Assembly (NCBI GenBank): GCA_903813345.2
Contig: CAIIXF020000001.1
Location: 25,967,915-26,031,914 of the forward strand
From: Owenia fusiformis
Taxonomy: Eukaryota > Annelida > Polychaeta > Sabellida > Oweniidae
Reading direction: 5' to 3'
Length of the DNA: 64,000 nucleotides
The position numbers were made by a program, and so were the translations under genes. Positions 1-64,000 of this stretch are shown here, in pieces. The stretch's first letter is position 1; the number at the start of each line of letters is the position of its first letter. The notes under the pieces were generated by a model. The model had not been told where the DNA came from. It did not search any database and worked only from the letters and a program-made list of their open reading frames with translations.

Positions 1-220
1 CTTGTAGATGATTTTGAAAAAAATTGAAGTCAGTCTAAACAGTATTTGTCAAGTTACTGGAAGTTGTAAGAATTTGTTACAGATGCTGTGATCGCCGAGT
101 GCCATCCACCGATCACTGTCACAATAAAATGGAGACCATGACAATATGTTTAGACTGACTTCAAATTTTTTCATAATCATCTTTTTTTATGTCACTTTTT
201 GGTGGTGACATAACAATATG
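1..220. mobile_element. Hairpin-type short repeat (GGTGGTGACATAACAATATG family)
   Basis: The arm at about 8-41 (gatgattttg, then gaagtcagtctaaac) recurs inverted at about 146-182. The right part ends in TTTTTGGTGGTGACATAACA. The same sequence closes the satellite array at 16573-16772 and occurs as a fragment near 17270-17303. It is non-coding and part of the last dystrobrevin intron in view. The left end may lie outside the window. Confidence 0.65.
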
Positions 221-959
221 GCTAACAACTAAAAAAATGTTATAATGAGGTCATAGTGTTTTTATGAGTCAAGTTTAACTGTATACACTGTCTATGACAT
301 GCCAACTAACTATTACTAAACACTCCAGGGAATTTCATGTAGCTATATAATTGCCTTAGATTTTCAATACAATTTTTTATTCAGTTTTTCATTTTTAGTT
401 TGAATTTGCACCTTGGCTTTAAATATTCAAAGTTTTTGTTTAAGTTTTATTGAGTTTGATTCATTTTTTTCTTATCCAATCAGCCATTCGTGACACTTTA
501 CTCCAAGGCACCCCCCCCACACACTAATGGCTTTCCATTACCAAGAAAATAACAATTCCACAAGGATAGCTTTCTGCCATCATAATAGATGGAAATATTG
601 GTGTTCCTGAGTTCTTGTGAAATGTGACATCTTTATGAATAATGATGAATCTTTATGAATATAGGATCGAACCCCATGATTACCTACATAGAGCAGTGCC
701 TAGCAAGATATAATGTCACATTTACCAATTGTCAGTTCCCCATGCAACTTCTACTGTTCAAGAACACAGTCTAATTCGACTCTAAACGTTCACTCTTGAA
801 GTGCTGTCAAGTACTGCCAATTTTTACTTAATTTGAAAAAATCGCTGTAAAAACTTCATCAAGAAACCTGAACCAAAATGATTTTTTTTTAATCTTAAAA
901 TTTCTGGGCAATATAAGGGAAGGGCTACATTACCCTAGGGCTTATATAAAAGTGCTTAC

Positions 960-1068
960 CATTTTCTACACCTCCCATACGATGTAATATAGGCAACCAC
1001 ATGAGGCACTGGGGACCCGGATCGGACATTAACGTGTCTAGGAAATCATTCACTGTGATCTTCAACTT
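960..1068 (-). CDS. DTNA/DTNB-like: Dystrobrevin exon: end of second EF-hand-like domain
   Basis: Last dystrobrevin exon in the window, 109 nt. It starts in phase 0 after a ttattccag acceptor and ends in phase 1 at G|GTAAGC. It encodes 36 residues including [18 protein letters not shown] followed by LHRMGGVEN. These match the dystrobrevin stretch just before the ZZ zinc finger (vertebrate: [18 protein letters not shown]). The phase fits the preceding exon, which ends on a whole GGG codon. The next exon, expected to start the ZZ domain, is not in bases 1-959, so it lies outside the window. The EF-hand-like folds in this family are mainly structural and their calcium ligands are poorly kept. 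Confidence 0.92.
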
Positions 1069-4000
1069 CTGGAATAAAAAATAAATAAATATTACGATCA
1101 GCAAAATCGATATCCATAAATCTTATTTTGCAATTTTAGTACATGTGGCTATGATGATTCCTTTAATGAATATTATTTTATTTTTAAATGAAGGTAAAAT
1201 AATAAAACATATTTCCAAGAAGAAATATAACATGTTATTTGCATGGCAACTTTTTTCATAATTCACAGAATAAATTGATTATCAATAATTGGTATAGGAA
1301 TATTAGACCTCAGAATATGAAAAATTGAAACTCAAGCTTTAAATTCTTAAATAAAGACTCAATAACATAGCAAATCTCACCCCATCAAAGCAAGCCCTTG
1401 AAGCTGTATCATTGTAACCGAAAGATGGGCCTTCATAGACTGCTGTGGGAATTGCAAGTAGATCCTTGAGGTACTCTTCAAACTTGGACTTCACCATCAC
1501 TCCATTCTTGTCTGATATCTGCATGAAAACATCTAAAAGCAAACAATCACAAATAGTGTATCAGTAATCACCCATTCTTGTCTGATATCTGCATGAAAAC
1601 ATCTAAAAACACTCAATCACAAATAGTGTATCAGTAATCACCCATTCTTGTCTGATATCTGCATGAAAACATCTAAAAACACACAATCACAAATAGTGTA
1701 TCAGTAATCACCCATTCTTGTCTGATATCTGCATGAAAACATCTTAAAACACACAATCACAAATACTGTATCAGTGATCACCCATTCTTGTCTGATATCT
1801 AACAGATCAAAACACGTCCTTAAAATACCTGTAAATCATGGTGCTTAAGATCACAAAAGGTGTGCTATATATCATAATACCTGACACTTTATTGCAGACT
1901 GATTCTAACCTTAATAGTGACAAATAGGAAATGAAAGTATTTATATGGCGTTAATTATATATAAAGCCTGATATAAGTCTGCGGTGGTAATTAGACATCT
2001 AGGAAGTACTAAGAGACCAAGACAGATTAGACCTGATGCATAAATGAGATTGAAAAGTAAGAAGATTGTCTGACCGGAAACCTCTGAGATCAATTAGCAT
2101 AGCTAGGTTTTCCTCTTGCTAATATTTTCTTATAATCTTCATACAGATAAACTGACATTTATTGTGTTGATAAGCTTTAGTTTTTTCATGTGTTGCCCAT
2201 TGAACTTCCCAATCTTTCAAGAAACATTTACCAAAGCCGTTATTTTGGTTAAATTGAAAACTGCAGAGTTCTCAAATCACGAGGCTCTGTTTGTTGTCAC
2301 TGTTTGTTATTTAGTGACACCACTGAGTCAATCTTCTAATCTTGAACATTTCTGAATCAAGAACTAGCTTCAGATATACAGTCAAGAAACTCCAAGAAAA
2401 CATTGTACAATTGTGTATTTGACCAATCGACTTGCTTGATGTCTCAACAAGATTCATCAAGATATTAATTCCATGTATATGTACTGTACTTACATTGAAG
2501 TTTATCCACAAGTTTCCCAGAGCAGAGGGTTGATAGCACCACCTTCAAACTAAGCACCCTCACTCTGCCTTTACCATCTCTGCAAGAGAATACAACATAT
2601 GTTTATCCTTACAAAGAGAACACAATAAGCAATATATGAATATCAGAAATATACAAAAATGATATGAACTAACAAAGATCAATCAACCTAAATGATATCC
2701 TAGCCTTGCTCGGAATTTGACGTATTTAAAAATATTATTTTGTTATTCATATTATGTTTAGTTGAAGTTTATATTTATTCAAAATGTATTTCTTATTTCA
2801 ATAAAGTCTGTTGTCTTAACAACAGTGAATGGGAAGATGAATTATTAATAGAACTTAGATTGAGATGACATCAAAGTGCAGTTTTAATGCTTTTGTGTTA
2901 TGTCACTACACTCGTATATTTCTGTAGTTTATCTCTGCAGTTGGAAGTATAAAGCACATGCCAGAGTGAAAAGATCAATTCATTTGTTGACACAAGAAAC
3001 AATGTGGGTAGACAGTATGAAAAGAACTTTATTTCTAGGCAAACTAAATTAATGGATATTGAAATATAATCTGGAAATGTGGTAAACATGTATATCATAT
3101 ATCATTGAGGTTGTCATCCCAAAATATGGTGTTATTTAAAGCAATAATATCAACCATTCTATTGTTGAAGTTCATTAAAGGGTTTTAATGTAATGATTAT
3201 CTTTATTTAAATTATTCATTATACCCAGTATTCACTCAATATTTATCAATTTGATAGGAAGAGTAAAAATATTGATGTAGATGTTAAAACTGATATCCTG
3301 TAAATACCCCTTTTGGATGGTGGTGAGATTAAAATATCAACAAAACTATTCCAAGTCTTTTCAGGGCAGAGGTACTTCTCGTAAGTTTCTAAATGACGAA
3401 GAAGATTTAAGCTCCCATAAGGCAACAAAAACTTAATGTGCGTCAGTTCTGGATAATAGTTTACTAAAAAAAAACTATTTAAAAAAAAAATGTAAATGTA
3501 CAATTTGTCAGTATATGTTCCTTACAGATCATATCCGTTGAACAACCAGTTAAGTGCCAAACTTATACTTTCTTCTACATCTATCTGTTGGTTGGTTGAC
3601 AGCCTTTTGTTCAGGTGAAAGTATATAGAGGTCAGGATCTGTTCAACACGTGTAATATTTAATTCTGTCCCATGTTCTAGTGTGTTGAGACCATTTTCAC
3701 GGAAGGCTTCAATGATGTTCCAAATATCCACTAAGTACACTGGAAATAAAACGTATTAGAATATTAATTGATGTGGATACAATTTGCAAATTGTGATTTC
3801 TTTGTACTGTCATGTACTATCATGTATTTCTTTGTTTTTAGCTTTCATCAGTGATTCTAAAGCTTAGTCTACCAAAGAAAAGAAAAATTATGGAATTGAT
3901 GTAAAAGGGAGACTAACATGTTCTTCCTAAGACAAAATGGCACCATTTATAGTATTCACATGGCGAAAAAAGAAAAAGCTAATTTCCCCCAAAACGAGGA

Positions 4001-7000
4001 AAAGGAAGAGCAGGTACCAATTCAGAAAACTACAAGTACAAATCCTCCATAAAATGGATATGATCATTAATTAAGACCAAGAGAGCCCAAAACAACCCTG
4101 TTGGTGTGTAAAAGAGATTTGTAATTACTGACATTATAGTCTATTTGTCACCCCTATACATCCAATAGTGAATCAGAAATTGTTAAAAGTACGATGTTTT
4201 ATGGTCGAGTTATGATAATAAGGGTTTTCTGAAGTGATTTAACTGGGTTGCCAAAAAAGCTTGTTTGGGGAAAAAATTATATAGGCTGATTAGGGAGGGT
4301 TGCAATCGCTTAACATGGCGTTGACTATTGACTTAGCGTTGGGATACCACCATATACCTAGTATGTTACCATGGGAATAGATACAAAATTTTTCCCCAAA
4401 GTTATTTTTTTGGCAACCCAGCTAATTCACTCCAATAATCCCTAATGATAGTATTTACGCAGAAAAACATCAAACTTTTAACTATTCATACGTTCATAAA
4501 ATGACAAATGGACTATTAGCAAAGTACCAGATTGCATTCTAGTTCCTATGTACATGCATAACTAACCTGATCTGATGACTCAGGTTCACCAGTGCAGTGA
4601 AGTGAGCCAAGTCATAAATCACCATATAATAGCAGAATTATGCTTTATGAAAGCCATAATTCAAAATAGTTCCATCAAAATGAAAGCATAACATTTCGAA
4701 AATCAGTAAATGGGTAAGAATATAAATCATAAATCTATATCTTATAGTGTTATTTTCATGCTATCACGATAACCTCTGCTGAGTAGACCATTAATCAAAA
4801 TCCATTTCAATATCTTGCCATTACACGAACATAAAAATAAAGCCTCCTTAAATTGGCTTTTTGTGTATCATATTTTACTGGTACAATATCGAAATTGATT
4901 ACGAAGGACTCCAGTTTCCAATTTAAGAGTTAAGTCGTTCAGTTTGTAATTATATCAATCATCCAAAAATTGGGACACTGGCATTGACTTGATTTCCTAT
5001 TAAAAATCCTATAGATTTGTCTTTGACAAGGTTAAGCCTTATTTGAGTATTACTCCTAATAAGAACCAATGCTTGTAAATTACAGATGGAAATCAAGAAA
5101 AATCAAAGTCTATATTACAAGCTAAGAATATGTACCTTAAAGATTCCTTTTACTTCTTGTGTGTCAAATACATGCTTTAAACTAGATAATGGCAACTCTA
5201 CAGAATAGAGTGCCAACTGCCAAACTGAACAACAAAATAGGGGGAATAACAAATGACCGAATGACTGAATAACAAAACAGTCAACAGATAGATGCATGTG
5301 CAGAATATATTACAGAGATCCATTATCCATATAACTTGAGAAATATACAAAGTCAGATATTTAATCAAGAACTTCGATTTAAAGGACCAAAAATGACAGC
5401 CATCTAAAATAAGCAGATTATGATTCTAATTTGAAGTTTTTAAGTTTATAGTATTTTGTGAAAAATAGTGGCTATTTTGAAAAGGACGCCTTGATTTATT
5501 TCCTTTGAGCAGTTGTTTTATACATCAACATCACGAGGATATTTTAAATATGAACCAAATTGGATGAGGACTACTTGAATTGTCATTCAGACAGAAGGAC
5601 AGATTGCTTCTCTATATCTAAGAAAAGTAATGTGTTCTAATCTGTTCCAATGTCCAAGTACATGTACCTGCTGCTATTTAAACTGAGATACTGAGACTGA
5701 GATAACACATAGATTTGTGTTTGATTATTTGCAAATGGGACAATAGAATAAACTAAACCATTCTGGATTTTGAACAATATATGAATGTAAATCCAACAAT
5801 TGTTTTACACATCTATTTCAGGTACAATTGACTTCAAATTCAGTGAGCCCAAAATACTACATTGATTGCATTATTGTATATTGCCTACATCAGAAAACAA
5901 GGTATTAACATACAAAATATCACCACCTGCCATTTGTTACAGACATTGACCACCAACACCAAACAGCGAATACCATCCATAAAAAGTTGGAAACATATAG
6001 CTAGATATGGTTGGAATATTTAAATCTGTCACCAATTCAAGATAAATTACTGTATACAATTATTGACCTCTCCAGAGGTTTACTGTCAAAATTATATCCC
6101 GAGACTGTAAACCGAGACCGTAGGTCGAGGTTTACAGTCGAGGGATATAATTTTGACAGTAAACCGAATGGAGAGGTCTATAATTGTTTTGTTAGTCCGA
6201 AGAATATCTTAGATTTTTCTGACCCTTGAAGTTGACTTGAAGTTGGATCCAGACCCTCGAGACGTTCATGTTGTATTTCAGTATATCGGCAGTAAGTTCA
6301 CTCAATGGAGTCAAATTACTCTCCTGGGCGAAGTCCACTAAAAGCTTTGTACAAAGTTTTAGATTTTTCTTCGTATTTTGACTGTCTTTACTCTCTAAGA
6401 GACTAATAATATCCTCTTCAACATTTTTGAAACGGCTAGTGCTAGCGGCGGCCATTTTATCGTCTGATAATGACGTCATTTTAGTGGAATGCTGGGAATA
6501 TTATTCACCGGCAATGCATTGCGCGGTGTACAGTTAAAATTATTCACCGCTCGTTGACCAATCAAAAACGAGTATTTCAACTGAGGTACTAACAATAAAT
6601 GTTATCTTATAAAGTTCCAAAGTGACCTTAATAAGTAGTTTTATTAATCTCATAATCAATATTGACCTTACAGGGAAAGTTGGATTAATTTGTCATAATA
6701 TGGTGCACAAGCAATAGAACTCTATCTCAGTAAATGAAAACAACTTCTCAGATAAAAGGGAGAACAAAATGTTATCAGATTTAAATTCACAAGACAAATG
6801 TTGACGAGAACAATTGCTCATAGAATCAATCAATATGAATTCTAGCCTGTAGATGATGGAAAATTATTTCAACATATTCAATAGACATGGATCAGGCTGT
6901 AGCCAGCTTTCTCCAATAGGGGTTCACTTTTCCAAAAATTCCAGGGGAGTTAACATTTTACAATTCTGGCCTAAAATCAATTTTAAAAAGTACTCAGATT

Positions 7001-10000
7001 GGTGAAAAACTGTATAATTTTTGGCCAAGGGGCTCGAACTCCCTGACCCCGCCTCAGGGCTACTGGCCTGAGGATTAATTCATACAATTGTAACATCTTT
7101 CCGATATTTGTATTAAATGGATTTGCATAATAGGGAACCTGTCAAAAGTTGATGCTGGATATGGTGGGGGAGGGTCAGAGACACAACTCGCTCAATGTTA
7201 TATCAGATACTGTATCACGCGGTACTAACTTTGACCGTTAATATGAATTTTTGACCTACCAGATGCTTGAAAATCAAGGATTGCGAGTCTCATACTGCAC
7301 TGTTTTTCTTCAAACTTATACCATTAAAAGCAAAACAAAATTGCCTTTATGTCGGTGCATTACTTTATTGTAAAGAGTCCCTCGTTCTAGCAGCGTTTTG
7401 GTCCCCAGCTGTTAGAAGGCCTTCTTACAGATGGGGACCAAAATGCTGCTGGAAGTAGGGACTCTGTTTAAGAGAATAATGTACCATCAGAAAGGGATTT
7501 TTGTTATGCTTTGAATGGAACAAGTTTGAACAAAAACGGTGCAGTATGAGACTCGTAAACCTTGATTTTCAAACATCGGATAGGTCAAAAATTCAAATTA
7601 AACGGTCGAAGTTAGGACCGTGTGTGTATTAAAATATAAACAGCCACTACTATAAAGCATGCTTAGAGAAAATGATACTCACAATTGGTTCGTTTCTGTA
7701 TGAATCTAAGTTTACAAGCTGTCCTGTATGTTGCAAAACGAATCACATCGAAATTCTGTGCTCCTGAAAGACAATTATAAATATCTAATAAACATTTATA
7801 AATGATTTTCATGTTCAAGTCGACAAATTAGAGTGATGTAACATTGTTTGCAATGTTTCATGGTGTGATAAGTCTATATATCACTTATATGTACTTATGC
7901 ATGTCTAACTAATAAATCATCAGAATCATACTTGCATTATAACATGACTTACTCATATCAGTGACGAGGTGCTTGTAGGCAGTGTTGGAGCGCTTGGAGG
8001 GGGTTGTGCTGGTCTCATCTAGCATGGTTGTATCCTCCATTGAACCAAGATGTCCTGCAAGTATTCAAAGAAACACATATCATTACTAATAATGTTTAAT
8101 GTATGATTAACATGGTTTTCTCTAATGAATACCTCAATATTACACTCATTTTAATACCTCATTTTAAACAACACCTTTTCAAAACTATGTTCCTCAATTT
8201 ACTAATTCTGAACATGGCACAAATAAAATTCTGTATTTCTGGTAAACACATTTCTCTGGTAAACACATTTCTCTGGTAAACACTTCTCTCTGATAAACAC
8301 TTCTCTGCATATTGCGCCAAACACATTCTCCGGCAAGTACTTTGAATACATCTCTCTCCATGTCTTACTCCATTGTAAATACTTGAATACTTCAGTTTTT
8401 GGAAAAACACTTCCTTTACTTGAACCATGCTATACCAGACTTCACAATACTCACATGTCAAACATTTCCCATATTATCCTTGATTATTTACAGTTCTATG
8501 GGTTCAAACCTTCAAATCACCTGTCTTAAATGACAGTTTTGTTGAATGATACCAATCTTCCTCAAAGTATTGACAATTTTGACAAGTACATCTTGATATA
8601 AACATTTTGCAGCATAGACATCTTCCAGACTACTGTTTGAAGATCATCTAAGAGTTAGTCCGGTGGCCAAGAAGGAAGGGGTCGTTTTAGGGTATAAAGT
8701 TTTTTTCTTTGCATATTCTGATAGTACTTGACATTCTTAAGTAAATTAAACAATCTGCAAAATTTTATAGGTTGAGCATTTTTTTCTGCTGACTCAGCAA
8801 ATTTTTTACTTTATTTTTCAATTATTCTAATTTATCTCACTGAAAAATATATTGTGAGGTTATATTAAGCACTTATTTAACACAGACCTCTTCAAAACTC
8901 GACAAATGCATAAAATTATAATGTCTTAAAAAGTGCTGAGTCATCATTTTTTCTAGTAATTGTTTTTTTGCAGATTTATATCGCTAATCTTAGAAAATCC
9001 AAGTTTTAAGATCAATATTTCACAAACTAATGCATTTGTAGGCAAAGGCAAATTGCTTTTAATTGGTTATTATCCCAGACATAGAGTGAAGTCCTCCACC
9101 CATTCGTCTGTTATCAAGATGGCCACCACTTTAAAAATGACGGGACTATTTCGCGAAAATATTAACTCTTTATTTTTAAACCAAAGTACTGAATATTTTT
9201 TTTAAAATTTTGGTAGTATATTCACAACATCCATCTTTTCCACATATATTCTATGTTTTTCACCCTGCCCCCCCCCCCCCCGGGCTGAGTATAGGAGGGA
9301 GGGGGTGGGGAAAAAGAAATTTTCATTAATTTTGAGATCTTTCTGAAGTGTAGCTTTATTATACTCAAATGAAAGGCAATTTAGAGTGGATTGCAAATAT
9401 TGTATCATTTTTCTGATTCAGACCTCGAAAAATTCAAAATGGCTGCCTAATGTAGGATTACACAATAATTTCCTGATCCATTCAAAGTATGTCTATATGG
9501 CCGAGAGGGCTTGAGCGCCAGCACGTTCAAACTAGGCAATTAGGTGCTGTAACCACGAGTTTGAGACGTGTGTGCTCCTTGTGTTTATTCATTTATACTC
9601 AAATTGAAGTAGATAACAATCATTGTATTGTTTCTAGAGTAGAAATTCGCTATTACTCAGCGATTTCTTCAAAGTAAGGCTATATATTTAAGAAATATAG
9701 ACTGAAGAGCAGGTGTTATATCGACGATTACACCATGCAGGGCTAGGTACAAATGTTTTATGTACCCCGAACGACTGAAGGGAGTGAAGTGTTCGAAAGC
9801 TTTTGTGCCTAGCTCTATCATATGGGGTGTACGTATCCTAGCTTATTAGATATGGCATTGCATGCTCTAAATATTTAGATTTTAAGTCAAGACACAATAC
9901 TTTAGTGATCAAACTGTTAGGTCAAGGTTATACTTGTAAAAAGTTTAAGAAATACTTTCTGGTCTTTGCTGAAAAATACAAGTCATTAATTTCGAAGTTT

Positions 10001-13000
10001 TAAGTTTTACAACTTGAGATGCTGAAGGATGTAGGAATTGTTTAAGAAATTGGCGCTGAACTCACAATTTTTTCAATTGGCACCTTTTGAGGTGGATCCC
10101 AGCACTGGCATTAATGGTTGAGAAATAGGGATCGAAACCAGCCATAGTTCTCTCCTGATGACCATTGTGAATTATTGTGTTTTATGGATTATGGCGATGG
10201 CTTTTGCGAATGGATGTTGACCCTTTGAAACGCCTATGGACTTGTAGACTGGATTTTATCTATCCCACATCATTTGAGACTGAATGCTCTATTTTATATG
10301 AGTACTTGTATCTACAACTATTTTTGATGTTATGAGTATTGGATATCAATTTCTAATTTTTTCTTCAACATGTATTGTAATGACTTCAGTATGAATGAAA
10401 TGTCCCTTGGTGTTCTAGTCTTGGATTGTGATATTGGTTCTTGAATGGCGGGGGAAAGACATTGTTTCTTTTCATGTTAGATCATGGTTTTGGGATATAT
10501 GGGGTTTGTTTTTCTTGACTGGTATGCACTTAGAGTTTGCTTTTTCTTGCTAAGTTCCATTACAACTTTTGGTCCTTTCCCTTTGGCACTCGTGCTTAGA
10601 TATCTAAGGGGTGTATTTGTCGATATTACACATTATTCGTATTACCAGGGGTAGTGTTGAGGAATATACCCCAGGTGAAATTCTGATATATCTGTAATGT
10701 ATGCCTTTTAATATCTGTCAATTTGATCAAGGGTAGAGTAGATGGTAAATAATCACATCATGCCATATACAGATTCATGAATATATTGTAGTGTTCGTTG
10801 GGATTTGCTACTCCGTGGAGTTGTCGTTTTCTAGTTAGATAACTATTACATAATCAACACTGTCGCTGTACTGCTAAACAGTCATTTTCTCCTGAAGCGC
10901 GCCATCCAGCCATTCACATTTATGGGCTTCAAGACTTCTGATGAGACACACTGTATGTCTTCTGGTAAAGCTCCTAAGTAATAATTCTCAACTTTTTCTC
11001 AACTAAATTGTGTTGATTCAAGGGCGGATGGATTGGGACAATCTGCATATTTCAAGTTTTCCAATGAGCCCCCTTGAAATTTCTGCAATCTGCAAACGCC
11101 TTAATTGTTGGGGGTAGGGTTCGAACTTCATTGCTGTTGTAGATTGTTTTAATCGCTTTATATCCACCACTGCCCTCCCAGGTGATTTTCGCTGCATGGT
11201 GGACAGATTCTGCAACTGATGGTTGTGGTTATGATGCACAAGAAGAATATGCTATATATATCATTCCATGCCATATTCATTTGTAAGATGTTTAGCTTTA
11301 ATCATCATGGTCATCATTGTGCTAGGGTCGGATGGTTTCATGTCAGCCAATGGCTAGTACTTTGTTAAGGTGGCAGGCTTAACTGATTTCTCTTTCATTG
11401 TAGTCAATCTGGTAAAGTATCCTCCATACTTGGGGATTTAATAGCTCAATATTCTTTTTAGTTGTACTGCCAATATCACCAATGTATGGGTTGACTTCCA
11501 TCCATTCCAAAAGGACATGTTTGCTCCAAAATTGTTTGAAATTATCTGTATCAATCTAGATACAACAGCAGAAGCCTTGAACTCCAGCAGTATAGTCCCA
11601 AGCGATATTTGTAGAGGTAAATAATTGTAGATAACTAAGTTGGTGATTCAGTAATCTCTTAGAGGGGAAAGATCACAATTGTTATTTTTCACACCTCTAT
11701 GAAAATGGAATGTTAGTATAGTCACATTTTTCGTTTGGATGACATTTTTTGACAAATTAGTTTAAAAAGCATCATATTTTGTATCACATGATGACTTTAT
11801 AAATTGAGGTACATTGAATATAATTGCATGTGCTTCTATCAAAATATGTACTATAGGTATTATCTTTTAACAAAGTTTTTTTTTATTGTAATACTATGTA
11901 ATCAATCTCAAACTAGATATCAGCAACTTGCACAGATATTAAGACATACATACATTAGAGATATATAAGAAGTTTCACAGATTTAAGCATATGAGTGACC
12001 ATTAAGGGGTTTCAAAGGTATAAATCATCAAGACAATACTATTTGAAATCTAATATAGTATCATGTAACACTACTTTGAAAAGATCTTTAAGTAATACAG
12101 AATTCCTGCTCTATGCAGCCATTTTGAATCTTAAGGCATGAATTAGGAAAAACAATACTTTAACAGTGACCTGCTCTCACATTCCTTCAAATTGAATATA
12201 AAATACGCATACTTTGAAGATCACAAAATTATTGCGAAATCCCACACTAGGCGGCCATTTTGAATTTCAGGAGGCCCGAATCAGAAAAATGATACAATAT
12301 TTGCAATCTACTCTTAATTACCTTTCATTTGAGTATAATAAAGCTATACTTCAGAAAGATTTCAAAATTCCTGTTTTCCAGACCCCTCCCCCCATTCACG
12401 GCCCCTGGGGGTCAGGCTGAAAACATGCAATGTATGTTAAATTAAACCTTTGTTCTCTCTATCTCTCGAAAACACATATTTCTCAGTGGTCTAATAATTT
12501 TTAATGAATGTTAACATGTTATAACTTTCAAAGTGCCACGCCCCCTTTGAAATTAATTACATAATTATATGGTGCGATTAAAAAAAAAGCTCAACATATA
12601 TGATTTTGCAGATTATTTCATTTTAAAGAATACATGTGTAGCAATAGAAAAATGCACAGAAAAAAACTTTATACCTTAAAACGACCTTTAGCCTGTCAGA
12701 GGTATTTGGCAACTGGACTAAGTACCCTGTTCCCTATTAGCCAGCCAAACATCCCTCTTACAAGTACAGATGATTTTACAATTTTGAGACTAATATGATC
12801 TTAAAGGCCCCATATAAAGTTTAAACCACTTTGGCTTATATTGTAGTCTTACCCAATGTTATCAAAGTGTGATATGTGAAACTTTTTTTTTTAATTTCAA
12901 AAAGTGGTGTTTGATAGACTTTTTGTTCCAAAATTTGTGAATTTATTTAAAACCAACTTTTAGAGGTCACTCATATCTTCTAATTAGCCAAAATTCATAC

Positions 13001-16000
13001 CAATGCATAGCATTCATCCTCCCATGTTTTTTGCCGAAAAAATTAAGAAAATCGGTTCATAAATAAGCGAGAAATGAACTTATCAGTGCATGAAAATGGT
13101 TCTGAGAAAAATGCATTTCAAAATTTTAGTTCTCATAAAAACCAATGGTACAATGATATCTAAAACATAATTTATTCTTCCTTTTAACCTGGTTAGACAA
13201 TCAACATTGGTTTTTTATGAAAGTCTAGCATATTTAGAAAAGATTGACATCGAAAAAAAAAATTCAATTTTTTTCAAAAAGTTTGACATCATTAATGTTT
13301 AAAAATATTTTTGATATGCTAAAACATTGAGGTGGCCCATTAAATATGGCATTTTATTATTGAAATAGTGTGTCCTTTGTTCAATCTTTGCATTGGTGTT
13401 AAAAAGATAATCTTTTTTGAAATGCATTAAGAAATATTTGATGATTAAGAAATTTCAACTTTTTTTGAAAAATGGCGGGAAATTTGAATATTTGAGAAAT
13501 GAAATGCACACAACTTTTTTGTTCAAAAAATTTTTTTTGTTCAAAAATCTCTAAAATCACTTTTTAAGTCCTGACAAATAGTAAATGAATGATAAAAAAA
13601 TATTTTCAAACTTTAGACGGGGACTTTAATAATCTCACATGCAGTTTCAAGGGAGTCTGAATATGAAGCTATTTAGTTATGCTGTGCTTTTTGCTTTTTC
13701 TGATTAGATACAGGCTTTAATCTAAGAATAATCTTTAATTATAAGAGTGCAAACATAGTTAAGCTCTTTCAAAGGGTAACCTAATATTCATTTATACTGT
13801 ACTTCCACCAAAGGGAGTTAGAATGAGACATACAAAGAATTCAGACACCATATAAAGAAAAATTATTTGATCATTGCAGATATCAGCCCACTTTACCAGC
13901 TGCTTTATTTTGGCCTTCTGAGATAAGAATTAAGAAAGTGGATGAGAAGGGAATCATAATCAGACCAATTTCATTTCTTCATGCTGCTGTTTCCTTCCTG
14001 ATAGCAGGACAGCCCATTCTCTTTCATTCTTCATTAACATCCCCTACTCTTTCCATAATCATATACAACTCCTACTCTTTCCATACTCCTTTCTTAATCA
14101 TTAGCAGCCCCAACTATTTTCTAAATAATGAACATACCCTACATTTTCCTTAATCATAAAAAAAACCTACCCTTCTTTCCTTAATCATAAACAACCCCTA
14201 CTCTTTCCTTAATCATAAATAAACAACCCATACTCTTTCCTTAATCATAAACATCCTCTACTCTTCTTTCCTTAATCATAAACACCCCTACTCTTCCCTT
14301 AATCATAAATATCCTCTCCTCTTCTTTCATTAATCATAAACAGCCCCTACTCTTTCCTTAATCATAAACAACCCCTACTCTTTCCATAATCATATACTTA
14401 AGTACAACTCATACTCTTTCCATACTCCTTTCTTAATCATTAGCAGCCCCAACTATTTTCTAAATAATGAACATACCCTACACTTTCCTTAATCATAAAA
14501 AAACCTGCCCTTCTTTCCTTAATCATAAACAGCCCCTACTCTTTCCTTAATCATAAACAACCCCTACTCTTTCCTTAATCATAAACATCCTCTAAACTTC
14601 TTTCCTTTATCATAAACACCCCTACTCTTTCCTTAATCATAAACAACCCCTACTCTTTCCTTATTCATAAACACCCCATACTATTCTTTCCTTAATCATA
14701 AACACCCTACTTTTCCCTTAATCATAAATACCCTCTCCTCTTCTTTCGTTAATCATAAACAGCCCCTACTCTTTCCTTAATCATAAACAACCCCTACTCT
14801 TTCCATAATCATATACTAAGTACAACTCATACTCTTTCCATACTCCTTTCTTAATCATTAGCAGCCCCAACTATTTTCTAAATAATGAACATACCCTACA
14901 CTTTCCTTAATCATAAAAAAACTGCCCTTCTTTCCTTAATCATAAACAGCCCCTACTCTTTCCTTAATCATAAACAACCCCTACTCTTTCCTTAATCATA
15001 AACATCCTCTAAACTTCTTTCCTTTACCATAAACACCCCTACTCTTTCCTTAATCATAAACAACCCCTACTCTTTCCTTATTCATAAACACCCCATACTA
15101 TTCTTTCGTTAATCATAAACATCCCCAATTCTTTCCTTTAATCATATCTAGGAAGGAATCTGGTAAATCTGAATACTATAGTATTATACTCCTATGGATA
15201 GACCTGCAGAATTAGCACTAGATCATAACTGACAAGGCATTAACATGACAAAATGTCACCACCTAAAACAATTTGGTCAATTTAAAGAAAGTTGGAAATT
15301 ACCTTTTGACCTTAAGAAGGTTTGATTTGAACTTCTTAGAACATGTAGATGATTTTGAAAAAAAAATTCGTCAATTTGAAGCAAGTTGAAAAAATACCTC
15401 TTTGACTTTTTTTGACATTGAGAAGGTCATTGAAGGTCAAATGTCAAATGTAAAGTCAGATTTGAACTTCTGAGAACATGTAGATGATTTTGAAAAAAAA
15501 TTAAGTAAATTTGAAGCAAGTTGAAAAAAGACCTTTTTGACCTTGAAAAGGTCATTGAAGGTCAAATGTCAAATCTAAAGTCAGATTTGAACTTCTGAGA
15601 ACATGTAGATGATTTTGAAAAAAAATTAGTCAATTTGAAGCAAATTGAAAAAATACCTTTTTGACCTTGAGAAGGTCATTGAAGGTCAAAGTCAGATTTG
15701 AACTTTTAAGAACTTGTAAAGTCAAATTTGAACTTCTGAAAAGATGTAGATGATTTTAAAAAAAAAATTTGGTCAATTTGAAGCAAGTTGAAAACAGACC
15801 TTTTTGACCTTTTTTGACCTTGAGAAGGTCATAAAAGGTCAAATGTCAAATCTAAAGTCAGATTTGAATTCCTGAGAACATGTAGATGATTTTGAAAAAA
15901 AAATTAGTCAATTTGAAGCAAGTTGAAAAAATACCTTTTTGACCTTGAGAAGGTCATTGAAGGTCAAATGTCAAATCTAAAGTCATATTTGAATTTCTGA

Positions 16001-19000
16001 GAACATGTAGATGATTTTGAAAAAAAAAATTAGTCAATTTGAAGCAAGATGAAAAAATACCTTTTTGACCTTTTTTGACATTGAGAAGGTCATTGAAGGT
16101 CAAATGTCAAATCTAAAGTCAGATTTGAATTTCTGAGAACATGTAGATGATTTTGAAAAAAAATTTAGTCAATTTGAAGCAAGTTGAAAACAGACCTTTT
16201 TGACCTTTTTTGACCTTGAGAAGGTCATTGAAGGTCAAATGTCAAATCTTAAGACAAATCTTAAGTCAGATTTGAATTTCTGAGAACACGTAGATGATTT
16301 TGAAAAAAAAATTTAGTCAATTTGAAGCAAGTTGAAAACAGACCTTTTTGACCTTTTTTTGACCTTGAGAAGGTCATTGAAGGTCAAATGTCAAATCTAA
16401 AGTCAGATTTGAAGGTCAAATCTAAAGTCAAATCTAAAGTCAGATTTGAATTTCTGAGAACATGTAGATGATTTTGAAAAAAAAATTAGTCAATGTGAAG
16501 CAAGTTGAAAAAAGACCTTTTTGACCTTGAGAAGGTCATTGAAGGTGAAATGTCAAATCTAAAGTCAGATTTGAACTTCTGAGAACATGTAGATGATTTA
16601 GAAAAAAATTGAAGTCAGTCTAAACAGTATTTGATAAGTTATAGGAAGTTGTAAGAAATTGTTACAGATGCCGGACGCCAGACGCCGGACGCCAGACGCC
16701 GGACGCCAACCGCCGTCGCAAAAAAACGGAGACCATAACAATATGTCACCACTTTTGGTGGTGACATAATAATAACTAGACAGGATGCGATTTCTAAAGA
16801 ACTTAAATGACTTTAATTCTATTGATAATATCTTGGTGCTTTCTTGAAAACCTCTGGGTAAGATCATCAATAAGCAAATTATATTTCTGACATTTAGATA
16901 ATATCCAAGATAGCTAACACTCTATCTCCCAAGCCTACTCAATTATATCAACTGCATCAAGGAAAGAAAACACAATATTTATGAAGCATATAGAAATAAG
17001 TAATAGGAACTCTGTTGGGAAATTATTAATATCATAAATTATAAGTAATAAAATAAAAGCAATTCTACTAAAACGCATCATACAAATTACTTGCAAAATA
17101 AATTTGTTATATAAGGACTTATACCCATTATATCATTAAGGCATTAAGCCAGGGTAAATCTCAGAGTTACAGTAGCATTCAAAAACATGTAAGATGGCTT
17201 GATACAGGCCATAACCTCTTCTCCGTGGCATGTATCTGCTTTGATCTCAATGATCTCAATGCTATGTGCTTTATTTACCACTTTTTGGTGGTGACATAAC
17301 AATATTGATAGCATAAATACAAACATAAATCTACTCGTACTAGCTGCCACATGATTTACCTATACTAGCTACCTATGATTTACCTGTTTTAGCTGCCAAA
17401 TGATTTACCTGTTTTAGCTACTACATGATTTACCTATACTGTATTAGCTGCCACATGTTCGACCTGTTTTAGCTGCCACATGGTTCAACTGTTTTAGCTG
17501 CCAAATTATTTACCTGTTTTAGCTACTACATGATTTACCTATACTGTATTAGCTGCCACATGTTCTACCTGTTTTAGCTGCCACATGGTTAAACTGTATT
17601 AGCTGTCACATGATTTACCTGTACCAGCCATCACATGCTTTTTCCCTCACCTGCATTTCAAATCAGTCTCTCTCCAATACTACATAGACCTGTATTTATT
17701 CAGGATCAGCTTAACTTTTGACACATTTGGGTCAGAATAACCAATCTATTGTCTGGTTTATTTGCTTTCCAAACACCATGTCCAAAACTATTTACCAATC
17801 TCCCAGAATGTTGAAAACGTTTATTTATCTATGAATATTTTGTTGAAAAGATAAATTGCTGCTTCTGCATCTTTTGACTCTAAAAGACAATCTATTAGTC
17901 AGCTGGCATAAATAATTTGGAAGTACAATCTTAAATTTTAGTTAAACATAAATCAACAAATTAACAAGTCATGTTCACATTGAAACATCAGTTTAACCTG
18001 CAAATAGGACCTACTTATGAGCAAAATCCCTAAATCCTCATATAAACATGACCAATATCTCGACATATAGGACTATAAATCCACAAAACCTGAATATATA
18101 TAAGGGTTATGTACTGGGAGGTTTTGGATATAGGGTATATCCTGAGGGATATATATCTCCCTGAGGGACCGAACTTTTGAAAAACTCCCGGGAGCAAGAT
18201 GGATATATTTTATCTGCCCGCATTTGGCCTGGATCGGGACATATACTATATATACTGCCCACTCCTCAGATATGATATATATTCCTGGGTGATATCTACC
18301 CCAAACTCACTCAAGTATGAGATACAGAACTATATATCCCAACAGTCAAAGAGTTATTCTGAGAGCTTCTTTACCTTGATTTCTGAAGTATGGTTAAATA
18401 AATGTATGCCAATATCTGAATTTGAGATGTTTTTCTAAGCTTTGGTATAGGTTTCAATAAATATGTGTTAAATGATCTGAGTTTTGCTATAAATATAAGA
18501 TTGCTTAAGAATGTATAATATAACAAAATAATCTATTGGTGCGCCTGTATTCATATAGAATCTGGTACACATGACATGATGACAATGTTCAACTTCTATG
18601 TTAAATATCATACCAGACAACATTAAAAGCATCTGCCCAAATGGTGCATATTTCCATCTGTGGTATGACTTTAATGTAGAACTTTTAGCCTGTACCTAGT
18701 CCTAGTAATGATCAATAATTCATGATTCCCAATCACATAACTACTGTATAGCATTTACCTTCATTTCTTTTAAGAGAGTTATACTCTGGCTAAGGGTAAA
18801 ATAGCCCCCCCCCCCTTAAGTTCACCAAAATTCCATAAGTTAATACGTTACATCTATGAAATTCTAAGAATCTACTCATGAATTCCATAGGCTATTAGGC
18901 ATGCAGAGCCAATCGATGCCAACTAGAGAACTAGAGAATCATTTAGGTCCTGAATCCTTACCTTTAAAGAGTTATCCTGCAGAGCTCTGAGATAAGTCCA

Positions 19001-22000
19001 TGGGGATCAAAGACTTTGAAAGACACTGGCATCTGAGATATGAAATCCCACATATAAACAGTTACATATGATAAAGTCCCTAATATACAGGATCCATAAG
19101 TACTGGTAAACCTACAGCAAATATCCTTACCTTATAAAATAAACACTATCTGTTTGTATATTTCCATTGAGAATTATAAACTTGACTGGACTACATTCAC
19201 TCCACCACTGTAACAAATATATGTTGACTTCAAATACCTATTTTGCCAAGTTTTGTAAAAATTTGCACTTGGCTGCCCCAGAATTTTTAAGTTTGTTTAT
19301 TATGACCATAAATCAATTTAAATATTACGATGTTTTCATAAGATCACATAAACTAAAACATCTGCTAATTTACAGCCTCATATAACCCTCAAATGTAAAA
19401 TTGTAAAATGCTGAGTTTTAAATCAACAAGTTAATTTAATTTCATGTCCTGTTTCTACATTAATTCGAGAGTTAGTTTTTAAATAGACTAAAACAAGTTA
19501 TTTAGCTTGATAAACAGAAAAATAGACTAATAAATTACCCAAAAGACTAATTTGGGCATAAAAGTCTTGTGTCAGAATGCAATTTTGAGATTTTTGTGAT
19601 AGATTCAACAAATCTAAAAAGAAGGCATTTGACATATAACAATTAGCGTTGAAACATTATAAACTTAAGAACAACTTATTCTCTTATCATCATTGTATAT
19701 GAACAAGCAAATCATTAAGATGACATATCCAACAATGCTAATTTAGAATCAGCTAAAAAGATTAAGACAAAAGGAACATATATTATACCATATTCTCTCA
19801 GATGGACATATACAGTGTATATTTATTTATTTATTTTTATTTATTTATTATTTAGACGTACACTTTTAAATCAGTGGCACACTAAAAATAATTAGGTGCG
19901 TCTACAGTCAAAATACATACATGATCATTAAAATATCTAAAATCGTTCTTATAAGTCAGGTTTAAAAATCTTTGTTAAAAACTGTTTTACCAGTCCATCT
20001 ACAATATAAAATTGATCGTGCCCCCATTGACTGAGAACATCATCACCTAACATAAAATAGAGTTTATTTTCTGAGGTACAGGATATAAAATAATTAAACA
20101 CATTCTCATTGCATTTGTCTAGTAACTTACAATAGAAGTGTGTTCTTTCTTTGTTAAAGAAAGAACATTCTACAAGTCTGTGTTGGATAGAGTCATCTAC
20201 ATTATCTTTACATAATATGCATTTTCCATCTGTCTTTCTTTGTGATTCATAATTGGAATATAGAGCAAATTTGTTACATCTTGCTAAGAATTTGAGCTTT
20301 GATCCATAGAAGTCATTGTTTTGTTTCAGGTAGTTCTCTAAATTAGTGTGTTTCTTGATTTTTGAATAAAATTTTAAGGAGCTATATTCCTTAATACTAG
20401 AGTGAAACTCATTAACATATTCATCCTTGCAAATAGACAAATAGTTGTCATATCAATCACAATCTCATCTATAAATTAAATAATGGATATAATATATGGA
20501 TATAAAAGTTCAATATTATACTAGTTACAATGCTACTTGAGTAGAAGGAGTAAAGAACAGTAACACTCACAAAAATGAGGAAAACTTGTAAATATTAAAA
20601 ACTATTAATGACATGCCTTAATGACATTAAAAACATGCCTGCTTACTTGGTGAGCAACTATCGGGAACAGATTCAATAAACATTATACCATATTCTCTCA
20701 AATAGATAGATGCACGCAAGAAAGGCCATCTCAAATGGTTCTATGCTACTATTGATATGTTCTCTTTTGACCCATTTATTGAGTGGTTTCCAATCAATAT
20801 GGCCTTGTAAGGACAAGTATAATTGATAAATAACCATTCCAGTAAACAAGTTGCTCTTAAACCCATCTATCAACAGAATTCAAACATCCTGACATATCAA
20901 AACCAAATTACTAAGTGATTGACTATTTTTGAACATTTCAATATAGCATACCCTGGCTAAGTTAACACCTCTTAATAACTCAATCTTTTCTATATAGAAA
21001 ACTACCTAAATAGAACTTTCCATAACATTTATATTCTCAAGATTTCAGGTTATTTAATCCCATACATTAACAATAATCAGATAACCAGAAGAGACATGTC
21101 CCCTGGTGGAGTATCCCAAGTGTATTTATAAGATAAAGTCTTCCTGTATTAAAACATATTGTTAATCATTTACAGGAAACCTGATGAACATGTTGACAGA
21201 TGAAGGCTTGGAAACATTCACCAGAATGTGTTGACAAGAAGTTAGACCTGAAATCAGAGTATCTGATGATAGTTACAGGTAGATGAGACAGTACAATGCA
21301 CAGAACCCAGGGAATGTATCAATTATTCCATGTACCATCAACAATGCACTGGCTGATCTGGGGGGGGCTGCCCCCCTTGGACGGGCCCAGAAAACTAATT
21401 TTTGGGCATTACTGGGCCTTTTAAGGCCTTATTTTTAATTTCAGGCCAAAAGTTGAAGTAAATAGGCCTCAAAATTTCAAAATTTGGGTCTACTTTTGGG
21501 TTTAAGAGGCCCAATTTTTTTTCTCTGGCCTGAAATTTGCTCCCCCCCCTTGTTGGTTTCAAGATCTGCCCCTGCAATGCACCTCTGATCATGGTAATTT
21601 GACAATTTCTTCTTGTGTCTGTGCTTTAGAGTAGCATCTTCACTCCACAATGGATATTTTCCCAGCTCATCAAGATGATACTGAAATGTTCTCTCACACA
21701 TCTGTCTGTAACACTAGGCCAGGATTACCCTGAGCCAGAGGTTAATAGTAATTATTACACTCTGCATAGAACAAATATTAGAGGTAAACCCTTTAGAATA
21801 GTATGATAAATGTAAACCATGAATACCAGACATTTTTGACTTGATCTTTAACTCTATGTTACAGTAATGAACTTTCAGCTAAATCCAAAAAGTTCAGTGG
21901 TAGATTTAGACTTGAATTACATAAATATTTTTTATTTCCCCAACTATTATCTCTCCTATATCAACTTTTATCTAAAATCATAGAAATTTTGAAATTCATT

Positions 22001-25000
22001 CTTTACACCACCCCTTAATTGGATGCCCCTTGGCCTTCAGTATAGAACTGCTGATACCTAACCAAAAAACTAGATCCACCCCTGGGGCTATATCTCTTCC
22101 TTGATGCTAAACAGGCTGGCATTCCCAAGGCAGAACTATCTCATACAGAGAGCACAAGTCATCATTTAAACCTATGAAGCTTGAAGGGTGGAGCTTTACC
22201 TTTCAAAACATAAGTCTAATTATGTCTTAAATGCGAAACATATTACATAGTTATGTGTATGGTAAACCAAATCAAATAATCAACATGAAAATCTGAAAGC
22301 AAATATAGAGAAATCACCTATTACATGTATTTAACTTTTTTTAAAAAACAGTATTTTTTATATTTGGTATAAAAAGGTCCAAGTTTTTGTTATCATGAGG
22401 TCTGCAGGCCCGCAGCCAGCCCAACCCCCCGAACCCCCCTCCCTGGCTACGGGCCTGGTCTGTCTATATTTAGAAGAACAAGAGTCACAACAGTTCCAGA
22501 AACAGACCATTAAGGCCCAAAGAAGATTGTTTTAAAGATGCAAAATGATTTCAAACTACATTTATTAGAATGGTAAGTTCTTGAATAATATAAATCAAAT
22601 CTCAGTATATAATGTATGAATTCAGTAATATGTTAGAAATATGATATTATGGTAAATTAAACAATAACTCAGAATTTTAACTCAAAGAAACATTCCTACT
22701 TGAGAAACAATAATGTTATTCATAATATAATTCTTAAGAAACAAATGAACAGTTCTGCCCTTTTATTTACATAACTGAAGAGTTTGATTAATTATAAATA
22801 AAGTTCTTTAAACAATTAACATTCCTTTAGTCTTGCATAAGACTATAAGTAATTCTTGGCAATGAGCAATTGCTATAAGTTAGCTAGTATAGCAAAGGTC
22901 CATGTGCAGTATGGCAAGTGATTTTAGACATTTAGACATTTAGGTCATTTCTATAACCATGACTACTTTCTGGGCATAAATACAGTGGTTCTTATTAAAA
23001 CAATATGTTATCCTTCAAGTGAAGTAATCATGATGATAAAAATTTCAATCGAACAATTCAAAAAATTATGAATGTTGAACAATATTGAACCTATTTACTC
23101 AAAAGAGGATCTTCTTTTTCTGTTTTTTTATTGCATGAAAAGATTATTCAACAAGGGGTCTAAAACATCTTCAAAAGGTGAATGGTATTGAAAGTCTAGT
23201 TTGGAAGATATCAATTTTCGATGACCAAAATTATGCTGAAAACAATGGATAGCACGTGTTTTCCCTATGAGAAAATAACATGGGATATGTGATTTTTAAC
23301 TTTAACAGATTTCAATATGCATCCCCTTTTAAGAAATTGTTAATATAGTATAGAAGAAACTTTTGATATGTTTGATAAAAAATGAGCCTAACATTTTTAA
23401 ATAAGTGCCAACGTGGGGTCCCAATCTATAATTTTTCAGAGAGTTAGATCGATATTTTACTTTCATGGAGACTTCAGATGAAAGAAAACATATTGTTTTA
23501 ATAAAAACCACTGTATTGATGGCCAGAAAGTATCCATGGTGAAAGATATGACCGTCTAAAATCACTTGCCATACTGCACATGGACCTTTGCATAGTTCTA
23601 CTTGCCAAGTACATTGTACTATATTCTTTTGAAGTGTTCTCATAACAATATAAAGGCAGGTTGTTTTTTACTTTTGAGTGCAAAAGTGTGCCCTTTACAA
23701 AGCCCCTTCAGTAAAACATCAACACTTCACAGTTTTGTTTGATTCACATACAACACACATAGAGATACATGATGTCTGATAATTGATTTAGAGAACCCTG
23801 AATGCCACTGATCTTTATTTTGAAAACAAAACTAAATTTTCAATTCTTCAGAAAAAGGTAATTGTTGATATGAGAGAATGAGTTGATATTAAATGAACTG
23901 ACATAACTGAGGGATGACCTTTAGCTTCACTAAATTTGGAATTTATGTATATAGCCTGATAAGGACTAAGCAGGAGGACAACTAAAAGAAGGAATATTGA
24001 AAGCCGTCTAGTGCAATGATATGCAGTGTTTCATCAACTAAAATTAATATGTGTAAAATATATATGGACACCTTTCTCAGGACAACTTAAAATGTGAACA
24101 CTTTGTCTCCATTCTAATTTCCGATGCCCTAACCCATTTTGAGAGATCCCAGTTCCTATCAGTTCCTTTCTAGGTGATAGTTTGAAAACAGAAAAATTCA
24201 TTAAGTATCAGAATGGACCTGGTCATATACTATCATTTGAAAGCATGGTTCTAAACATCAACAACTATATTCCTTCCTTCTTCCAGTACGAGGTACATGT
24301 ACATGTATTAGTTCTGGAGCCTTGAAGGATGTCAGATAATCTTTGTATGACATTCTAGCCAGCTCCAAAGATATTCACTTCAGATAGCTTTTACTCTATT
24401 CTGTATATGGAAATACAAATTGATCTCATCATCCTCCGAGCACAGGCCTCCAGAAATCCTACCCTGTTCTTGGAAGGAGGAAGGAACGTAGAAGATGATG
24501 TCTGGAGCACTGCGTTCAGAGGATGTGATCTCACGAGTCAATAATTTTTTTATAATAATGTTAAAGGAAAAAACAACTGATGAACCCAGTCCTTTCATAT
24601 CCTAAGTTTTCTTGAAAGTCTGATGATGTAGAACAATTGACAAGACTGTACCCTTTGCATTCGTTTGACTTCACTTCTTCAAAGAGAGCTTCGTCTTCAC
24701 TCTTTCAAACTAAAATAAACCTGTGAACTCACCGCACCAATCAGTGTTCGTCGGCCAAATTTGATTGACGTTCTATATATGGTCATTCCTTCTGACGTCA
24801 TCGTTGAGCCCGGAATTGACCAATGACACACGCATATTTAATTAGAACGCATTTGGTGTATGTTTCATCAAGCTCGCTGATTGGTGGAAGAAAGGTCAGC
24901 GCGTATGTCAATTTTACCCAAACTGTCACCGGTACCCGTCGTGGGGGATAAGCTACTAAACTGTAATATGGTCTCTACTAGGCAGAGTGTAGTTTAACTA

Positions 25001-28000
25001 GACTCTGCACGCAGGGTAACAAGACTGCCAAGTACCCTCCTATTGTATAACTTTTATTGACTCTTAGATGTCACATGGATGACATATTGACTTACCTGAC
25101 ACTGTGTTTATCATAAATTTATCCATTGTTAAAGAACTGGATGTCATATTGTTGCATAAGATGATCAAATTAACATTATCATATATAGCTAATTGAAGTA
25201 TAAAGAATCAATCATAAATGAATGTGAACGTGATAGCAATCATATCAACCTTCTGAATAATATCAAAAACAAAAACATACAGAAATAACATTGAAGTAGC
25301 GATAACTTACCATGCAGTAGTTCTATAGTAGGCTATAAAATAAATAATCCTGCATTCTAAGTTGGGTGAAAGATCAAAGGTTATAGATAAGTATCCATAG
25401 AGTCCTTATATTCAGATAAGTGACATAGTTTGTAAGGAATGTATTACCAAGGCAATCAACCAATCAATCAGTCAATCACCCAATCAATCGATTAAAAAAT
25501 CAATAACTTTATTTCTTCCAGTAAACAACTGAAATATAGTTTATTTATGTAATATGTGCTAAAGCTCCAAAACTGAAAATATCATGAGCTCCTCCTCTCT
25601 ATTTCTGCCACAGATGTTAAGTTACCTAGAGGTTGATAGATATCTTTAATAGGCATAATTGTCTTTTCAAGTAGCCAAATCAACCTATTGAAAATGGTTA
25701 TGCTATGTAGAAGATAGCAATGATGGTTAGAAAAAAAACATTTCAATTTGTATGGCCTCAATAAGTGGGCCTTTTTGGGCATTACTTGGCCTTCTAAGGG
25801 CAAATTTTCCAAAAATTGGCCTTAAATGTTCAAAATGTTTAGCAAATTTGAAATGTGCCCCCCCCCCTTGTTGGCTTCTGGATCTCCCAGTGATTACATA
25901 CTTCTTGGACATATATTCCTCAAACACGAACTGCTAGTGGAAGGGAGAGGGAAGCGGAACCTTACAAAGTTTGATCAAGAAAAATGAATGACATAAATTG
26001 AAGAAAGAAAATTATGTACTTACTTCCTGATTGACCTCAAAATCTATTTCTTGATTTATTATTCTTCTGGAACACTTGCTATTTCAATGCCAAGCATCAA
26101 TCTAGAAGTTTACAAACATACCCCATACATCTATAAATATTTATGTCCCAGACATGCAAAACCACAACTTGTTTGATAACAACAGGAAACTCCTATTTAT
26201 ATTTATATTTTCTGGAGTCAGACCTGGTTTTGATATCACATATATTATGTCTCCCAAATGGGCTGAATGAGTGGGGAGGGGGTAAGATACAGGGTGTCAA
26301 ATAGGTGCCCCTTTAATTTAAATCACAAAATGATTTTCTTAAATTCGATGCCTTTATGAATAGTCAAAAGCCATTCAGTCAATGCTGACTAAAACAAGTA
26401 TAACTGAGAAGCGATTCTAAATATCAAGACATTTCAGACCAGAAAACCACATAAAACACCATGTTCCTCTTCAAATCAGTGTTACTGTAGATCTAATTAA
26501 GAAGTACACAATAAGTTCTTTCTTTTCCAAATAGCTTACTCCATGATAAATCAAGAACACTGTCGACCTACCTTTAATATATTGTAACCTTATAGGTTTA
26601 AATTTGGTTTTCCTGATTTGAGAATGCCCTTTTTGTCTATTATTTCTCCATGAAACATATAAAAATGACTTATAATCCCTATTGTCTATATCAAAGTGTT
26701 TTCTACACTAAAATATAATGTTCAACACTGCAAATTGTTTGGTGCAATACATGTTTTAAGGCTATATCAATTAGCATGTTAATTACTGGTGTTGTTCTTT
26801 ACAATAGTACACATCATTTACATACAGTTAGAACTTGCCACTGGTGCTTTAGGTCCCATAAATGTTAAGTCTGCATTACCTACAGCCATATGCATATGTT
26901 AATACTTTAACTCTAATAGACTTGATATAAAGAGAACAGTTTCAATTTTAAAGAGATATCATTAAAAAGCATTAGCTCACCATAAAGTAATCATTATAAC
27001 ATGTACTTTAAGATTTGAAAAACCTTAACTTGGCTATTAAAATATATATAAAGGTTAAAGTCTCTGTAGATGTAACAAAAAGAAAGTCTTGAGTCATCAT
27101 ATAATATGTCAAATGAAAAATGTGAAATGTGAATTAGTTGAAATATTAACAGAAAAATGATTCTTTAAATGTTAAAATATATTTGCCTGGATCGAGAACA
27201 GAAATAACCATGGCAAGGAGTGATATGAGCCCAAACAATTCTAAAATTAAGATGAATTATTTTGAAACAAATCTCTGATACTCTCAGTCTTGCAACACAA
27301 TCAAAAGGATGTTGTTAAATATAGTTTATACAGTATATACAGTTTCATGGGCTTTGAAGAGTTCTAAAAAGCTGACTGTTTCAAATGTTGCATCCTCGGT
27401 TGCATCATTACCATGGGCTTTAAAAAGAGAGTTAAAGCCTATAGGATTACAAAGTACTACTTACTTTTAAAACGTTTCCTAAAGAATCTCCTCATTTTCT
27501 TCATGTTGTCTCTTTCCTCAGATATCAATAAGCTTTTATATACTACGTATTATCAGTCAGGCTTATTATATAATGTTACTAAGCTGGTATCTGACAGACT
27601 AATGTATGATCTTAAACAATGTTTTTATAACCACTTTTGACTCTTGGTATGCAAAGTAAAATAAACTATATGTTACTAAACATCAAAACAAAGTCAATGT
27701 ATTTCAGCATCAGCATCCAAAGTTAGAACTTCTTCAACAAATAACCATCCCTTGCTTTTGATGCTTTTCAAGACTTGTACTTGAGCTATATTGCACAAGT
27801 TTCCAACAGTAAAATCACTTGACTTATGTCTTTTATGTCTGCTGAATCATAGATACCATCCCATAAAACTCTTGTAACTGGAATATCTCCACATACTTCA
27901 AACCAATGAACACTTGTTGCTATCCTTATGGGGTCAGTCTCGATATGTACTTTGTTCTCATGAAAATCCTTTAAAAATCTATGATTTTTGCATGTATTAT

Positions 28001-31000
28001 GAAAAATATGAATGCTGTATTCTTATCAATGCTTTACTTTCTGTGGTCAGTTCTAACTGAATGTTTAGAGTCAGGGAGTTGATTGCAGGATACTTCTCTA
28101 GGTACACCAAACCCAGACATAAGTTACATTGGTGATCAGATCTTTAAAGAAAAATAGAGATGAAATGAGAATGATAAGCGGGGAATCAAGTCATTCAGCA
28201 TGTATTCATGATCCAAAGGTTTCTACAATACAATAACATAAAAACAAAAGTCACATTTTGTTGAGAAAAGATGAGAACTTTGCAAGACAAGGATAACATT
28301 TTAGGAAAGGGAAATAGCCAGAAATGGGGGTTTGGTTAGCAATGTTGCCTTGGTGATTTGTTTTAATTATAAGCTACAACAGAACAGATAGGCATGTGGT
28401 AAGATAAGATGATCCCAAGGAATGGTACATCTTATGAACAACTGCAATATTGATGGCCAGTGGTCATGGCCTTCCAGCTGTCATGTTATCCAGTATGGGT
28501 TTCCTTGAAACTATTTCAAATCCAGGTACATTCACCTGACCATGATTTCCAAAAAGAACCTTTTGTAGATTCATAGTGCTGCTGCTCCATCAGTTATCCA
28601 GTCTGATACTCATAGACCAGCTCTGCCTGCAAAGAAAGGCTGTGATCTTTCACAATGTTAAAAGTCTAACAATATATTCTTGTTAACAGCACGTTACCTA
28701 TTTCCATAAGTAAGCCCCCCACCCGGCCCATGTACAGTACATGTATATGCATCATGGTGAGGCACGCCTTCTCTATCTCTGCCCTCCTGTGATGCACAGT
28801 AGGAGAAACGCTATGAACATCAGAATGATGTACTCGTATAATTGTTTATGTGGATGTAATTCTATAATTCTATGTTCCATGGTTTTACAAGGGATTCCAA
28901 CAAGTTCTTAGCATATCCTGGCTTAGCAATAGCATAGGTGTAGCGATCACACCCATCGCAGCCCCCCCCCCCCCCGCCAGGACAAATAAAAAAAACCATG
29001 AGATAGAAAAAGAAGAGCTTTAAAATGCTGAGTGAAAACCAAAGTTTTTTTGCCAATCGCACTTCCCCCTCTGGCTGAAACCTGGCTATGCCTTTGAATA
29101 GGTACACAAACAAATATCTAATGGATCAATTTAATTTCTTCAGCTTTGTACACGAAGATAAACATTAGGAAATGTCTTTGATATGTCTTGTTCAAGGCTA
29201 TAAACATCTTTTTACATGGGGTAAATATAACCATTTTGTTTAACAAGTGGTGATACCTACTTTTTATTTACTTTGGAAAGCCATGGTTCCATCAAAGATA
29301 TCTAATTTAAGGTGACTGACTTATCAAGTTCTAAAGGCATGTGAACCATGCTATTAAATTAGTAGACCGATAAAACCTGATTTTGTAGAACCAGCAATTG
29401 ATTTTCCTAATTACTTCATCTTTTCAGTCCAGTATATTGAAGCTAGTGACTCGGTATAGTTCGATTATGTTCTTGTAAAATAGGCTAAATCTTTCCAAGA
29501 TGCTTGCAAATTAGGAAATAAGGTCGATATGACAATATCCATTTTGGTTAATAAGTGAAAATATAAGTAAATCAGTGTTTTCAGCCTTGTCAGGATAGAG
29601 AATATTCAGGGCCTGGATTAAAGCAAACAATTATTTGATCATCTCAAAATCTTTTTGTTTTGAATGAAAAAGTTTAATAACAATTTCTTGATTAAAAACC
29701 ATGGTCACATTCAACTCTCATTCACTAAACAGACCAGTAACAGTAAGAACCCAAATGCATAAACAAAAGAATATCATTCATGTCCCTTTAATGGGATAAA
29801 TCTGTTATTCTGAATGAAGAAAATTATTCTCAGAAGAAGTAAGTTATGTTTTTCTACTCAGTATATCAAAGATCGTAAAATGCGTAAAATATGGAAATGG
29901 CTCGGAAACATTTCATGTGGTATAGGTTATTTCAAGTGAGTAACATACTATTTAAAGAGAACCTTACCTTGATTATGCCAAAAATAACCTTGCTATGCTA
30001 CTACAGTGGAAAACGACGTTCTTTGAAGTAGCACTCATTGAGGGGAAAATAATAACTGCTAGAGAATCCATGTCAAGTACAGAAAGTAAGAGATGCTAAC
30101 ATAAAACCTTCTTTCATACCTAGGTCTGATACTCAACAAATATCTTTCCATATAACTAATAATCATATCTTTTTTCTAACAACAGACAATCTCTGATAGA
30201 AATCGCCATGTAAAGTACATAATAGTACTATTGCCTTGATCTTGAAGCAATTATTGATCACTTGGTGATGCAACCTCTACATAACTTGTATCAATTCAAT
30301 AACCAGTGAGTAGAAGACATATCAGACAAAAAGTCATCCTCCTAAGCAGGTGTCCAGAATCCGTACCTCCTTCTTCCCCCTGCTATAACCAATTTGGACG
30401 CGCCCGATTTAACTGAATCACGTGATCTAATTATGCGCAATGACTTATACATGATTTCTGTCGCAGTGTTGCGACAGCCAATCAGATTGCGAGTTCTTAA
30501 TCGGGGAAATGGTAACTGCTTATTGCAAGGGGTAAAAGAAAGAATATGTTCTGGATTTTGAGGCCCTGTGATCGGAGGATGACAAAAAGTAAGCTAAAAA
30601 TCTATCCATTCACCTATACTGAAGTTATATAAGATGTGATACCCATTCTGGTTTACCAGACCCCCTATTATCTGTTATTTGGAAAGATCTAGACAAAGGG
30701 AGTGTGGTTGTTGTGATGTATATTACCTAGTTGTTTTCTGGGAGGAAGTGCGAGCAAATGTGTGTTACCTCTAGTGATCTGCGGTATTGCCAGAAGTACC
30801 GTTACGGTGGCATTCTGGCCTAATGTCGGCACTGAAATTCCAATACAAAGTGAAGAAAAGTAACCTTTTCACATCGGAAATATTTGCATTTTGTTTTTGT
30901 CTCCTTTTTGAAGAGTTAGGGACGCCACCTGACGAGGGGAAGAACTTGTCAAAAAATGAACTAGTTACTTCAGACAGAAGTCTTTCCTGAGACAGCCTTC

Positions 31001-34000
31001 AGCACACAAGAATTGGCCCAGCAAAAGCTCAAACGAAAGATGTTAATTCTGATACAGTTTATGCAATGCAAAATGATCAAACTGGAGAAGATTGGTGTGG
31101 GCTATGTTTATAACTAGACAATGGTGCTCATACATTCACTTTGACTGATTTGACTGGGCTTGGCAAAACAGCACTAATGGCCAAATCTAAAGTAATCTTT
31201 AACTACTATACTATACCCCGCATAGTTTCGAGAAAGAAAACTGATACTGAGTTGTTGGCTGCCATGCCTCATGAAGGGAGCTCACTAGTAAATGCATGTA
31301 CTGTAAGTTCTCCCAAGTATTTTATACATGCAATCAATTAGCTTGTAATATTAGAGCTAGAAAATGTAAGCTGTAAGAGGTACAAATTGTATTACAACTT
31401 GGATATCTCACCACCCAGGAGTCCGAGGGCACGTTGTGCCAAACACAGATATCTCACTTAGTTAGACACATCAAAGTATTCACTGACATTAGTAAATGTG
31501 TATAGGAAACATAACCTTTTAGAAGAAGATCTAAGAAAAATATTGAACTAGCCTTATATTTATAGAATTATCTGCTATTTCTAGACATATCGAAAATCTA
31601 CAAGAAAGTACTGTATTATAGACCAACTTTTAGAACACAACGATGCCTATCTTTCTATTTCTAAAAGTGCATCTGAAATTGACTATAAACTTGTAAAAGG
31701 ATAAACCATTCTTATTCATAACTAAGAATAAAAAAGTAATCTATATCATTCTGATACTCATCGCATCTTTCGTGTCACAGACACATTGTTGAGAAGAGAT
31801 GTGATGTCTGGTTATATCATACTCACCAAAGCTAGCCCAATCTATCTCATCTTGATCTATATCACTGCCCTCTGGTGAAGTACTAGATTCAATTGAGTAT
31901 CTTGTCCCATCATCTAACATGTCGGGCTCCTGGTTTGTCCTACTATGCGGCATTGACCATATAAATGATTGCGAAAGTTTTGCATTGTTTTCCCTCTTCA
32001 TCCCTAGAGCAAACCTAGCTTTAATTCCCATCAACATTTTGTGAAAGCAGTTGTCAAATGTCTCAATGATGCATTCATAAGGTTCAATTCGTCAAACACG
32101 GTTATCTTTCTGGCACAGTTTCGTTACAATGGCTTTCAAGGAATGTGTTTTTTCTGGCTATAGGGGTATTTTTACTGAGGATAAATGTTATCAAAACAAT
32201 GCCTTTTCGCTCTGACATTGGAGATTATTGTCTCAATGTTTACAGGTAATATCACTGCCCTTATCTACCTGTAGTAAGATATAGGCAAGCTTGGATGTGT
32301 GAATTGTTTTTCCATGAAACAATGCCTTGTAAAAAACAATCCACTTTATTTCATCAAAGTCTTCTATTTTAACTTATGGCTTGATGGGTCAAGCAGTGGA
32401 AATTAAGTAAAAAATGATGTGTCCTCTATCAAGAATAAGCTGTCTCCTTTGTCAAATGCAGCACATTTATTTTTCCAGTATGGTGTCTTCTTGTTCAGTG
32501 TGGTCCTCCCTTTAGCCTTTTATGCCAACGCCTCCTTCAGTCAACTATTTCAACTTCTAAGCCATGTATCATTATGAAGATGTAAATAACAATATGTTCC
32601 TCTATCCCAGAGCAGAACAGACCTGTTCAGATGACCACTTGACCCGCTGCAAGGTCTTCACATGTCCACCACGTCTATAAGAATCATCTATAACTGAGGG
32701 ATCCAGTTTCCCAAACACATTCCAGGACATTCTTCCTGAGGATCCTCATCCCTCAAATATTACTATAATTGGCTCCATTATTCTCTGAGATGAATCTGAG
32801 ACTTATTAATGAAAACATGTGTCTATGGATGGAAGTTTGGGTTAGATTCTATTTATTATTGCTTGTAGTACAACAGTTATGACAATTGCAATATGCCAGC
32901 CAATCAAGCATATCAATAAAGATAACTGAAAATTGGAGACTGATACGGAATTTTGAGACACGCAATAAAGAAATCGTAATTGGTTTGGAATGGAATAATG
33001 ATTCAAGGCAATTGGGGGCAATGCAATTTGACATTTTGTATTTATTTTCTAGATATTGAATATCACCAAAATATGAGAGTAACTGTTTGATTGTATAGTA
33101 AGCGTTAAGTAACCTGCGTAAAGTTTTCATGTACAGTATTGATATTTTCATTTCAAATATGGCGGTCATTCGGCCGGATGTCGGACAACCCTAACAAAAA
33201 ATCATGCCAAGGTGCATTTTTAGTATATGGGAACTTATAAGAAGGAATGAGTGGTCAGTGCATTGGAATCCTTCAAATGAAGCAGGTCTCAGCTTAAAGA
33301 GCCAATCATATAAATCAAAGTAAAGTTGAGTTGCATAGTGAACCTTACTTTATCATGGCTTTTTGATTGTGTAAAAGTTTTATTAATTAGGATTCAGAGT
33401 TATATTTTAGTGATGCACATTTTGTACTTTATAATTATAATGATTGCATATACAGAACATGTATTCATGGCTTAGAAAGAATTCTAACTCGTCCGATGAT
33501 TTTTACACGCTGAACTGACCAAACAACATAACTTAAAGTGGCATTTTCTTACTATTTTTTGGGATATTTTCACTGTGTCACTCGAACTAAGGACACAAGT
33601 CTATTCTAACCCTAAAATTACAATTTCTCATCTAAAACAATGGTCTCATAATAAGATATAAACATGACAAAATTACACACCTGGTTAGTTATTGCAAATG
33701 GTTACAAAAGTATAACAATTTGTTATGTGTAACAATTTGTCACAGGTACCAAATGTGAAGTGCCAACTTCAACTTGCAAATTCTAAATGCCAGTCAAAAA
33801 AAGTTGCTATAACAATATGTCACCAGCAATTAACCAGAAATTTTCTGAAATATATATAAAAATCTCTAAAAGCTGCAGTAGATGAAACTTCATGGACCTA
33901 CTATCTTCCAGTCTTTAGACATGCAAAAAACAAATGTAAGAGATATTGAAACCTTCTGACATGCCAAACACATTTGTACTGAAAACATGTCTGCAGTGAT

Positions 34001-37000
34001 CTCCCCAGCATTAGAACTGGGTGCTACACCTTGTGAAAATAGGAACATTACATGCCACTCTGTTAAAAACTTTTTGCAACCTTTCAAAGAGGTATAACTA
34101 GGAGATATTCAACTATTTCTACAGGTCAAATCAGAATTTAGTACCATGGGTGGGATCCTGGGGAGATCTCTGGTCTGAAAACGAACTAAACTTGATTTTC
34201 ACACATCTGATCAACATACTGTTCAAGAGCATTTTCTACAATGTCCATCACAAGAATTAATCCTGACAAAAATATCCCAGTCATGTCGTTTCCACAAATA
34301 AGACTCTCTTTAAGCTCAGTCTTCCTTTCCTTCAATGATTAAAGAAAAACATTTTCAAAGTGAATGATTCCTGAGTGCAAACTACAAAATTTGTGGAAAA
34401 CTCTTGTAGCAATCGTACTTACCAAGTTACTTACCAACGATTAAGGAACAGGCCTTTGTTGAGTTAAATCTAAAATAACAGGGAGGTCTATGAAGTAATG
34501 TTTGTGTTACATAACTCAGCAATTGTATACATTCTGAAGATATATCTGCATAGAAGTGTCTAATTACCTAATTGAAAGTACAATCAGTGACGTACTTTCC
34601 ATATATTAAGCTGGAGTGTTTTTGATTAGACAAATCAGTAGATGGATTATGCCAGAGAGAACTTAAAAGTACAATCTAAGATTTCTTATGATCAGAAAAA
34701 GAATACAATGAAACCTGTAGTTCGCCACTCATTGCTGTGTTCCCCGGCCATGTTCACTTCTATTTCACATACATGAACTTCATAACCTATGTAAAGCCCA
34801 TGCTCTTTTTCTAGACTGAAAGGGCCCCATTCACATGACTTTACTGCTAGCCATCTGAAAGCTCTTACAATGATGGGCAGGCCCGTAGCCAGGGGGGTTC
34901 GCAGGGTTTGGACAGTTTTTCACAATTTTGAGCACTTCTCAAGTGATTTTAGATATATTTGGGCCAAAATTGTCAAATGTGAGCCCCCCTGGAAATTTTT
35001 GAAAACTGAACCCCCCTGGGCAAATCCTGGCTACGGGCCTGATGAGTTGCGGTAAAAGCCTTTCCCTACTCAAACATAGATGACTTTAAGCTAAAGTGGC
35101 CCTGAAGAACAGAGCTACTTGATGAAACAATGGAATCTTTTAGCTTGGAAGGCAGAATTAAATGCATCTGAAATAATTGTAGAGAACGCTGGAGCTCTGA
35201 CTGACATAATTCAATTTACTCGAGATTAAATTGAATTTTGTTTGTTGGAAAGATGGGTAAATGCAGTTTAGATTGATCCACAAGTGGTTCATAGAGCGAT
35301 TTGGAGATGAGATGCGCAGCAAACTATAATTCGAAAATAATTTGAACTAAATATTGCAATCTCTCCGCCCTTATGTCATAATACACCAGAAATGATCTAA
35401 ATTTTCATACTTGATATAGATGATGCTTAACACAGGTTCAAGATATTTACAGAATTTAGGTCTGTCTAAAAGACAACATATTATCACATACCAGATGAGG
35501 TTCAAGGGAGATAAATGCTGCACCTGAAACCTTCCAGTATATAAACTTTGTAAATGTTAAAAGTTGATCACTAAACTTTCTTCTAGTGTTGTATCGAGAC
35601 ATCCCTCCCCATTGTCTCTTAAGTTCTAACATAGCTGGAGAAAAATTTCTCATTTGTTTCTAAGCAGGTAAAGCTTCATGATGTGGTTGATGTGGTTTAG
35701 AGTATAGTACACTGCAATCACTTGGATAAATAGGATGCTTCTAAGCAGTATGGGGTTGATAGCTGTATCTCACCAGTTGATACTAATTGAAGAAATAGAT
35801 ACACACCATTTGCTTTAAATAATATTTCAAAATAGAACCTTGGCATTTGATATAGTGCTTGTCTGTGGTTTGCTGTATCTAGAACCCTCTATCAAGAACT
35901 GAAGGTGTGCATTCTACAGTGGTTTGCTATATCTAGAACCCTCTATCCAGAACCAAAGGTGTGCATTCTACAATGGTTTGCTGTATCTAGAACACTCTAT
36001 CCAGTACCGTAGGTGTGTATTCTACAGTGATTTGCTGTATCTAGAACCCTCTATCCAGAACCTAAGGTGTGCATTCTACAGTGTTTTGCTGTATCTAGAA
36101 CCCTCTATCCAGTACCGTAGGTGTGCATTCTACAATGGTTTGCTGTATCTAGAACCCTCTATCCAGTACCAAAGGTATGCATTCTACAGTGGTTTGCTGT
36201 ATCTAGAACCCTCTATCCAGTACCGTAGGTGTGCATTCTACAATGGTTTGCTGTATCTAGAACCCTCTATCCAGAACCTAAGGTGTGCATTCTACAGTGT
36301 TTTGCTGTATCTAGAACCCTCTATCCAGTACCGTAGGTGTGCATTCTACAATGGTTTGCTGTATATAGAACCCTCTATCCAGAACCTAAGGTGTGCATTC
36401 TACAGTGTTTTGCTGTATCTAGAACCCTTTATCCAGTACCGTAGGTGTGCATTCTACAGTGGTTTGCTGTATCTAGAACCCTCTATCCAGAACCGAAGGT
36501 GTTCATTCTTCAGTGGTTTTTTGTATCTAGAACCCTCTATCCAGAACCAAACGTATGCACTCTATTCAGAACCTAAGGTGTGCATTCTACAGTGGTTTGT
36601 TGTATCTAGAACCAAAGGTGTGCACTCTATTCAGAACCTAAGATGTGCACTCTACAATGGTTTGCTAGATCTCGAACCCTCTATCCAGAACCAAAGGTAT
36701 GCACTCTTCAATGGTTTGCTTTAGCTATAGTATCAAACCTTGAGAACAGGTAAGTTAGGGGCATTCAATGTTAGGACACATCAGATGATGTTTATGGAGT
36801 GATTAATGGCTTCCAGGTTAATTCACATGTCATTCCTCATACATCATCAGTATTTCCATTTGGAAAATCAATTTCCAACCACATCTAACACATAATGTAA
36901 TGAATAAAACAAATATCAACCAAAGAACTCCAATTACTACACACATATAACATACAAGTATATAATGAGGGTTCTACCATACGCCCAGAGTCTTGTTATA

Positions 37001-40000
37001 AACCAGATGAAGCTCTCTTCCTTACTGGGGCAAAAAGCACTATAATACTGACGATATTTTGAAAATTGCCTTGATGGTACCTCTGAAATAATATATATTG
37101 TATATACATGGGCATACATATATAGTGTTATATATCATTTTAAAGCATATGATATACTCTTTCAGAATGAATAGTTTTTTAAGTCCCAATTTATAAGTTG
37201 TCATGGTTATAAGATTCCCAAAAAAATACATTGGGTTTGTGCTTGGACTTGATATCACGTCCTTAGTAGTCAACGTATGTGCTTTATGACGTCATATCAA
37301 GTCCTTAGTAGCGAATGAGTTAAGAACCAAAGTCAAACCAATGCAAAGGGTATATAGGATATCATTCACAAGCATAGAATGCAGTTAGGCCACTAGCTCA
37401 GGTAAATAAAGGCAGGAACTCCTCAACTTGAGGAATTTCTAAGAGCTTTTGATTAGCCTGATATGTAAAGTGTGAAATTGTTAAGGTAACCATAGTAGCT
37501 ATTAACTAAACCATAGTAGCTGCTAGCAAACTATGATAGTCATCATTCTCATTAAATGAAACTTTTATTCCTGTATTCCATAAAATAAAAGATCACTGAG
37601 TCAGCATTAAACAAAAAATAAGATTACCCTCATCATTGTCATCATAAGAGTTTTTAAGACTTTTTACCTTTACATAATGGATGTTATGAATGATTGCCAT
37701 AAATGTAATATTTATTGTTTAGAGAAATCACAAAAGTAATCTTCTACATTGTAATATATCACAGTGACAGTAAAACCAGCTGTTGGCTAATTAGATAAAA
37801 AGTAATTTACTTTAACACTGCATACTTCTTTATCAGTTATATTGACCTTGGTGGTTTAGTAATGCAATTTGGGGTACAGAGAGACTAAGAAATATATGAT
37901 ATTCAAAGATCAACCTCTGAAATCAGATATAGAATAACTAATTACATTTTTGCCTTATTCAACTATAATTACACCTAGATATTTGATAGCAAGAGAGATG
38001 TATGTTATTTTATTCACTGATTTTCTCCTTAAATACAGTTTAACATGAGGTTCAAAATTCCAAAACATGGCCAGTTAATTATGATATTGAATCAGATAGA
38101 TAGAGAAGATGTTCCAAAGTATAAATTCCTGCAGCTGTGTGTTTTACTGTAGTAGTCAAACATATTAATAAGTGTCTATGGTTGTTCAATAGCATCTGAT
38201 TCATGGGAAATATCTATAATGTATCATATGTAACATGAGGGGTGTACAAAGTCGCAGAGGAATAGCATTCCACTGTGGCCAGCTTGCTATTCCTTTTTTA
38301 TAGAAACATCCTACACTTTGTTATATTGCATGCTACTTGGGTGTAGGTCCCTGCACCTCAACCCCACCTCTAGACTAGAGGGAAGTGTGGAGGTTCTATT
38401 TATGGATCAGTGACTGCTATCAGGCTAGATGGCCTGGCAAGGGCCAAAATGATTATCAGGAGGATACATGACTTAACCCCACTAACATGTTTTTCAATGA
38501 CGATAGTCTCGCATGAATATACATATCTCTGCTTCCCCATTTCCCCAAACCTGCGCAAGAGAAAAAGTGGTGGAGGGATAAGGACAACCAATAGACCTAA
38601 AGCAGGACTAAACAATGGGAATCTATAACATACCTTTATCTTTGAGCTCCTTGTTTATTCCCGCAATAACATGGGCAAAGTTTGTGTTATTTGAGCTAGA
38701 ATGGCCTGAATGCCCTGGATACGCAACACATTGAGTCATCCTCCTTAAATTCAATAAACTCCTTAAATATTATATCCAGACTGGTGTCAGATATGACTAA
38801 TGAAATCCCCTGTGTCAGTATTTCTCTTTTGATAATGGTGTATGCTTTTTAAAGTCCATACAGTCCATTAAATATTAATTGCTGTATCTAATTTCTACAT
38901 ATATATAGAATTGTACCATGTGTCATATCAGCCTCTACAGAGTATAATTGTACCTAGCGATCCTGATTATATTAACCCATATAACATTGTTAGATACCAG
39001 CTCTATTGTTTTTATAGCACAATTAGTTTAAGTTATGGCCTCTAACAAGCAATAATGAATTGTAATGTTGATGTTATTCCATCTGTTTATACAAAGATAT
39101 TCCCTTTCTTTAACTGTAGCTTTATCATTTGCGATCCTGCTTCATAAGCCATTCACCAAGGCATCTTCGTTATATAAACCAATGTTTTCATCATCGCCTG
39201 ACTGGCTTTCCTCCTGAAGTTGAAACCCAATTGTTCTAATGAAGACAAATGATCAAGGAAACCCCTTGCACTAGAATATCACACTTTAAAACGTGTAACA
39301 TCAACAGTCATTCTCTATGTACAAGGTCTCCTCAATTGCATGATAGAAATATCAGTAGATGATTCCAAAAATCTGACTCTGGTTTTATCCTCTAAATACA
39401 TACATGGCTAGGCCAAGCACTTCATTTATAACATGGTATAACTGATTATCTCAATATACACAGTACTCCAAGGTGGAATATTGATAAATCAGTCTCTTCA
39501 TCCAGCAAACATATACTCAAAGCCAAAATGTCAATAATTTGGCATTGGGAATCAGTAAAACTTGTATAGAATACAATCCATTTTCAATTCAGCTCATCGC
39601 AGCTCTAAAGCTATTAATAACTGATATACCTAGATCCCATCTTTATGATACCTATATCATCTCTCTTGCCAGTAAAAGTCATACTTGTGTTTTGGTTACT
39701 ATAGTAACTGTATCATATGATTCGTTTTAGATTTATATATACACCTGATTTGTCCATAGATTGAGTCAACCTTATACAGATTGAGGCTGATCATGTTAAA
39801 GTTGATAATGAACAGCTGCCTCTGGCCATATCAATAATTTCTGTTCGGAAATATATGTGTATTCATTTCTTTCTGATTGATATGAGATGATGGCCTATAG
39901 GTGCCAATAATCCAAAGAAACTGACATGATTAAAATACAGATTTAATCAATAGTTCTGCAATCTCACAGCAACTCATGGCATTATTGTAAAAAGAGAAAC

Positions 40001-43000
40001 CTATTGACAAGCTCTAAATTGAATTTTGGTTAATAGAGAAATTAACATTTTCACCAAAATAATTGGCGACAAGAAAAGGTTCTGTTTTTCAATGTTTTTT
40101 ATTATGAATTTTTACATCTTTTATAATAATATTGTGATGAATTTTTAGAGACTTAAAGGGACAGTAACGTTTAACACAAACTGAATTTCTATGGTGACCC
40201 CTCATTTTTCCTTTAGATGGAAACATTGTTATGTCAAGGTCTAGATATGACCCCTCATTATTCCTTCAGATGGAAACACTGATATGTGGAGGTCTAGATA
40301 TGTGTTATTTCTTCTAGTCAATTTAACAAGTATGCAGAGATATGATGAGAACCTACAGATTTTCTTTGATCACGACAAAATTTAATTTTAATGTCGTTTG
40401 CATAACTCTGTTTCAGTTCTAATATGAGTTGAAAAAAACAGATCAGTTTTTAAAACAACAAATACAACCGTTTCAATAGAGACGCCTTACCTCATGGGCT
40501 TTCAACTAGAAAGACCATGGTTACCTCAAGATGAGACATTTCTTGCACAAGCCAGCCAGATATTATGGCGAATTAATTAGCTACAAGCTACATGCTATAA
40601 AACAATTTACAACAACATTGGTGCACGACTGAGGTGTATATTGGCAGATATCAGATACATGTACATATACAAGTATAATTACATATTAGGTTTATTCTAG
40701 GCAGAAAAACATCCTGGCAATAAACTGTAATAAGGCACTAAATTATTAGATATTAAGGAATTTGAAGCACTGCACTAGTATCATCTATCAAACAAATTAC
40801 TGAATACAAAAAATGTCAAAACATAATTTTGTAAATCTGGGAGCATCAGATATCGAATATGGAATTATAAGGTAACTATGGTAACACCATGTAAAGTATT
40901 TATATGGTATCACCTGGTAAATATAGCATATTTGCAAATTATTTTATTATTCAGAAAATATTCTATTATAGCCACAGTCAGAGAGAATGTTTCTGGCGAA
41001 AATTCTGGGACTTCAAATACTTTTAAGTTGGGAAACCGGAAGTGCTTACCTTTTTTAATTCCCGAATCTCACCGAATCTCTCCGAAATTAGCTCATCTTG
41101 GTGACTGTAAATTGCACAGCTGTATTCAATGGAGTCTTGTCATATTCGATCAGCCTCAATTTTAAAGTGTATATTTTATTTTCAACGTGATTTCATCGTT
41201 TTTTGTCGACTGGTAAGAAAACGCCGGGCAAATGGCAAGATGGATGACTTTTGACCTGACCTTGACCGATGGTGATCACGTCATCAATATTACCAAGATG
41301 GCGGTTTCAAAATTTTCTAAAATCGCTTCAAATAATATTATGTTAATTCCTAGCGAGTAAAGATATCTCTTAGTTTGCTATTTCACAATAAGATAACGAA
41401 ATGTGTAAGGAATTCGTATTTATCAATTAAAACATCACATCGACATTTGGTATTCGTAAACTAGACGATGAAGATAACGACCTCAAAAAAAAAAAAAAGA
41501 GCGAGTCAGGATTCGAACCCGGGCCTCCGGCGTGCTAAGCGAGGATTCTCCCTTTAGACCACCGTTATAATACATATCTTGTTGGGAATTAAACGCTACT
41601 TATTTTGAATGCTATGATTCGGAAGTGACGTCACGTTCTTCACGTTTTGTTTGAGAGCGAGAACGAGACGTGCCAGAAGCCCGGCTTTTTTGTCAGTCGA
41701 CCTGTTCAAAGTACATTTAGTCATAATTATCGCTTTTCAGAACAATTTAGGAAACAATATTTTCTATCTACGTCGATTACAAAGCATCGTACGTAAATTT
41801 ATATGAACAACTGAGTCAATAGGGATAAATAGCCCAACGAGAGTCGGCGGTCTTGAAAAATACTTGGATCTGATGCCAGTCCTGTTATTGATATAGTTCC
41901 AGGGCATTCGAAGAACGTATTAGATGTCCGTGATTATAGCATCGTCGCTTTCTACTGGGTCTAGAAAGAGGTAAGGAACAATCAAAACCTTGTGAATCAA
42001 GATGCTATTATAGAGGAATATGACAACACCATGTGTAGCATTTAATATGGTATCATTATAAGGTAAATATCTCAAAATCAAAATCTATTAATAAAATTCA
42101 ACAAAGTGCTTTGTCATCAGATACATATTATATAAGTAATACATATAGCAATAACAAAAAATGATGAAATACTACTTGTGAATATCCAAAAATTCTAGTC
42201 AGGTCTGGTATGAATAAAAGATGAATGGACATTTTATACATCACTAAATTGTCTGATAACACTAAAGATGAATATGGATGAATACTAGTTCCTGTAAGAG
42301 GAAAATAAGGGTGTATGAATTTCAAGTCTAAAACCAGCCCACAATTAGTTATCTAGTCGCTTTTGCAAACATTCTCCAAAACAAAGAAGAAGACGAGGAG
42401 GCAAATGACATCAAATATGTGAAATCAATTTACATCTCCTGTGAAAATACATTTCCCTCGATAAATAAAGACTTTTCTCAAAACTTTTTGAATGTTGCAA
42501 TATCAACAATTTCATGGATATTGCATAACAACAGTCTGTATATACATTCTCACCATACTATGTCAAATAAGATGTTCTTAGCCTACCATGGGGAATCTAG
42601 CTTATATTGATTATTGGGTAGAAAAGTGTATTTTATCCCATAGAGCATATAAAGATAGCACATCAGGAAAATGTTATTGAAAACTCTCTGAAGCAAAACT
42701 ATAGTGACATCTATTAAATACATGAAAGTTTGATTTCAACAATGTTTAATTCAAGTTCTAGTATGTCGCTGTTCTTTGCTGGCTAATACATGTTCTATTT
42801 GATAATCTAAAAATCTAAACTTTTGTTCCTAAAATGGAGGAAGATTCAAATATTTATATGATGGAGAACTTTTTCTTCAAAAGTTACACTTTTTAAAAAT
42901 GTCTCAAATAGTGATAAAAGTAATATTTGGATGATTAAACTATTCTTCACAAACTTTGCACAGGGCCTTTAATAATTAAAGGGCTCTGTTTGTCTTGAAA

Positions 43001-46000
43001 ATAGCCCAAAGGACGATTCCCCGTTTGGAGAATGAAGTTCATAAATCTAAATGAGCATTATCCCTGCTTCGGACAAATTTGATTTTTTACATAATATAGA
43101 TTTGAATGTCTTCTTTTGAATAATCATAATTTAATTTAGGTAATATTTCTAGATTTTTCGCAAAAAAATATTAGCGCAGTACACTGATGAACTTCTTTCC
43201 CCGAATCAGGACTTGTATTTTATTGAATCGGTCTAATTGAGCGTTATCCCTGCTTCAGACCAATTTGTTATTTTTACATCTTGTAGATTCAAATGTCCTC
43301 TTTTGAATAGTTTAATTTGGGTAATATTTCTATATTTTTCATGAAAAAATTATTAGCCCAGGAGACTGTTCTCCAAACCAAGAATCGTCCTTTATAACAG
43401 ACTTCAATTTGCACATACATCTGCATAACAAAAGCTTAATTCCTAAAAGTAGCAACATGGCATGTAAAAATTATAACATTCCAAAACTCAATTTTATTCA
43501 ATATAAAAGAAGAGAAGAGCAATTTTTTCAAGCTATTATATTAACACAAAAGAAGATTTGTAATAAAATCTACTGATGGTGCAAGTTACAGGTTATTACA
43601 AATTTTTCAATTTTGGTGCATTTTTATCAGGAAAGCCTCTTTATCGACTAAATTGTGTAGTTTACTGCAACAAATGGGAAATATCATTTTTTGATAGTGC
43701 TGTAAGTTATTCACCTTATCATTAATAAAATTTCAATACATGATGTACATGTGAACAATAAATGAACAAAAGACTGTAGGCTGGTGTTCATGTGGACATA
43801 TGCACTGGTAGACGTTGGGCTGTACTGTATCCCACTCTTTGTGTTGGGATAATTACACAATACATTATTACGCTAATGTTTTTTTAATCCACATAGGAAA
43901 TCAAGGAAGATTGAATAGATCAAAGGTGCCTATACTGAGGCCTGGATAGGGAGCAAACATATTGCCACATAAGATACAAGGCAACAGAAGCAACTGCGAT
44001 GGTACACACCTAAAATGATACTTTTCATGCTAAAATGATCAACAAATGAGAACAACTATAGTATACTATCAAGTGGTAGATACACAATGAAAAACTATTA
44101 TGCAAAATATTATAAACTGATTATTATAAACTGATTTTAATTTTTTACATGTCAGAAAGTCTTTTTACTATTACATTTCACATATACGCATCATTGTCTT
44201 AAAAAAGCTGACTTCTGGCTAAATATGATGTGTTTCGGTGAAAAGACTCCTCTACCTTATATGAAAATTGAATTATTGTCATATTCAATGTTGAGGTATA
44301 ACTGATGAACGGAGGTGTTTTCTATTAACCTAACTTTGTTCGATAGGATAATAATCTTCCAAGAACAATGATATCTGATATTTGCATAGAAATGTTACTT
44401 TGACCTATCAAATATGAATGAGGTTTCAGATTTCCTTTTTTCGAGATTGATTTAATCCTTGACAACCTCTTAATGTGTCAAATTAGCCTTCAGACATGTC
44501 TAAATGCTTAAATATCCAGGAAAATAGCACCAATAATCTAGATTATAGTGATACTTCCACGTCAGCAACTGTGCTTCCCAGCTATGGTCCCTTTGAACCT
44601 AAAAGTTATACATTCCCATATTACATCTTTCAGCGTGATGTCAAGAGAACATACTCCCCCCTAGAAATCTATGATCTGACAATTTAGACTCCGCGGTGAT
44701 ATTGACTTTACCCTCAGGTTAGAGACAAGTTGCTTAGCTTTTACTGATTAAACTTTACAACAAGACACCTTCGAAACTTTTTATTAACTGTATTTTTATC
44801 GTACCTAAGAAAAACAGTCAATATCAGCTTGTTCGATCAATGAAGATACTTTTATACAAATGTTTAATATCTTTATTCATTTTTGGTATATGTGGTGAGA
44901 ATTTGAACTGTCAATATAAATGACAAAAAGGTACATTCTTCATATGAAAGAACTGTCACTAAACAGTGATCTCCCCAGGATTTTTTTTCAGGTGGGTGCA
45001 AAATTCTCATTTTTACAATTCAGACCAAAATTGGTCAAAATATGCCAATTTTTCATGATTTTTCTCATTTTTAAGTGGGTGCAAATGGATTTTCAGGTGG
45101 GTGCAAGCCTATTTTCAAAATCTCAGGTGGGTGCTGCACCCACTTGCTTTAATGCTGGGGAGATCACTGCTAAACATGACATATATGGCACCATATTACA
45201 TTGGTTACTGATGCCCTTCTAAACCAAAAGAAAATATCTGGATAGAATCTTATACATTGTCTCCAATTTTTCTCAATTTTACAGTGAAATATATCTACAT
45301 TTAAATTCCTATAAACTCTACAGACAATTGCCTCTTGTAATATTACTGTCTCTCATAAATTGATACCTTAAACTCTTTGATAAATATTAACTGCAGGATT
45401 AAATGCTACCTTTACATCAGGATATAATTATTCTAACATTACTTTAAGCGACGAATGTCTGATCTTTGGTTGGGAATCCTATCTCAATAATCGATTTAAG
45501 CTCCATGGAAAAACAACAGTATATTAAAAAACATACAGGTGGACATCTAAATCAACACAGAATATGCAAAAAAATAGAAAATTAATACAAGTATATTTGA
45601 CGTGACAACTAATAACGAAGAGTGCATTTTATATTAATTCTGACAAGTAACAATATAATTTGAAACGTTTTTCCTCTGGGAGCTAATTGATTGTCACTTC
45701 ACCTCCTGCTTAATTATATATAGTCTTAGTCAAATTAAACATCTATGAAATGTTACAAGAGGGAATATACTATTGTTGCTCTATCTATAAAGAGTAAGTC
45801 ACATAGCTCTTCAAGTACAAGTGATAAAAAAGATCTACTCAGATTGTTTTTACAAAGGGAAAGCTCCTAATTTGATTTATTTTCAAGAATAAACTCCCTC
45901 AACCAATGAACTGATTCAGAACAATATTAACAACATTAGTGTAGGAAAAAGTAGATGATAAAAGTGATGTCTGTCTTTAATTAAAAATGAATTGCTTCTT

Positions 46001-49000
46001 GTGAGCGTACTTTCTGTCTACCCTGCATGCAGAGTCTAGTTATAAACTACCCTCTGCCTAGTATAGACTATATTACAGTTTAGCAGCCCCGCCCCAAAGA
46101 CTGGTACTTGTGACAGCCCAGGTAATAAATCATTTCAAATATACCATGCTGATCCTTTCTCAACCAGTCAGATAGAAAGAAGAAGAAAGAGTCAGAAGAA
46201 AAGACCATAAAGAAAGTCGTCCATATTTTGATGAAGAACTCTGATTGGCTCAGTAAGATCAAACTGAAAAAGTGAAGACGAAGTGAAGTTGAACAAATGC
46301 AAAGGGTACTCTCTGTCCTGCATACTGCCTGAACATAATAGACAAAATAACCTCTCACTAAAATGTAAATATAATGGACTTATACCACTAATTGCAAATA
46401 TATACAATGGACTTCAACCCCCTCCCTAAAATATAAACATAATCCAAACTTACACCCCTCCCCAAATGAAATCAATAATATCTGTAGTCATACAATCATA
46501 TCATGTGACCTTGTCTCCAAGATTGGATAATTCCTCACTGTAACTTTTGCCTGATATTCAAAATGGCCACATAATCAAGATCTCTGTCATTTTCCTTTTT
46601 TTAATATCTTCAATATTGGCATTTCTTTCAATCACTCCAGTCTTTTGACACAGTATCAAGTGCAGGAGGAAATCGAGTTAGTAGACTAACCTTTGCAACT
46701 ACTTTAACACAATTAGTATAAGACAGCACACATGGCAATGTCACAATGTCCAGGGCTCTCGCCAGGCTTTTAGACTGTGACGCTGCACCACACTCTATTT
46801 AGCTCCCTCCACACCCTATTGGCAAATCATGACTATTTCCACAGTCTAAACTTGACTGAATATACAATAATAGCATGTAAAAAGGATAAAATATAACATA
46901 AAATATGATTTATCACGATTGAATGGTTATTCTGAAGATGTTAGCACCACACCCTAAATATATCCTGGTGAGAGCCCTGAATTGTCACATAATCACATAT
47001 AAACTACCCTAAAACATATGAAATGGACCAACACCCACACTTCCTCATTCTTGAAATTGTTCTCCTTAAAACATTGCCAGACTATTTTAAACACATAAAT
47101 TTTTCCATTATGCAATCATGGTTAAAATCATCAACTTGTCCCTGTCTACAAGTGGTACAAAATCCAATATTGACTGTTAATTCATATTACATTTTCTTTT
47201 CATTCATTCTGTTATGATTTAACCTTATGGATCTTGCTTCTGGTGAGCAGTGGGTGTCATTGTTACATCATCGTCATAATTGACGCAAAAAAGAACAAAA
47301 GATCGCGCCAACCTTTTCAGGAATATGAGGAGACTGATGGTCTAGGCTTTATCAAGGGTTCCTGTCCAAATGTCAACAGGTTGAATAATGCTATAAATTT
47401 TGATTTGGAAATAATACTCCCTCAAAATGAAAAAAAACTTTTTATTTTCTGTTAGATCAATTGAACTTTTTGAATAATATACAAATACTATTAATATAAT
47501 GATATGCATGATACATATAGCGTTTTCATGGCAGGAAATCAAACTTTAAAAATAAAGTTGTTACATAAATATGGTTTTCCTCAACTGTCAACATGACACA
47601 CTCCTCCTTAACTATTATTAGAGACTCATTACCTTAATATTTGAAATGAAAATTAAATGTTTATGGATCTATGTAGGCATGGAATGTAAGACGACTGTGT
47701 CAGTATAACCTAATAAAGTACAATATCATATCTATCTCATATTCTTACAGATCTGACACGTTTTCTTATCTCAAAGTAACAGTTAGATAAATAATTCAGA
47801 AGTTTATAAAGGAATCTACTCGATCCCTGATTTGTTTGAAGATGCAATATGACATAAGAATGATACCTCAAAGAGAATATTTCCGTATTTTCTTAAAGAA
47901 ATTCAGAAAATCAGAAATTCAAATAGCTCCTATCACAAGACAAAATCGTATGGAATAAATTGCAATAAGATGGTTATTAAGCTTGTTATTATGGTCTTAC
48001 TAGTGGTTATTATTGAGTAATGGTACAGGTATCCGATATGGTATTGCAGCTTACACTTAAGTAATGGTACACGTATCCTTGGATTTTAGGCCCGAATACC
48101 GAGGTTTATTTTTTTGATTATCGTGTATTATTATTTTGTGTTAATATTAGTTAACCATCTAACTATTGGCTACCCTTTGCATTCGTTTGACTTCACTTCT
48201 TAAAATAGAGCTTCGTCTTCGTCTTGTAGTTTAACTACATGTAGACTCTGCACGCAGGGTAACTATTGGCATGATATTGATAACCTTGTTATATTAATAT
48301 AGCGCATAGGCGTAGCCAGGGGGATGCGATCGCACCCCCCCCCTCCATAACCAATGAAAATAGAACCATTAGAAAGAAGAGAAAAGTCTTAAAATGCTTT
48401 TTTTGAAGCTTCTAGCTCGATTTTGAACGAAGTTGCACCAATTTTTGTAAAATTCAAAACAAATCTTCAAAAACATTTTTAATGCCACGATCGCACCCCC
48501 CCCCCCCCCCCCCCCGACTGAAAGCTGGCTACGCCACTGTAACGTGTAATCAATACGCTACATTTTGTATGTTCAATTTGTATACTAAAAACTGTTATTA
48601 ATCCACAGATTTAGATGAAGACAAGATAAAAATCCGAATCAAGAATGAAAAGGTGTCTAAGTATATAAATCTTAAGGGTAATGCATATTTGAATTAAACA
48701 GAGGCGGGTTAATTTATATTGTACTATGAATTACGCAATTATTCAAAATTGCAGCTAAGATGCCTGTTTTATGATACCCTGCGTGCAGAGTCTAGTTAAA
48801 CTACGTATACACTAAGACGAAGCTCTCTTTTAAGAAGTGAAGTCGAACGAATGCAAAGGGTAGTTTTATGAAAAATATCACGAAAGATGTATTCTAGATA
48901 TCAGTAGTATTCTCAGAAATTTATTATCCGAAACGGATAACATCTGGCCACTCAGACAAACAATCGCAGACATAGGCTAAGCTTGTTTATTTAACAGTTA

Positions 49001-52000
49001 GATTTGTTGACTTACCGATCCGTATTTCAATCTCCGGGAAGACGTTCTTTTCACTTTGTATTTGCGTGCAGTGTAATATAAGTTGATACTTTTGTTCAAA
49101 AATGTACTTTTAATGGCCATTTTATGCCTTTTATTTTCAAATTATGTTTTGATGTAAGTGTGAAAAGTCAAGAAACGTCAACCCCGACTTTTAATTAAAA
49201 AATGTTGGTTAATCACTTATGGCAAATCACAAGGTTGATGATGTCAACGGACCATGATCGTGGAAGGCTATCAATATCAGGTGTATATCGGATATAAAAT
49301 AAATATAGCTAATTTTTCGCACTGATATGATGATGACTATTCTGGCGAATCGGGTAGATATTTCTCAGTTTTTTTCCGATAATAAAACTATTCATTTCTA
49401 TCAATTTAACAAACAGGGTCCTTTGAATGCACATTAAAACTATAAAAGTATTTATTGGGCGTACATACTCGTTCTGTCATGTTACTTTCATTTCATTTGC
49501 AAGTTGTCCACATATTAATCCAGCGTTTTGTTTAATCAAATTTCCCGCCCCTTGAGGTTTCCGACTGTAAAACTTAATATTTAATACTAACCAATGCATC
49601 AGTTAATATTTTCAGAATACAAATTTTCCATTTTTATTTCTCTGATAGATAAAGTCTCATTTTGAATCTGTTCGTGTATTAAAGAGTATGCTTTTATAAT
49701 GCCGTGGTCACATTTGCTCAGATTTTCAGCACCGGCGCCCGGCCGATGAGTATTTTGTTCAAAATTGTATTCAATTCTGAACAAGATACTCAATCGGCCG
49801 GGCGCCGTAATGAAAATCGGAGCAAATGTTATCAAGTCATAACTGATGAAAAATCAAATGAGAACATGAACATGGATAATAGGGGCTCTATTACGCTGCG
49901 TGCAGAGTCTAATTATAAACTACGAGAAGACGAAACTCTCATTTAAGAAGTGAAGTCGAACAAATGCAAAGGGTAGGGTACTATAGAAGGGGATCATATA
50001 AAAGCACGATCTATTTTACAACGCCTTTAAGTTTTGTTGCCCTTTGTGCATTTCAAAAATAAAATATCTTAATCTGATTTGTTCCACCTTTCTTTTCGCT
50101 CAGTTCTGCAATATTATGTCCATATGTTGTTTAGGATTATGTCATTTGCGAAATAGCTGTAAGACATTATGAGAATGAATATGGGAGATTCCACGATAAT
50201 GTTCTTCACATGATTTTATACACATACCTGCACAACAATCGCAAACAGAAGTCTTAATATTGTCCAATAAAAAATAAGAATCTAACATTTAATGATAACA
50301 AAAGGATTAATTGCTTAGTTCTCTTTGTTTTAGTCTTTGTTTTCTTAAATGCGGAAGTGTACCAACATCACCTAGATTACATAAGAGATCATCTGACAGT
50401 CTAAAATTGCTTTTAATTGCAAGTTAATGCATTCCGACCAAAATTTGTATACCTGTAATTTGGGGGGGGGGCGATGTTACATCACATAACTACAACGTTC
50501 ATATAGCAATATACAATAAGCATGTCCGTATAAAAGCTAAAATTATAAAAACTCATTTCAAAGTCATTCTGTTCATGGAAGCGTCAAGTTATGAAAAACA
50601 ATGCTAAACACTCAAACAAATCGACTTGATTACCTTTGAAAACTTCTTGAGAGGAAATGGACTAATGTATTTTTCTAACTCATTAGAGCGTCTGTCTGAT
50701 TGAAATACTATTTTTTAAATACAAACATAAATGATTTAATCTTGGTCAGAAGTCTGAACATTGTCCAACAAAATAATAAGAATCTAACATTTAATGATTA
50801 CAAAAGGATTAATTGCTATATAGTCTTTGTCTTAGTCTTTGTTTTTCTAACGGCGGAAGTGTACCAACATCACCTTGATTACAGAAGAGATCATCTAACA
50901 GTCTCAAATTGCTTTTAATTCCCGGGTTTTAATTACATTTTATGTATAGACTTTTTGCCTCTATTCTCATTTTTAAACCTGTTTCTGTTTGCTTATTTAA
51001 CAATTGTGATAAATTATTCAGTTAGTGTCGAAATCAAAACAATTTTCTACTTTATAGTCCCCTCCTCTTGCACTGAATAAATATTAAAATAAGCCAGTCT
51101 GATTGCGAATTTACAAATCCTGTAAAAGTAGCTCCAAACCGCCTTTTAATCAGAGAAAACAATAAGTTAATTCATCTGATTGCGAAAATACGAATCAATC
51201 TGATTATCTGATCCCCATGCTATTTCATCTTGATTCACAAGGTTTCGATTGTTCCTACCTGTCTCTAGACCCAGTGGAAAGCGACGACGTGCTATTTGAT
51301 TCGTGCATTATCTACAAGTCAGTCGGGCAAGGGTGAAATTATTTCATTTGAAAACAGAAATAAATATCAGAACCCCTCTAGCATTACTATTCGGAAGAAA
51401 TTCATAAAAAAATAAGGTACACAACTGATGAAGGGTCGCACACAATGCACGCACCCCTGTCCTCATCCTCGGTGTTTGCCCACACACGACCACATTTGAC
51501 AATTTTTCTAAAAGCGTTTTCCCCGGGAATATAGGTGTAGCGGTTGCCAGAAGTCGCACAGCTTGGGAGTCAGGGTATCCTGATCAATGCCTCAACGCCT
51601 GACGGGTCTGATATTTAGAGGGGGCGCAAGAATTATTAGGGGGCGGGGTAAACATGAAAGTTGCATAAATATCCATAGGCGTAGCCAGGAGGGGGGGGGG
51701 GTGCGATGGGTGCGATAACAATAGGCTTTATATATGCTTTAATGTTTTATTTAGCATGATGCTTTTATGTAGGCTATTAATTACAGTTCTTTTTGCAATA
51801 TAAAACTGGTATGTTTATGCAAATTCCGATTGGACTAATATAAAGGGATATTGTTTCATTATGTGGACTTGAGAAAGTCCGACATACTCATTGCTTTCAA
51901 CCCAAAACTTAAAATAGGAAGTTATCAAGATTCCAAGAACACGATCGCTACTTAAACAATACGTTTGTAAAATCCCGGCGATCGAAATGCAATCAAACTT

Positions 52001-55000
52001 TCGCAATCAGGTGCCTAATTAGTCTTTTGATCTCTAAAGTTTTACGACTGAACGTTTCAATGAACTCGTGAGAAGCAAACGCAATCATCATATAAACATT
52101 TTTGAAAAGTCAGTCTCGGAAGAATTTTCCAAGCATTCCCTGCTTCGATGCGTTTTTATTGCAAGGGCCGTTTAGCGCCGATAATATAATTCATTATAAG
52201 GCATTAGGGTTGTGCTTTATTTGTTTTATTTATATAATGTTATAAATGTGTACGACACTTTAATGAATTATTTTTAGGGTTACAATGCATATTTGACTTT
52301 TCCCTCTAAACGTTTAAAATTCATCTTTATACTTTTATACTTTTCTTAGTTTGCTTCAATAAAATTTAACATTGGATCCCAGACAGTTATCAAATTCTCA
52401 GACATTTGATTAATATAGATATTTGTACTTCCGTTGACCAGTGGTGCTGGTGTGACTGAGATTCGAATCTAATATGTTTCATTTTTATGTAAATTGAGAG
52501 GAATAAAATTTTATTTTAAGCGTTTTAACAATCTTAACGTTTGGCGTGCAGCTCAACTTAATACACAATCAAAGGTCAGAATACAGAAATAAGAACATGC
52601 CTTTTATTTGTTATTCAAGCTCCAGCAATATCCCCGTTATAAAACCAAAATAACTGCGGTTAGGTACCATATCTTGATTACAGTTAAGCCAGGCCATCTC
52701 ATTTTGGTATGCCAGAGCCACTCTTATCTGCCGATTGTGGAAGGATAAAGACAAAGGGGTTGCGGCTATCGCGATGAGGCCATCTTATTTCTAGGAATTA
52801 TTTCTGCCTCTCATTCCTTAAACCGGCTTTGTTAAACAGTGCCAAAATATATAAGTCGGAGCCAAAAACAAGACTATTTTTATATTTAAATCCCCTCACC
52901 TTGTCAATGTCTATGCTATGCCTCAGGCCTGTCAACTTGGGAACACCTAACATGAGTGACTTGGAAATGTTGAACACCTCCCCTCTAAATGTGGACACCT
53001 TGGTCCAAATCTGAACACCTCGATCCAAATTTTGAACACCTTGGTTTAAATTTTATTACATCTTGTGAAATTTTGAACACCTCAAATTTTTCGCGATCGC
53101 TACGCTTGCGTTTCAAACATCCATCAACGGGGGGGGGGGGGGGGGGTAGGTACGAACATTTTCGGGACGGAATGCGTGACATATTAGTGATTCGCGTGAA
53201 AAGTCCGAACGAAATGCGTACGTTTTTTTTCGGCGTTCGTATTTTTGCTGTGTAGACGAACTTTTTTAGAAATTTTTCTACAGAAATTTTTTTGCTTGAC
53301 AATTACCAGGTAAAATGCGTATTTGCGTGACATTTTCTGTCACGCAAAAATAACTGGCGTGACTTCAAATTCTTCAGCAAATGCGTGACAAATACGCAAA
53401 TTGCGGGACAGTTGACAGGCCTGATGCCTGCATCTGGTTTTCCCACCTTTGGGAGGGAGCCAATATACACATAGATTACTTACTGGCCATGGACGGGGGG
53501 TGGGGCACAGAAACGAACATTCTGGGGTCATAAGGGATACTTGGGGAAGAGGGAGGGGTGGTGGTGAATAGTGAAGTCCGGGAGTGAAGTTAAGGGGTAC
53601 TGAAATCTTTCTTTTGATATTTAGTGCTTGAATGGAGACTTGTTTCCACTCCCCGCATTCTAGTAGAATTTAAATATTTGATCCAAAGGAGTTATTTTAA
53701 ATCAAACTTGCATTCCGATTAATTAACACTCCAATGATTGTACCGCTTCACTATTGTCTACGATAATTATAATGAATTCACGGGACACTATAGTATATAT
53801 AGTATATTTAAACTTTAGTGGTTGGATGGAGACTTGTTTCCCCATCCGGTACACTAGTAAATTTGTAAATTTTAAATATTTGATTTAGGGAGGTATTTGC
53901 AATCCAACTCTGATGATGCAAGACTAGTCAACCAAGACTAAATTATGAACTTATTATCATTTAGACTATTGAGTTCATTAAATTATAATTCCATAGATAT
54001 CATATTTAATCCTGTCAACACAATAATGGTATTAATTGGCATGATATGTAGTCAGAGACGGTTTAAAAAGTTGTTTAGATTAATGATATAGTATTAGGAA
54101 AAATCCTAACTCAAAGTTTTTGTTCTCTCGCAATCCAGAGCAAACCACTCGCCGGGCAAGCATTCTTTAAAAACGTGAAGTTTTCACCATGTTGAACAGT
54201 TTTGAAAATTGTCCAATTTGAACCATCGCCTTGTATATTTCTGTAACTGCCCCCCCCCCTTGACACTCGAGTGTAAGAATCCTTTCCACACTGTCAATGG
54301 TTTTACAAAATAGTTCATGTCAGGAAGGGGGAGGGGTGAGTGTAGAGAACAATCACTGTCTGCGATTTGTATGATTGAACATTATACACTTATCATAAAT
54401 TCGTAAAGAATAGTTTTAAAATAAACAGCTTGTTTTATTTTATGATTGGAGTGATGTATGCATAGAAGAATGACACTGGTTTTGAAATATCTTAATTATC
54501 CCATTGAATGAAGCCATCCGTCCCTCTGTCCATTTTTAAGTCATACTGGTGGACTGATTTGATTTAAAGGAGAAGTCTCGGTGTAGAACGTGTACACACT
54601 AATTGGAACGAATTTTACTCATTTCTATTTAGGATTCGTTCATATACTAGCGGGGCTTTAGAGCATTTACAAACGCACGAATTGTATTGTTTTAAAGCAA
54701 CTTTTATGACATATAATGTATTTAAAGCTGATTAATTTTAGATTATATTCGGTTCAATTTTACAAATAATGAATAGTATTACAGTATATCGAAAAATATG
54801 TAATGATTTACATTAAATTGCGCAGACTGCAAGCAATGTACATGGTTGGCCAATTTGCATGCGCGTTCTTGATAATAAGAATTAAAGGTTGAACTTAAAA
54901 ATCAAACATTTTCTTTTTTAAACATAATAAATCTTTAAATCAAGAAAATAAAAATAAGATTGATGATTGGACTTTCATAGTCAACTGCGACTGTGTCGAC

Positions 55001-58000
55001 GCATGTTTATTTACTTAGCTAATTAGATATGTAAAATTGTTAATGGCCGCAACGGATAATACGTACATGTAAGCTGTTCGGATAAGACATTTCTAAATGA
55101 TTAATAACAAATGTTATTCAGCAGAATGTTATTCAGCAGTAACAGATCTTATTAGTTATTATTCAATTTGGATAATAAATCTATTATCTCGTCGTATTGA
55201 TGTTTATTATATAGTGTTTCTCGTTGTGTATCTCCTATGTGTGATGCTTTGGATGATGAGCAACATTTTGCTAGGATTTGTCAAAAAAATACAGAAAGAA
55301 TACTTCAATTTGACACTATTAGACAATTTAATTTAATAGGCAGTCCTGATGTTATATTTAAAAAGCATATGTCCCATTAAAATTTTTATGTAAATTTACA
55401 TTTAGTTAAAATCATTTATCATTCATTCAAGAATATGATAATTAATGTGTCAGTGATACATTACCCTGCATGCAGAGTCTAGTTAAACTACACTCTGCCT
55501 AGTAGAGACCATATTACAGTTTAGTAGCCCCGTTCCCACGACGGGTACCGGTGACAGTTTGGGTAAATCACTTTTGACCTACGCGCTGACCTTCCACCAA
55601 TCAGCGAGCTTGAAGAAACCATATGCCAAATGCATTCTAATTAAATATGCGCATGTCATTGGTCAATTCCGGGCTCAACGATGGCGCAAGAAGGAATGAC
55701 CATATAAAGAATGTCGGTCAAATTTGGCCGACGAACACTGATTGGTGCGGTGAGTTCACAGGTTTATTTTAGTTTGAAAGAGTGAAGACGAAGCTCTCTT
55801 TTAAGAAGTGAAGTGAAGTGAAGTGAAGTGTGATACATCACACTGATATTTTAACATTTTGTCTTGCTGCATTTCAAAGTGCCTAATGACTTCATATTTT
55901 TATATTTTGTCATATATTTTTGAATGTTGTTACTACAGTCTAGTTTAAATTAATTTTTGTACTAACATGTCATTGCAATGACATCAGAGAGTCATAAAAG
56001 ACATAATATGTATATAATTAATATGTGTGCAATAAAAAAAAAACCATGTAAGTGACAATGCTTGGGGTCAGATGGATAGATATTACGTGACAAGGAAGAG
56101 TGTTTTTTATTTATGAGGCATATGATGTACCACTTTCAATTAGCTTTGGTAACAGAAATATGTCACCCACTGGAATTAATCTATATAAATCACAAAATTC
56201 ATCATCATCCCATATCATGGGAAATTATATAAAATACAATTCGAACTGAAAAATGACACAAACGTAACCTTACAAAATAAAAGTTCTTCTTTTTCGATAA
56301 ATGTGAAGGCTGTAATCTAAGAACTACAGGAAACTCAAGAAAGATAAATCAATTAATAACAAAATAACATAGAAGCAGCCCTGTAGACAATTCTTGTTTT
56401 CTTGATCAATCAAAATTGAAAAACTTAAAAACATACCATCCCAAAATAAGCCAGCATGTATTTACTTGCAAGGTACAACAGGAGTGTAATCTAATGTATT
56501 ATTAAAAAATCAAATATTTGTACTTCATTTACACAGACAAAGGCAATGGAAGGAAGATCAATGTAAGCCGATCATCTGGTTCATTATGTCTGCACTGGTA
56601 TTATTAGTACTTACCCTTTTTACTAATGCAGCTGAGGCAACTTGACGATTTCTTTGAACGTTTATCTCTACGTTTCTTGGACTCTGAATCGAGCGATAAA
56701 ATGGTTACTTTTTTATCGAGGCCTACTCCATTTGAGCGTATTTGTTCTATTGGTTCAGCGTGTCCATTTAATCCATTGCTGTTTGATTGATTCAGTAGTT
56801 TATTTTCCTGTTGCTTTGGTGGATAAATCATCCGACCAGGACTTCCTTCCTCGATTGGGTATACTACAGCCATACCCTGACGCTTGCTGGTCATTGGGCT
56901 AGGCTTTGTAAATGTAAAGTCGCCATTGGCATTCTCTATCACATGATTGCTAGAGTACATTGTGAAGCTGGCTTCTTCTCCGTGAATTATTCTCTAATAA
57001 ATCTTAAATTAATCCTAATTCAAAGGCCTGATTTCCTGTTCTCCATCAGTCACAATATTTCAGCCAAGCTTTGAAATAAGATAGCTGATAGCTACTGAGA
57101 CCTGTATTATACCTTCTTGTCTGATGTCTCAGTCTTTGTATATTCCTCTCTTTATATATACGAGTATGTACCACCGTTTCGTCAGATCATATTAATTCTC
57201 TGCTTTATAAATGTAAGATTTACACCTGCTGTAGAAGCATATTATACTGGTATGACGCAAGAAACAATTAATCTGATTATTCTAACGCACAATAACTAAA
57301 CATTTTCTTAATATATAAAATTCTAAGCTGATATATATTAAAAGCCTTTCTTTCCTCAGCATGGCAAAAAACAATTACGTGTATCTTTACTTGCAGAATT
57401 ACATAGTAAAGAAAAAGACCAAGCATATGCAAGACAAGCCATGGTTGTCGAGATGATAGCTTGTTATATAAACAATATAAATGTATTAGGTAATTGTAAT
57501 AATGATTTGGGATTAGCCGAGTTGACGACATATGAAAAAGTTTCATTTGAATCTGCTCGATATTATATTACCCTCCTTGCCCTATACAAGATTCATGGCA
57601 TTTAATATTTGAGTTATAGCCAATTGTAGAATTACTGTGGGGGATTGGTGCTAAACTAATTACACAAATATGTGAAATATCTAACAATTTGTCTCATAAT
57701 ACAGACGCTAAAATTGGCTACTCTATAGGGCCCACTTATATTCTCAATCCATTTATGCATTAGGAATCTATCGGAAACCCCTGATGTTTTTTGTATTGAT
57801 ATGTAGGGTTAGAATGAATAAATTTGCAGTATAAAATCCTAGTATTTATTGCTAGAACCTGAAGTGCAATTAAACCCTATTAGCCTCAGAGAAGAGAAAA
57901 TAAAAGCTGACGCTTCATCCTCATAATCGTTTATCTGAGATTCTGAAGAATTGGCACCAATTGATGCAATATCATACATGCATTAATTCAACAGAAATTG

Positions 58001-59683
58001 ATTCTATTAATATATATGCTATGATCAGTCATTAGTTAATGAATAAACAAGTAAAAAATCACTGAATTGAAGCACTGACAGAATAAATTTTTCATGATAA
58101 TCAAAAAATCTGTGTTTTGTCTAAAGTGGAGATGTTGCAATAAATCTTTCTATTTTCATTACAAATATTTCATTACATGAACAATATTGAAGTCCTTTGA
58201 GGATTACAATTTCTGTAAATTAGCCAAATTACATCAGTAAATCACCTTGTGTTATTACTATGTTATGACAAAAATGTAACATAAATTACAAATTGCCTAA
58301 TTCTGAAATTTAATAGCCATTATTACGCCCAAGACTTAGTTGAAAAGTTACTCCAAAGGAATTAAATATTAAGTAAATCATGACAAATAGATATAACTTG
58401 ATCCATTTTGAATATGTATCAGTCAACATAAACATGGACTTAATCATATTCAATAACTTTTGCATCTACTTAAAAAAATCAGAAAAATTCCGGGAAGAAC
58501 ATGCCTGGAATTCTTGCAGAGGAAAGCAGTTTTATTAGGTTCTACTATAATAGACTAGATGCGAGTAGAAATAATCTTAATTTAATTGAATATATAAAAT
58601 TCAGTCAAAGAGGTGTCATTTTTGAAATCTACATGTAAAAGTACAATGTATATCTAAATATTGTGGTTTCAAAAATTGTTCATTCAACTTTGAAAATTTA
58701 ATTTTTTTGAAAATTGATTCACTGAAACTGACAAATATTCAAGTTAAGGGAACTTTCTACTATACCCGCCATGTTATCTGACCTGAATGAGCCACCTGGT
58801 GGTGAAACTGATAACTACCTACTCATATCTAGATTATTGTTAAGACATTAAATACTTGTTAGACTAAGATGATAGGATTTTATGAATCCGTTTGATTCAA
58901 AGTCAAACCCTATACACAAGTAGAAAAGTTGCAAATATGAAAATATGAAAAAGTTTTCAGAATATCATACAAATCTGCACGGAACATGACACCTCTTCAT
59001 AATCATAGCTTTTATCAAAATGGAGACACGTATCATCATTAAAGCAGATCAAAGAAATGAGTCAGAATCTTTAAGGATGGAGTTGAGAGCCAGAATCCTC
59101 TTAGGAACCTCTTATTCCATAAGCCAATGATTCTCATAATGCTAAATACTTATTTATGGCATGACATGGAATTCTCAGAGAACCCCTGTATCAGGAAGAA
59201 ATATATACTTAAAATATAATCATGGCAATTTGAATGTGCTCTACCATATGAAACATTCAAAAATGTAAATATTCAGAGATTTCCAATAACATAAGATTAT
59301 ATATGTTTTATAGAAGCTAGAAATAGGTGAATCATCATTGATGACAGCATAAATCTATGCTAAATATGACAATGTTAGATGACTGGAGACAAAATCCATA
59401 AGTTGCTTGTGTCAGGTTGACATTTTTCTGCATGGTGATGAAGTACCAATGCAAAGCAAGTAAAAAAGTTTACCTAGATCCAGATGCATTATTCAGTAGA
59501 TGCACAATTTGAATAGATGAGTTCGTCAGTGAATAAGTAGGAATGCTACCATTCTATAAAATCGAATATCTTAAAGCGATTAATAAATCTTTTACCTGAA
59601 TCTTTCTCCCAGAAGTCATCCCAAGAATCTTCGAAAAATAATTTTACAATTTCATTGGACCGAGACTTGTTGATGTTCAACAT
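960..59683 (-). CDS. DTNA/DTNB-like: Dystrobrevin gene, 5' part, with alternative first exons (span; exons listed separately)
   Basis: Dystrobrevin is a cytoplasmic member of the dystrophin-glycoprotein complex. It binds dystrophin through coiled coils and syntrophins through its C-terminal half. Seen here: six common exons (744 nt) and up to five alternative first exons, all with consensus GT/AG ends and matching phases. With the longest first exon the window encodes 363 complete residues, then one base of a split codon. The segments [18 protein letters not shown] and [15 protein letters not shown] are hallmarks of dystrobrevin rather than dystrophin. The ZZ finger and everything after it must lie left of position 1, so the gene is partial. 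The first intron exceeds 48 kb for the 56.9-kb start and holds most of the repeats described here. Family assignment is firm; assignment to one vertebrate paralogue is not meaningful in an invertebrate. Confidence 0.93.
1381..1532 (-). CDS. DTNA/DTNB-like: Dystrobrevin exon: second EF-hand-like domain
   Basis: An exon of 152 nt. It begins with two bases completing a split Tyr codon (T|AT) after a tgcttttag acceptor, and ends phase 0 at GGG|GTGAGA. It encodes [17 protein letters not shown], then [15 protein letters not shown] and RACFDG, clearly the dystrobrevin sequence (vertebrate counterpart: LPTAVFEGPSFGYTE). The first 31 nt of this exon, together with its acceptor, are copied several times in the upstream intron as a 70-bp tandem repeat (1502-1800). 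The true exon is told apart by GGAGTGATGG where the copies read GGGTGATTAC. Confidence 0.95.
1502..1800. repeat. 70-bp tandem repeat copying a dystrobrevin splice acceptor and exon start
   Basis: Unit starts are at 1502, 1572, 1642, 1712 and 1782 (period exactly 70, about 4.3 copies, very similar). Read on the minus strand, each unit holds a pyrimidine-rich acceptor ending in tag/aag, then the first 31 nt of the 1381-1532 exon. The first unit is the real exon edge; the others lie in the intron. See the matching finding. Confidence 0.93.
2494..2579 (-). CDS. DTNA/DTNB-like: Dystrobrevin exon: linker between the EF-hand-like domains
   Basis: An exon of 86 nt between a ctcttgcag acceptor and an AAT|GTAAGT donor. 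It starts with one base completing a Leu codon (CT|A) and ends with the first base of the Tyr codon finished by the 1381-1532 exon. It reads [19 protein letters not shown], then SGKLVDKLQ(Y), matching the vertebrate dystrobrevin segment around GKLTVFSVKAMLATMCGGK. The exon is too short to stand out as an open frame. It was found by looking for the missing stretch between the two longer exons. Confidence 0.93.
3526..3739 (-). CDS. DTNA/DTNB-like: Dystrobrevin exon: first EF-hand-like domain
   Basis: An exon of 214 nt from a tttccag acceptor to a CT|GTAAGG donor. It starts with two bases completing a Leu codon (T|TG) and ends with two bases of the next Leu codon. It encodes 70 full residues: [20 protein letters not shown] at the start, then [35 protein letters not shown] and NGYD. 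This is the dystrobrevin EF-hand 1 region almost position by position (vertebrate: HLVDIWNVIEALRENGLNNL). An apparent initiator just upstream reads GTG in the genome and is only the split codon, so the exon is internal. Confidence 0.96.
4217..4446. mobile_element. Hairpin MITE in a dystrobrevin intron
   Basis: About 60-bp imperfect inverted repeats: the left arm 4219-4280 contains ACTGGGTTGCCAAAAAA and the right arm 4385-4444 contains TTTTTTTGGCAACCCAG, with about 100 bp between. There is no open frame. Non-autonomous DNA transposon by structure; superfamily not assigned. Confidence 0.75.
6058..6186. repeat. Near-perfect palindrome (57-bp arms)
   Basis: Arms 6058-6114 and 6127-6186 are inverted copies: GGTTTACTGTCAAAATTATA on the left and the complement on the right, both bounded by GACCTCTCC / GGAGAGGTC. 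The loop is about 12 bp. It touches the Crypton-like fragment at 6192-6479 and may be part of the same inserted element. Confidence 0.85.
6192..6479 (-). pseudogene. Crypton-like (tyrosine recombinase family) N-terminal fragment
   Basis: A frame of 95 codons with a true ATG at 6479 and a second, better-placed ATG opening MAAASTSRF. The next part, [20 protein letters not shown], then [13 protein letters not shown], resembles the N-terminus of Crypton-derived proteins (pattern RF..V.E.DI..LLE.KDS.NTK, then a helix and L..L...L). These come from a tyrosine-recombinase transposon. After TADILKY the likeness stops, and the frame runs into unrelated sequence and the palindrome. The recombinase core is absent, so this is a truncated remnant in a dystrobrevin intron. 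The resemblance is from memory of the family, not from a search. Confidence 0.5.
6893..7070. mobile_element. Small TIR element, GTAGCCAG family (degenerate)
   Basis: It begins CAGGCTGTAGCCAGC and ends GGGCTACTGGCCTG, an imperfect inverted pair, with a G-rich left and C-rich right interior. It resembles the better preserved copies at 22405-22457 and 34878-35041. Confidence 0.5.
7216..7624. mobile_element. 409-bp near-full hairpin MITE with 5-bp flanking repeat
   Basis: The whole element folds on itself around 7418. The termini CACGCGGTACTAAC and (complement of the right end) CACACGGTCCTAAC match. Inner arms share TTTTGGTCCCCA and GCGAGTCTCATACTGCAC/GTGCAGTATGAGACTCG. TGTAT stands on both sides (7211-7215 and 7625-7629), a likely target duplication. 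Small open frames inside come from the hairpin and are not genes. Confidence 0.85.
7683..7763 (-). CDS. DTNA/DTNB-like: Dystrobrevin exon: conserved N-terminal helix
   Basis: An exon of 81 nt between a gtctttcag acceptor and an AATT|GTGAGT donor. It begins with two bases completing an Arg codon (A|GA) and ends with one base (T) of the Leu codon finished at 3739. It encodes [20 protein letters not shown] and then IQKRTN. The vertebrate equivalent is [20 protein letters not shown], so the identity is not in doubt. It lies just left of the 7216-7624 hairpin MITE (its 3' side), so that insertion sits in the following intron. Confidence 0.95.
7953..8054 (-). CDS. DTNA/DTNB-like: Dystrobrevin exon: common exon joined by all alternative first exons
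   Basis: An exon of 102 nt, acceptor cttgcag and donor ATGA|GTAAGT. It starts with two bases (GA) that need one base from the exon before, and ends with one base (A) of the Arg codon completed at 7763. It encodes [20 protein letters not shown], then [13 protein letters not shown]. The final TDMR followed by AQNFD aligns with the vertebrate sequence EMRAQDLD. The part before it is Ser/Thr-rich and not conserved. An internal ATG (Met-Glu-Asp) could start the protein if a non-coding first exon is used. It needs a phase-1 partner, which all the proposed first exons supply. Confidence 0.9.
8240..8310. repeat. 17-bp tandem repeat
   Basis: About four copies of TTTCTCTGGTAAACACA, the later ones diverged (tctctgataaacac). 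Intronic; no function visible. Confidence 0.7.
8655..12721. mobile_element. 4.07-kb element with long terminal inverted repeats, no transposase
   Basis: The left end reads TTAGTCCGGTGGCCAA and the complement of the right end TTAGTCCAGTTGCCAAA. The two arms stay collinear through shared blocks: AAAGTTTTTTTCT, AATCTGCAAAAT, a C/G-run block, TTTATTATACTCAAATGAAAG and TTGCAAATATTGTATCATTT. The left arm ends near 9490 (about 835 bp) and the right begins near 12190 (about 530 bp), so one arm carries an indel. The 2.7-kb interior holds no frame over about 75 codons. A non-autonomous long-TIR DNA transposon is the best reading. No clear target duplication was seen. Confidence 0.8.
9490..9575 (+). other. 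tRNA-Leu/Ser-like sequence, probable SINE head or tRNA relic
   Basis: TATGGCCGAGAGGGCTTGAG contains a textbook A box (TGGCCGAGAGG, as in Leu/Ser tRNAs). About 60 nt later GAGTTTGAGAC stands where the B box (GGTTCGAATCC) would be, but it is degraded. The acceptor ends do not pair well. It lies at the inner edge of the left arm of the 4.07-kb element. Not a working tRNA gene. Confidence 0.35.
12801..13629. mobile_element. 829-bp TTAA-flanked non-autonomous transposon (piggyBac-like by target site)
   Basis: TTAAAGGCCCCATATAAAGTTT at the left and, complemented, TTAAAGTCCCCGTCTAAAGT at the right form the terminal inverted repeats. Both begin with TTAA, the usual piggyBac target duplication. The interior is T/A-rich without an open frame. 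The piggyBac label rests on TTAA alone. Confidence 0.65.
13960..15150. repeat. 28-bp minisatellite with higher-order structure
   Basis: The basic unit is CCCCTACTCTTTCCTTAATC followed by ATAAACAA, repeated some 35-40 times with length variants. A distinct block (AGCAGCCCCAACTATTTTCT, then AAATAATGAACATACCCTAC) recurs near 14103, 14441 and 14860, so a larger block of roughly 340-420 bp has itself been duplicated. Open frames here are accidental. Confidence 0.9.
15240..16575. repeat. Satellite array of about ten 123-140 bp units
   Basis: Repeated marks ACATGTAGATGATTTTGAAA occur near 15341, 15477, 15601, 15743, 15878, 16006, 16139, 16268, 16460 and 16583. Between them lie GTCAATTTGAAGCAAGTTGA, TTTTTGACCTTGAGAAGGTC and AAATGTCAAATCTAAAGTCA. 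The last unit runs into the short repeat at 16573-16772, whose first bases are the same GTAGATGATTT mark. Confidence 0.93.
16573..16772. mobile_element. GGTGGTGACATAATAATA-ended short repeat, second copy
   Basis: Collinear with the start of the window: GTAGATGATTT, AATTGAAGTCAGTCTAAACA, GGAAGTTGTAAGAA, GAGACCATAACAATATG and CACCACTTTTGGTGGTGACA. Its middle carries a run of GACGCCGGACGCCA repeats missing from copy 1. The closing CACCACTTTTGGTGGTG is itself a small palindrome. Confidence 0.75.
17340..17640. repeat. 25-32 bp minisatellite (AGCTGCCACATGATTTACCTG)
   Basis: About ten irregular copies of TTTTAGCTGCCACATGATTT followed by ACCTG. On the gene's strand several units read CAG|GTAAATC, a donor-like site, but no open frame in the needed phase precedes it. 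Confidence 0.85.
17641..19784. other. Intron, no gene seen
   Basis: AT-rich DNA with a C-run near 18805. Two donor-like sites on the minus strand (18960, AAAG|GTAAGG; 19125, AAG|GTAAGG) follow short ATG frames that close with TAA just before the junction, so they are not coding first exons. Confidence 0.5.
19785..20702 (-). mobile_element. LINE (non-LTR retrotransposon) 3' end, bounded by a 19-bp direct repeat
   Basis: The minus strand holds an open frame at 19949-20440 without a true ATG. It encodes [14 protein letters not shown], then [20 protein letters not shown] and [14 protein letters not shown]. The C..C....H...EC layout matches the zinc-binding C-terminus found after the reverse transcriptase in many animal LINEs. 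After the stop come about 90 bp of 3' sequence and an (AAATA)n tail at 19822-19856. ATTATACCATATTCTCTCA occurs at about 19785-19803 and 20682-20700 and may be the target duplication. In that case bases 20460-20680, which look unlike a LINE, are extra inserted sequence. The reverse transcriptase itself is missing. Confidence 0.7.
20703..21354. other. Intron, no gene seen
   Basis: A minus-strand open stretch (20673-20873) carries no recognisable protein and overlaps the direct repeat at 20682. Nothing else supports a gene. Confidence 0.45.
21355..21580. mobile_element. GGGCATTACTGGGCCTT repeat, copy 1
   Basis: It starts with a G-run and runs TTTTTGGGCATTACTGGGCC, later GCCCCCCC-like runs and TTGTTGGTTTCAAGATCT. 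It is homologous to 25755-25890. Open frames across it are shadows. Confidence 0.6.
22405..22457. mobile_element. Minimal TIR remnant, GTAGCCAGG family
   Basis: CAGGCCCGCAGCCAG and CTGGCTACGGGCCTG face each other across a short C-rich core; an almost completely deleted copy of the element at 34878-35041. Confidence 0.65.
22889..23593. mobile_element. Hairpin element with arms of about 180 bp
   Basis: GCAAAGGTCCATGTGCAGTA and GGCAAGTGATTTTAGAC start the left arm at about 22890. The complement lies at 23592 leftwards. The arms also share ACTTTCTGG and ATACAGTGGTT / TTATTAAAACAATATGTT. The minus-strand open frame at 23329-23643 crosses the right arm and is incidental. Confidence 0.75.
24649..25018. 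mobile_element. 370-bp Mutator-like MITE, 9-bp target duplication (copy 1, full)
   Basis: The ends are TACCCTTTGCATTCG and GACTCTGCACGCAGGGTA (inverted TACCCT..GCA). ACAAGACTG stands directly outside both ends (24640-24648 and 25019-25027). The interior is richer in CpG and has GACGTCATCG and CCACCAATCAGCG-type motifs. A full inverted partner is at 55462-55829. No transposase. Confidence 0.88.
25096..25147 (-). CDS. DTNA/DTNB-like: Possible alternative first coding exon of dystrobrevin (17 codons)
   Basis: An in-frame TGA lies about 80 nt upstream and the first ATG after it is at 25147. The frame reads [17 protein letters not shown] and reaches a strong TCAG|GTAAGT donor in phase 1, as required to join 7953-8054. 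The ATG at 25126 (Met-Asp-Lys, with A at -3 and G at +4) is an alternative start. A 370-bp Mutator-like MITE begins 78 bp beyond the donor. The open stretch is short, so a chance ATG-plus-donor pair cannot be excluded. Confidence 0.4.
25148..25754. other. Intron, no gene seen
   Basis: A short block CAATCAACCAATCAATCAGT lies near 25457. On the minus strand a 22-nt segment near 25315-25336 sits between an acceptor-like ttttatag and ATG|GTAAGT. It could be a tiny exon, but nothing else supports it. Confidence 0.45.
25755..25890. mobile_element. GGGCATTACTTGGCCTT repeat, copy 2
   Basis: Shares TTTTTGGGCATTACTTGGCC, a C-run and CCTTGTTGGCTTCTGGATCT with 21355-21580. Truncated. Confidence 0.6.
25891..28933. 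other. Intron, no gene seen
   Basis: About 3 kb of AT-rich sequence without a recognisable protein, RNA or repeat structure. Scattered donor-like sites (for example near 26023 and 26983) lack a suitable open frame. Confidence 0.5.
28934..29092. mobile_element. GGCGTAGCCAGG-type TIR element (degenerate copy)
   Basis: ATAGGTGTAGCGATCACACC at the left and AACCTGGCTATGCCT at the right, a C-run and a TTTTT/AAAGAAGAGCTTTAAAATGC core. Compare 48309-48535, which shares the layout. Confidence 0.6.
29093..30639. other. Intron, no gene seen
   Basis: AT-rich until about 30380. Bases 30390-30540 are less AT-rich with CGCGCCCGAT, ATCACGTGAT and TTGCGACAGCCAATCAG, an E-box-like and CCAAT-like cluster. Regulatory function is only a possibility. 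Confidence 0.4.
30640..30725. repeat. 85-bp segment paired with 52690-52775
   Basis: Shares CATTCTGGTTTACCAGA-like, CTTATCTG-like and AAAGACAAAGGG-like blocks, about three bases in four, with 52690-52775 in the same orientation. See the matching finding. Confidence 0.5.
31827..32037 (-). CDS. DTNA/DTNB-like: Alternative first coding exon of dystrobrevin (70 codons)
   Basis: This exon opens with ATG at 32037, has an in-frame TGA about 55 nt upstream, and stays open for 70 codons to a TTTG|GTGAGT donor in phase 1. It begins [20 protein letters not shown], has a Ser-rich middle ([12 protein letters not shown]) and ends acidic ([12 protein letters not shown]). Joined to 7953-8054 it gives ...WASF-G-HLGS. 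I recognise no domain. The upstream stop and strong donor make it a first exon rather than an internal one. A promoter would lie right of 32.04 kb; I see no clear core motif there. Confidence 0.75.
32038..33993. other. Intron; region upstream of the 31.8-kb first exon
   Basis: No coding signal. ATGGCGGTCATTCGGCCGG near 33157 is a small CpG-containing patch. A promoter for the first exon at 31827-32037 should lie in the right-hand neighbourhood of 32.04 kb, but no TATA or initiator can be singled out. Confidence 0.4.
33994..34172. mobile_element. CAGTGATCTCCCCAG-ended TIR element, 5-bp target duplication (copy 1)
   Basis: The ends are CAGTGATCTCCCCAGCAT and (inverted) CAGAGATCTCCCCAGGAT. GTCTG repeats at 33989-33993 and 34173-34177. 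It is 179 bp and non-coding. The copy at 44964-45169 has the same ends. Confidence 0.82.
34878..35041. mobile_element. CAGGCCCGTAGCCAGG TIR element
   Basis: The terminal inverted repeats are CAGGCCCGTAGCCAGG and CCTGGCTACGGGCCTG, 16 bp and perfect. The interior has GGGGGGTT at the left and CCCCCCTGG twice at the right. It is 164 bp; the plus-strand frame across it is incidental. Confidence 0.82.
35042..35879. other. Intron, no gene seen
   Basis: A minus-strand open stretch reaches a donor-like CTG|GTATGT at about 35482, but in phase 0, which cannot join the common exon in frame. Confidence 0.45.
35880..36725. repeat. 54-bp minisatellite, about 15 copies, open in one plus-strand frame
   Basis: The unit starts GTTTGCTGTATCTAGAACCC, then TCTATCCAGTACCGTAGGTG and TGCATTCTACAATG. 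Because 54 is divisible by 3, one frame stays open for 266 codons and reads an 18-residue repeat ([18 protein letters not shown]). The frame begins at a TTG with no ATG near its start, no splice site flanks it, and changes between units are not of a coding type. I therefore call it a non-coding repeat. Confidence 0.88.
36726..38633. other. Intron, no gene seen
   Basis: AT-rich. Near 37246-37310 an inverted pair GGACTTGATATCACGTC / GACGTCATATCAAGTCC and a doubled GTCCTTAGTAG are visible. Nothing else. Confidence 0.5.
38634..38739 (-). CDS. DTNA/DTNB-like: Probable alternative first coding exon of dystrobrevin (35 codons)
   Basis: An ATG at 38739 is preceded by an in-frame TAA 36 nt upstream. 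The frame reads [20 protein letters not shown] and ends [10 protein letters not shown] at an AAAG|GTATGT donor in phase 1. This matches the common exon at 7953-8054. The composition (Ser/Asn/His, then a Lys/Glu-rich end) shows no known domain. A 35-codon open frame is possible by chance in AT-rich DNA; the support is the agreement of upstream stop, donor and phase. Confidence 0.55.
38740..40969. other. Intron; region upstream of the 38.6-kb first exon
   Basis: No coding signal. Near 40200-40290 GACCCCTCATTNTTCCTT, GATGGAAACA and GGTCTAGATATG occur twice about 60 bp apart, a local duplication. A strong donor-like GAG|GTAAGG near 40484 follows a frame that closes just before it. Confidence 0.45.
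40970..41750. promoter_or_regulatory. CpG-richer segment, possible promoter with a non-coding first exon
   Basis: It stands out from its AT-rich surroundings: GTGACGTCACG (41630), GATCACGTCATC (41274), CCAAGATGGCGG (41294), AACGCCGGGC and GAGAACGAGACG. On the gene's strand an AAAAAAG|GTAAGC donor lies at about 41054, downstream of this zone. The only ATGs before it open very short frames. This would suit a 5' UTR exon, with translation starting at the internal ATG of 7953-8054. A guess from composition and motifs. Confidence 0.3.
41493..41567 (-). tRNA. tRNA-like sequence with A box, B box and T-run terminator (probably a relic or SINE)
   Basis: On the minus strand TGGTCTAAAGG fits the A-box consensus and GGTTCGAATCC is a perfect B box. 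CTTAGCA stands where an anticodon loop would be (AGC, Ala-like), and a run of 14 Ts follows as a pol III terminator. The seven bases before the A box (ATAACGG) do not pair with the 3' end (CTCGCTC), and the anticodon stem has mismatches. The pol III signals are good but the fold is not a normal tRNA. Confidence 0.45.
41930..42012 (+). repeat. 80-bp segment repeated inverted at 51215-51300
   Basis: CGTCGCTTTCTACTGGGTCT, then GGAACAATCAAAACCTTGTG and AATCAAGATG, about nine bases in ten identical to the complement of 51215-51300. See the matching finding. Confidence 0.8.
42013..43042. other. Intron, no gene seen
   Basis: Plain AT-rich sequence; the short open frames on both strands have no support. 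Confidence 0.5.
43043..43350. repeat. Two-copy tandem duplication, period about 175 bp
   Basis: TTATCCCTGCTTCGGACAAA near 43058 and TTATCCCTGCTTCAGACCAA near 43233, each followed by TTGAATGTCTTCTTTTGAAT-like and GGTAATATTTCTA blocks. Diverged, non-coding. Confidence 0.8.
43351..44963. other. Intron, no gene seen
   Basis: A plus-strand ATG frame of 63 codons at 44496-44687 has no recognisable domain and is discussed under rejected items. Otherwise empty. Confidence 0.45.
44964..45169. mobile_element. CAGTGATCTCCCCAG-ended TIR element, 5-bp target duplication (copy 2)
   Basis: The ends CAGTGATCTCCCCAGGAT and ATGCTGGGGAGATCACTG are inverted. CTAAA repeats at 44959-44963 and 45170-45174. Inside, AGGTGGGTGCAAA recurs three times. 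206 bp, non-coding; related to 33994-34172. Confidence 0.88.
46019..46308. mobile_element. Mutator-like MITE (copy 2, 290 bp)
   Basis: TACCCTGCATGCAGAGTCTA at one end and CAAATGCAAAGGGTA at the other, inverted relative to 24649-25018. The flanks CTTTCTGTC and CTCTCTGTC agree in 8 of 9 bases. Confidence 0.8.
46751..46979. mobile_element. CAGGGCTCTCGCCAGG TIR element
   Basis: CAGGGCTCTCGCCAGG at the left and CCTGGTGAGAGCCCTG at the right, 16 bp inverted with one mismatch. 229 bp. The interior has two inverted CACCACAC blocks. No certain target duplication. Confidence 0.78.
46980..48170. other. Intron, no gene seen
   Basis: AT-rich; short open frames only. Confidence 0.5.
48171..48261. mobile_element. 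Mutator-like MITE (copy 3, 91 bp)
   Basis: TACCCTTTGCATTCGTTTGA at the left and CACGCAGGGTA at the right, with ACTATTGGC on both sides (48162-48170 and 48262-48270). Confidence 0.88.
48309..48535. mobile_element. GGCGTAGCCAGG TIR element
   Basis: GGCGTAGCCAGGGGG at the left and CTGGCTACGCC at the right; inside, GCGATCGCACCCCCCC and a second CGATCGCAC before a run of about 22 Cs. A truncated relative begins at 51676. Confidence 0.78.
48775..48862. mobile_element. Mutator-like MITE (copy 4, 88 bp, opposite orientation)
   Basis: TACCCTGCGTGCAGAGTCTA to CGAATGCAAAGGGTA; GTTTTATGA on both sides (48766-48774 and 48863-48871). Confidence 0.88.
49710..49829. mobile_element. 120-bp palindromic MITE
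   Basis: ACATTTGCTCAGATTTTCA and TGAAAATCGGAGCAAATGT are inverted, as are CGGCGCCCGGCCGATGAGTA and TACTCAATCGGCCGGGCGCC. The centre lies near 49768. GC-rich arms in AT-rich DNA; the frames on both strands are palindrome artefacts. Confidence 0.85.
49892..49975. mobile_element. Mutator-like MITE (copy 5, 84 bp)
   Basis: TACGCTGCGTGCAGAGTCTA to CAAATGCAAAGGGTA. The flanks GGGCTCTAT and GGGTACTAT agree in 7 of 9 bases. Confidence 0.75.
50240..50925. repeat. Duplicated 165-bp segment, copies at 50255-50415 and 50755-50925
   Basis: Both copies carry AAGAATCTAACATTTAATGA, AAAAGGATTAATTGCT, GCGGAAGTGTACCAACATCA and AAATTGCTTTTAATT in order, about 500 bp apart. Each is open on the minus strand up to a shared TAA, but most differences change the amino acid, so it is not maintained as a protein. 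Confidence 0.85.
51215..51300 (-). repeat. Inverted partner of 41930-42012
   Basis: On the minus strand CGTCGCTTTCCACTGGGTCT, then GTAGGAACAATCGAAACCTT and GTGAATCAAGATG. Confidence 0.8.
51676..51710. mobile_element. Truncated GGCGTAGCCAGG element
   Basis: TAGGCGTAGCCAGGAGGGGG and a G-run, then GTGCGATGGGTGCGATAACA. Only the left end is recognisable. Confidence 0.5.
52690..52775. repeat. 85-bp segment paired with 30640-30725
   Basis: TTTTGGTATGCCAGAGCCAC, CTTATCTGCCG and GATAAAGACAAAGGGGTTGC align with the 30.6-kb segment almost without gaps. Confidence 0.5.
52924..53423. mobile_element. 500-bp TIR element ending CAGGCCTGTCAAC, 6-bp target duplication
   Basis: CAGGCCTGTCAAC and GTTGACAGGCCTG are perfect 13-bp inverted ends. 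ATGCCT stands on both sides (52918-52923 and 53424-53429). Inside are GAACACCT repeats, a run of about 18 Gs and several GCGTGACA motifs. Open frames on both strands are not supported as genes. Confidence 0.88.
53615..53915. repeat. Two-copy tandem duplication, period about 192 bp
   Basis: GAATGGAGACTTGTTTCC near 53630 and GGATGGAGACTTGTTTCC near 53823, each followed by a CACTAGTA/TCTAGTA block and TTTAAATATTTGAT. Non-coding. Confidence 0.8.
55462..55829. mobile_element. Mutator-like MITE (copy 6, 368 bp, inverted to copy 1)
   Basis: It runs TACCCTGCATGCAGAGTCTA, through the same CpG-rich core as 24649-25018 in reverse, to a degraded end made of GAAGTGAAGTG repeats. GTGATACAT stands on both sides (55453-55461 and 55830-55838). 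Confidence 0.88.
55839..56614. other. Intron just downstream of the 56.6-kb first exon
   Basis: AT-rich; no further feature. A donor-like ATG|GTATGT near 56437 is in phase 0 after a seven-codon frame. Confidence 0.5.
56615..56960 (-). CDS. DTNA/DTNB-like: Alternative first coding exon of dystrobrevin (115 codons)
   Basis: The longest N-terminal exon, 346 nt, with ATG at 56960, an in-frame TAG about 36 nt upstream, and an AAAAGG|GTAAGT donor in phase 1. It starts [19 protein letters not shown] and continues with a Pro/Gly segment ([15 protein letters not shown]) and an Asn-rich stretch ([15 protein letters not shown]). It ends in a strongly basic Ser/Cys tail (KKRRDKRSK, then [12 protein letters not shown]) before the Gly shared with the next exon. 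The basic tail with two close cysteines could serve membrane binding by acylation or nuclear entry; this is inference only. No domain is recognised. It predicts a dystrobrevin with about 115 extra residues compared with short vertebrate N-termini. Confidence 0.82.
56961..59595. other. Region upstream of the 56.6-kb first exon; intron for the 59.6-kb start
   Basis: The promoter of the 115-codon first exon should lie here, within the first kilobase or so, but no clear core motif can be named. The rest is AT-rich with no gene. Confidence 0.4.
59596..59683 (-). CDS. DTNA/DTNB-like: Probable alternative first coding exon of dystrobrevin (29 codons)
   Basis: An ATG at 59683 (A at -3) follows an in-frame TAG 27 nt upstream. 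The frame reads [20 protein letters not shown], then WDDFWEKDS, and ends in phase 1 at TCAG|GTAAAA. It is the farthest upstream start in the window. The acidic, aromatic end recalls the DEIDWASF end of the 31.8-kb exon, which may be coincidence. The donor's last bases are weaker than in the 56.6-kb exon. Confidence 0.55.
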
Positions 59684-62600
59684 TTTGCAATGAGGTTGCA
59701 AAGGATCCTAGATTAAACCACAGTCTCGACCATAGAAAACAACTCCAATGTGACAAGCGAAAAAACTAAAGGCAGGACCATTTGCAAAATACTCTACATT
59801 TGGCATAGACTGAGATGTAACATGATTGGAAGGGCCAAAGTTCCCATGGCATTTTGTCAAAGCAAATGGCAATATTATACACATGTACCAAATTCATACA
59901 ATTGCAAAATAAACATTTTACAATCTTTGTGGCCAAATCGTCCCATAAAACATAAAGGAGAGAGATGTAAACAGATATCCGGAGCTTTCCACTCAGAAAT
60001 AGTCATGAATAAGGTCTCATAATTCATAATAACATAGATATATAGATACATAATTCACCTCCTTATATTATTGTGGTAAGGTACTAGGGGTCAGAATAGC
60101 TTGATGCAAGACTAATGTTGACTGAAATTGGTCAATTGGTCGAGCAACATTTGTTTTTTTTCTTGTCCATGTGTTATCGCATCATCACAGCATTAGGCAA
60201 ATTAATTCAAAATAAAGCCTACCGAGACCGCAAGTGATTTTTTATATAATACTGAAGTCAAGTCAATATGCATAGTGTGAGAACCTCCAAAATGTTCAAA
60301 GTTTCACCCCCAGAACATGCGTTCACTTTCAGGTCAAACTCGAGGTGAAAACAACAATTAAACTTAGCCATTTTCATTTATTTAAATCAAACCAAACAAC
60401 TGAATTTACCGCAATATGACAAGAAAAAAGTCATAAACACAAATAATATATGGCATTTCCTTTATAAATTAAGTGAATAGAATTCAGGATTCAGTGATCA
60501 TAAAGCGCCATATCTGACCACAAATCACAATCAGGTTAGACCTGTCATTGTTCTATTTATTAACATGATTGATGGAAAACTGAAGGCTGTTTCAAATTTT
60601 CTACATTATGCTACGTCTTATGAATTGTTTGTTTCTCTATAACCTACCTGTTATATTATGTTTTATTTAATAGATACTAAAATTAGTTTTAATGATGTGA
60701 TAAAGACAGACAAAGGAAGAAGAGTGATATCTTGTTATGGGATACGGCTAATGCATCAGAATATAAGCTTAGCCCCATAGATTATCGTCATCAAGCAAAA
60801 AGAAAAACACAAAGGGCAACATTTAAAGAAAATATATTAAACAACTTAAATCTAATTGCACTAGTATGGTGAATACTATCCGCTTATTATCATTGATTTT
60901 ACAAATAAAATCTAAAATGGTTGTTGGTAAAAGTAAAAAGCATAAATGCTTATTCTTCGCTTATTTTATGCAATTGTGTATCTTAAACTTTAAGAGTCAC
61001 ACTGACCGATCTAAGCTTCGTCTTGCAATACTATCCACAACCCATAATATACATTTGTAAGTATGATTGAAAGATTTGTCTCAACTTCTAATGAGATAAG
61101 TCTACAATTCATAACCTACCTGATGCCTGGGAGGTGATTCTACATTAAAAATAGAGATTAATTAATAAAAAAACATGCTGAGGAAAGACAGGCAGTTAAA
61201 CAGGAAAGACAAGACTGATCCATTAGTTGTATTATACTCCTCCCATCCTCTTACTCTATCTCTCTTCTGAAGTACTCATTATTTTCTTACTCTGTGATAA
61301 TTAATTTTTCATCCAGGTTTCTTCTGCCGAGTATTCGCCAGTGGCTCAAAAATCGTTCCTGTACTTATTTCCTATGCTTGGAATTCGTGTATCCTGTCAC
61401 AATTTGTTTAGTAAAACTGCAGACATTGCATTATCTTCAACACACTCCATTGCATTCGGCTTGTAATACAAACTTGATTCCAACGAACTGTTCTGAATCT
61501 CACGATATATCAGACTGGATACACTTTCTATAAATCACCAATATGCCAATCTTGTAATCATTTGTAACCCCGGGCTAAATGATAGCAAGATGAAAGTGAA
61601 AATTGAGGCTTGACAAATGCAATATATAATGATTATAGTATTTCATGCTATTCCTTGTTTCTCAAGAATTTGTCTCTGATTACATTTTTAGATTCAATGT
61701 TAATTCTTGTAATTTTTGATTGTTAATAGCGTAGCAGATTCCTAGAATATCTAGCGTATGTATATGGATGTCTCAGTCGATCACCATGTCCTGATGTGCA
61801 GTTTATCTAAACCATCAATCAATTGAACATAAACTGCATTCTCTAGCTAGAGTCCTTCAAAACTGGCAACAATAGCTTAGCTAGTATGGGGTGGCCCTTG
61901 GCATGTTTAAGCATCTACTTCAGTCAGCTAACTACTATGTTTTCCAATAGCATCTGCATCTATAATCAATTAGTCAATTTTCTTTCTTGTCATGAGTAAA
62001 TAATCCTGCTATGTGATGACAATGGTAAGAATGTATACCTCTGTAAGATTGCATATAAATGGTTATATCAGTTAGAAACATACTAATATTGCCAGAGTGT
62101 ATGTTTCTGGCTTTCTGGCACAAGGAACACTATGTACACTTATCATGTCCGAGTCTAACTAAAGTGTTATATCACGTAAGTGTCAAGACACGACAGTTTA
62201 ATGTCATATGACATCACTGAACCACTCAACAAACAAATGTTATCTGAGACTTACATTTCAACCTTTGCTGATAAGTCTCTGATTTAATTGCAAATCTGTT
62301 GATTTCCATACGCTTTTAAAGGTCATCACATACTTGATTCATATTTTTATGTCACTGTAGATAATTGCTTATCGTTTACATCAAAAATCTGATTATTTCA
62401 ACGAATAAAGATCAAGATTTAGAGACACAAATCAATGGTAGTTATGGTATTCTGATGTTCCAAACCATTTCATGTTCAATATCACCATAGAAAATGAAAC
62501 AAAAAAAACATTAAAATATCATTAAAGACAGGAAGCCCTTTAGCACCTTCGAACTTGTTGTGGAAGCTTCCTTAAATAAGTGGCTTTTAAGAATGAATTT

Positions 62601-62829
62601 CTTTTAAATAAAAAGGAAATTTATCAAGAATAGTTGATGATGTTCATTGTAAATAATTAAGTTACAAATACAAATTATAGTAGACAATTTAATTGTCAAT
62701 AAAGTCATATATGCGAAGGGACTATCGTTTGTTTTATCTATAATTGATAATATGTCATGATCTATTAAGGTATAACAGAGAGTCAACATCCTTCTTATAT
62801 ACAAATATCCTTAGGGTTGATAGTTTAAA
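59684..62829. other. Sequence upstream of the last first exon in view, no gene seen
   Basis: AT-rich. Near 61112-61131 on the minus strand a 20-nt stretch (AATCACCTCCCAGGCATCAG) sits between an acceptor-like tag and GTAGGT, a weak micro-exon candidate. More upstream first exons may exist to the right of the window. Confidence 0.45.
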
Positions 62830-63160
62830 ATATCAACTCAGAAAATTGTCTAATATATTGAGGTAATACATAATTAAAATGTATTAAGGTCAAAGTTAAA
62901 TGTATTAAGGTAATTTATGATAAAATATATGAAGATATTGAGGAAATACATGGTCAAATGTAGTAAGGTCATACATAGTCAAATATATTGAGCCAATATG
63001 TGGTCATATATATTAATGTAATACATGGTAAAATGTAAGATCATGAAACATATTGAGGAAACATGGTCAAATATATTAAGATCATAAATGGTAAACATAC
63101 TGAGATAATGCATGGTCAAATAGACTGAGATGGTCAAATATATTGAAGATATGGTATGGT
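62830..63160. repeat. Degenerate tandem repeat (AATATATTGAGGTAATACATGG-like)
   Basis: About ten loose copies of a 28-35 bp unit built on ATGGTCAAATATATTGAGG-type words, with frequent small indels. Non-coding. Confidence 0.75.
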
Positions 63161-64000
63161 CAAAGTAGAATGATTGTGAAGCTCAAAATCGACAATAAAT
63201 CAAAAAGGTCAAAAATCAAATTTGACTCTTAGAACTATATTATGTATCAAGACTGACTCGGGGCAATTATGAAGTATTACAATGTCAATATGAGTATATT
63301 TCAAAGTCATAGTTTTTGATTTATATGTTATGTTTTATTTCTGTCCAGTGTTAACCTCACCTTAGTTACGTGATATAAATCACTAGGATATTCAAATTAT
63401 TTTGTATATTTTGAGTGTTTTGTGTCAGTGTTTAAACAAAGATCAGAACAGGCCAAAAACAATTTTTACATATAATAGTCACAGACAGATTGTTGGCAGA
63501 CAGATGCACAGACTGACTGACAGATGAGCTGATGGGTGAGTGGGCAACTCCATTGTCTTATATTATTGTATGTACTATGTGAACCAAAAATACCTATATG
63601 AATAATAAAAATAGATGTCGGATGATAAAAAATAGACAGAAGTACTAGCAGGAGCACTACATGCTATTAAGTTGACAAACTGAATGAAATGCAGACAGAG
63701 ATAATACCAGGTTGTGAATGAAGCAGTTAATCAAAAACAAGTCTTTTAGTATTTTTGGTTTTTGTGAGTTTCCTCTATACTATGGTATTACACAAATATG
63801 TGATGTTTACATAAAGTGGCAATTGGATGCCAAAGCAGTTATCTTGTACCAGTATCCACTTGATTAGCTCCAACACTGCTTACCACTTTAATGAATTACT
63901 TCAACAGAAAAGAAATAACATGCAATCTCTTTTTGGCATCCTGTCCATAAAATTTTGTTGAAATTATGAATCAGTAACAGAAAAACTGAAAATAAATGCA

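Follow-up and report, generated by a model that had tools for sequence, protein, structure and literature searches.

We put forward that the dystrobrevin gene of the annelid Owenia fusiformis can start from two or more alternative first coding exons. Two of them, A and B, would each have a promoter of their own and be spliced to the acceptor at 8054, and so provide the protein with different tails; we give this reading a probability slightly above one half (about 0.53). Considered separately, A is probably a first coding exon of dystrobrevin, for B the balance tilts the same way, and C, D and E are each unlikely to be one; these gradings are judgements and were not calculated. An earlier note on the window (the whole stretch of 64,000 nucleotides analysed here) had proposed an array of five such exons. 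The proposal is supported for A and B, whose sequence evidence goes beyond chance, and not for C, D and E, which are inseparable from chance stretches. The array of five thus reduces to two supported alternative first exons, and the mechanism is one already known. The features are collected in table 1.

Table 1. Candidate first exons, possible core promoter and common exons of the dystrobrevin gene (positions are those of the window).
Feature	Position	Strand	Remarks
Candidate A	56615..56960	minus	115 codons + 1 base; basic tail; donor AGG/GTAAGT; length beyond most simulations
Candidate B	31827..32037	minus	70 codons + 1 base; acidic end; donor TTG/GTGAGT
Candidate C	38634..38739	minus	35 codons; donor AAG/GTATGT; unproven
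Candidate D	59596..59683	minus	29 codons; donor CAG/GTAAAA; unproven
Candidate E	25096..25147	minus	17 codons; donor CAG/GTAAGT, top donor score of the five; unproven
Possible core promoter of A	57151..57158	minus	TATATAAA; 198 nt ahead of the start codon of A and followed by TCAGACA after 36 nt
Common exon 1	7953..8054	minus	acceptor GTTTCTTTGAATACTTGCAG (by eye), donor GTAAGT; in-frame ATG at 8040-8038
Common exon 2	7683..7763	minus	part of the joined protein matching dystrobrevin
Common exon 3	3526..3739	minus	EF-hand_2 region
Common exon 4	2494..2579	minus	part of the core joined in frame; Pfam scan
Common exon 5	1381..1532	minus	EF-hand_3 region; tandem copies of the acceptor upstream
Common exon 6	960..1068	minus	last in the window; gene runs on past the left edge

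Six minus-strand exons between 960 and 8054, spliced in silico, yield 247 open residues that cover the EF-hand region of dystrobrevin. The best PDB match of the joined protein is Dystrobrevin (E 4.2e-89, 301 bits; dystrophin reaches 105 bits), and Pfam recognises EF-hand_2 (PF09068, E 1.4e-42) and EF-hand_3 (PF09069, E 6.6e-31), a region nearer to that of dystrobrevin than to that of dystrophin. By these matches the identity and reading frames given in the earlier note are correct, and, judged by its sequence, the six-exon locus is an animal dystrobrevin gene, which leaves the window at its left edge beyond exon 6, so that the ZZ domain, syntrophin-binding site and coiled coils expected of a dystrobrevin would lie outside it. 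Exon borders were fixed from reading frame, protein similarity and splice signals, with acceptors judged by eye. All six core exons end in GTRAG donors, a count that is not wholly independent since splice signals partly set the borders. The good acceptor before 8054 implies that at least one exon must exist upstream of the first common exon.

Each of the five minus-strand candidates has an ATG with an in-frame stop 9-21 codons upstream and no in-frame ATG in between, ends at a GT in phase 1 and, joined to the GA of exon 7953-8054, produces a Gly codon, just as first described. At least two ATG-bearing stretches share the phase required by a single common acceptor, and two of the five, as open stretches with donors, lie beyond chance. 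Phase 1 was a search criterion, and the Gly results from the usual last G of an exon together with the GA fixed by the common exon; the shared phase and Gly are thus weak evidence, and we rejected the common Gly as a signature. The tails were also rightly called unrelated to one another, blastp at E<=10 returning self matches only, and duplication among them is not supported. Nor is a repeat origin of A, B, C or D, none of which has a second copy within this window. A and B carry GTRAG donors like the core exons; the donors of C (38634, GTATGT) and D (59596, GTAAAA) depart from this pattern. Read without splicing, the frame of A stops three codons beyond the donor and that of B continues for 28, reaching a stop-to-stop length of 116 codons, barely longer than other open reading frames (109-113). 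An A occupies position -3 of the ATG in 5/5 candidates vs 21/63 ATG-open GTRAG candidates, which favours the set, short members included, as an observation made post hoc.

The number and length of such stretches were compared with chance by counting minus-strand candidates of at least 17 codons in phase 1, ending in G, with donors of at least 2.7 bits, in the window and in 100 second-order Markov simulations. Twelve were found against a simulated mean of 5.0 (8 on the plus strand; 6 and 4 in the other two minus-strand phases). The five candidates first singled out belong to these 12 similar ones, another of which (56876-56960) is nested in the 115-codon frame; the excess is mild and proves no short member. 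At least 29 codons were attained by 5, against 2.2 in the simulations and 6 on the plus strand, at least 35 by 4 (simulated mean 1.4) and at least 70 by 2 (0.12 simulated, none on the plus strand, where one of 69 codons lies in phase 0). When the donor had to be GTRAG and the last base was left free, the 7 stretches of at least 17 codons compare with 6.6 and 4.8 in simulations of order 2 and order 4 (200 runs each) and with 10 on the plus strand. In this stricter comparison A and B alone stand out, and the caution that the 17-, 29- and 35-codon members need proof is borne out. At the upper end of the distribution, no other minus-strand ATG-open GTRAG candidate matches A and B in length; both are in phase 1, and on the plus strand no candidate reaches 70 codons. 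The open frames, their phases and the splice signals can be read directly in the window, and both A and the pair of A and B depart from chance.

Length bears on A and B differently. An alternative that we regard as somewhat unlikely is that, of the five, only A serves dystrobrevin as a first coding exon, B, C, D and E being parts of an AT-rich intron (GC of the window 0.30-0.38) that are open by chance. A is exceptional alone, since 115 codons arose in 1/100 of the second-order runs and in 0/200 and 2/200 of the GTRAG runs. Given that at least one phase-1 frame of 70 codons or more appeared in 10/100, 30/200 and 21/200 of the same runs, and in 71/600 of another set, B alone is unexceptional by length. 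Nevertheless, two distinct phase-1 frames of at least 70 codons occurred together in only 3/600 runs, B has a GTGAGT donor and an A at -3, and it leads the longer candidates in composition. B is thus exceptional only jointly with A or by composition.

Composition was scored for 56 ATG-open donor candidates, in all phases and on both strands, from amino acids against the window background and codon-position bases trained on the core exons. The scripts used a matrix for donors, the Swiss-Prot composition, the TESTCODE tables for Fickett's test and a set of promoter motifs. By sum, B ranks 2, A 4, C 8, D 14 and E 30; per codon, B ranks 5, C 8, A 11, D 14 and E 41. Ranks 1, 3 and 5 by sum fall to plus-strand stretches (51587, 53381, 55647), so this score alone is not proof. 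Of the stretches that reach 45 codons, 10 on the two strands together, B (+15.3) and A (+9.7) alone score positively, the other eight ranging from -4.3 to -17.0; the six core exons, the training set for the codon-position part, span -4.2 to +16.4. Amino acids contribute little to the score of A (+1.7 over 115 residues). Fickett's test argues against coding in A and B: their values (0.60, rank 43/56, and 0.70, rank 34/56) fall under those of five of the six core exons, which range from 0.53 to 1.17. The short members have higher values (C 1.00, D 0.89, E 0.96), unsteady as these are in short stretches.

A different scenario, which we consider improbable, is that translation of dystrobrevin begins with the ATG at 8040 and that the upstream stretches are untranslated, unused or parts of other genes. 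In the alignment, query residue 19 corresponds to residue 6 of the PDB dystrobrevin and this ATG is residue 5. The common exon thus already provides a vertebrate-like N-terminus, and, as the ATG precedes the start of the vertebrate dystrobrevin chain, an upstream coding exon would extend rather than complete the protein. With an in-frame ATG in the common exon, the first exon could just as well be untranslated, in which case its phase would not matter; the claim that phase 1 is strictly needed consequently stands if translation begins upstream and falls otherwise. This scenario, however, leaves to coincidence that A and B are both in the required phase (1 in 3 each), and the ATG at 8040 has a T at -3 where A and B have an A. 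In addition, the minus strand of the window was scanned for another host gene through nearly all of its stop-to-stop frames that reach 90 codons, the exons aside. None of these 11 other frames reaches the Pfam cut-off, a scan that short exons would escape, and seven of them together gave a single sub-threshold match (E 0.042); no other host gene is thus recognised. Finally, that all five or more are real, in a plectin-like first-exon array with very short members, is very improbable: the 12 candidates against 5.0, the common A at -3 and the Fickett values of C, D and E within the core-exon range, unsteady at such lengths, are in its favour, but the GTRAG count stays near the simulated values and under that of the plus strand, C and D are without GTRAG, and E combines a low composition rank by either measure with an end 75 nt from a repeated element.

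That element, whose copy ends at 25021, belongs to a dispersed repeat family present at 24649-25021 and, inverted, at 55461-55822, with pieces at 46015-46125, 48171-48863 and 49891-49976; the matched segments, 22-227 nt long, mostly show 80-100% identity. Additional repeats and open stretches are found elsewhere in the window. In the exon 5 region (1496-1800, minus strand) a 70-nt tandem repeat of 4.3 copies with 96% matches duplicates the 3' splice site and the start of exon 5. The acceptor at 1533, the one that keeps the frame, is preceded by three others of almost the same sequence (AG at 1743, 1673 and 1603), each of which would lead to 11 residues and then a TGA stop. To judge from their sequence, these three may be either decoys to be skipped in splicing or a poison-exon switch. 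A protein-like open stretch of 102 codons (6192-6500, minus strand) falls in the intron that separates common exon 2 from common exon 3; its sub-threshold Pfam matches include a phage-integrase SAM-like domain (E 0.04), and it may be what is left of a tyrosine-recombinase mobile element. Another open stretch, of 167 codons (19949-20452, minus strand; sub-threshold zf-RVT, E 0.006) is likely a remnant of a LINE-type reverse transcriptase. On the plus strand, a 54-nt tandem repeat of 13 copies (35865-36564) holds an open frame of 273 codons, to which a repeat unit that is a multiple of three gives rise; the frame is likely an artefact of the repeat.

Returning to the reading with A and B as alternative first coding exons, transcripts would start from A or from B, which lie ~49 kb and ~24 kb, respectively, ahead of common exon 1, with a promoter for each, and either exon would be spliced G/GA onto the acceptor at 8054. 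The products would share the same dystrobrevin body behind a front tail of 116 (A) or 71 (B) residues preceding the vertebrate-like N-terminus. We infer the transcription of A and B, their splicing to 8054, their promoters and the function of their tails. A possible core promoter of A is found at TATATAAA; the generic initiator pattern has no match at the site formed by it and TCAGACA. As background, 13% of positions have a TATAWAWR box 41-250 nt upstream. Such boxes lie 166-277 nt upstream of C and 563-565 nt upstream of D, and none occurs within 600 nt upstream of B and E. Multi-promoter control of the gene, as put forward in the earlier note, is something we only infer.

Tail A contains 19 K/R, 11 D/E and 2 Cys, with a net charge of +7 over its last 25 residues; tail B, acidic and Trp-containing, has a net charge of -6 over the same length. 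By analogy with other proteins, the polybasic end of A and its two cysteines could give membrane attachment, tail B ending acidic, and promoter choice would then determine the location of the scaffold. We regard as unlikely the further idea that promoter choice supplies N-terminal address tags, A being maybe lipid-modified and membrane-held without dystrophin and B held elsewhere, so that the front end would place the scaffold as in plectin. Pfam scans of tails A-D gave no match for A or B and only a sub-threshold RNA ligase for D (E 0.021), and PDB searches with A and B gave no convincing match. Relatives of tail A and of the core are absent from viral and prokaryote contigs, and those of tail B from viral contigs; as these collections are without animal genomes, the absence says little. 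The acidic, Trp-containing ends of tails B and D were also considered as W-acidic motifs of the kinesin light-chain type, an idea dropped because neither fully fits the consensus of these motifs.

According to PMC2796648, invertebrates have a single dystrobrevin gene, so that isoforms would be a main route to varied scaffolds in muscle, nerve and epithelium. No invertebrate dystrobrevin isoforms are described in 12 of 16 places of an evolution review (PMC10293626), and no upstream coding tails for alpha-dystrobrevin in 12 of 15 places of PMC2796648. Among the matches listed, in a search that did not extend to subscription papers and database isoform predictions, no paper concerns coding tails ahead of an invertebrate dystrobrevin, and none by title concerns bivalve dystrobrevin or dystrobrevin palmitoylation. 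If true, coding tails ahead of an otherwise full dystrobrevin would represent a type of isoform absent from these literature matches, and they would suggest an anchoring independent of dystrophin.

The closest parallel is provided by dystrophin and utrophin, members of the same protein superfamily, whose shorter products (Dp260, Dp116, Dp71, G-utrophin) have separate promoters and first coding exons joined to shared exons, intragenic promoters accompanying large introns (parts of PMC1790709). Their first exons replace long N-terminal parts and thus truncate the protein, whereas the candidate tails here would extend a complete dystrobrevin. The same paper suggests modification of the conserved N-terminal cysteines of Dp116, G-utrophin and DRP2 as possible. 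Vertebrate alpha-dystrobrevin itself has more than one promoter and an alternative first exon, 7b, for isoforms 4 and 5 (PMC2796648, in part). Exon 7b starts inside intron 7 and gives N-terminally truncated isoforms, in contrast to the upstream extensions considered here. In plectin, twelve first exons are spliced to exon 2 and give different N-termini, of 180 and 37 residues for two of them, and one targets mitochondria (sections of PMC8468861). The likeness lies in many first exons with differing N-terminal sequences meeting one shared exon; plectin, however, is an unrelated gene in which this has been shown by transcripts and knockouts, whereas the dystrobrevin candidates are known from genomic sequence alone. 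The general mechanism of alternative first exons is thus familiar from dystrophin and utrophin, alpha-dystrobrevin and plectin.
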